Positions 1 to 29,033 of a stretch of 29,033 nucleotides of DNA are shown one piece after another. Position 1 is the first letter of the stretch. Each line of letters starts with the position of its first letter. The DNA comes from a virus. A program made the translations under genes and the position numbers. Under the pieces are notes generated by a model. The model ran no database searches, was not told the DNA's origin, and saw nothing but the letters and a program-made list of their open reading frames with translations. The stretch is from positions 1-29,033 of IMG/VR virus record IMGVR_UViG_3300002835_000819; one strand, given 5' to 3'.

Positions 1-537
1 CGCGGTACGCAGACCCACATCGGTAATCGCCGTACCGTTGCCATCACCGGACCCGTCGAAGTTCGTAGAACCGTCACCGCCGATCTTGGCGGTTTCCCAT
101 ACGTTCGTCAGGGACGGGGTAGCATTTCCAGATTGCCAGTAGTGACCCAGAAGCATCAGGTCTTGGTCAACCTGTTTTGCCAGAGCGTAACCGCCGTCAT
201 CGGTGTAGAACTGACGCAGGGACGAGTGAGCTTGCATTTCGGCAATATCCTCGTAGAAGCGCGAGTATTCGTAGTGCTTGTTGATGAGAACCTGGATTTC
301 GCTGTTCGAGTCAGCAACAACCGTAACCAGAGTAGCCGCAGCCTTTGCAGAAGCAGCGCCACGAACAGGAACCGGCAGATGGACGGTATCGCCCTTCTTG
401 CCTTTGAAGTTCATCTTGCGGGTGAGATTACCGACTACCAGTTTTGCTTTGTAGGCGGCGATTACTTCGTCGGACCACTGTTCGGGAACGAAGTAACCAG
501 CGGTCGATACGGTGGTAATACCAGTTGGGTAAGCCAT
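1..537 (-). CDS. Major capsid protein, N-terminal part (runs off the left end)
   Basis: The minus strand is open from an ATG at 537 to the window edge, giving 179 codons of an incomplete gene. AGGAGAA lies 7 bases before the start. The N-terminus reads MAYPTGITTVSTAGYFVPEQ and continues with blocks such as NKHYEYSRFYEDIAEMQ and YALAKQVDQDLMLLG, a style I associate with HK97-fold major capsid proteins of podovirus-like phages. Its place just downstream of a scaffold-like gene, after portal and terminase, supports the call. The exact capsid family cannot be fixed from the fragment. Confidence 0.8.
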   Translation of the reverse strand, partial: MAYPTGITTVSTAGYFVPEQWSDEVIAAYKAKLVVGNLTRKMNFKGKKGDTVHLPVPVRGAASAKAAATLVTVVADSNSEIQVLINKHYEYSRFYEDIAEMQAHSSLRQFYTDDGGYALAKQVDQDLMLLGHYWQSGNATPSLTNVWETAKIGGDGSTNFDGSGDGNGTAITDVGLRTA

Positions 538-592
538 TTTGATTCTCCTAATTACTGATTAGTAGGCCCGTCCAACTGGAAGAATCAGGTCT

Positions 593-1375
593 TTACCTAA
601 CTCTACCTTCTCGGTACGCTGCATCAATCTCTGACTGCATCGAATCGAACTTGGACGGATCGCGCATTTTGAGGCGAATCAGATCAGTTCGTCTGTAGAC
701 TTTCTTGGAACTCTCGCCGGAACCTCCAGTTTCAACCGCAACAGATTGAAGGGTTTTGGTGCGGGAGGCTTTTTCCTCGTCCGGCACTTCTACCTTCTGC
801 TTTTCAGTTTTTACCTGCTTCAGTTCTTTGTAGGTACTGAACAACTCGTCAGCAGCATCCAAGTCGAACGCATTGGCTTTCTGGAACAATTCGGTGCGGA
901 CTTTGCTTTTGGAAATCCACTCACCAAACTGCTGTTCTTGAAGAATCTGCCCGGAATCAGGGTGCTTCCTCTCAAACTCTGCCTTTGCCTGCGCCTGCCG
1001 TGCTAGAACCGCATACTGCTTTGCGGCCATCACTTCAGGGTTCGTCTCAATCTGCCTGCGAATTGCTTCCTGCGGATTCTCGAAGAAATCTACTTCCTTT
1101 ACTGGTTCTGGTTCAGGCTGTTTCTTCAATTGAGACTTGATAAGTTCGTCGGCCAGTTTGCGGATTTCGCCTAGCTCGTTACCCTGTCGCCCCATCTCTT
1201 TACGGGCGTGCTGGGCAATTCTTGCAAGCTCTGCGACTGACATACCCTTGAATTCATCAGGGATTACGTCTTCCACCTTCTGTTCGACTGCGGCAGCTTG
1301 CTCTTTTGTGGTGTCCTGTTGCTCGACTACCTCAATTTCGCCAGCCTCTTCTTCCATGTCCTGAATCTCAGCCAT
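593..1375 (-). CDS. Scaffolding protein
   Basis: This 260-residue protein is strongly acidic at the N-terminus (runs of Glu, Asp and Gln over residues 1-40), predicted mostly helical in the middle (Ala/Gln/Glu/Lys-rich, residues 90-200) and basic at the C-terminus (KKVYRRTDLIRLKMRDPSKF). That charge layout and its position directly before the capsid gene are typical of phage scaffolds, whose basic end binds capsid subunits during procapsid assembly. AAGGAG precedes the ATG by 6 bases. A sigma70-like promoter lies just upstream at 1426-1454. Assignment rests on composition and synteny. Confidence 0.75.
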   Translation of the reverse strand: MAEIQDMEEEAGEIEVVEQQDTTKEQAAAVEQKVEDVIPDEFKGMSVAELARIAQHARKEMGRQGNELGEIRKLADELIKSQLKKQPEPEPVKEVDFFENPQEAIRRQIETNPEVMAAKQYAVLARQAQAKAEFERKHPDSGQILQEQQFGEWISKSKVRTELFQKANAFDLDAADELFSTYKELKQVKTEKQKVEVPDEEKASRTKTLQSVAVETGGSGESSKKVYRRTDLIRLKMRDPSKFDSMQSEIDAAYREGRVR

Positions 1376-1425
1376 TTGTTACTCCTTTTGCACGACCTCA
1401 TGTAGTCGCTAGGTTATTGAAACGA

Positions 1426-1454
1426 TTTATAAACCACTTCTTTGCAATAGTCAA
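1426..1454 (-). promoter_or_regulatory. Sigma70-like promoter before scaffold and capsid
   Basis: On the minus strand TTGACT (1449-1454) is separated by 17 bases from TATAAA (1426-1431). It would start transcription about 45 bases before the scaffold ATG, giving the capsid genes their own promoter inside the structural operon. Confidence 0.6.
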
Positions 1455-1465
1455 TAGCTATCTGT

Positions 1466-1714
1466 TTATCCACTGTGATAGCTCTTTTTACGCTTTTCTG
1501 CGGCATTCTTCTCCCGAATATCCGCCCACTTTGAGTAAGCTCCGGGGAATCCAGGGTCTGTTCCGTCTAGTGCAACTCTCGGCATACCAACCATCTTTAC
1601 GGCCATTGCCCCGCAATCGCACTGAACGATCCTTATGTCAGTCTCGACAAAACGCTCAGTCTGTTTTCCGCAGGCTCCACAACTGAAATCTCTAAGAAGT
1701 TTGGGCATCTTCAT
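1466..1714 (-). CDS. Small zinc-ribbon phage protein
   Basis: The product is 82 residues (start at 1714, or 1708 at the second Met). Two cysteine pairs, CGACGK (residues 12-17) and CDCGA (residues 32-36), could bind one zinc ion in a ribbon similar in outline to FmdB-type regulatory zinc ribbons. The C-terminus is basic. It overlaps the upstream gene by 23 bases and lies between portal-side structural genes and scaffold. No function is recognised; it may be a head-completion or regulatory protein. Confidence 0.6.
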   Translation of the reverse strand: MKMPKLLRDFSCGACGKQTERFVETDIRIVQCDCGAMAVKMVGMPRVALDGTDPGFPGAYSKWADIREKNAAEKRKKSYHSG

Positions 1715-1940
1715 CCTTTAGTTGCTGATAAGCCTGTTCGCTGACATCCCGCAAAGAGAGCATCCAGCGCATCATGGAAATCTCTCCGCGCCTGAAATGA
1801 AGGGTTTTCTCATCCTGAATCGAGGAAATGTCATTCGTGGCCTTTAGCATCTCCTCAACGTCTTCCATGAGTTGATACCACGGACGATCCCCCATCATTC
1901 TCAGGCGGAGTTCGTAATACTCTTGAAGTTCTGGCGTCAT
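1692..1940 (-). CDS. Hypothetical phage protein
   Basis: An 82-residue, predicted all-helical, acidic protein (ELQEYYELRLRMM, QLMEDVEEMLKATND). Its ATG overlaps the stop of the upstream gene (1937-1940), so translation is probably coupled. No signal peptide or membrane segment is visible. It sits among virion genes, so a minor structural or assembly role is plausible, but I recognise no family. Confidence 0.6.
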   Translation of the reverse strand: MTPELQEYYELRLRMMGDRPWYQLMEDVEEMLKATNDISSIQDEKTLHFRRGEISMMRWMLSLRDVSEQAYQQLKDEDAQTS

Positions 1941-2446
1941 AGTGTTGGCTGATACCCTTCAATACTCATTGAAATCTTGATAGCGCCACCTGAAACATTG
2001 GTTGTCCTCAAAAGATAATTCGTTGAAGGGGCCAATATGAATTCATTTCCAAACCCGAATTCACCGCCTCCCCCGGTATGCTTGTCTCCCGCAGGAATAA
2101 GCCCGGTTCCGTTTATTTGAGTCCCAACCCCTGTTACAGTTGGCCCAGATGTAACAGTCGCATCAAATACCTTAGATGAACTTCTGTTGTGATTTGTCAT
2201 TGAAACAGCAGCCCCAGCAACAGAGAATGTTGTTCCTTCGTATAGTTGAACAGTAGAATTTCCCGTAACTGTCACTGTGAATTTTGCATGAGTGGATTGC
2301 ACTGCACCCTGAATAAGCATATCAAGGGCAACCGTATCAGCTAACGATGCGCTATATACCCCTCCAGAAAAGTACCTTCCTTCATGTACTTTCTGATGAG
2401 GATAGTCGATTGTCGTTGTTGTCGGAATCGGGAATACATCAATCAT
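1937..2446 (-). CDS. Putative virion protein, beta-rich
   Basis: A 169-residue Thr/Ser/Gly/Val-rich protein with no charged helices, consistent with a beta-sandwich head-decoration or tail-associated protein. Residues 1-20 contain PIPTTTTIDYPHQKVHEGRY; the C-terminal half has TNYLLRTTNVSGGAIKISMS, a pattern like capsid- or fibre-associated beta domains. The ATG overlaps the stop of the upstream gene (2443-2446). It follows another beta-rich gene of similar composition, so the two may form one structural unit. Function is inferred from composition and location only. Confidence 0.6.
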   Translation of the reverse strand: MIDVFPIPTTTTIDYPHQKVHEGRYFSGGVYSASLADTVALDMLIQGAVQSTHAKFTVTVTGNSTVQLYEGTTFSVAGAAVSMTNHNRSSSKVFDATVTSGPTVTGVGTQINGTGLIPAGDKHTGGGGEFGFGNEFILAPSTNYLLRTTNVSGGAIKISMSIEGYQPTL

Positions 2447-2769
2447 GTTCCGACCCTCGTTTCATTTCCGCTGATATTAAGCGTTATTCCTGCTCCTGAT
2501 CCAATTCCTTGAATGAAGTCTCCTGTATTCAACACTTGATTTCCACTCCAATGAACGAGTGTATTCGCGGGAATGCTTACTGTTGGAAACATCATGTTTG
2601 TGGTATCAGCAGAGCCGCCAACAGGGACAAGGTGAAAAGCACAAGTCAAAGTTCCGGCAGTCGTGTTGGCAATGCAAACATCAATCACTTCGGCTTTCAT
2701 GCCTGTGGGTACTGTATAGACGAGTGTGCCCCCACCTGTCGTAATAGCGCCTCTACCAAGTTTCTTCAT
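2443..2769 (-). CDS. Putative virion protein, beta-rich, small
   Basis: About 108 residues from the ATG at 2769, which overlaps the stop of the preceding gene (2766-2768) and begins MKKLGRGAITTGGGTLVY. An upstream in-frame extension to 2790 exists but would overlap the neighbour further. The protein is rich in Gly, Thr, Val and Asn and ends in an alternating hydrophobic pattern (ITLNISGNETRVGT), suggesting a beta fold. Together with the gene at 1937-2446 it probably contributes to the particle surface. No family is recognised. Confidence 0.55.
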   Translation of the reverse strand: MKKLGRGAITTGGGTLVYTVPTGMKAEVIDVCIANTTAGTLTCAFHLVPVGGSADTTNMMFPTVSIPANTLVHWSGNQVLNTGDFIQGIGSGAGITLNISGNETRVGT

Positions 2770-2948
2770 GCCCATGCGCTCCCGCTCCAATAACTAGGAC
2801 TTGCAGCTACCCAAGATGCATCATTCCACCGCTTTAACGGTTTAGCTTCCCATGCTGCACCAGTCCAGTATTTGATCCTTGATGTAGCTATTGCGCCCCA
2901 AGAATCTCCCCACGATGCAAGCCACGATCCACCCAATGAACTAGCCAT
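2766..2948 (-). CDS. Trp-rich small phage protein
   Basis: A 60-residue protein from the ATG at 2948 (MASSLGGSWLASWGDSWG). Tryptophan is remarkably frequent, in repeated Gly/Ser-Trp units (SWLASWGDSWGA, YWTGAAWEA, YWSGSAWA). I recall phage proteins beginning with a similar SLGGxWLASWGxSWG motif, function unknown. It overlaps the upstream gene by 8 bases and the downstream gene by 4, consistent with a compact translated operon. Confidence 0.55.
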   Translation of the reverse strand: MASSLGGSWLASWGDSWGAIATSRIKYWTGAAWEAKPLKRWNDASWVAASPSYWSGSAWA

Positions 2949-3144
2949 TACGCCGGACCCCACTCCGTTCCAAGCTGTCCATTCCCTGTTCACCGCGCTC
3001 AATTGGGATCAGGGTTTTAATCTCAAGCGTTTTTAGCCGTGAATCGTACTTCTCAAGCGTTTTCCCGATCAATAGGGAAATACCCTTCAGTTTCGCATCC
3101 GTACTTACGTCCGGTCGCAGGAGTTCTATGACTCTCTGCAACAT
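2941..3144 (-). CDS. Hypothetical phage protein
   Basis: A 67-residue basic protein starting 3 bases after the portal stop codon (MLQRVIELLRPDVSTDAKLK). The first half is predicted helical; the C-terminus is rich in Arg and Gly. Tight spacing to the portal gene supports a real, co-translated gene. No domain recognised. Confidence 0.5.
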   Translation of the reverse strand: MLQRVIELLRPDVSTDAKLKGISLLIGKTLEKYDSRLKTLEIKTLIPIERGEQGMDSLERSGVRRNG

Positions 3145-3146
3145 GA

Positions 3147-5183
3147 CTATTCAACTTTTGCAGCATCGCTTAGATAAGCATCGTCTTTTGCTTGTTGGCC
3201 CTTTTTCATCTCCATTTGCATCTTTGCGATGTTCTCGTTACTGGTAATGTCCTTTTCCTTAATCATCAACTCAGCGATTCTTGCCCGACGCTCAAAGTCT
3301 TTTCCTTCCTGATTGTCATCAAGGTTGTTTGATAGGGCAGAAATCATCTTTGCCTTCGCCTCAAGTGGAGTAGCTTCGGCTTCTGCTTGTGCTTTGGCGG
3401 CTTCGGCTTCTTTCTTCGTGGCGTCTGCGTTTTTGACCTTCATATCCAGCATGGCAGACTGTTGTTGCATCTGTTGTACTTGTGGATCGGGTTGTGAAGA
3501 TTTCGCCATCTGCTCCAGCATTTGCTCACGGTTACTCAATGAGGAATTCTTCAGAATCCCCTGCATCAGAACAGGAGTCAAAGGACTCTGCGCTCCCAAA
3601 GTCTGAATCAGGAACGCAAGCTGTTTCTGCTCATATTCCCTCGCTATGATTCCCAAACTTGCCGTAGGAATGAACTTCACATCAGTACTTGGATAGCGTT
3701 CAGGGGCGAACTGCATATACCGCCATGCGGCTTTGTAGATGAACGGAATCAGGAAGTCTTCCTGGAAGTTCACCAATGTCCGTTTGTACTTCTTGATCAT
3801 CGTGGCAGTCGCCATATCCATCGACTGACCATCTCTCGCTACCTGAGACACACTACCGTTGGAATCAATTGTTCCGGTCGCCATCAGCAACATGCGCTCG
3901 AATTCCTTGGAAGTCGTCATTGCTGCGCCATCGTTAGTACCGAAATGGAACGGGAACACGATTTCCTGCGGTGCGCCATTTGTCAGAATGGCTTTGCCTG
4001 GCTTGACCTCGAACTTGGCCCCACGGGGCCAGCGGGTAGCGTCAATAGCTACCATTGGAGACACGGTAAGGGCAAGTGCGTCCATGTGGCTTCTCATGGA
4101 ACCATCCACCGCAGACTGCATATTCGTTGCTTTTTCAGCCGTTCCACGCCCTAGGAGCCTGTTAGGGACGGTATCCGCCTGATAACAAATAACAGGCCGG
4201 TCTTTCATCATGTAGGGGGATTCTTCGGCTTTCAGAAGAGTTCCATCGTTGGCGATCACGATAATCGCCTCAACCATGTCGGAATAGTCTTCCATTCCGC
4301 CTTCAATGCCTTCAATCTCTACAAATTCCTCTTTTACGAGGTATTCCCTCGGGACAAGACCGTAGTACGTAAGCAGTTTTACCTTGTCATCCTCGAAATT
4401 CCGTGCTTCCTGAGTCGATTCAATCTCATCAGTGTCATACATTGAACCAATATCGACATTCAGGTATTTTCCAGACTTGATGCCTTGTGCAATCTTGTGG
4501 ATACCGACATATCGTTCCACAGCTACGCCCATACAGTCGTCAATTGACGTTCCATTGGGATCGAACAGGAAATTCCTAGGATTCACAGGAACCAGCTTGA
4601 CGGAAATACGGTCTTTTTCGCCTACACCATACGCAATCTGCACCTGATCTACTGGCACTTGCATTGGTTTGTATTGTTTTTCGCTGGAAACCGTGATTTC
4701 AGCTATACCCGTACCGAAAATCTCTCCCAAAAGAGTTATCTGGTCAATACTTTTACGGATTTTGTCTTGCGCGAAGTCCTCATATAGCTTCGCTTTCATC
4801 ACTTCTACATCAACAGGACCATTCTTATCTTCAATATCGTCCTTGATGTCGAAGAACTCCCCTTGCCCGAAGATGGCTTCCATAATCTCGGCATGGCGTG
4901 TTTCAATGGCTTGTTGTGTCGCAGGACTAATGACCCTGGATCGTTCTGAAGCCCGGTTTCTGTCTTCAGCATCCCAAATACCGCGCCAGATACGTTCGTA
5001 TTTGTCCCACTCATCCTGGAAATTCTGATCTCGGTACTCGCGCCACCTATCGGTGTGGTCTACAACAAAGGTCGTAAGTTCTTTGTCTGAATCAGTGGGT
5101 TCGTAGAAGTTTGAAGGCGGTTCTTCCATAGACGGATCAACAATCTCCGCACCAGTATGCTCAAAGTTGATATCGTCAGCCAT
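3147..5183 (-). CDS. Portal protein
   Basis: A 678-residue protein placed directly after the large terminase gene. Length and features fit a podovirus-type portal: an N-terminal region with DRWREYRDQNFQDEW and SRVISPATQQAIETRH, a central globular region, and a C-terminal segment (residues 560-678) that is Gln/Lys/Glu/Ala-rich and predicted to form long helices like the portal barrel (MQQQSAMLDMKVKNADATKK). Portals form the dodecameric DNA channel at one capsid vertex and dock the terminase motor. A promoter with 17-base spacing lies just upstream (5209-5237). Confidence 0.85.
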   Translation of the reverse strand: MADDINFEHTGAEIVDPSMEEPPSNFYEPTDSDKELTTFVVDHTDRWREYRDQNFQDEWDKYERIWRGIWDAEDRNRASERSRVISPATQQAIETRHAEIMEAIFGQGEFFDIKDDIEDKNGPVDVEVMKAKLYEDFAQDKIRKSIDQITLLGEIFGTGIAEITVSSEKQYKPMQVPVDQVQIAYGVGEKDRISVKLVPVNPRNFLFDPNGTSIDDCMGVAVERYVGIHKIAQGIKSGKYLNVDIGSMYDTDEIESTQEARNFEDDKVKLLTYYGLVPREYLVKEEFVEIEGIEGGMEDYSDMVEAIIVIANDGTLLKAEESPYMMKDRPVICYQADTVPNRLLGRGTAEKATNMQSAVDGSMRSHMDALALTVSPMVAIDATRWPRGAKFEVKPGKAILTNGAPQEIVFPFHFGTNDGAAMTTSKEFERMLLMATGTIDSNGSVSQVARDGQSMDMATATMIKKYKRTLVNFQEDFLIPFIYKAAWRYMQFAPERYPSTDVKFIPTASLGIIAREYEQKQLAFLIQTLGAQSPLTPVLMQGILKNSSLSNREQMLEQMAKSSQPDPQVQQMQQQSAMLDMKVKNADATKKEAEAAKAQAEAEATPLEAKAKMISALSNNLDDNQEGKDFERRARIAELMIKEKDITSNENIAKMQMEMKKGQQAKDDAYLSDAAKVE

Positions 5184-5208
5184 CTACTACCCTTTCAGAT
5201 TTTCGATA

Positions 5209-5237
5209 GTTATACCCTATCAACTAAAGATGGTCAA
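5209..5237 (-). promoter_or_regulatory. Sigma70-like promoter before the portal gene
   Basis: Minus strand TTGACC (5232-5237), a 17-base spacer, then TATAAC (5209-5214). The -35 region shares the flank CTATTGAC with the promoters at 1426-1454 and 7649-7674, suggesting a family of related promoters. Confidence 0.55.
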
Positions 5238-6502
5238 TAGCCTACAACAACATCAAGGATTTCAGCCTCTTCGCCTACATCCTGATCTTTTGCGTAAGTG
5301 GTAATAACCATGTTAGCAACAAGGGAAAGGCTGTCGATCAGATCGTCGTGAGCCTTCGGGCTAGGGAAACTTACATACTCTTTCTTGAACTGAGTCCAGT
5401 CTTCCCTTGAATTCAGCGTAATTCTTCCATGTTCAAACAACCCCTGAAGGTTGTACGTGATCCGGTTTGTCTTTGATCCGCTGCCAATAGGGATAGCTTC
5501 AATGTGGGCATAGACGTTGTTTTTCCTCATCAAGTCATCAAGATAAGGCTGCAAGGCTCTTTGCAGGCTACCCTTCTCAATCCCTACCGACATGGGTTTA
5601 TGGCTTCGGATCGCCATCAGAATCCGTGTAGCTGTCTCTCGGACATCCCACCGGCCATACTCGATCTTCCTGACCCACCACTTCCCATCATCAGACACAT
5701 GAACCACCGCGATAGCGGAGTTATCCAGGTGCTTCTTCTTCCCATGATCCTTCACTTCCTCAAAGCCAGCAGGGTCTACGGCTATGTAAGTATCGTACTG
5801 TTTTGGAGGGTTTTCACTGTACTTTAGCCAGCTTTCCTTAAACACATCCTCGGACATGCTCTCGAAGCTCGCCATGTACTCCCTTTGAAACGCCATGGTA
5901 CTCATGGACCTCTTGGCGTTATCTATCTCATTCGGATCAATCAACTCATTATCGTAGGTCGTCAGATGCCATGACTTCCACTCAGGGTCTTCTCCTTTAA
6001 CCCCTCTCTCGTAATACTCCCTGAACAATGAATCCCCGCTGTCAGGAGTCCCAATAAACAGCGCCCCACCTTTCAAATCAGAAAGACTGGGGCGAATAAT
6101 ATCTTCCCACACCATCGGCTTGATGTCCTTGAACTCATCAATCACCGCATCGTATACCTTCATCCCTCTCAACGCATCAGGGTTATCACTCCCCCGTATC
6201 CGTATCTTCACCCCATTCACCAACGTCAATTCCCCATCATTCACATTACTTTTCTTCGTTACTTTATACGCCGTCCTCACCAACAAATCCCACATCAACG
6301 TCTTTGCCATTCCATACGTAGGCGCTACATACAATACTGTCGCATCTACATGCTTACACTCCAACCCCTTCACTATCAACCGAACACAACTCCCCATCGT
6401 CTTACCACAACGCCTTCCAGCTACAACTACCTGGAATCGCGTCTTGTCACAGAAAACCTCCTTTTGCCATTTCAACAACTTGAAATCTAAGGAATCAGAC
6501 AT
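5234..6502 (-). CDS. terL: Terminase large subunit
   Basis: A 422-residue DNA-packaging ATPase/nuclease. Walker A is VVAGRRCGKT (residues 27-36), Walker B with the catalytic acid is VYDAVIDEF (residues 115-123), and the C-terminal nuclease domain shows conserved acids in YIAVDPAGFEE (near residue 245) and HDDLIDSLSLV (near residue 392). It pumps DNA into the procapsid through the portal and cuts concatemers. It lies between the small terminase gene and portal, the standard order. Confidence 0.93.
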   Translation of the reverse strand: MSDSLDFKLLKWQKEVFCDKTRFQVVVAGRRCGKTMGSCVRLIVKGLECKHVDATVLYVAPTYGMAKTLMWDLLVRTAYKVTKKSNVNDGELTLVNGVKIRIRGSDNPDALRGMKVYDAVIDEFKDIKPMVWEDIIRPSLSDLKGGALFIGTPDSGDSLFREYYERGVKGEDPEWKSWHLTTYDNELIDPNEIDNAKRSMSTMAFQREYMASFESMSEDVFKESWLKYSENPPKQYDTYIAVDPAGFEEVKDHGKKKHLDNSAIAVVHVSDDGKWWVRKIEYGRWDVRETATRILMAIRSHKPMSVGIEKGSLQRALQPYLDDLMRKNNVYAHIEAIPIGSGSKTNRITYNLQGLFEHGRITLNSREDWTQFKKEYVSFPSPKAHDDLIDSLSLVANMVITTYAKDQDVGEEAEILDVVVGY

Positions 6503-6553
6503 ATCAGCCCTGTGGATAACTTATCGTTTTCACCGTTTCCTGAGTTTAGGGGT

Positions 6554-7006
6554 CTAGCTATTACTCTTACCATCCCCATCTGCCCCTCCCCCCCCCTCAT
6601 GCTCAATGGTAACACCTGCCTGAACATCACCTATGTTGATGGTGATCCCGCCGAACCCAAAGGATGTTGGAGCTTCCTGCTGCCCCCAGATGCGGCGCTG
6701 CTCCCTCTCTGCTCTCCAAGCGTAGGCCTTCCATAGTGCGGATGCTGCTGATGCTCTTTGAGCGCGCGAGGTTGCGTCTTCATGAGTGGCAGCCTCCAAG
6801 ATCATCTGTTCGGCTTGGTCTAAACGTGTTGCGTGGTACTCGATCTGTGCTTCTAGGTATTCGGGATCGTCTTTAAGGCCGCGAGTGATTTGGGACTTGT
6901 GGCAGCCTAGTTCCTTTGCGATTGAGGCGGCGGTTTCGCCGTGGCTGATACGGTGAATAATTTCGTCGCGGTGCAGTTGAGCTATTGGAACTGATACGTT
7001 AGGCAT
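6554..7006 (-). CDS. Terminase small subunit
   Basis: A 150-residue protein just upstream of terL. Residues 18-45 form a helix-turn-helix (HGETAASIAKELGCHKSQIT) expected to bind the packaging site. The middle is a helical Ala/Glu/Arg region (oligomerisation), followed by a Gly-rich acidic tail (EHEGGGGADGDGKSNS). This organisation and position fit a phage small terminase, which forms a ring that recognises DNA and regulates TerL. Assigned by HTH plus synteny. Confidence 0.8.
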   Translation of the reverse strand: MPNVSVPIAQLHRDEIIHRISHGETAASIAKELGCHKSQITRGLKDDPEYLEAQIEYHATRLDQAEQMILEAATHEDATSRAQRASAASALWKAYAWRAEREQRRIWGQQEAPTSFGFGGITINIGDVQAGVTIEHEGGGGADGDGKSNS

Positions 7007-7160
7007 GTTGTGTTATCCCATAGAACCACGCTCGCCATGAGGGCGAACGATTTAATTGATCTTAGCGGCGCGGCGTTTATACAATCAGGTCTAGCCTGTC
7101 TTGTGCCTTTGTGTTGCGGCCTTGGGCTGCTTTGCTTTCGCATTCTTGCCCTGTTTATGC

Positions 7161-7637
7161 TTACGCGGACTGAGCTATGGTCCCGCTGGTGCGCCAATCA
7201 ATTGAGTCTGTATTGCCTTTTCCTAGGTTGCATTCCCTGCACAGTATTTGCAGGTTGTTCAGGTCTAGCTCCAAGTGCGGATACTTTGACCTTGGTTTGA
7301 TGTGATCCACGTGCAATTCTGTATTCGTCGCGCCGCAGCAATGGCAAGTTTTGCCGTACAGCTTGTAGGCCTTGTAGCGAAGAATCTGCCATTCTTGCGT
7401 ATCGTAAAACTTACTACCCAGACCAGGCCGGTATGGAATGATTGCCCGGCGGTAATTCTTTGGTTCCTTCGCCCTCTTCGCCTTGGGTTTCTTTGGAAGC
7501 TTTGGCAGGCCTTTCTTTACCTGCTTTGCCTGATCGATTGCCCATTGGCGGCGGCGCTTCTTGTCGGCTTCGTGTAATTGCCGATCCCGCGCAGCTTCAG
7601 CGGCCTTGACATCAACTAAATACAGCCTTTGTCCCAT
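7161..7637 (-). CDS. HNH endonuclease
   Basis: A 158-residue protein with a basic N-terminal half (many Lys/Arg, residues 25-75) and a C-terminal HNH domain: zinc-binding CHCCGA, catalytic block LHVDHIKPRSKYPHLELDLN, then ILCRECNLGKGN. HNH nucleases next to terminase genes often assist packaging by nicking or cleaving DNA. A strong promoter ends only 7 bases before the ATG, so its mRNA is probably leaderless. The 155 bases between it and the small terminase contain no convincing gene. Confidence 0.88.
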   Translation of the reverse strand: MGQRLYLVDVKAAEAARDRQLHEADKKRRRQWAIDQAKQVKKGLPKLPKKPKAKRAKEPKNYRRAIIPYRPGLGSKFYDTQEWQILRYKAYKLYGKTCHCCGATNTELHVDHIKPRSKYPHLELDLNNLQILCRECNLGKGNTDSIDWRTSGTIAQSA

Positions 7638-7644
7638 GCCTTAG

Positions 7645-7672
7645 ATTCTACCTATCAATTTCATCTTGTCAA
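7645..7672 (-). promoter_or_regulatory. Strong sigma70-like promoter for HNH and packaging genes
   Basis: Minus strand TTGACA, a 16-base spacer and TAGAAT, followed after 7 bases by the HNH ATG. The predicted start point falls on or next to the ATG. The spacer and hexamers match the plus-strand promoter at 16793-16820. Coordinates are accurate to about two bases. Confidence 0.6.
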
Positions 7673-7890
7673 TAGCCTGCCAATTCTCAAATGTGCCCTT
7701 TTTCGTCACTTCGATACCAATCGCGGCACATTAGCTAAGTCATTGATAAGCGCGGATTCTGCGCTTTTCATGTGATCATTTACGTCACGTCGTCTTAGTG
7801 GGCATTCTGCTAACTAGTTGATTCTATTGTATTTCAATATCTGGCACGGTGAGTGCATGTAATAGGGCAAGACAAACAGGAGAATCAATC
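7673..7890. other. Intergenic region between divergent clusters
   Basis: About 220 bases separate the minus-strand packaging genes from the plus-strand early genes. No gene is visible. A hairpin AAGCGC / GCGCTT followed by TTC sits near 7750-7770. No convincing plus-strand promoter could be pinned, although one is expected here. Confidence 0.4.
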
Positions 7891-8103
7891 ATGACCGACA
7901 GATCAAAACAGCTACAAGCTACAAGACAGACCATTCTTGACTTGCTGAACTCGATGGGTCCGTGCTGCGTGCTGGATATTATAAGCGAGTGCAAAGAGCA
8001 GGCTTATGCGGGAATGATTCCTCTAGCCATCAATCAACTAGTAATCGAGCAGGCTATCTACTTTGACCACGATAGCGGCACGTTTGATACGATTTCCGAC
8101 TAA
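7891..8103 (+). CDS. Small early phage protein
   Basis: A 70-residue protein from the ATG at 7891, chosen because AGGAGAA lies 8 bases upstream (a longer frame from 7849 lacks one). Residues MTDRSKQLQATRQTILDLL and the following helices look like a small winged-helix-like fold, but no motif is diagnostic. It is the first of nine closely packed plus-strand genes that end at a terminator. Confidence 0.55.
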   Translation: MTDRSKQLQATRQTILDLLNSMGPCCVLDIISECKEQAYAGMIPLAINQLVIEQAIYFDHDSGTFDTISD

Positions 8104-8136
8104 CCATAGCAGTCTGACTAGATAGGGGATTTAATC

Positions 8137-8292
8137 ATGAGGGTTACAGTCTTTCAAGTCACTGAATACGATGTTGGCTATAACGGCAACACCCGTCGCG
8201 ACGTTGGCAAATGGTGCGTAGTCTCATGCGGCTGCACATATTGGCGCAAAACAGAATCCGATGCGCGAGAATTGGCTGCATACATCAGCTAG
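8137..8292 (+). CDS. Small hypothetical protein, Cys-containing
   Basis: A 51-residue frame beginning MRVTVFQVTEYDVGYNGNTR and containing WCVVSCGCTYW, with a purine-rich GGGGA ribosome site 7 bases before the ATG. Alternating hydrophobic residues suggest a small beta sheet. A hairpin AAAGCCC / GGGGCTTT lies just downstream (8301-8318) and may attenuate transcription. Function unknown. Confidence 0.5.
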   Translation: MRVTVFQVTEYDVGYNGNTRRDVGKWCVVSCGCTYWRKTESDARELAAYIS

Positions 8293-8360
8293 ACCCTAGC
8301 GTAAAGCCCTTAGGGGCTTTCCGGTGGCGTTTAGACCATCAATTCTATAGGGGTAAGATC

Positions 8361-8693
8361 ATGAAAACCACAATCAGCCAATCCGCTTTTATTGACGCAT
8401 TCCGCCGTTATGACCGTTATGAGCAATTCGGTTATGACGCGCTCTGTAGCCTGTTCGATTACATGGAACAGATGGAACAGGATACCGGCGAAGAAATCGA
8501 GCTTGACGTAATCGCGCTCTGTTGCGATTACAGCGTCGACAGCGTTGAGGACATCGCCAGCAGCTACAGCATCGACATCGAAGGCATGGACGATGACGAA
8601 GCGCGGGAAGCTGTTCTCGACTACCTAAACGACAATACTACGGTAATCGACGAAGACTGTAACGGCCAGATTCTCTACTGTTCCGCGTTCTAA
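8361..8693 (+). CDS. Acidic small phage protein
   Basis: A 110-residue, very acidic protein from the ATG at 8361 (AGGGGTAAG upstream). Motifs YDALCSLFDYMEQMEQDTGEE and IELDVIALCCDYS match a small protein type I recall from many phages, with unknown function. The heavy Asp/Glu content over residues 70-100 could mimic DNA, as anti-restriction proteins do, but that is a guess. It is the best conserved member of this early cluster. Confidence 0.65.
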   Translation: MKTTISQSAFIDAFRRYDRYEQFGYDALCSLFDYMEQMEQDTGEEIELDVIALCCDYSVDSVEDIASSYSIDIEGMDDDEAREAVLDYLNDNTTVIDEDCNGQILYCSAF

Positions 8694-8703
8694 GGGGTAA
8701 AAC

Positions 8704-8862
8704 ATGAACATATGCAAACAAGCCCGCATCGCCGCCAATATCGCCCGTCTGTGGCCTTCCCTTGGCCGGGAAGCTGGGAACCAGATAGCGGCCCGATTTG
8801 GGGTGAATCCTTCGATTCTGACATTGGCCAGGATACTGGCAGAAAGTGAGCGTTCATCGTGA
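8704..8862 (+). CDS. Small HTH-like phage protein
   Basis: A 52-residue protein (MNICKQARIAANIARLWPSL). The second half, GNQIAARFGVNPSILTLARI, resembles a helix-turn-helix. AAGGGG lies 6 bases upstream of the ATG, and its stop overlaps the GTG start of the next gene. Possibly a regulator; not matched to a family. Confidence 0.5.
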   Translation: MNICKQARIAANIARLWPSLGREAGNQIAARFGVNPSILTLARILAESERSS

Positions 8863-9116
8863 GTGCTTGCATTGAAATGACAGCGGATAGCTATTGGAAG
8901 CAAGGACAGAAAGTTACCGGGTTCTATTGCGGTAAGGCTTTTACGGGAGTTATAAACAATAACACTCGCCCAACTCCAGATGGAAGAAACGTAATTTTTG
9001 GGGTAACTCTTGATTCTCCAATTGAAGTATTCGGACAGATGCGCGAACGGATCGAGATTAGTCCGCGTGTTTATGGGTTTCACGCCGATAAAGAACATGG
9101 AATATATCAATTCTAA
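8859..9116 (+). CDS. Small conserved phage protein (Gly-Lys-x-Phe-Thr-Gly-Val type)
   Basis: An 85-residue protein starting at a GTG that overlaps the previous stop (GTGA). Motifs KVTGFYCGKAFTGVI and LDSPIEVFGQMRERI resemble a small beta-barrel-like protein family I recall from enterobacterial phages and plasmids, where it is uncharacterised. No cysteine cluster or membrane segment. Confidence 0.55.
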   Translation: MSACIEMTADSYWKQGQKVTGFYCGKAFTGVINNNTRPTPDGRNVIFGVTLDSPIEVFGQMRERIEISPRVYGFHADKEHGIYQF

Positions 9117-9127
9117 AGGTGGGGACA

Positions 9128-9379
9128 ATGGACATTGTTGAAAAGCTGAGAAACAACAGCGGGTCGCATATTTCAGGAACATATGACGTGGATGCAGCAG
9201 ATTTGATTGATAACCTGCGCAGCACTATCCGAGAATTTGGAACTGTTGTAATCGAATACTTGGCCGCATATGACGCAGCATTAGACCCGAAAGCTGTTGG
9301 CTCAACTTGCCGACTTATTAGGGCGGAAAGCAATTTGCGCTACATAGTCGGCGCTGGTGATACGGTGACTAAGCCATGA
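9128..9379 (+). CDS. Small hypothetical protein, helical
   Basis: An 83-residue protein from the ATG at 9128, preceded by GGTGGGG. It starts MDIVEKLRNNSGSHISGTYD and is predicted mainly helical. Its stop overlaps the next ATG (ATGA), so translation is coupled. No family recognised. Confidence 0.5.
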   Translation: MDIVEKLRNNSGSHISGTYDVDAADLIDNLRSTIREFGTVVIEYLAAYDAALDPKAVGSTCRLIRAESNLRYIVGAGDTVTKP

Positions 9380-9507
9380 TCCCCTACTCTCACCACATCA
9401 TTGCCCAGGGTAAGGCTATCTGTGAAGCTTTCGAGATGGCTCGCCCATTCTCTGACCGGATTACGCATAGGTCGTTCTTCTGGTTTCCTACCCGTAAACC
9501 CCAATGA
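9376..9507 (+). CDS. Very small hypothetical protein
   Basis: A 43-residue frame (MIPYSHHIIAQGKAICEAFE) joined to both neighbours by ATGA overlaps at 9376-9379 and 9504-9507. The gene chain is the main support; the protein is too short for a functional call. Confidence 0.45.
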   Translation: MIPYSHHIIAQGKAICEAFEMARPFSDRITHRSFFWFPTRKPQ

Positions 9508-9689
9508 CTCCTACCCATCAACAAATCCGCGATGTACGGGCTTTGCTCGGCCTAACTCAAGCCGAAACCGCCAAGCTGCTGCATATGGCGCTACGGACAT
9601 ATAACGATCAGGAACGAGGCAAGGCTAAGATGCCTGGCGCAGCATGGGAATTGATGCAGATTAAACTAACCGAAAGGATCGATAAATGA
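9504..9689 (+). CDS. XRE-family HTH regulator, small
   Basis: A 61-residue protein that is little more than a helix-turn-helix: QQIRDVRALLGLTQAETAKL followed by the recognition-helix region HMALRTYNDQERGK. This is the Cro/CI (XRE) type. It probably represses an early or lysis-lysogeny promoter; operator-like repeats lie about 200 bases downstream in the non-coding gap. ATGA overlaps link it to both neighbours. Confidence 0.75.
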   Translation: MTPTHQQIRDVRALLGLTQAETAKLLHMALRTYNDQERGKAKMPGAAWELMQIKLTERIDK

Positions 9690-9775
9690 CAATCAACGGC
9701 CAGCTTATTGTTTCTGCCTATGCCTTCGCGCTTGGCGCCATATTCGGCTATTGCGTGAGGATGTTTCTAGGGTAA
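9686..9775 (+). CDS. 29-residue membrane peptide
   Basis: A 29-residue frame (MTINGQLIVSAYAFALGAIF then GYCVRMFLG) made of one hydrophobic segment. Its ATG overlaps the regulator's stop. It is the last gene before the terminator. Single-span peptides of this size occur in phage early operons, but no function can be given. Confidence 0.4.
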   Translation: MTINGQLIVSAYAFALGAIFGYCVRMFLG

Positions 9776-9812
9776 AATACAGTCTCCCCCTAGCGGCTGA
9801 AATGCCGCTTTT

Positions 9813-9846
9813 GACCCGGTTTGAGTTTCTCGCCGGGTCTTTTTTT
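9813..9846 (+). terminator. Rho-independent terminator of the early operon
   Basis: GACCCGG (9813-9819) pairs with CCGGGTC (9833-9839), loop of 13 bases, followed by a run of T. It closes the nine-gene plus-strand cluster. Confidence 0.85.
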
Positions 9847-10183
9847 GTCTATCACTTAAGCATGTATGTTAGCACTCACTTACATCAATACCATTGTGCA
9901 GCAATTGATTCCGATATGACAACAACTGTATGTAAGTAATCACTCTCACATAAAGCCGAGCCAGCGCTTGTCAATACCTTTTTCGCCAGCATCCAGCCGC
10001 ATAAATCCTAGCTATCGCAATCAATATCACGATAGTAAGCACTGACTAACAGGATTTCGATAAAAAAGTAGATATATACTGACAAATATCGGGTTTTTGC
10101 TAAGGCTGCAACCCTCCCGAACAACAGGGGATTAGCTCTCATCCCCTAACCCCTTCTCTCAAAACGTTGCTACTGATTGTCAA
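9847..10183. other. Non-coding gap with operator-like repeats
   Basis: No gene is visible in 337 bases between converging clusters. Two related imperfect palindromes occur near 9867-9886 (ATGTTAG ... CTTACAT) and 9930-9951 (ATGTAAG ... TCACAT). CTATCG / CGATAG is an inverted repeat near 10012-10035. ATTGTCAA / TTGACAAT near 10176-10199 overlaps the end of ninG. A possible minus-strand promoter overlaps the second palindrome. Regulator binding or a replication or termination role are both possible. Confidence 0.45.
9947..9974 (-). promoter_or_regulatory. Candidate minus-strand promoter overlapping an operator-like repeat
   Basis: TTGACA (9969-9974 on the minus strand), 16-base spacer, TATGTG (9947-9952). 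It points at the 3' end of the early operon and no gene follows, so a product would be antisense or regulatory RNA. Confidence 0.3.
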
Positions 10184-10780
10184 CTAGTTGCTTGACAATG
10201 CTTTCAGCTTGGCTTTGTACTCAGCCTCGATCTGTTGACATTCTTCTCGCGTCCACTTCCTTGACCGTGGCGCATTCTTGAGTCGGTCGGCTTCCTCTTG
10301 CCCGATCCTTGCGGGTAGTCTCATGGCGTACTCGGCTTGATTTCCGCCTAGATGGATGTTGCACTGATTACACTGCTTATGGATGTTAGCAGGGTCAAAC
10401 CGTAAAGCACTGGATGCGCCGACAGATATATGGTGGCCCGCATGAAATGCCTGAGCTTCAAACCTCCCACAAGAAATACAGCCCTGTTCCCTATCCCTAG
10501 CCAGTACCCACGAATTACAAGCCTTCTCTGCCTTTTTAAGCCAGTATTGCAAGGGCTTTAGTTCAAGTTTGCGCTCTTTGATCCGCTGGCGCTCGATCTT
10601 GTCCTGCTTTTCCTGTTCTTTTGCCTTCCTGCTGTCGATCAATTGTTGCGCGCAAGATGGAGAACAAACCGTCTGTAACGGTCTGGCAGGGGTAAATAGC
10701 TGCTTACAGTTCCGGCATTTTTTCTGCTTGACCCGCTTTAATCCGAAAACCCCCATTATGGCATCAGCCTGCGCATTCAT
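10184..10780 (-). CDS. ninG: NinG/Rap-type recombination endonuclease
   Basis: A 198-residue protein from the ATG at 10780, which overlaps the previous stop (ATGA). An N-terminal zinc motif CRNCKQLF ... VCSPSCAQQL is followed by a Lys/Glu-rich helix and an HNH-like region, CISCGR, FHAGHHISVG, HKQCNQCNIHLGGN. This matches NinG (lambda Rap), a Holliday-junction or branched-DNA nuclease supporting phage recombination. With NinB, ERF and SSB in the same genome it forms a lambdoid-type recombination set. Confidence 0.9.
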   Translation of the reverse strand: MNAQADAIMGVFGLKRVKQKKCRNCKQLFTPARPLQTVCSPSCAQQLIDSRKAKEQEKQDKIERQRIKERKLELKPLQYWLKKAEKACNSWVLARDREQGCISCGRFEAQAFHAGHHISVGASSALRFDPANIHKQCNQCNIHLGGNQAEYAMRLPARIGQEEADRLKNAPRSRKWTREECQQIEAEYKAKLKALSSN

Positions 10781-10977
10781 AGGTTTTTTATTGCGCGATC
10801 CGCGATCTTCAATGCTTCCCTGATTTCTACAGAACACCCCTCACAATTAGGCGCTTCCGGGCCTAATACATTAACAATCTGCATCAGAGCATACTTCATC
10901 TTCAGGGCGTGCTCCAAAGCGTCCTTGACGAATACATGGTTGAGTTCATCCATGATCTTGCGTGTTTTGTCTTTCAT
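10777..10977 (-). CDS. Small hypothetical protein before ninG
   Basis: A 66-residue helical protein (MKDKTRKIMDELNHVFVKDA) with Cys residues in NCEGCSVEI. AGAGGAAC lies just before its ATG. It is the first gene downstream of cassette island 1 and is translationally coupled to ninG. The conserved leader before it is shared with the gene at 24387. Function unknown. Confidence 0.6.
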   Translation of the reverse strand: MKDKTRKIMDELNHVFVKDALEHALKMKYALMQIVNVLGPEAPNCEGCSVEIREALKIADRAIKNL

Positions 10978-11068
10978 AGTTCCTCTCAGGGTTTCCTGGG
11001 TTTTAGTAGGTTAACAAGTTGATTTAATTACGCTTCGACTTGTTTGGAATCCGTATATTCAGGCGTCC
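10978..11068 (-). promoter_or_regulatory. Repeated leader module, copy 1
   Basis: Reading on the minus strand from the attI-like core, about 110 bases lead to the ATG at 10977. The block ACCTACTAAAAC, then AAACCCTG and AGAGG, is shared with the leader at 24309-24386. It contains the ribosome site and perhaps a promoter, and is repeated next to three of the four attI-like cores. Confidence 0.5.
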
Positions 11069-11089
11069 GTGCTGTAGAACTTACGTTAG
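11069..11089 (+). other. attI-like core, copy 1
   Basis: GTGCTGTAGAACTTAC followed by the core GTTAG. The inverted L-type half GTAGAAC, 4-base spacer and R-type GTTAG copy the layout of integron simple sites (attI1, as I recall, has TAAAAC-AAA-GTTAGGC). The 21 bases recur exactly at 14820-14840 and, inverted, at 24272-24292. Cassette 1 of island 1 begins inside it at the G/TT junction (11085/11086). Confidence 0.7.
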
Positions 11090-11595
11090 AGCGCATCAAC
11101 GCCATTGACCAGCGGGCCGCCGACGAATCCAACGAGTGACGGTGCCCATCCGCCCTGCGCCACGCGCAGCCAGCCTTCATAGCCTGCCGTGCTGTCTCCA
11201 CATGCGCTGGCCCCCGTGTCGGTCAGCCATCGCGCCAATTCTTCAGGTGTAGCGAATGCCGGGCTTATCGGCGTTCCCTCGCTGGTGTCCTCGTACATCA
11301 TCAGGTGCGTGCGCTGCTCTACTGGCCAGTCCGGCGTGTAATCATCCCGGTGCGGGCGCTGGCCGCTGTACTGCTCGTAGGTCATGGCGCGAGTCTCTGC
11401 GTCGGTGCAGTGGTCTGGCCGCCATCCGGCCTTCCACTTGGCGCATTCCTCATCCCATTCGTCCACAGCGGGCTGGTAGCGCTGGCCTGGATACAGCGGT
11501 TTGTAACGCTCCACCATGCGGCCCGTGCGCCAGTCCGGCACTTGTTCCTTCGGGTGTTGCCAGTTGGCCGGAACTCGTCTTACTTCTCTTCCCAT
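11086..11595 (-). CDS. Conserved phage protein, cassette gene (island 1)
   Basis: A 169-residue protein (MGREVRRVPANWQHPKEQVP). The central motifs TPDWPVEQRTHLMMYEDTSE and GTPISPAFATPEELARWLTD belong to a protein type widespread in phages of Gram-negative hosts, of unknown function, which I recognise by memory. Its stop codon TAA is the TTA of the cassette's own core site, so the gene fills the cassette exactly. It is transcribed opposite to attC polarity but in line with ninB. A separate ribosome site is weak (AGGAGAG before the ATG). Confidence 0.8.
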   Translation of the reverse strand: MGREVRRVPANWQHPKEQVPDWRTGRMVERYKPLYPGQRYQPAVDEWDEECAKWKAGWRPDHCTDAETRAMTYEQYSGQRPHRDDYTPDWPVEQRTHLMMYEDTSEGTPISPAFATPEELARWLTDTGASACGDSTAGYEGWLRVAQGGWAPSLVGFVGGPLVNGVDAL

Positions 11596-11619
11596 CGTTC
11601 TCTCCTAGTTGAAACAGCG

Positions 11620-11681
11620 CTCTAACACGGCGGTCAACAGCGACCGCGCTGAAGCGCGGCGCGTTACCTTATGCGTTCGGC
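11620..11681 (+). other. attC site 1a
   Basis: R'' CTCTAAC (11620-11626) and R' GTTCGGC (11675-11681). The L arms CGGTCAACAGCGACCGCGC and GCGCGGCGCGTTACC pair with extra bases on the L'' arm. R'' is complementary to the cassette start at 11085, not to R' here, as expected for a site hybrid between neighbouring cassettes. Confidence 0.85.
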
Positions 11682-11917
11682 GTCTTCATCGCGGCATCGA
11701 TCGCAGCGTCAAGATCGTCTGAGCGCAGAGTGTCTCCAATGCCGTCGATTACGCTCCAGTGCTGGCCTCGCCGCAGTAGCCTGTAGCGCTCGGCGTCCAG
11801 TCGCAGTTGGTCCGCTTCTGCCGTAACAATATCCCCGTATTTGTGCTTGCCGGCATGTCCTTTCTCAAGTACACATGCGGACGGTCCGGCAAAGCCCTGC
11901 GATCCACAAAAAGTCAT
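11669..11917 (-). CDS. Small Cys/His phage protein, cassette gene (island 1)
   Basis: An 82-residue protein starting MTFCGSQGFAGPSACVLEKG and continuing HAGKHKY: a Cys-Cys-His-His arrangement that may bind zinc. The second half is helical (LRLDAERYRLLRRGQHW). AAGGAGATAGAAC before the ATG is an excellent ribosome site. The type (C ... CVL..GH.GKH) is familiar from phage genomes, function unknown. The end of the frame overlaps attC 1a by a few codons (APNA stop). Confidence 0.75.
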   Translation of the reverse strand: MTFCGSQGFAGPSACVLEKGHAGKHKYGDIVTAEADQLRLDAERYRLLRRGQHWSVIDGIGDTLRSDDLDAAIDAAMKTPNA

Positions 11918-11941
11918 GTTCTATCTCCTTAGTTACCATAC

Positions 11942-12010
11942 GCCGAACCCATCCATCAACCCGGACGCAAGCGATAAGGCCGCTTGCGCCGGTTATGTCA
12001 AACGTTATCT
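11942..12010 (+). other. attC site 1b, fused to the end of ninB
   Basis: R'' GCCGAAC (11942-11948), R' GTTATCT (12004-12010). Arms TCAACCCGGACGCAAGCG and CGCTTGCGCCGGTTA pair, with extra bases in the L'' arm. R' is phage sequence: it encodes the Gly-Asp-Asn end of NinB. This complete attC is the distal border of island 1. Confidence 0.85.
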
Positions 12011-12396
12011 CCCAATTTCACACCGTGTGATATAGCAAAAGCTGTTGCATACTCGATAAGGCTTGAGCTTCGTTTCTTGCTCATCAGCGCAGTTGATTCC
12101 CGGATGTTCACGAATTCAGACTCTAATCCAGGCACTACCTCTGCTCCTTCTTTTGTAGCTATAGCATGACCAGAAACAAGTAACACCTTCCACTGCGCTG
12201 CTGTTCTCGGCTTACCAGCCCATTGAAGCCCTGACTTGGCTATGTCTCCCACGATGGCATGAAACCGTGCGGACTGTTCTAGGCTTCTAGTCGGTTCAGA
12301 TAGGCGCACAACGTATCCATCAGGAGATGAATCAATGGCGTCCTTCGCAAGCTGTCTAGCCTGTTGATGGGCTAATCTGAAGAATTGTTTAGCCAT
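11998..12396 (-). CDS. ninB: NinB recombination protein, C-terminus altered by cassette insertion
   Basis: A 132-residue protein from MAKQFFRLAHQQ at 12396. Motifs EQSARFHAIVGDIAKSGLQW, GKPRTAAQWKVLLVSGH and EFVNIRESTALMSKKRSSSL are diagnostic of NinB, a ssDNA-binding accessory of lambdoid recombination. It follows the helicase and a 57-residue gene. The last two codons and stop (GTT TGA) lie inside attC 1b. Joining the other side of the island would instead give an ending GDNVSSTAR and about 15 more residues. The insertion therefore replaced the tail without removing the conserved domain. Confidence 0.9.
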   Translation of the reverse strand: MAKQFFRLAHQQARQLAKDAIDSSPDGYVVRLSEPTRSLEQSARFHAIVGDIAKSGLQWAGKPRTAAQWKVLLVSGHAIATKEGAEVVPGLESEFVNIRESTALMSKKRSSSLIEYATAFAISHGVKLGDNV

Positions 12397-12545
12397 GATT
12401 TTTCGTGTTCTTCCGCGATCTTGGCGCATTCCTCGAATGTACCCTTTTCGGCTAAGAGTTCATTGTTGAACCATAGGCGGTAGCCAAGATGCCCATTCAC
12501 CGAGTATTTCCCGATCCGATAGGGGTCAGAGATTACGCCGTACAT
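12372..12545 (-). CDS. Small hypothetical protein before ninB
   Basis: A 57-residue protein beginning MYGVISDPYRIGKYSVNGHL at 12545; the longer frame from 12632 would overlap the helicase and has no ribosome site. It ends with FEECAKIAEEHEKSWLNNSSD split across helix-forming residues. It overlaps ninB by 25 bases. Possibly a small beta-alpha domain; no family recognised. Confidence 0.55.
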   Translation of the reverse strand: MYGVISDPYRIGKYSVNGHLGYRLWFNNELLAEKGTFEECAKIAEEHEKSWLNNSSD

Positions 12546-12562
12546 TGATTTACGCTCCCACT

Positions 12563-13435
12563 TCAAAATTGAACATCGTCTGAAAACCGCATGAAGTCGG
12601 GAGAGTAGAAAAGCCCTATGTTCCCTTCCCATTCCCCATTTCTCTGCTTATCACAGATCAGCAGGCAATCAGGCTCATCAATCAATGCAAGTTTATTGGC
12701 TTCCTTCTTCTTGTTTCTCCATACCGTAATCACGTTGTCGACTTGGTCTGTTATCGTCCCAGTCCCTTTAACGTCCATCTTTCCGGGGGGCGCTAGTTCA
12801 TCCTTTGCCTTCCTCGAATGGGCTACAAGGTGGATGTGCATTCCGGTATCCCTCCCGATTGAGCATATCTGGTCAAGGAAATGCTTTTGGCCGTTGTAGT
12901 CATCTTCTCCAATCCCGCATTTCATCAAACTGTCAATAATGAAATGATCGGCCTTCAATACGTCAGCGCAGTACCTTAGAACGGCAAGCATGGTCTGAGA
13001 CTTCACCGCGCCAACTTGGTCATATAGCCAAAGGTGTTTGTCGGTCCATGTGTGAAACTGCCCAATAGCATCGGCGCTCGGAATCTTCCCGTATTCCTGT
13101 CGGCACATCCTGGCGAGAGTTATGTGCGGCTTCATTTCCATAGAAGCTATGATGATCCTCTGCCCCTGCCGGATGAATCCTAGACACGCCTGACCAAGTA
13201 TCAGGCTTTTACCGTGACCATTCATCCCGCCCCATAGCGTGACCTCGCTCGGCCTGAATCCTATTTTACCCGCTGCCTTTGACCACGGGAGAGACTTACC
13301 ATGATTTATTCCATTCCCGTGGAAGTAGTCAATCACAAGGTCTTTGTATTCGACCGCACTTCTTACCTTGTGTTCCGCCTCTGTTTCATTCAGGTAGGCA
13401 GAGAAATCTATCGTGTCGTTTATGAAGTGTGCCAC
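12563..13435 (-). CDS. DnaB-type replicative helicase (RecA-fold domain)
   Basis: A 290-residue ATPase. Walker A is GGMNGHGKS (residues 69-77), Walker B HFIIDSLMKCG (near residue 165), a Gln/His motif MHIHLVAHSRK (near residue 200), and the sensor-like KGTGTITDQVDNVI. It corresponds to the C-terminal motor domain of DnaB/T7 gp4 helicases without the usual N-terminal domain, so it may act with a separate loader or primase. It overlaps the upstream gene by 16 bases. It unwinds DNA at the phage fork. Confidence 0.85.
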   Translation of the reverse strand: MAHFINDTIDFSAYLNETEAEHKVRSAVEYKDLVIDYFHGNGINHGKSLPWSKAAGKIGFRPSEVTLWGGMNGHGKSLILGQACLGFIRQGQRIIIASMEMKPHITLARMCRQEYGKIPSADAIGQFHTWTDKHLWLYDQVGAVKSQTMLAVLRYCADVLKADHFIIDSLMKCGIGEDDYNGQKHFLDQICSIGRDTGMHIHLVAHSRKAKDELAPPGKMDVKGTGTITDQVDNVITVWRNKKKEANKLALIDEPDCLLICDKQRNGEWEGNIGLFYSPDFMRFSDDVQF

Positions 13436-13779
13436 GTCTTATCCCCGAAGTCTTTTACTCCATGATCCCGATGCCAGAAATAGCCTATGTCACTCCCGTA
13501 ATCAGCGCACATCACAGTTATTTCCTCGGCGTATCCTTTGAGCTTTTCAAGAACGTCAGCAGAAAGCTGGTTCCACGATCCAGAGTACAGGGTTATCTGC
13601 ATATCCTTGAAAGCCCGGAAATCATCATGGGCCACCGACTCATGTACGGTAAGTTCCATATCCTCAAAGTCGTTGATGTATTTCGGACGCTTGTAGGGGC
13701 ATTCAATTGATACAACCAGGCTTCGCGGACGAAGCCCTGCTTTTCTAAGCGTTAGCAAGTGATGAAGTCCTTCGATCAT
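13420..13779 (-). CDS. Replication-region protein of unknown function
   Basis: A 119-residue protein if begun at the ATG at 13779, which overlaps the stop of the DUF1376 gene (ATGA); a longer frame to 13872 would overlap that gene by 97 bases. The sequence (LRPRSLVVSIECPYKRPKYI, then HWHRDHG-like GYFWHRDHGVKDFGD) has Asp and His clusters that could bind metal, but no known motif. Placed between a replication-initiator-like gene and the helicase. Confidence 0.6.
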   Translation of the reverse strand: MIEGLHHLLTLRKAGLRPRSLVVSIECPYKRPKYINDFEDMELTVHESVAHDDFRAFKDMQITLYSGSWNQLSADVLEKLKGYAEEITVMCADYGSDIGYFWHRDHGVKDFGDKTWHTS

Positions 13780-14450
13780 ATGTAGGGAACCGAGATTGAG
13801 GATTGCGAGTTGATAACTCTTGGGGCTTTGTCCTGCGCCCTCGATAGCCAACCATTGATGAATCTTGCCCACTGTTTTTTTGTGTTCTTAGGATTTGATA
13901 GAATCCATGCCGCCGCTTTAGATAGTTCAACTTCAATGTTCAAAGCAGGGTATGCAGCTTCCCACGCTTTTAGATGGCCGTTTATATTCTGAAACTTGAT
14001 ACCGTCGAACACGATTTTTTCGTGTGAGATAGAAGAACTTGGTTCTTGGTTCTTGGTTCTTGGTTGCAACCCACTGGGTTCCTGCTGGGTTCCTGCTGGG
14101 TTAGCTAAAATAACCTGCTGGGTTTTCTTTGGCCTCCCGCCTAGCTTTCCGTTGATTCTGGAAACTTCTGCAAGGCGTTTATATGCCTTAATTTCAGCAT
14201 CGCAGCGCGAATTGTGCCAGCAATTATCATCTTCAAGAGTGAAGAATTCGGTAAGAATTGACTCCAAAATTAACCCAGAAGAACCCAAGCGTAACCTGCG
14301 GATAACCTGCTGGGTTTCGTTTGGTATTGGTTGTTCTGTCTCCATATATAGGTCGATCAGTCGTCGATAAACGCAATCTTCGATCAGATCAAGGTGAGCG
14401 GTAGCTCGTATGTAATCCCCTACATGGAAAGGATAGTGGTGCATAGTCAA
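13776..14450 (-). CDS. DUF1376 replication-initiator-like protein
   Basis: A 224-residue protein. The N-terminal 90 residues carry the DUF1376 signature: MHHYPFHVGDYIRATAHLDL, EDCVYRRLIDLYMETEQPIP and RINGKLGGRPKK. This domain occurs in prophage replication proteins (YdaU-type) upstream of helicase or helicase-loader genes. A Gln/Pro/Ser linker (residues 118-140) joins it to a C-terminal helical domain (AWILSNPKNTKKQWARFING). The 5' leader contains a three-way-junction-like structure (14462-14544). Confidence 0.85.
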   Translation of the reverse strand: MTMHHYPFHVGDYIRATAHLDLIEDCVYRRLIDLYMETEQPIPNETQQVIRRLRLGSSGLILESILTEFFTLEDDNCWHNSRCDAEIKAYKRLAEVSRINGKLGGRPKKTQQVILANPAGTQQEPSGLQPRTKNQEPSSSISHEKIVFDGIKFQNINGHLKAWEAAYPALNIEVELSKAAAWILSNPKNTKKQWARFINGWLSRAQDKAPRVINSQSSISVPYI

Positions 14451-14461
14451 TTCACTTTGGG

Positions 14462-14544
14462 GTCAGCCGACGTGCCGGGTGAGAAATGCCCGGCCAAATG
14501 ATAGACGAACGAGGCCACGCCAGATCAATCTGGTGTCGGCTGAC
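14462..14544 (-). ncRNA. Predicted structured leader: three-stem junction
   Basis: A closing stem GTCAGCCGAC (14462-14471) / GTCGGCTGAC (14535-14544) is a perfect 10-bp inverted repeat. It encloses hairpin GCCGGG / CCCGGC (14474-14494, 9-base loop) and hairpin CCAGAT / ATCTGG (14520-14533). It lies between a promoter-like sequence and the DUF1376 ATG at 14450, so it would be in the 5' leader. As DNA it could equally be a cruciform or protein-binding site. Confidence 0.4.
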
Positions 14545-14615
14545 GCTAAAGAAAACTGATTGTAGTGCAGCATTATTTTCCTCGTTTCGTATCGGATTTC
14601 CAGCCCGACACAATT

Positions 14616-14644
14616 ACTATACGCCTACTTTTTCAGGGAAGCAA
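14616..14644 (-). promoter_or_regulatory. Candidate promoter for the DUF1376-helicase operon
   Basis: Minus strand TTGCTT (14639-14644), 17-base spacer, TATAGT (14616-14621). It overlaps the end of the 32-residue gene and would give a leader of about 155 bases containing the three-stem element. Confidence 0.45.
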
Positions 14645-14723
14645 TCAACTTTTCCCGCATCTTCCTGACCAGGATCAACCGTTGAAGCTGATTCCATCGC
14701 TTCATTTGGTATTTTGTGACCAT
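14625..14723 (-). CDS. 32-residue basic peptide
   Basis: MVTKYQMKRWNQLQRLILVR followed by KMREKLIASLKK. AAGGAG lies 5 bases before the ATG at 14723, the strongest ribosome site in this segment, at the end of the repeated leader AAACCCTGCAAGGAG. The peptide is very basic and predicted to form one amphipathic helix. It is too short to classify; a small regulator or membrane-active peptide is possible. Confidence 0.5.
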   Translation of the reverse strand: MVTKYQMKRWNQLQRLILVRKMREKLIASLKK

Positions 14724-14803
14724 TTCAACTCCTTGCAGGGTTTATCGGATTGTTTACTGTACTGATTCATTTAATGTCAAAGACTTACAGTTTGTCGATG
14801 GAA
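14724..14803 (-). promoter_or_regulatory. Repeated leader module, copy 2
   Basis: About 115 bases lie between the attI-like core and the ATG at 14723, ending AAACCCTGCAAGG as at 24371-24383. A TTGACA / TAAACA pair with 18-base spacing on the minus strand may be a promoter. Confidence 0.4.
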
Positions 14804-15570
14804 AGGTTATGCAGCACGGGTGCTGTAGAACTTACGTTAGGTGCCTTGGGTTCGCACCGTTTGCTATTCCGTACCACAACCCAAAAACAGTGCGTGTTCT
14901 TGGCGTGGTGCGCCCGTTGCCACCGTCCGCTTTTCAGGTTCCCGCCGCAGGGGTCGCGCTTGATAATCAGGTCACACGGCATCAACCCGGCTTCGCGCAC
15001 CGCCGCGTTGAACAGTTCAAGGTTCCACTGGTATTTGTGGTTGTGGACGTAATCCTTGATCTTGGCGAAAACCAACCCGTCATGCTTCAGCACTCGCTTG
15101 GCTTCGGCCAAAAACGGCGCGTGCAGTTCGCCCACGTTGTCCGCCTTCACGCCCTTACCGAGTCCGTAGTCCTTGCCGTATCGTGCCAAAGACTGAGGGC
15201 TTGCCGCTGCGTCTGGTAGATGCGGCGGGTCATACACCAGAACGTCCACCGTGCCGTCAGCATCAGGCATGTCGTGCCAGTGGGCAACAACATCTGGCCG
15301 CATCGCCGGGTCGCGGTCGTAGTACGCCACCTTTGCGCCGGTCGCGCTGCCTTTCCACATCCTGCGAGCGTTGCAGCAAACATCAATCACCCGCTTCGCC
15401 CTCGGCGCGTAAAACTCAAACATCGCGTCAAGCAGAGCATTGTCCTTGCCAATCCACACAGACTCCAGCCGCTTAAAAGTCGGTTCTGGCGGTACGGCAC
15501 CTAACACGTCGGTCAAGTCGGACGTGCCGCATGTGCCTCCGTCAAACGCTTGCAGTTGTTCCATCTTCAT
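14785..15570 (-). CDS. Class I methyltransferase-like protein (DPPH), cassette gene (island 2)
   Basis: Up to 261 residues; AAGGGAG favours the second ATG (15564). Motif I is RVIDVCCNARRMWK (near residue 80) and the catalytic-type motif IV is VLVYDPPHLP (near residue 128), as in SAM-dependent DNA or small-molecule methyltransferases. Ribosome site and start codon lie in the loop of its own attC (2a), so the N-terminal ~25 residues are attC-encoded. The C-terminus reads through the core into the attI-like site, giving the tail PNVSSTAPVLHNL. Substrate unknown. Confidence 0.8.
   Translation of the reverse strand: MKMEQLQAFDGGTCGTSDLTDVLGAVPPEPTFKRLESVWIGKDNALLDAMFEFYAPRAKRVIDVCCNARRMWKGSATGAKVAYYDRDPAMRPDVVAHWHDMPDADGTVDVLVYDPPHLPDAAASPQSLARYGKDYGLGKGVKADNVGELHAPFLAEAKRVLKHDGLVFAKIKDYVHNHKYQWNLELFNAAVREAGLMPCDLIIKRDPCGGNLKSGRWQRAHHAKNTHCFWVVVRNSKRCEPKAPNVSSTAPVLHNLSIDKL
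14804..14843 (+). other. attI-like site, copy 2 (extended)
   Basis: AGGTTATGCAGC, three variable bases, GGTGCTGTAGAACTTAC, then the core GTTAGGTG. It is 37/40 identical to the inverted copy at 24269-24308. The succession GTTAYGCAGCA, about 20 bases, GTTAGG also resembles attI1 as I remember it. Island 2 begins at the G/TT junction (14836/14837). Confidence 0.7.
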
Positions 15571-15619
15571 CGCTCCCTTTTAGTCCTGTGGCGGCACGCC
15601 GCTTACCTTGGCGTTATGC
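15499..15619 (+). other. attC site 2a (long loop)
   Basis: R'' CACCTAAC (to 15505), R' GTTATGC (15613-15619). Arms GTCAAGTCGGACGTGCCGC and GCGGCACGCCGCTTAC pair well with three extra bases on the L'' side. The roughly 60-base loop contains the ribosome site and start of the methyltransferase gene on the opposite strand. Confidence 0.85.
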
Positions 15620-15910
15620 CGCTTCATACGTCGCCTCGAAGATGTCAGGCTTGCACGGGTACAGTTCTCCCTTCACGCCCTGGATTACCCAGTCTCCCCA
15701 CGAAACCAAGTGCTGCCCTTCGAGCGTGCCAATCGAGAGCGTGCCGTCGCCGGTGCCGGCTTCTGTCGGGTACAGCGATCCGGGCGTTTCGCGCTCAAGT
15801 TGCCAAGCGCGGTGCATCCATTCCGGCCAATCGGCATTGCTGGCCCTGCGTTCTTCGGTCATCTTGAAGGCTTCGATCACTACGGGCTTCTTGCGAAATT
15901 TCAGGTTCAT
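15614..15910 (-). CDS. Conserved phage protein (KFRKKPVVIEAF type), cassette gene (island 2)
   Basis: About 98 residues from MNLKFRKKPVVIEAFKMTEE at 15910, preceded by AAGGAGCAAAAC; a longer frame from 15955 starts at the cassette edge. The C-terminal GVKGELYPCKPDIFEATYEA and the middle HLVSWGDWVIQ are hallmarks of a small protein I recall as very common in phages and prophages, function unknown. The stop TAA is the cassette core triplet. Its phage character shows that cassettes here carry phage genes rather than typical integron cargo. Confidence 0.82.
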   Translation of the reverse strand: MNLKFRKKPVVIEAFKMTEERRASNADWPEWMHRAWQLERETPGSLYPTEAGTGDGTLSIGTLEGQHLVSWGDWVIQGVKGELYPCKPDIFEATYEAA

Positions 15911-15951
15911 GTTTTGCTCCTTGGTTAAAAGTCGGTTCTGGCGGCACGGCT

Positions 15952-16020
15952 GCATAACACGTCATTCAACCGGACGCCTTCGGCCTGCCGGCCTCGTCGC
16001 CGGTTAATTCGGCGTTTGGG
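15952..16020 (+). other. attC site 2b
   Basis: R'' GCATAAC (15952-15958), R' GTTTGGG (16014-16020). Arms TTCAACCGGACGCCTTCGGC and GTCGCCGGTTAA pair around a GC-rich hairpin. Confidence 0.88.
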
Positions 16021-16022
16021 CG

Positions 16023-16262
16023 TCAAAACACCGTCTGGTGCTTTCTCAGCCCCGTTCCACGACAACTATGGCATGTTCCATATCCAAATTCGTCGCAGTC
16101 GTCCCACATTGGGTCATCTACCTCTCGGTAGCCTTCTCCGCCACAATGGGTGCAAGCCCATTCCTCGTCGTCGTATTCGCAGTCATCATCAGTGCCGCCG
16201 CCCAACCCGGCAGTCGAGCGGGACTGCGGTTCATCAGTCTTCGTTTTGTTTTCAGCTTTCAT
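16023..16262 (-). CDS. DnaJ-type zinc-motif protein, cassette gene (island 2)
   Basis: A 79-residue acidic protein with two CxxCxGxG motifs, CTHCGGEG (residues 37-44) and CHSCRGTG (residues 65-72), the pattern of the DnaJ cysteine-rich zinc domain found as small stand-alone phage proteins. The start lies in the loop of attC 2c. The gene is oriented with ninB and against attC polarity. Zinc binding is a safe inference; the partner or function is unknown. Confidence 0.75.
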   Translation of the reverse strand: MKAENKTKTDEPQSRSTAGLGGGTDDDCEYDDEEWACTHCGGEGYREVDDPMWDDCDEFGYGTCHSCRGTGLRKHQTVF

Positions 16263-16291
16263 CGCCGCAGCCCCTGATTTTTGCGTTGGGG
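16200..16291 (+). other. attC site 2c (imperfect)
   Basis: R'' GCCCAAC (16200-16206), R' GTTGGGG (16285-16291). Inner arms GAGCGGGACTGCGG and CCGCAGCCCCTG pair with a bulged A. The loop holds the start of the zinc-motif gene on the other strand. The R''-proximal spacer is atypical, so confidence is lower. Confidence 0.65.
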
Positions 16292-16536
16292 GTGATGCTG
16301 TGGCCGCATCGTTCGCACTTGAGGCAGTCGATCAGTTTCCCCGGCCCTTCTGGCGACATCGTGACAACTGGGCCGCCAGCAAAATCCGGCGATCCTCCGT
16401 AAGTCTGAGCAATCGCCTTGCTTGGCTTCATCGTGCCGCCGCATCTCTGGCAAACCGTGAAGTCGTCGTTGTTGCAGCCGCACGGGCAGTCAGCCCAATG
16501 CGACGGGTTGTAGATGCCGCCACCTTCGTTTGTCAT
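16252..16536 (-). CDS. Multi-cysteine zinc-binding protein, cassette gene (island 2)
   Basis: A 94-residue protein with CPCGC (18-22), CQRCGG (30-35) and CLKCERCGHS (about 72-81): enough ligands for one or two zinc ribbons. It begins MTNEGGGIYNPSHWADC. The last residues (KIRGCGDES) are encoded beyond the cassette border, inside attC 2c, so the tail depends on the neighbouring cassette. The weak ribosome site (GTGAGGA) lies next to R''. I recognise no family. Confidence 0.65.
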   Translation of the reverse strand: MTNEGGGIYNPSHWADCPCGCNNDDFTVCQRCGGTMKPSKAIAQTYGGSPDFAGGPVVTMSPEGPGKLIDCLKCERCGHSITPNAKIRGCGDES

Positions 16537-16543
16537 TCCTCAC

Positions 16544-16611
16544 CCCCAACACTTCCGTCAACCGGAGCCGCGCGATGATGCCGCGCGTCCCGGTTACGTT
16601 CGACGTTAGTT
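16544..16611 (+). other. attC site 2d, border with the HTH gene
   Basis: R'' CCCCAAC (16544-16550), R' GTTAGTT (16605-16611). Arms GTCAACCGGAGCCGCGCG and CGCGCGTCCCGGTTAC pair almost fully. R' includes the stop codon of the phage HTH gene. Confidence 0.88.
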
Positions 16612-16764
16612 TCCAATTTGCTTCGCCCTTTGCGGGGAGACGTTAAGAATTAATCCTATCTCCTTCCACGTTTTAGGCGGCTTCATAGACCGTAAGCCGC
16701 GAACCATCTTGCGACGTTCTTCGGCCTGCTTCTTAACATTCTTTTGGTAAAGATATTTTTCCAT
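16606..16764 (-). CDS. 52-residue HTH phage protein
   Basis: MEKYLYQKNVKKQAEERRKM at the N-terminus and PKTWKEIGLILNVSPQRAKQ near the C-terminus, the latter a sigma-region-4-like helix-turn-helix. Its stop TAA is the core of attC 2d, so island 2 starts exactly at its end. No ribosome site precedes the ATG. A promoter (TTGTCA, 17 bases, TAGCAT) ends 6 bases upstream, so the mRNA is predicted leaderless. Probably a small transcription regulator of the divergent promoter pair. Confidence 0.65.
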   Translation of the reverse strand: MEKYLYQKNVKKQAEERRKMVRGLRSMKPPKTWKEIGLILNVSPQRAKQIGN

Positions 16765-16770
16765 GAACGA

Positions 16771-16799
16771 ATGCTATCACATCAAATAGTTCTTGACAA
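16771..16799 (-). promoter_or_regulatory. Minus-strand promoter overlapping a divergent plus-strand promoter
   Basis: TTGTCA (16794-16799), 17-base spacer, TAGCAT (16771-16776), 6 bases before the HTH gene ATG. Its -35 overlaps the plus-strand -35 (16793-16798) through the shared palindrome TTGACAA. Confidence 0.5.
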
Positions 16800-16820
16800 G
16801 CCCTTTTTATTCTGTAGAAT
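16793..16820 (+). promoter_or_regulatory. Plus-strand sigma70-like promoter for the right-hand operon
   Basis: TTGACA (16793-16798), 16-base spacer, TAGAAT (16815-16820). It would start the operon from 17208 rightward through erf and ssb, with a leader of about 380 bases. Confidence 0.7.
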
Positions 16821-17207
16821 GATGAAACATCAGCACAGCGCATTGACCAAGCAACAACTGGTACTAGCTCCGCTATAAGGCCATAGATCATGCGATCACT
16901 GATAAGCGTCTGATGAAGCGGAAGCAGAAAAACAATTGTGTCACGCTCATTCTGTAGGATGTTTCTGGTTCAGCCTACAGTCTTACCTGGTAACTAGATG
17001 CGGCCATGTTGCGCGGGGGCATGGTCAAAGGTAAGCGGGGCTTCCAAGACTTACGGCCCTGTTAGCCCGTGCCAATTTTAGATAGTTCAGTTAGTGGATC
17101 GAGTTAGCGCGGCGCGTAGTCGCGGTCTAACCAGCGAGATTGGATGGACTGGTTATCCACCTTTTGACTAGCTCGGTCCTCTAACTGCATTACAACAGGA
17201 GAAAGAA
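16821..17207 (+). other. Long hairpin-rich leader without a gene
   Basis: No convincing gene in 387 bases. Hairpins in order: CTGTAGG / CCTACAG (about 16952-16980), GGCCATG / CATGGTC (about 17002-17026), GTAAG / CTTAC (about 17030-17053), TAACCAG / CTGGTTA (about 17128-17156). GTTAGCCC near 17061 is complementary to the R box GGGCTAAC at 18600-18607, but no attC arms surround it. Could be an untranslated regulatory RNA, an antitermination region or decayed cassette sequence. Confidence 0.4.
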
Positions 17208-17432
17208 ATGTCTAAAGAGTACGCAGAAAAGTTTTCCGAATCACTCTTCGTGATGATGAACGGGATCAACAGAGTCCGCGCGGCTGAAGTTCTCGACAAG
17301 ATGGAAATGGATGCACTCAGGGCCAGGTTCGAGGAAGATAATAAACTTGAAGGCCGGAGACTCAACCGCGAAGCCCACGTTGACGACAGGCGGGAAGCTT
17401 CCGAAGTATGGGAGCGGATGCAGGAGCCGTGA
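17208..17432 (+). CDS. Small helical phage protein
   Basis: A 74-residue charged protein (MSKEYAEKFSESLFVMMNGI) predicted helical throughout, with AGGAGAAAGAA before the ATG. It is the first gene after the long leader. Its TGA is followed at once by the candidate border of island 3. No family recognised. Confidence 0.6.
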   Translation: MSKEYAEKFSESLFVMMNGINRVRAAEVLDKMEMDALRARFEEDNKLEGRRLNREAHVDDRREASEVWERMQEP

Positions 17433-17496
17433 TTAACGCAGAGTTTGGCATCCTAGCTATTATGGAGAATAGACATGGATTGGACTGACGTTGAGA
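17431..17496 (-). other. Degenerate attC candidate 3d
   Basis: In gene direction GATTAAC (17431-17437) and GTTGAGA (17490-17496) are 66 bases apart and flank weakly pairing arms (GGCATCC / GGATTGG). The spacing and TTGGACTGACG resemble the other sites, but pairing is poor. Listed because it would be the distal border of island 3 and falls right after a stop codon. Confidence 0.3.
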
Positions 17497-17741
17497 TGGA
17501 ACTTGGCGCAACTGGCCGCGATGATTTGGCCGAGTGGTGCAGCGACGAGGTTGCGAGGCTGACAAAGGAGCGGGACGCTGCGTTTGCTATGAGCCGATGC
17601 GAGTGCTCAAGCGATGAGGCGTGCCGCAACATTTCCAAGTTGCGTGAAGCCCTAGACACGGTATCTAGGGTGAGCAATGACCCGGCGATTGTGGCGTGCG
17701 CAAAGCACGCCCTGTTGGGCCACATGGGTAGTGAACGATGA
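17475..17741 (+). CDS. Small helical protein, cassette gene (island 3)
   Basis: An 88-residue acidic protein (MDWTDVEMELGATGRDDLAE) with a coiled-coil-like middle (DEVARLTKERDAAFAM) and three cysteines in RCECSSDEACRN. It begins inside the degenerate site 3d, like other cassette genes here. GGAGAATAGAC precedes the ATG. Its stop overlaps the next ATG (ATGA at 17738-17741). Coiled-coil phage proteins of this kind are common but functionally unknown. Confidence 0.6.
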   Translation: MDWTDVEMELGATGRDDLAEWCSDEVARLTKERDAAFAMSRCECSSDEACRNISKLREALDTVSRVSNDPAIVACAKHALLGHMGSER

Positions 17742-18010
17742 AACTACCAAAGCAATGGCTGTATTGGGCGCAGAAGGCAGGGTTAAGGCCGGAGCGTAAG
17801 CGAGGACGAGGCAACAAACTTTACCTCGTAGGGAGGTCGCGGAGGTGGCGCGTGAACTGCCACAACGAATTTGAATGTTCCTGCCCGCTAGAACACTTCG
17901 ACAGGTGGGCGAACAGTCGCGGCGCACAGTTGGGCGGAACACCAAAAACGGAAGCAGAATTTTTGGCTTCTGTGCGCGAACTGCGCGAACGGTCGAAGGA
18001 TGCACGATGA
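17738..18010 (+). CDS. Basic small protein, cassette gene (island 3)
   Basis: A 90-residue Arg-rich protein (MKLPKQWLYWAQKAGLRPER) with a central block RRWRVNCHNEFECSCPLEHF DRW and an alternating basic pattern. It might bind nucleic acid. Coupled to the preceding gene by an ATGA overlap, so the two form a two-gene cassette ending just before attC 3c. No family confidently recognised. Confidence 0.6.
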   Translation: MKLPKQWLYWAQKAGLRPERKRGRGNKLYLVGRSRRWRVNCHNEFECSCPLEHFDRWANSRGAQLGGTPKTEAEFLASVRELRERSKDAR

Positions 18011-18011
18011 G

Positions 18012-18133
18012 GGATAACGTGAAGTTAACTGGCGTGCCGCCCACGGACGCCACAAAGGAGCAGAACCATGAATGACACACAGAGCAACAACGAAACATCG
18101 AGCGGCATGTCCGCGTTGGACGACGGGCTAGAT
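18012..18133 (-). other. attC site 3c, core mutated
   Basis: In gene direction the boxes are GGATAAC (18012-18018) and GGCTAGA (18127-18133). The arms GTTAACTGGCGTGCC and GGCATGTCCGCGTTGGAC pair well, so it was a genuine attC, but the core GTT has become GCT. The long loop contains the ribosome site and ATG of the next gene. Confidence 0.6.
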
Positions 18134-18433
18134 GGCTCGGCACGGATTGAGTACAGATACCTGAACATGGACACCGGGCGCTTTCACGAAACGCAGGAGG
18201 CCATGGTGAAATTCCTCGGTAAGGGATCGCTGCTTCGGGCCATCCCGAACTACCAGCACAACCAGTGCTTGATAGCTGGCGGGAGAAAAGAATTCTCGGA
18301 AGCGGCGGCGGTTCTCAAGTGCAAACGTCTGACGGGGATTCTGACTTTCAAGGAGAAAGAACATGAGCAACAAATTCACCGCGATTTACACCGACTCTTG
18401 GATGAGTGGGAGCCATCGCATGACGCTGCCTAA
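18068..18433 (+). CDS. Hypothetical protein, cassette gene (island 3)
   Basis: A 121-residue protein starting in the attC 3c loop (MNDTQSNNETSSGMSALDDG), with AAGGAGCAGAACC before the ATG. The middle (RIEYRYLNMDTGRFHETQEA, then MVKFLGKGSLLRAIPNYQHN) looks like a compact alpha/beta protein. Its last 71 bases overlap the next gene in another frame, which is long for a real overlap. No family recognised. Confidence 0.5.
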   Translation: MNDTQSNNETSSGMSALDDGLDGSARIEYRYLNMDTGRFHETQEAMVKFLGKGSLLRAIPNYQHNQCLIAGGRKEFSEAAAVLKCKRLTGILTFKEKEHEQQIHRDLHRLLDEWEPSHDAA

Positions 18434-18590
18434 AATGAGGCGCACGGAACAGAAGGATGGCGAGACCGTAGCCGACATGCTGCGGCGCGAAGACATCGAA
18501 GACAGCGCCGTGTATCTGTTCCACGGGCACCCGCTGATGCAGGGCGAGGAGCCGCAGGAATACGAGCAGGCATGGCTGAACGCGGCATGA
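18363..18590 (+). CDS. Small acidic protein, cassette gene (island 3)
   Basis: A 75-residue protein (MSNKFTAIYTDSWMSGSHRM) with AAGGAGAAAGAAC before the ATG, a very good ribosome site. The sequence ends YLFHGHPLMQGEEPQEYEQA. It overlaps the upstream gene by 71 bases; if only one is real, the ribosome site favours this one. It resembles small proteins I have seen in phage accessory regions, function unknown. Confidence 0.6.
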   Translation: MSNKFTAIYTDSWMSGSHRMTLPKMRRTEQKDGETVADMLRREDIEDSAVYLFHGHPLMQGEEPQEYEQAWLNAA

Positions 18591-18600
18591 TGGGAAAGAG

Positions 18601-18670
18601 GGCTAACGCAAAAAGTCAGGCGACTGACGCGGCTTTATCGCGGCAGGTCGCCTGCACTGACGGGTTAGCG
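18601..18670 (-). other. attC site 3b
   Basis: Gene-direction boxes GGCTAAC (18601-18607) and GTTAGCG (18664-18670); arms GTCAGGCGACTGACGCGG and GCGGCAGGTCGCCTGCAC form a long stem. Confidence 0.85.
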
Positions 18671-18689
18671 GTTTTTAGGAGCGAGAACG

Positions 18690-18923
18690 ATGGATTTCTT
18701 TTGCAGAAGAACACTTGAAGATGATGGACGCCGCGAGCAGCCGATGCCCGACCGACTGGCTGACATGGAGGCGGCCGGACACAGGCTGGCGCTTGAGCTT
18801 GAGTGCCTGCTGATGGACACACAAGACCTGCCGATACAAAGCCGCTGGTGGAGCACAGCGCTTGATGCTGTAAGCGAGTGGCAAAAATTGTTCCCGTACA
18901 ACGGGCCGAGATTGGGGGACTGA
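18690..18923 (+). CDS. Small conserved phage protein, cassette gene (island 3)
   Basis: A 77-residue protein (MDFFCRRTLEDDGRREQPMP). The core MEAAGHRLALELECLLMDT and SRWWSTALDAVSEWQKL resembles a short helical protein type I recall from phage genomes, function unknown. TAGGAGCGAGAACG precedes the ATG. It ends one base before the PAPS-reductase-like gene, so the two form a two-gene cassette and may act together. Confidence 0.65.
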   Translation: MDFFCRRTLEDDGRREQPMPDRLADMEAAGHRLALELECLLMDTQDLPIQSRWWSTALDAVSEWQKLFPYNGPRLGD

Positions 18924-18924
18924 A

Positions 18925-19668
18925 GTGGACTATGTAATTTCAGCAAGCTACGGCAACGACTCGATGGCGATGATTCGATGGGCCTACGAGCGCGAGCTAA
19001 AGAATGTGGTGGTGGCCTACTGCGACACCGGCTGGGCTGCGCCGGGATGGTGGCAAAAAGTCGGCGCTGGCGAGACGGCGGCAAAGGCGATGGGGTTTGA
19101 GGTTGTGCAGTTAAAGAGCCTTGGAATGCCTGAACTGGTGAGGACGAAGCGCGGATTCCCCGGCAACGGAAAGCAGCAGTTTTGCACCATGCACTTAAAG
19201 GGCGTGCCGTTTCTGCAATGGATTGATGAGGCAGACCCCGATTGCAAAGCAATGGTGATGGTAGGCAAACGCCGCGAAGAAAGCCCAGCGAGAGCGAACA
19301 CCCAGGAATTTGTTTATAACTCGGAGTACCACGGAGGCCGGACGCTCTGGCACCCGCTGTACCTGCACACCGAAGCCGAGCGCGATGCGCTTTTGCAGCG
19401 GGCCGGGATTGAGAAACTGCCGCACCGAAGCAAGGAATGTAGCCCTTGCGTGAACGCGAACCGTGGCGACTTCCTCCGGCTGACACCCGGAGAGATTGAG
19501 CGGGTGAATGATCTTGAGGTTGAGATTGGACGCCCGATGTTTCGCGCCAAGCGGTTCGGGGCGATGGGGATTCACGGCGTAATGGTTTGGGCCAAAGAAG
19601 GCCGCGACCGTGGAGATTTTGAGGACGAAGAGGAATCCTGCTCCGGGCTGTTCGGGTGCGGGACATGA
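18925..19668 (+). CDS. PAPS-reductase/DndC-like PP-loop protein, cassette gene (island 3)
   Basis: A 247-residue protein starting at GTG (GGGGGA upstream). N-terminal ISASYGNDSMAMIRWA is a PP-loop (SxGxDS type) that binds ATP; QQFCTMHLKGVPF, VGKRREESPAR and the Cys-rich ECSPCVNAN with a final CSGLFGC follow the phosphoadenosine-phosphosulfate reductase family, which includes DndC/DptC of DNA phosphorothioation. Phage homologues usually lack Dnd partners and their role is unsettled. Its position beside a DNA methyltransferase cassette makes nucleic-acid modification plausible, not proven. Confidence 0.85.
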   Translation: MDYVISASYGNDSMAMIRWAYERELKNVVVAYCDTGWAAPGWWQKVGAGETAAKAMGFEVVQLKSLGMPELVRTKRGFPGNGKQQFCTMHLKGVPFLQWIDEADPDCKAMVMVGKRREESPARANTQEFVYNSEYHGGRTLWHPLYLHTEAERDALLQRAGIEKLPHRSKECSPCVNANRGDFLRLTPGEIERVNDLEVEIGRPMFRAKRFGAMGIHGVMVWAKEGRDRGDFEDEEESCSGLFGCGT

Positions 19669-19669
19669 C

Positions 19670-19737
19670 CGCTAACGCCTAGCTAACCGGCGCGGGCGGC
19701 TTTATCGCCTGCGTCCGGGTTGAGCGACGTGTTAGCA
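19670..19737 (-). other. attC site 3a
   Basis: Gene-direction boxes CGCTAAC (19670-19676) and GTTAGCA (19731-19737). Arms GCTAACCGGCGCGGGCG and CGCCTGCGTCCGGGTTGAGC pair with two extra bases on one arm. Read on the minus strand, TCAACCCGGACGC and GCCGGTTAGCTAGGCGTTAG closely follow the classic attC arms. Confidence 0.9.
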
Positions 19738-19756
19738 GGCAAACGAAAGGATGATG

Positions 19757-20521
19757 ATGGCTGAGAAAGTGACAATCGGGAATTGCGAACTTTGGCACGG
19801 CGACTGTTTGGAGATACTGCCGACCATGCACAAGGGCGATGCCGACATGCTGCTGACCGACCCGCCCTATGGTGTGGCGTTTGTTGGCCGCGCTGGAGTG
19901 CATGAGGTTCTGCAAAACGACCACAAGGGGTTTGATGTTGCGCCGTACATTGACGCGGCACTGAAGGTCTTGCGGCGCGGCAGGCACGTTTATGTCTTTG
20001 GGCCGCTGGACGTTGCGAAGCACGCGCTTTGCTCTGAGATTGAACTGATTTGGGACAAGGAAATGTTTGGCCTTGGGAATCTCGAAATACCGTGGGGGCC
20101 GCAGCATGAGCGCATTACGTTCGCCATCCACGAAATAAGCAAGGCGAACCGCGACAAGGGGTTTGGTTCTTTGGCCGCAAGGCTTCGCCGTGGCAGCGTG
20201 TTGCGGAGCCTGCGCCCACACAGCGGGCGGGCGAAGTTCCACCCGACAGAAAAGCCGCTGGACATTCTGGCGCAGATGATCGAGAGCAGCACCACGATGG
20301 GCGAGACTGTTCTTGACCCGTTCATGGGGAGCGGCAGCACACTGGTTGCGGCAGTTCTTGAGCGGCGCAAGGCGATAGGGATTGAGATTGACCGGAAGCA
20401 CTTTGACACGGCTTGCCGCCGAGTTGAGGAAGCGCAAAAGCAGGACTGCATGTTTTTCACAGAAGTCGGCGCTGGCGATACGGCGGTGCAGGGCGACATG
20501 CTTTTGCCTGCTAACGTGTGA
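19757..20521 (+). CDS. Beta-class DNA methyltransferase (DPPY), cassette gene (island 3)
   Basis: About 254 residues; three consecutive ATGs (19751-19759), and GAAAGG favours the third. Motif IV MLLTDPPYGV is near residue 35 and motif I with the SAM-binding loop, VLDPFMGSGSTLV, near residue 180; this IV-before-I order marks beta-class N6-adenine or N4-cytosine DNA methyltransferases. No restriction enzyme accompanies it, so self-protection or counter-restriction is likely. The last residues (ANV stop) cross the cassette core into the attI-like site. Confidence 0.9.
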   Translation: MAEKVTIGNCELWHGDCLEILPTMHKGDADMLLTDPPYGVAFVGRAGVHEVLQNDHKGFDVAPYIDAALKVLRRGRHVYVFGPLDVAKHALCSEIELIWDKEMFGLGNLEIPWGPQHERITFAIHEISKANRDKGFGSLAARLRRGSVLRSLRPHSGRAKFHPTEKPLDILAQMIESSTTMGETVLDPFMGSGSTLVAAVLERRKAIGIEIDRKHFDTACRRVEEAQKQDCMFFTEVGAGDTAVQGDMLLPANV

Positions 20522-20531
20522 TATACATCAC
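20511..20531 (-). other. attI-like core, copy 4 (diverged)
   Basis: On the minus strand GTGATGTATATCACAC then GTTAG; 16 of 21 positions match the other three cores. The GTTAG half belongs to the cassette, so the flanking match is 12 of 17. It marks the attI-proximal border of island 3. Confidence 0.5.
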
Positions 20532-20571
20532 GCAATAAATTTGTAAATTAACTTGACTTGGAGAATATTAC

Positions 20572-20775
20572 GTGCCTACAATACCGGCAGACATAAGAAT
20601 AAGCGTTAAACGCAAAGACAAAGCTACCCGTAAAATAGAACTCGTAGGGATACCTTTCTCGCAAAAGTTCTGGATCAGGATTGATGGTAAGAAGTCTCAG
20701 AAAACGGAAGCTGTATCGCTAACAGAAGTCACTCACAAACTTCGTCAATGGCTATGCCAGGGGGTAAAGAAATAA
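20572..20775 (+). CDS. Small basic phage protein
   Basis: A 67-residue protein from a GTG start, chosen because TTGGAGAATATTAC precedes it (MPTIPADIRISVKRKDKATR). Lys/Arg-rich and beta-alternating, it may bind nucleic acid. It opens the recombination block after island 3 and its stop overlaps the next ATG (TAATG). Confidence 0.55.
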   Translation: MPTIPADIRISVKRKDKATRKIELVGIPFSQKFWIRIDGKKSQKTEAVSLTEVTHKLRQWLCQGVKK

Positions 20776-20978
20776 TGGAACCGTTCGACATGGAACACAT
20801 CATGGATGAGGCTGATTACAACGCCAGAATGCAACAGGAATCCGAGGCCGAACTTCACTTCGCCCTGCTGGATGCCATCGAACAAGCTAAACAGATTGGA
20901 CTGCCGAAAGACTTGGTTCTCTTGTTGTGCTACGCAACCGGGGTGAATTCGGATAACTTCTACAAGGAAGAAGCATGA
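20775..20978 (+). CDS. Small acidic protein before erf
   Basis: A 67-residue protein from the ATG at 20775 (MEPFDMEHIMDEADYNARMQ), chosen over 20748 because the stop of the preceding gene overlaps it and GGGGGTAA is well placed. Coupled to erf by an ATGA overlap (20975-20978). Function unknown. Confidence 0.6.
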   Translation: MEPFDMEHIMDEADYNARMQQESEAELHFALLDAIEQAKQIGLPKDLVLLLCYATGVNSDNFYKEEA

Positions 20979-21661
20979 AACAGATCGCAGCAGCATTGGT
21001 TAATGCACAGCGTAACTTTGCGCCGGCATTGAAGGAAAGTCTTAACCCGCATTTCCGGTCAAAGTATGTTGATCTTGCTGGATGCGTTGAAGCGGTGATT
21101 GACGCCCTTAACACAAGTGGTATTTTCCTGATGCAAGGAACCCATGAGTGTCCTGATGGGGTTATCGTGGAAACTTTGTTCATCCATGAATCCGGCGAAC
21201 AGATTACAGCCGGGAAATTGCACGTCCCAGCATCTAAACAAGACGCACAGGGATATGGCTCGGCATTGACCTACGCTCGACGCTATAGCCTCATGGCGGC
21301 TTGTGGGATCGCTCCTGAAGATGATGACGGTAACGCAGCTTCAAAGAAGTCTGCTAACAAGAACGTACCGATCAAAGCGGCTACCACTGATATTCCTGTA
21401 AATCCAGAAGATGAAGAATATCTGAAAGAACTGGCCGCTTCGCTGGTTGAAGATATTGAAGTCGCTGGAAATGTGAATCTCGCCTTCAGCAAGATGGAAG
21501 ATGCGAAACTCGATTCAGATCAAAAGCTAATCCTGTGGAACATTTTGCAACCAAACTCGAAAACACGATCGGCCCTGAAGAAAGAAGGCGAGGCACGAAG
21601 GGCAGCACATCAAGCAGCAGTCAAAGCGGCTGCTACCAATAACACATCAGGAGCAGCATAA
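20975..21661 (+). CDS. erf: ERF-family single-strand annealing recombinase
   Basis: A 228-residue protein. Residues 1-120 carry ERF hallmarks: [20 protein letters not shown], then [20 protein letters not shown] and the block [20 protein letters not shown]. The C-terminal third is Ala/Lys-rich. ERF proteins form rings that anneal complementary single strands, circularising phage DNA and driving recombination. It is followed after 2 bases by ssb. Confidence 0.93.
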
Positions 21662-21663
21662 TC

Positions 21664-22092
21664 ATGGCATCTGTAAATAAAGCAATCATCGTCGGATCGC
21701 TCGGCAAAGACCCTGATATTCGCTACACAGCAGACGGCAGCGCAATTGCCAACATTTCTGTTGCAACTTCCGAATCATGGAAAGACAAGGCGAGTGGAGA
21801 AAAGAAGGAACAGACAGAATGGCACCGCGTCAGCTTTTTCGGAAAGCTCGCAGAAGTCTGCGGGCAATATCTGAAAAAAGGGTCACTGGTCTATATCGAA
21901 GGTTCTATCCACACTCGAAAGTGGAAAGACAAGGAGGGCCAGGATCGCTATACCACCGAGATTCGTGGAGACAAGATGCAAATGCTTGGCGGGAAGGGTG
22001 GAACTCGGGAAGAACCAGCGGAACCGGAACAGCATGATAATAAGCCTTCCTCTGGTGGATTCAATGATTTCGAGAACGACATTCCCTTCTGA
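21664..22092 (+). CDS. ssb: Single-stranded DNA-binding protein
   Basis: A 142-residue SSB: OB-fold N-terminus ([56 protein letters not shown]), a disordered Gly/Pro/Gln linker and the acidic tip NDFENDIPF that recruits DNA-metabolism proteins. Partners the ERF recombinase upstream. Island 4 starts 34 bases after its stop. Confidence 0.95.
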
Positions 22093-22126
22093 CATTGCCC
22101 GTTGTGTATCTGGTCATGCTTATTTG

Positions 22127-22189
22127 GGATAACGTGGAGTTCAGCGGGGCGCAGCGCAGCGGAGCGTCCGCTGGAACGCAGGGTTAGAC
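22127..22189 (-). other. attC site 4d, distal border of island 4
   Basis: Gene-direction boxes GGATAAC (22127-22133) and GTTAGAC (22183-22189). On the minus strand the left arm TGCGTTCCAGCGGACGC and right arm CCCGCTGAACTCCACGTTA form a classic attC, close in appearance to soil-integron sites. Flanking phage sequence follows ssb. Confidence 0.9.
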
Positions 22190-22207
22190 AACATTTTGGA
22201 GAACAGC

Positions 22208-22606
22208 ATGAAATGGTGGAGAGTGTTTTTTAAGGGCGGAGATGAGGATAGGCCGCATGAGGAAGTGTTCGGCGTAAAGGCTGAAGATATTGATGGCGCA
22301 AGAGCGCAGGCTCTAAAAGAAATGCGGGAAGAATTCATGATTCGCTACCCCGAAATTTACCGAATCGAAGAAAACGGCGATGACATCGTGACCGACAACA
22401 TGACCGACGAAGACTTTGCAGCAGCGGTTGAGGCGACATGCAGCCCGACCGCCAAAGAGTTGGACAGGCTTCGCGCCATCGAAGCGGCGGCACGAAATCT
22501 GATAGCAGTAAAGGGACGACACCATTCAGAGATTGCAATGTGCCGGCTCATTGAGGCATTGACGCACAACGCAGAAATAACCGGCCGCGCCAGCGGTCCG
22601 GGTTGA
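22208..22606 (+). CDS. Hypothetical protein, cassette gene (island 4)
   Basis: A 132-residue protein from MKWWRVFFKGGDEDRPHEEV at 22208, with GGAGAACAGC just upstream. The first half looks like a small alpha/beta domain; the second (CSPTAKELDRLRAIEAAARN) is helical. The frame continues through attC 4c and stops inside it, so the tail HNAEITGRASGPG is attC-encoded. No family recognised. Confidence 0.65.
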   Translation: MKWWRVFFKGGDEDRPHEEVFGVKAEDIDGARAQALKEMREEFMIRYPEIYRIEENGDDIVTDNMTDEDFAAAVEATCSPTAKELDRLRAIEAAARNLIAVKGRHHSEIAMCRLIEALTHNAEITGRASGPG

Positions 22607-22620
22607 TTGACGGGTTAGCA
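22564..22620 (-). other. attC site 4c
   Basis: Gene-direction boxes GCACAAC (22564-22570) and GTTAGCA (22614-22620), 57 bases, the shortest site here. Arms AATAACCGGCC and GGTCCGGGTTGATT pair. Confidence 0.88.
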
Positions 22621-22660
22621 GCCCGCCCGTTGAAGGCGCTGCGATTTTGGAGAACCACAG

Positions 22661-22999
22661 ATGCGAATTCATACCGACCACAACGGCGTTGCCGTGAATG
22701 CCATTTCCTCCCTGAGCGACGGCACCAACGTCGAAGGCCACCACTACCAAGTCCTTGCCGGACCGAAGATGCTGACTGTTGAATTTCAGATTGGCGGCGT
22801 TGCCGACAACGGCGTCAATGGCGTGACCAACGAAGCGTTGCTGGCGATCTTGATTCACCGGACGAAGTTTCTCGACAGCAAGTTCGGGTGCGACGAGAAC
22901 AAGCGGGCCATCCAACACATGGAAGATGCGTTGTGCAACCTTGAAGTGCGATCGGCGCGGCGGATCGTTCGTGGCGTTGAAGGCAAGGAACTGGCGTAA
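22661..22999 (+). CDS. Small phage protein, possible Acb2/Tad1-like sponge, cassette gene (island 4)
   Basis: A 112-residue protein (MRIHTDHNGVAVNAISSLSD). The C-terminal half, TNEALLAILIHRTKFLDSKF, CDENKRAIQHMEDALCNLEV and ARRIVRGVEGKE, follows the helical-hairpin pattern of a very common phage protein (..ALLA..IDR....F.C.EN..A...LE.AL..L..R...R..RGVEG..). I think that type is related to Acb2/Tad1 anti-CBASS/anti-Thoeris sponges, but only from memory. TTGGAGAACCACAG precedes the ATG. Confidence 0.6.
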   Translation: MRIHTDHNGVAVNAISSLSDGTNVEGHHYQVLAGPKMLTVEFQIGGVADNGVNGVTNEALLAILIHRTKFLDSKFGCDENKRAIQHMEDALCNLEVRSARRIVRGVEGKELA

Positions 23000-23029
23000 C
23001 ACTGGCTGCCGGTGCAAGTTTGGGCCGGC

Positions 23030-23132
23030 TGCTAACGTAGAGTTGAGCGCCGGGGAACGGCGCGAGGATAAACTATGATCGAAGAGAAAAACGACCACGC
23101 CGTTACCCGTGCGCTCGAACGCCGGGTTATGC
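23030..23132 (-). other. attC site 4b (long loop)
   Basis: Gene-direction boxes TGCTAAC (23030-23036) and GTTATGC (23126-23132). Arms GTTGAGCGCCGG and GTGCGCTCGAACGCCGG pair. The loop carries GAGG and the ATG of the methyltransferase-like gene. Confidence 0.78.
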
Positions 23133-23629
23133 CCCTGCCTCCGGTTTTGGATGTGTGTTGTGGGCCGCGTGGAATGTGGTTCAACAAGGCCGACAAAAGA
23201 GCGATGTTTGTAGATAGGCGAAGAGAGACTCATATTTTTGACCATCCAAGCGGGTATCGTACCGATGTCATAGACCCTGACGAATTGGCGGATTTTACAA
23301 ATCTACCATTCCCTGATGAAGTATTTTGGCTTGTGGTGATGGATCCGCCACATATAACACAGACTGCAAACACGGGACGCATAGTTAAACGCTACGGAAT
23401 GTTAGAAGGTGATTGGCGCGAGATGTTGCGTGTCGGTTTTTTAGAGTGCTTTCGAGTACTGAAGCCAAACGGAACTTTCATATTCAAATGGAATGAGTGC
23501 CGCATACCTATCAAAGAGATTTTGCCATTAGCACCGTTCCCGCCTCTGTTTGGGCATAAATCAGGGAAAGCAATGCAAACGCATTGGGTTACTTTCATGA
23601 AGCCCGGTGAAGATGATGATGGGGCATAA
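23075..23629 (+). CDS. Class I methyltransferase-like protein (DPPH), cassette gene (island 4)
   Basis: A 184-residue protein whose ribosome site (GAGG) and ATG sit in the loop of attC 4b; an internal ATG on the cassette border (23129) is an alternative. Motif I is VLDVCCGPRGMWF, motif IV LVVMDPPHITQ, followed by GFLECFRVLKPNGTFIFKWN and the ending KAMQTHWVTFMK. This SAM-dependent methyltransferase-like family is common in phages and prophages; substrate unknown. It shares the DPPH motif with the island 2 protein but is clearly a different gene. Confidence 0.85.
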   Translation: MIEEKNDHAVTRALERRVMPLPPVLDVCCGPRGMWFNKADKRAMFVDRRRETHIFDHPSGYRTDVIDPDELADFTNLPFPDEVFWLVVMDPPHITQTANTGRIVKRYGMLEGDWREMLRVGFLECFRVLKPNGTFIFKWNECRIPIKEILPLAPFPPLFGHKSGKAMQTHWVTFMKPGEDDDGA

Positions 23630-23686
23630 CGCCAAGGTAAGCGGCGGCGGTGCTTTTCCGCCGTCCGCTTGACCGACGTGTTAGGT
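23624..23686 (-). other. attC site 4a
   Basis: Gene-direction boxes GCATAAC (23624-23630) and GTTAGGT (23680-23686). Arms GGTAAGCGGCGGCGG and CCGCCGTCCGCTTGACC give a near-perfect stem. It is the short-loop relative of attC 2a, sharing GGTAAGCGGCG and CTTGACCGACGTGTTAGGTG. Confidence 0.92.
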
Positions 23687-23693
23687 GACGGCA

Positions 23694-24095
23694 ATGGCAT
23701 ACGCGAACAAGGACGACTACAAGAAGTGGTACATGGCGAACCGAGAGCGTTTGATTGCGAAGGCGCGGGCCGCAGAGTTGGCGAACCCAGAGAAAGCCGC
23801 ACAGAAGAAACGCGAGTATTTGGAACGCCACCCGGACAAGCGCAAGGAAACAAACCGCCGTTATATGAAGAAGCCGGAAGTGATGGCAAAGCAGCGCGAA
23901 CTAAGAGCAACACCAGAACGCAGGGCGAAAGCAAAGCAGTTGCGCGAACACTATCGGGACACGCTACACGATTGTTTTGTGCGCCGATGCTTGGCGCAGC
24001 ACTTGAAGATCAAGGGCAGCGAGATACCGCAAACGCTGGTTGATGCACACCGAGAACTGATGAGACTGAAAAGGGCACTGAATGAAAAACTGTGA
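23694..24095 (+). CDS. Basic repeat-rich phage protein, cassette gene (island 4)
   Basis: A 133-residue protein from MAYANKDDYKKWYMANRERL at 23694. The N-terminal 85 residues are imperfect Lys/Arg/Glu-rich helical repeats (YLERHPDKRKETNRRYMKKP); the C-terminal DTLHDCFVRRCLAQ and GSEIPQTLVDAHRELMRL is a conserved ending I recall from many phage proteins of unknown function. It overlaps the next gene by 14 bases. Possibly DNA-binding. Confidence 0.72.
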   Translation: MAYANKDDYKKWYMANRERLIAKARAAELANPEKAAQKKREYLERHPDKRKETNRRYMKKPEVMAKQRELRATPERRAKAKQLREHYRDTLHDCFVRRCLAQHLKIKGSEIPQTLVDAHRELMRLKRALNEKL

Positions 24096-24333
24096 CGAAC
24101 TACGGGCAGAACTTGCCATGACTTTCGAGAGATTGAAGGCGGGAGAAATAAAACCAGGTGAAGCCGCTGAACTAGCCAACTTGGCCGGGAAGATGATCGG
24201 TAGCGCAAAGGTGCAGGTTGAGTATTACGCGCTGCGGAAAGAATCACCGCGCATCGAGTGGCTTGAGTCACCTAACGTAAGTTCTACAGCACCATCGCTG
24301 CATAACCTAGACACAAATCAAGGTAACTTGTAA
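24082..24333 (+). CDS. Conserved small phage protein with attI-encoded tail, cassette gene (island 4)
   Basis: An 83-residue protein (MKNCDELRAELAMTFERLKA). The core GEIKPGEAAELANLAGKMIG and VQVEYYALRKE is a small helical protein I recall as often encoded beside the preceding type in phages. The frame runs through the cassette core into the attI-like site, adding PNVSSTAPSLHNL and ending at 24333 outside the cassette. The island 2 methyltransferase gains the same tail. Confidence 0.75.
   Translation: MKNCDELRAELAMTFERLKAGEIKPGEAAELANLAGKMIGSAKVQVEYYALRKESPRIEWLESPNVSSTAPSLHNLDTNQGNL
24269..24308 (-). other. attI-like site, copy 3 (extended)
   Basis: Inverted copy of 14804-14843, 37 of 40 bases identical. 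The cassette joins at 24275/24276. It marks the attI-proximal border of island 4. Confidence 0.7.
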
Positions 24334-24386
24334 TCTTATCAACAGCTTGACCTACTAAAACTCGGGCAAACCCTGCAAGGTGAAAT
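24309..24386 (+). promoter_or_regulatory. Repeated leader module, copy 3
   Basis: ACCTACTAAAAC, then AAACCCTGCAAGG, leads to the ATG at 24387, about 113 bases from the core. It matches the leader at 10978-11068 and the end of that at 14724-14803. Confidence 0.5.
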
Positions 24387-24617
24387 ATGAACCAAATTAC
24401 ACTTCAAGCCGCTAAAAAGCTCATGGACAAGATCGAGAGTGCCGACGTCCCTCTTGCCGTCTTTGCTTCCTATGGGTCGTGGCACGCTACTAAAGTAACC
24501 ACTCAATCATTCAAGGATCAACTCAGGCTCAGACCGAATAACTTCATCGGGGTGTTCGATGTTTATTGCAAGCTTGAAGACCTTGCCGAAGACCTAGAAG
24601 CGGCAGGCATCAAATGA
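24387..24617 (+). CDS. Small phage protein after island 4
   Basis: A 76-residue protein (MNQITLQAAKKLMDKIESAD) with an alpha/beta look (FASYGSWHATKV, FIGVFDVYCKLEDLAEDLEA). AAGGTGAAAT precedes the ATG. Its stop overlaps the next ATG. No family recognised. Confidence 0.6.
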   Translation: MNQITLQAAKKLMDKIESADVPLAVFASYGSWHATKVTTQSFKDQLRLRPNNFIGVFDVYCKLEDLAEDLEAAGIK

Positions 24618-24775
24618 CCAATAACGAACTAGCCTACCGCCTGGCCCTGATCGCTCTCATGCGAGAGTTTGAAAAGGTATGTGATGCAGGGAACAAGATC
24701 GCTACCAGAAACAAAGCCTATCGAGATGCCTATCAACTTGTGGAGGTTAGAAGTGAAACCACTCCGACCGTCTGA
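24614..24775 (+). CDS. Small helical phage protein
   Basis: A 53-residue frame (MTNNELAYRLALIALMREFE) with an ATGA overlap to the previous gene. Predicted helical; function unknown. Its 3' end overlaps the next gene, which starts at GTG 24753. Confidence 0.5.
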   Translation: MTNNELAYRLALIALMREFEKVCDAGNKIATRNKAYRDAYQLVEVRSETTPTV

Positions 24776-24950
24776 ACTCGCTGAACGCATGATTCTTATC
24801 CTCTGCTGGTCTATTGCCTGTTTCTTTGCTGGTAAGTGGATGGGTGAAGAACAGATGGAGGCCAAGCCTTGCGAGATGAAGAAACAGAGTCTCGACATGA
24901 CCAAGGCGCAGGAGAAACGCTGGATAACCTACTGGAAGGCTAGGACATGA
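24753..24950 (+). CDS. Small single-span membrane protein
   Basis: A 65-residue protein from GTG 24753 (TGGAGG upstream). The segment MILILCWSIACFFAGKWMG is a transmembrane helix (residues 13-31), followed by a charged tail with EEQMEAKPCEMKK. It may associate with the cell envelope; no family recognised. Coupled to the next gene by an ATGA overlap. Confidence 0.55.
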   Translation: MKPLRPSELAERMILILCWSIACFFAGKWMGEEQMEAKPCEMKKQSLDMTKAQEKRWITYWKART

Positions 24951-25105
24951 AATACTTTTACCGAATCATGCACTGGCTTACCGCGTGGGATTGTGATTTT
25001 GCAAGGAATACCGGAAGAAGTACGGAACACGTCGCCTACCTTGCAGAACGTAGGGATGAATGGGCGCTGCTGGCTTGGAAGCAAGATTACCCAATGAAAG
25101 GGTAA
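24947..25105 (+). CDS. Very small hypothetical protein
   Basis: A 52-residue frame (MKYFYRIMHWLTAWDCDFAR) linked by ATGA overlap to the previous gene. Aromatic-rich N-terminus, charged C-terminus. No family recognised. Confidence 0.5.
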   Translation: MKYFYRIMHWLTAWDCDFARNTGRSTEHVAYLAERRDEWALLAWKQDYPMKG

Positions 25106-25109
25106 AGCT

Positions 25110-25283
25110 ATGCGTCAATTTAGAAATTCGCAACGTCAAGATGCAACACTCGTTCTGGCGTACATTAACAGAAACCGAATTCATAAATATCCTCCTTGGA
25201 AAATACTTGGTAGGACAAATGAAGTAAAGGAAGGCGGAATCCGATTCTGGATTGACTTCAAGTGCGGAATGAAACGAATGTGA
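25110..25283 (+). CDS. Very small basic protein, end of the rightward operon
   Basis: A 57-residue basic protein (MRQFRNSQRQDATLVLAYIN) with AAGGGTAAAGCT before the ATG. It ends 2 bases before the stop of the oppositely oriented spanin gene, with no terminator between. Confidence 0.5.
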   Translation: MRQFRNSQRQDATLVLAYINRNRIHKYPPWKILGRTNEVKEGGIRFWIDFKCGMKRM

Positions 25284-25285
25284 GA

Positions 25286-25732
25286 TTACTTCACTGGAAA
25301 TCCAACCCAACTAGCCCACTCCTGCCACAGGCCTATCGTAGCGGCGTCTTGTGCACAGTCTTGGATGAATCCTGTTGAAGCAACCATGCGTTCTTCGCCG
25401 GCTGCATTAGTTCCATCGGGACTGTTGGAAGTACCGGACACTCCACAACTACCGGAATCGACTGGCAAGCTGGCAATGTAGTTAGCAACAGCATTGGTAC
25501 GAGCAGCAGCAACTTTCTTTTGTATCGCATCTTTAATCTCCTTGGTGATTTTTGAGTGTTCCCGTTCGATCCGCTCTTTCTCGACTTGCGCCGCCTTGCC
25601 CAAGGTCTCAACTTGCGCCTTGAATACCGCGAAGGAGCGTACTTCTTCTCTCCACAGCTTGTAGAACAACCCTGTAGCGATGATGAGCAGTCCGATGAGA
25701 ACAAGTTTCCAGTTGGACAGTAAAAAGGTCAT
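25286..25732 (-). CDS. Rz: Inner-membrane spanin (Rz)
   Basis: A 148-residue protein with an N-terminal membrane anchor (SNWKLVLIGLLIIATGLFYK, residues 6-25) and a periplasmic coiled-coil-like region (LGKAAQVEKERIEREHSKIT). Rz proteins join an outer-membrane lipoprotein to fuse the two membranes in the last step of lysis. A lipoprotein gene (Rz1) is nested in another frame. Its ATG overlaps the upstream gene stop. Confidence 0.85.
   Translation of the reverse strand: MTFLLSNWKLVLIGLLIIATGLFYKLWREEVRSFAVFKAQVETLGKAAQVEKERIEREHSKITKEIKDAIQKKVAAARTNAVANYIASLPVDSGSCGVSGTSNSPDGTNAAGEERMVASTGFIQDCAQDAATIGLWQEWASWVGFPVK
25333..25530 (-). CDS. Rz1: Outer-membrane spanin lipoprotein (Rz1), nested in Rz
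   Basis: A 65-residue protein inside the Rz gene in another frame. A signal sequence MRYKRKLLLLVPMLLLTTLP ends at the lipobox cysteine (LPAC). GGAGATTAAAG precedes the ATG at 25530. The mature part (QSIPVVVECPVLPTVP) is Pro-rich, typical of Rz1, which is acylated and sits in the outer membrane. Confidence 0.85.
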   Translation of the reverse strand: MRYKRKLLLLVPMLLLTTLPACQSIPVVVECPVLPTVPMELMQPAKNAWLLQQDSSKTVHKTPLR

Positions 25733-25962
25733 TTTCTCGACTCCGAGTATATTTTGAACGCAGCGGCTTGAAGTGATGCGAATGGAACCGTTACAGCGCC
25801 AATAACAGCAGCGGCCTCAAGTCCTGATGTAAGGCTGGTAGTAAATGCGTACTTCCATGCTTGGACAGTTACCTCCCAAGTCATCCATGTAGTGGCATAC
25901 AGAAGGAAGGCGTGAACGCTAATGAAGTTCTTTCGCTCTATCCAAAGCCATATCACCTTCAC
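25729..25962 (-). CDS. Putative holin or lysis-associated membrane protein
   Basis: A 77-residue protein with two predicted membrane segments (HAFLLYATTWMTWEVTV, about residues 18-34, and LEAAAVIGAVTVPFASLQAA, about 48-67). Overlaps Rz by an ATGA. Position and topology suggest a holin forming the membrane hole that triggers endolysin access, but other small membrane proteins fit too. Confidence 0.6.
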   Translation of the reverse strand: MKVIWLWIERKNFISVHAFLLYATTWMTWEVTVQAWKYAFTTSLTSGLEAAAVIGAVTVPFASLQAAAFKIYSESRK

Positions 25963-26159
25963 GCCGATTCTCCGTCAAAATAAGGCCAATTAGCGCAATC
26001 AGTGGCATCACGACGACAAATAGGACAGCCACATCGGACAAGTGTAAGACCATCTCGTATCTCCCTGACCTCTGCTACCCCGTGTGTAATCTCTGATGGG
26101 AATGGGGCATCTTCCCTCAGTCTCAGGTTCTCGATATGGTGTTCCAGTAAGGTAGTCAT
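25959..26159 (-). CDS. Small Cys-containing protein
   Basis: A 66-residue protein from the ATG at 26159, which overlaps the previous stop (MTTLLEHHIENLRLREDAPF). The C-terminal CGCPICRRDATDC may bind zinc. Overlaps the holin-like gene. No family recognised. Confidence 0.55.
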   Translation of the reverse strand: MTTLLEHHIENLRLREDAPFPSEITHGVAEVREIRDGLTLVRCGCPICRRDATDCANWPYFDGESA

Positions 26160-26368
26160 TTCACCGCCCCCCATATCTCAGGTAGTTTGTTCGCGCTTCT
26201 CTCTATGTCATATGTCGTCGGATAGTGCCTCAAAGCCCTTGTAGCGGCTTCCAGGATGACTTTGGGGACTCGGATGAATTTCCCCTCACACTTGGCGTAG
26301 GGGATCAGTTCTTGGACTGCATCGCCCATCTGGATTACTGCATGGCTTCGTTCGTAAGGTAGCGTCAT
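26156..26368 (-). CDS. Small conserved phage protein (BPSL0761-like)
   Basis: A 70-residue protein (MTLPYERSHAVIQMGDAVQE). The pattern ERxxAVxQ ... VPKVILEAATRALRHYPTTY DIE is, as I recall, that of BPSL0761-type small proteins in prophages and phages; function unknown. Overlaps the next gene by 4 bases. Confidence 0.65.
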   Translation of the reverse strand: MTLPYERSHAVIQMGDAVQELIPYAKCEGKFIRVPKVILEAATRALRHYPTTYDIERSANKLPEIWGAVK

Positions 26369-26563
26369 TTTCTTGTTTCCTGAAATGAGAATCAGGCTAT
26401 AGATTGCTTTTCTGCTTGAATAAGCCGGTCATAGCCTTCGTTCTCGATTTGGGTACGATCATGCCCATATTTGGATGGTGTTCCTATTTTTGCTTCATTT
26501 GTTCTCAATTTTGCTACGTTCGCGTTACGTGAACATTCGCTATTTGCGAATTGCGAATGGCGA
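26369..26563. other. Short gap, no confident gene
   Basis: About 195 bases between the metallophosphoesterase and the small gene at 26368. One minus-strand frame stays open near the centre, with a stretch reading KIGTPSKYGHDRTQ, but no good start or ribosome site. Direct repeats of TTCGC/GAATTGC occur near 26535-26560. Confidence 0.3.
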
Positions 26564-27724
26564 TTACTGAAGCATCTCTGGTGTTACCGTTGTTCTAGCT
26601 ACCTGCCCATACTTTTCATGGTATGTAATTGCCGTCATTGCGCGGTCAGCAATCCACCCTCCACGGGCTGCATATGCATCCCTAGCTGCGATTGTCGGAT
26701 GTTGGATAACCGTCATTCCATTATGCTCTTTTTCCTCAACATGATGCCTGTGTCCAGTGTGACAGTACCGTTTTGTGGTTTCCCCCCACATTTTGGGATA
26801 GGTTGCGGCGAATAGCATAGGTAGGGCAGTGTTCTTTGACAAATGCCCATGATGGAAAGCCAGCATGGTATTACCTAATGAAAGGGCAAAATAAGGGGTA
26901 ACTTCGTCTATAACTTTAACCCGTGGCTCATTCTCGAACAGCAGGGAGAACAGATGTCTCAACCAGACACTTGATGCCATATCGTGGTTCCCCTCTGAAA
27001 TCACTACGATAATCTGTTCATGCTTGGTTAGGGCCGTACTAATGATGTGCCTTAGTATTCTTACGGCTACAGATACCACCTTGGGGAATCTTGAATCGGA
27101 ATCCAGCAAGTTCCTGTGTTGAGGGGTTACGGAATCCAGGCTATCAAAGTGGAGGAAATCCCCAAGTTGGTTAACGATCCCGATCTTTGCGGGTGGGCAT
27201 GAGTCAATCAAATGTCCGAATGCAGCGGACAGTACCTGTTCTGCAATTGTCAAATCCCAATCATCCCCACATTCGGCGGCCCATGCCTTCATTCCTACAT
27301 GGCAATCTGTAAGAGTGTAGAGATTCGCCAGAGATTGGCTTACATTCTTCGGTTTTTGTACAGGGTTAACCCTGATTACGTCTTGGGAGAGGGCGTCTAT
27401 CGCCTCTCTTATGGCTTGTTCTACTCTTTCCTCATCAAGCCGAGTCTTGACCCATTGGAGCTTTGCTTTCCCATCTTCATCATATAGGGTAGAAGTCCCC
27501 CTAACGACAAAAGGAGATGGTACGGTATGCGTCATGTCATGCTTTGGTGAATACCCTTGTTTAGCAGCCCTTGCTTTTATGTTCTTGATTGAAGTCATCA
27601 GAACTTGATGACTGTTTATCCCAAGAGCTTTAGCGGCTTTCCTCCATCCCCCTGCTTTGTTGATTGCGTCGATATATTCAATCTGCCGGGGTGTAGCCCA
27701 CTCTTTCAGCCCTTCGTCAATCAT
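26564..27724 (-). CDS. HTH plus calcineurin-like metallophosphoesterase
   Basis: About 386 residues from the ATG at 27724 (AAGGAGTTTTG upstream). An N-terminal segment resembles a helix-turn-helix (GGWRKAAKALGINSHQV). The phosphoesterase motifs are YTLTDCHVG, QLGDFLHFD, SEGNHDMAS, FHHGH and HTGHRHH, the two-metal ligand set. It cleaves phosphodiester or phosphomonoester bonds; phage versions may process nucleic acid or nucleotides. It overlaps the SprT-like gene by one codon. Confidence 0.85.
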   Translation of the reverse strand: MIDEGLKEWATPRQIEYIDAINKAGGWRKAAKALGINSHQVLMTSIKNIKARAAKQGYSPKHDMTHTVPSPFVVRGTSTLYDEDGKAKLQWVKTRLDEERVEQAIREAIDALSQDVIRVNPVQKPKNVSQSLANLYTLTDCHVGMKAWAAECGDDWDLTIAEQVLSAAFGHLIDSCPPAKIGIVNQLGDFLHFDSLDSVTPQHRNLLDSDSRFPKVVSVAVRILRHIISTALTKHEQIIVVISEGNHDMASSVWLRHLFSLLFENEPRVKVIDEVTPYFALSLGNTMLAFHHGHLSKNTALPMLFAATYPKMWGETTKRYCHTGHRHHVEEKEHNGMTVIQHPTIAARDAYAARGGWIADRAMTAITYHEKYGQVARTTVTPEMLQ

Positions 27725-28062
27725 CAAAACTCCTTGAAGTTCCAGTTCCAAAGGTTGCAGACTTCAGCGCCCAGCTTGTTGAATTGCGCATCGTGGTTTG
27801 AATGATGCTCATATCCTACCCTGTCTAGTGCTAAGTGCGTCATTTCATGCGCTACGGTATGAACAACGTCCTGATAGTCTTTGTGCTGGTTTCTGCTGAT
27901 TGTGATCGTATAAGGGTCTGGTTCGTAAGTTCCCTTTGCCATCCCTTTCTGTATTACCTTGAAGTGGATTACAGCGTCACTAGGTAGGTTATATCGGTCA
28001 AATGGAGGCATTGCAGCAAGCATAGAGTAAATCCCTGCTAGATGACGCTGCGTTAGTTTCAT
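27724..28062 (-). CDS. SprT-like zinc metallopeptidase
   Basis: A 112-residue protein. The zincin motif is VAHEMTHLALDR (HExxH near residue 70), with a further His-rich stretch YEHHSNHDAQF as the probable third ligand. Small SprT-like proteases act on DNA-associated or other proteins; phage substrates are unknown. Linked by ATGA to both the endolysin-like gene and the phosphoesterase. Confidence 0.75.
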   Translation of the reverse strand: MKLTQRHLAGIYSMLAAMPPFDRYNLPSDAVIHFKVIQKGMAKGTYEPDPYTITISRNQHKDYQDVVHTVAHEMTHLALDRVGYEHHSNHDAQFNKLGAEVCNLWNWNFKEF

Positions 28063-28466
28063 GGGCTAAATGTTCTCCGTCCAGAGCCAGGCGCACGATC
28101 AGAAAGATGGCACCATCCTTTTGTAGCCAAAGGAGATTCCCGATAAAGGCCATACTTCTCTAGTAAAGCATCTGTAAGCCAATTGTCAAGGGCATTCAAT
28201 GGGTCGTAAATATCAACCCCGCGCCCTACCTTGTGGGAGGAGTTTGGGGAACCTTGCGGGCAGTCTTGTGGCCTGAATCCGCCGTAGGTTTTACCGGATA
28301 TGAGAGTCCCCGTTGCCGGGTTGTCTACAAGGTCAATATCGTTCAGGAAGGCTTCATCTAGGAGATTTGCCACTTTCTCCAAGAGGACTTCGGCGTTCTT
28401 CTTTACTTCTTCGGTAGCGTCTTTATGATCAACCCACGGCCCGAAGTAATCAGCGAGGAAGATCAT
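28059..28466 (-). CDS. M15-type peptidase, likely endolysin
   Basis: About 135 residues from the ATG at 28466, which overlaps the previous stop. Metal-binding motifs SSHKVGRGVDIYD (SxHxxGxxxD) and KGWCHLSD, with SGKTYGGFRPQ, match VanY/DdcX-type M15 peptidases used as phage endolysins (for example T5). It would cut peptide bonds in the cell wall. No signal sequence, so a holin is needed; the holin-like gene lies 2 kb downstream. Confidence 0.8.
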   Translation of the reverse strand: MIFLADYFGPWVDHKDATEEVKKNAEVLLEKVANLLDEAFLNDIDLVDNPATGTLISGKTYGGFRPQDCPQGSPNSSHKVGRGVDIYDPLNALDNWLTDALLEKYGLYRESPLATKGWCHLSDRAPGSGRRTFSP

Positions 28467-28636
28467 TTGTGCCACCCATTTGCAGCAAGAACGAAGTAAC
28501 ACGCAGCAGCTACTACCATTGCAATAAACGAATGAAGTGACCACTTTCCGAAAGTCGCATACTTCTCATCCAGCCATTCATGTAGAGCTTCTTTCACCGC
28601 GTCTTTCGATTCTTCCTTGCTCAATGGATCAACCAT
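28463..28636 (-). CDS. Small single-span membrane protein
   Basis: A 57-residue protein: a charged N-terminus (MVDPLSKEESKDAVKEALHE) and one membrane segment (SFIAMVVAAACYFVLAANG). AAGGAACGAATC precedes the ATG; its stop overlaps the endolysin ATG. It may be a second holin or antiholin. Confidence 0.6.
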   Translation of the reverse strand: MVDPLSKEESKDAVKEALHEWLDEKYATFGKWSLHSFIAMVVAAACYFVLAANGWHK

Positions 28637-28672
28637 GATTCGTTCCTTCCCGCCCTATATTGGGCAGATGCG

Positions 28673-28732
28673 TTAGTAAAGTCCTTCGTGTTTTGCGGCA
28701 CCCATCACGGCGGTGAAATGGGGTTCAGTCAT
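28673..28732 (-). CDS. 19-residue peptide, uncertain
   Basis: MTEPHFTAVMGAAKHEGLY with GGAGAATAAAA before the ATG. Only the ribosome site supports it. Confidence 0.3.
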   Translation of the reverse strand: MTEPHFTAVMGAAKHEGLY

Positions 28733-28734
28733 TT

Positions 28735-29033
28735 TTATTCTCCATTTGAAAAAACTTGTGACTTCAGCACCAACTCCCGCCCGCCCTCGTCATCCTCGAT
28801 GCACCGCTGACAGTGATCCATCTTCCCGCCCTGCCAGATGAACAGCAGATTGATGACCAGCGCCAGCGGGTAGGCCAGAATGCTGATGACCTCGCCATGA
28901 TCCCCGCGCTGGCACTTCCCGACCCGCGAAGAAAATGTCTCATCCGGATCTCCACCGATGATCGTGTTGACGAGTTGATCCACAGCGAGGAACAGGTTGT
29001 GGAAATACTCATACAGGACGAGTTTTATGCGAT
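28735..29033 (-). CDS. Conserved small phage protein, partial (runs off the right end)
   Basis: The frame is open to the window end. Visible sequence: LYEYFHNLFLAVDQLVNTII, GGDPDETFSSRVGK and CQRCIEDDEGG, a type I recall from many phages (DQLxNxLLGGxPDETLSSR...H...SIExDEG), function unknown. A hydrophobic stretch ISILAYPLALVINLLFIW could be a membrane segment. Confidence 0.7.
   Translation of the reverse strand, partial: RIKLVLYEYFHNLFLAVDQLVNTIIGGDPDETFSSRVGKCQRGDHGEVISILAYPLALVINLLFIWQGGKMDHCQRCIEDDEGGRELVLKSQVFSNGE

Follow-up and report, generated by a model that had tools for sequence, protein, structure and literature searches.

The stretch of DNA analysed here (the window) comprises 29,033 nt, positions 1 to 29,033 of the IMG/VR virus record IMGVR_UViG_3300002835_000819. 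Four islands within it (11069-12010, 14804-16611, 17431-20531 and 22127-24308) hold cassette genes together with attC sites. Their ORFs, counted by hand, number 18 (2+4+7+5), as the original prediction of about 18 genes had it. The attC sites were located with a covariance model trained on 31 bacterial attC, 29 from arrays beside bacterial intI genes and two from plasmid R388, the window contributing none. With filters off, this model places 12 attC in the window at E ≤ 6.9e-6; all 12 fall inside the four islands, where 12 good attC-like sites had been predicted, and their scores are far from background. The same model gives a weaker match after these (18012-18133, minus strand, E 0.65). A home-made attC scanner returned 11 window matches, 10 of them in islands, against an average of 0.58 in dinucleotide shuffles (n=40); it missed the attC at 11620 and 16200 and assigned 18601 to the wrong strand. 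An Rfam search of the window gave no match at gathering thresholds, and megablast of positions 1-25000 against GenBank phages was likewise without a match.

Layout of the four arrays

Array 1 is bounded at its downstream end by attI-like site 1 (11069..11089, plus strand), a 21-nt core with a GTTAG junction at its end. Two minus-strand cassette genes follow: 11086..11595, with relatives of 34-46% amino acid identity in loci L072 and L252 and no family in Pfam, NCBIfam or PHROG searches, and 11669..11917, with a 52% relative in L201. Their attC lie on the plus strand at 11620..11681 (33.1 bits, E 4.9e-6) and at 11942..12010 (33.8 bits, E 3.3e-6), the latter forming the upstream end of the array and adjoining ninB.

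Array 2 has the same orientation. Its downstream end is formed by attI-like site 2 with an adjoining hairpin (14804..14846, plus strand), and its four minus-strand genes encode a DNA methyltransferase (14785..15570; phrog_24333), a phage family of unknown function (15614..15955; phrog_419; 84-85% nucleotide identity to L153 and L221), a weakly supported product (16023..16262; no match among the compared loci) and a zinc-ribbon-like protein (16252..16536; weak Pfam matches below the cut-off). The plus-strand attC are found at 15499..15619 (34.1 bits, E 2.8e-6), 15952..16020 (43.8 bits, E 1.4e-8), 16200..16291 (divergent; 32.4 bits, E 6.9e-6) and, at the promoter-proximal end, 16544..16611 (41.4 bits, E 5.3e-8). 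Two divergent sigma-70-like promoters are predicted between arrays 2 and 3 (16771..16820); the stretch contains three such promoters against 1.2 expected, and the plus-strand one matches 11/12.

Arrays 3 and 4 read the other way. Array 3 opens with four plus-strand ORFs (17475..18590) without a clear attC among them, followed by a minus-strand attC (18601..18670; 38.1 bits, E 3.1e-7), a plus-strand gene with relatives in L237 and L007 (18690..18923), a PAPS-reductase-like gene (18925..19668, plus; PF01507, phrog_424), a second minus-strand attC (19670..19737; 43.7 bits, E 1.5e-8) and an N6/N4 DNA methylase gene (19751..20521, plus; PF01555, E 2e-21). Its downstream end (20505..20545, minus) is without the 21-nt attI-like core. 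In array 4, the upstream end is an attC adjoining ssb (22127..22189, minus; 57.4 bits, E 9e-12). The plus-strand genes are 22196..22606 (no PHROG match), 22661..22999 (a phage family of unknown function, phrog_2428), 23129..23629 (a DNA methyltransferase, phrog_954, E 3e-58, assigned an internal start in view of the cassette boundary at 23126), 23685..24095 (a weak HNH match, E 8.8e-4, in a cassette 91.4% identical to L183) and, in the same cassette as the last, 24082..24333, whose frame continues through attI-like site 3 (24266..24308, minus) at the downstream end. Further minus-strand attC lie at 22564..22620 (39.6 bits, E 1.4e-7), 23030..23132 (34.2 bits, E 2.7e-6) and 23624..23686 (55.6 bits, E 2.4e-11).

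The cassette boundaries carry a second signature. When the start box of each of the 12 cassettes is compared with its reverse-complemented end box, the common prefixes are 10, 9, 10, 7, 3, 11, 13, 9, 10, 10, 10 and 3, a sum of 105 against a permutation mean of 52.4 that none of 20,000 permutations reaches. The predicted pairing of R boxes over up to 13 bases thus holds in 10 of the 12 cassettes (common prefix 7-13); it fails at about 16013-16203 and 22183-22570. That the sites are attC is supported by a model built from bacterial attC only, together with this predicted R-box matching. The site at 22127-22189 is strongly strand-specific (57.4 bits against 11.0 on the opposite strand in the covariance model), and predicted DNA folds, computed for six attC and a single attI-like site from the window, gave no consistent strand preference.

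The attI-like 21-mer, a predicted attI, occurs in three exact copies (11069-11089 plus, 14820-14840 plus, 24272-24292 minus) and in none of 100 shuffles, and it ends three of the four arrays, array 3 lacking the core. Over 43 nt, 14804-14846 and 24266-24308 are 91% identical. Neither these sites nor the gene polarity described below had been noticed originally. Upstream of phage intI genes, the attI reads GAATTTAAGTT in 18 of 38 loci, the window counterpart being GAACTTACGTT; set against the top-matching sites that precede phage intI genes, the 21-nt core agrees at 10-16 of 21 positions (mean 13.4). This likeness is modest, with a best value of 16/21 for phage and 15/21 for bacterial sites. 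The 21-mer has no match in genome contigs, so no host attI was identified. In viral contigs, a 19-mer matches the window phage's own record and the unrelated L001, the latter match being taken for chance. Among other attC loci the motif has few matches (L169 and L185), both in records with intI.

Reversed polarity of the cassette genes

The most unusual feature of the window is that its cassette genes are reversed with respect to attC: they run antiparallel to the sites, and the canonical same-direction arrangement is not found. With scanner sites, five of six scored window cassettes are reversed, the sixth spanning 16605-18607 because of the mis-stranded site. Across IMG/VR viral cassettes, scanner sites gave 164 reversed, 3 canonical, 23 without assignment and 2 ambiguous, a ratio that does not describe all phages, since the viral loci were picked by one attC subtype pattern (80 of 103 stretches listed; all taken in) or by likeness to the IntI of viral record G061. 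The canonical loci are L152, L219 and L242, one of which is doubtful owing to strand errors of the scanner (at 18601 in the window and at two sites in L219). Arrays beside bacterial intI gave 39 canonical, 0 reversed, 17 none and 5 ambiguous; with the scanner cut loosened, a single bacterial cassette (L282) comes out reversed. Covariance-model sites give 78 reversed and 0 canonical among 90 viral cassettes (drawn from the 150 best-scoring viral hits out of 339), and 47 canonical and 2 reversed among 71 bacterial ones.

Because the codon model had been fitted to long ORFs from these very loci, a Pfam test was added: 18 families were found on 70 opposite-strand ORFs against 1 on 70 same-strand ORFs. 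The canonical strand carries the longest ORF in 48 of 191 viral cassettes, and these ORFs are taken for GC-rich antisense frames. An error of convention was ruled out, as R388 confirms the convention used.

A literature search found no report of a reversed cassette class. Clusters of attC (CALINs) have already been published for phages (Qi et al. 2023, PMC9892861), a correction to the original account, whose reading of the islands as integron-type arrays is otherwise supported. The window arrays are CALINs by definition (at least two attC without an integrase nearby), the absence being provisional as the record is a fragment. It shares with the published phage CALINs both arrays without adjacent integrase and methyltransferase cassettes; in the parts of that article consulted, no discussion was found of gene polarity relative to attC, of a phage IntI clade or of several attI-like sites per phage (PMC9892861). 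In its assay, IntI1 recombined five of six phage attC with attI1 (PMC9892861). By the polarity test, phage TJE1 of that study is canonical, and record MW202573 is reversed, with four minus-strand attC under plus-strand genes; PH101 has two weak sites (E 0.012 and 0.019), also antiparallel to the genes, and the covariance model is without a match in P12002L.

Phage integrases and shared cassettes

The window has no PF00589 or TIGR02249 match, and the intI beside attI of a complete integron was not found in it. No tyrosine recombinase family match occurs in the window or in 24 related records, and TIGR02249 gave eight weak matches, none above the cut-off, in 27 records (window, G001 and G002 included) and none above it in 15 further viral records. 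No IntI having been found on the phage's available sequence, cassette movement would be in trans. In 46 attC-locus records, 11 matches exceed the TIGR02249 cut-off, one viral (G061) and ten bacterial.

Some other phages of the reversed class do carry an open intI. By likeness to the G061 IntI, relatives are encoded in 47 viral loci (G061 and 46 further), five of which were omitted from the upstream analyses as partial; the IntI tree further omits one viral row with a stop and one for its length, and among its bacterial rows one wrong-frame row was dropped and six lack an open frame as read. One clade takes 31 of the 40 viral rows with support of 98/90, and nine fall outside. Upstream of intI, attC are present in 25 of 42 viral loci, and in each of these 25 their strand directs them away from intI. 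The cassettes there are reversed in 26 cases and canonical in none, with genes reading toward intI; in L333, exceptionally, the gene preceding intI has the opposite direction. In L302, a cassette array and intI sit between terminase and portal genes, and G061 combines cassettes, an attI-like site, intI and terminase in a single record.

Known systems resemble this arrangement in part. Complete integrons have been described in the temperate phages Shewanella phage M16-3 and Vibrio phage Va_90-11-286_p16 (PMC9892861), where, as in the viral loci here, intI lies within the phage record; both IntI are 45% identical to that of L302. Unlike the window, M16-3 is canonical: the annotated genes beside intI run away from it, with two model matches on the gene strand. 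In Va_90-11-286_p16, most genes near intI run away from it, and there is no model match. Virus Rctr41k (KX853513) encodes a 44.5% IntI relative annotated as an integrase-like protein, with upstream genes in the same direction and no attC by the covariance model. Sedentary chromosomal and class 1 integrons share the IntI family, the attC architecture and the attI beside intI, but differ in that their cassette genes are canonical and divergent from intI. In Treponema integrons, according to the portions consulted, intI is flipped and transcribed toward attI (PMC3607928); intI and cassette genes share one direction, as in the phage loci, whereas in the phages it is the cassettes that are flipped, intI being directed away from attI. 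A Treponema-type layout was therefore ruled out, the phage intI not being flipped.

Cassettes of the window are found again in other phage records, with identities of 84-96%, and several of these matches stop exactly at R boxes: on both sides in L224 and at the right end in L183, while in L181 both limits lie a few bases at most from the R boxes. The whole methyltransferase cassette (14785..15570) is common to L224 (95.9%), where unrelated flanks surround it at both ends, and L181 (92.0%). The PAPS-reductase-like gene has 86% nucleotide identity to L321, an intI-bearing viral record. A search for empty sites in related phages lacking the islands had been proposed as a check. In L241, homologues of ninB, orf66 and ninG (pieces of 70, 55 and 74% amino acid identity) adjoin without island 1, an absence at the level of the locus; clean base-exact empty sites were not found. 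Neither of the outcomes named originally as refutations was observed. Two overlapping records of the window's phage type are identical or 99.96% identical to the window, so no cassette turnover is seen. A survey of 84,980 species genomes yields the same attC subtype in 13 stretches from beta- and gammaproteobacteria, and 10 of 12 bacterial assemblies checked have an intI above the family cut-off. At least 3 of these 13 stretches have reversed cassettes; L257 carries phage-type genes, so the reversed stretches may be prophages.

Origin and possible working of the arrays

Chance acquisition of an ordinary attC cluster from a host chromosomal integron would fit the integrase-less clusters known in phages (PMC9892861) and the bacterial distribution of the subtype and of intI. 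A host-derived array should, however, be canonical like the bacterial ones (39:0; 47:2), whereas the window and other viral loci are reversed, the reversed genome stretches may themselves be prophages, and the gene content is phage-like; this origin is quite improbable. It is still less credible that the hairpins are mainly RNA elements, leaders or processing signals before each gene. The reversed polarity does put a hairpin immediately ahead of every gene, but conservation follows the bacterial attC model in a strand-specific manner, R boxes pair by cassette, and cassettes recur with R-box ends.

The arrays might also be fossils, built once by an integrase and today exchanged between phages through homologous recombination alone, of which the Erf-like annealing protein of the window phage would be capable. 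The lack of a detected integrase and the two degenerate cassettes agree with this; most R boxes are nevertheless intact, shared cassettes end at R boxes amid unrelated flanks, and other phages of the class have an open intI, which makes the fossil state unlikely.

Integrons are known as bacterial devices. What the sequence itself shows is attC with matching R boxes, attI-like repeats, the gene polarity, a phage IntI clade and the sharing of cassettes. The window arrays are, on this evidence, very probably integron cassette arrays of a phage-adapted kind, with flipped genes; active recombination, an integrase acting in trans, transcription by phage operons and a counter-defence role are inferred. 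Each array would be anchored by an attI-like site where a phage operon ends, far from its promoter. Its attC are directed away from attI in the usual integron manner, but the flipped genes read toward attI and would be transcribed by the phage operon entering from the far end. An integron integrase would excise and insert cassettes at the GTT of R boxes; the window phage, seemingly without IntI, would depend on one supplied by another phage, co-infecting or resident, or by an integron of the host. The methyltransferase-rich cassettes form a pool common to phages, probably serving counter-defence.

On balance, phages may well keep an integron economy of their own, comprising a phage attI, an IntI clade specific to phages and a distinct reversed pool enriched in anti-restriction genes, traded among unrelated phages and plugged into operons. 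The flip would insulate this pool from bacterial integrons, in which these genes would be antisense with respect to the array promoter, and would place the recombinogenic strand of attC on the non-template side of the phage operon. Phages without intI, the window phage among them, would use multiple attI-like landing sites and a borrowed integrase. If this is true, phages run a parallel cassette-trading system, likely shuffling counter-defence genes such as methyltransferases, and the polarity of genes relative to attC provides a simple rule separating phage-adapted from bacterial cassettes. Both the gain of anti-restriction genes by phages and the crossing of cassettes between phage and bacterial integrons would thereby become testable.

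attC sites and cassettes of the window

Four integron-type cassette arrays had been proposed to lie within this phage genome (array 1, 11069-12010; array 2, 14804-16611; array 3, 17431-20531; array 4, 22127-24308), and a covariance model trained on 31 bacterial attC bears this out; it places 12 sites (six per strand, E ≤ 6.9e-6), every one inside the four islands, with a thirteenth match at E 0.65. The R-box pairing put forward in the original prediction also holds, as start and end boxes agree in 10 of 12 cassettes (0 of 20,000 permutations), and the estimate of about 18 genes is matched by a count of 18 ORFs. These include three DNA methyltransferases, a PAPS-reductase-like protein and a weak HNH match.

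The window spans an entire IMG/VR virus record (29,033 bases), but since this is classed as linear it is perhaps a fragment. It encodes portal, terminase, DnaB-like helicase, primosomal, NinB, NinG, Erf-like and SSB proteins. Record 3300044613_001899 is identical across the compared parts, and positions 1-6596 match 3300044613_000158 at 99.96%, with the latter continuing past the left end of the window; a GenBank-derived phage collection gave no DNA-level match.

Individual cassettes recur in other phage records. Locus L224 shares the first cassette of array 2 at 95.9% identity over 785 nt, between GTTAGG and the next R box and with unrelated flanks, and L181 shares it at 92.0%; the second occurs in L153 and L221 at 84-85% identity. 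An array 4 cassette matches L183 at 91.4% identity; on the right this match stops at the R box, and on the left it reaches the edge of the locus. At 86.3% identity, the PAPS-reductase-like gene occurs in L321, a record with intI, where an R box bounds the match on the right side and the gene start bounds it on the left. In L241, island 1 is missing, and a different array, also with genes antiparallel to attC, lies upstream of ninB.

Polarity of cassette genes

In plasmid R388, both attC are on the same strand as the cassette genes (canonical polarity). Arrays 1 and 2 of the window combine plus-strand attC with minus-strand genes, and arrays 3 and 4 combine minus-strand attC with plus-strand genes; all four are thus reversed. 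A degenerate half-site pattern located 103 viral stretches with attC; when these and the viral IntI loci were scored with a codon model after removal of duplicates, 164 cassettes were reversed and 3 canonical, with 23 lacking a clear gene and 2 ambiguous. For comparison, 33 loci next to bacterial intI were taken; 14 of them gave scored cassettes, of which 39 were canonical and none reversed (17 without a clear gene, 5 ambiguous).

A second test relied on the bacterial covariance model for the position and strand of each site. The best 150 of 339 viral matches, from 40 loci, yielded 78 reversed and 0 canonical cassettes (10 none, 2 ambiguous), and all 99 bacterial matches, from 17 loci, yielded 47 canonical and 2 reversed (16 none, 6 ambiguous). 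Counted by locus, reversed to canonical is 38:0 for these best 150 of 339 viral matches versus 1:15 for bacteria (Fisher p 1.8e-12). Simply counting the longest ORF of each viral cassette gives a less clear-cut ratio (143 on the opposite strand, 48 on the same strand). At the level of sequence homology, Pfam agrees with reversed polarity: 70 sampled opposite-strand ORFs matched 18 families, including N6/N4, C5 and Dam methylases, Mom, Lar and NinX, and 70 same-strand ORFs matched one family, in one member.

In L122, an apparent canonical gene (278-928), a 196-aa ORF entering attC 869-928, lies at the margin of an array that is otherwise reversed. A Propionivibrio MAG contig (L257, 1-8000), from a bacterial assembly and perhaps a prophage, also carries reversed cassettes; their genes include methylase, PAPS-reductase-like and HNH-like ones.

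Phage integrases and attI-like sites

The 38 kb viral record G061, which has a terminase, carries reversed cassettes followed by an attI-like site and a co-directional integron integrase. Its IntI protein retrieved 47 viral loci. Among the 42 analysed, attC lie within 7 kb upstream of intI in 25, always on the strand that points away from intI, and the upstream cassettes comprise 26 reversed and 0 canonical. When 40 viral and 33 bacterial IntI sequences are placed in one tree, a single clade holds 31 of the 40 viral rows (support 98/90), the others being scattered, and the viral/bacterial label requires 5 changes.

The genomic contexts of the viral intI loci are those of phages. In L302, array and intI lie between terminase and portal genes (1704-10963; order terminase, array, intI, portal, protease), tail proteins are encoded in L320 and L341, and the intI loci of L303 and L313 are close to phage integrases. 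The one terminase family searched, phrog_2, is present in 8 of 32 viral IntI records. The GenBank-derived phage collection contains just 9 records with a match to this phage IntI at E ≤ 1e-30, none exceeding 57% identity. One IntI relative, in Virus Rctr41k (KX853513; L392, 4680-5678), is annotated as an integrase-like protein; the covariance model gave no attC in this genome.

A single 21-nt sequence occurs at the gene-downstream ends of arrays 1, 2 and 4, and two copies share 91% identity across 43 nt, including a small hairpin; the end of array 3 differs. This attI-like sequence is absent from 84,980 species genomes searched, and a 19-mer of it gave only one, unrelated, match in other viral contigs. 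Viral intI genes are preceded by a conserved site; its core, GAATTTAAGTT, is present in 18 of 38 loci and compares with GAACTTACGTT in the window. In regions upstream of intI, the closest match to this window 21-mer averages 13.4/21 for viral and 12.0/21 for bacterial loci (p 0.0016), so that the likeness to viral attI, as judged from sequence, is real but modest. The top single matches are 16 (viral) and 15 (bacterial) of 21, with some bacterial attI nearly as close. The window attI-like site is also read in frame at the 3' ends of two unrelated cassette genes (14785-14846, 24266-24333), which share the tail NVSSTAP-LHNL.

Proposed mode of action and known phage integrons

Recombination between attI and attC would set attC pointing away from attI. 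Reversed genes would then be read toward attI, so that the array would be driven from its far end by a phage promoter. Divergent sigma-70-like promoters are predicted at 16771-16820, between arrays 2 and 3, which would make these arrays promoter-proximal in their two operons. Incoming cassettes would insert at the promoter-distal end, and transcription may expose the recombinogenic strand. No tyrosine recombinase was found in the window phage, and the integrase would therefore act in trans.

Phage attC clusters and a few complete phage integrons have been published, and the study reports recombination by IntI1 for five of six phage attC (PMC9892861). The sections consulted from that study describe the cassettes of TJE1 and of PH101 as unidirectional and the attC of P12002L as divergent, and make no mention of inverse gene polarity. 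By the present polarity test TJE1 is canonical, unlike the window arrays, whereas the published attC cluster of MW202573 (L294, 2069-3738) is reversed like them, with four sites (E 6e-9 to 5e-4) and plus-strand genes, and PH101 is antiparallel to its genes at two weak sites. Reversed arrays were therefore already in public records; no report of a reversed-cassette class was found in searches limited to open-licence papers. Taken as a pattern in sequence, these arrays represent a real and widespread integron variant in phages, marked by reversed cassettes, an IntI clade of phages and putative attI-like landing sites.
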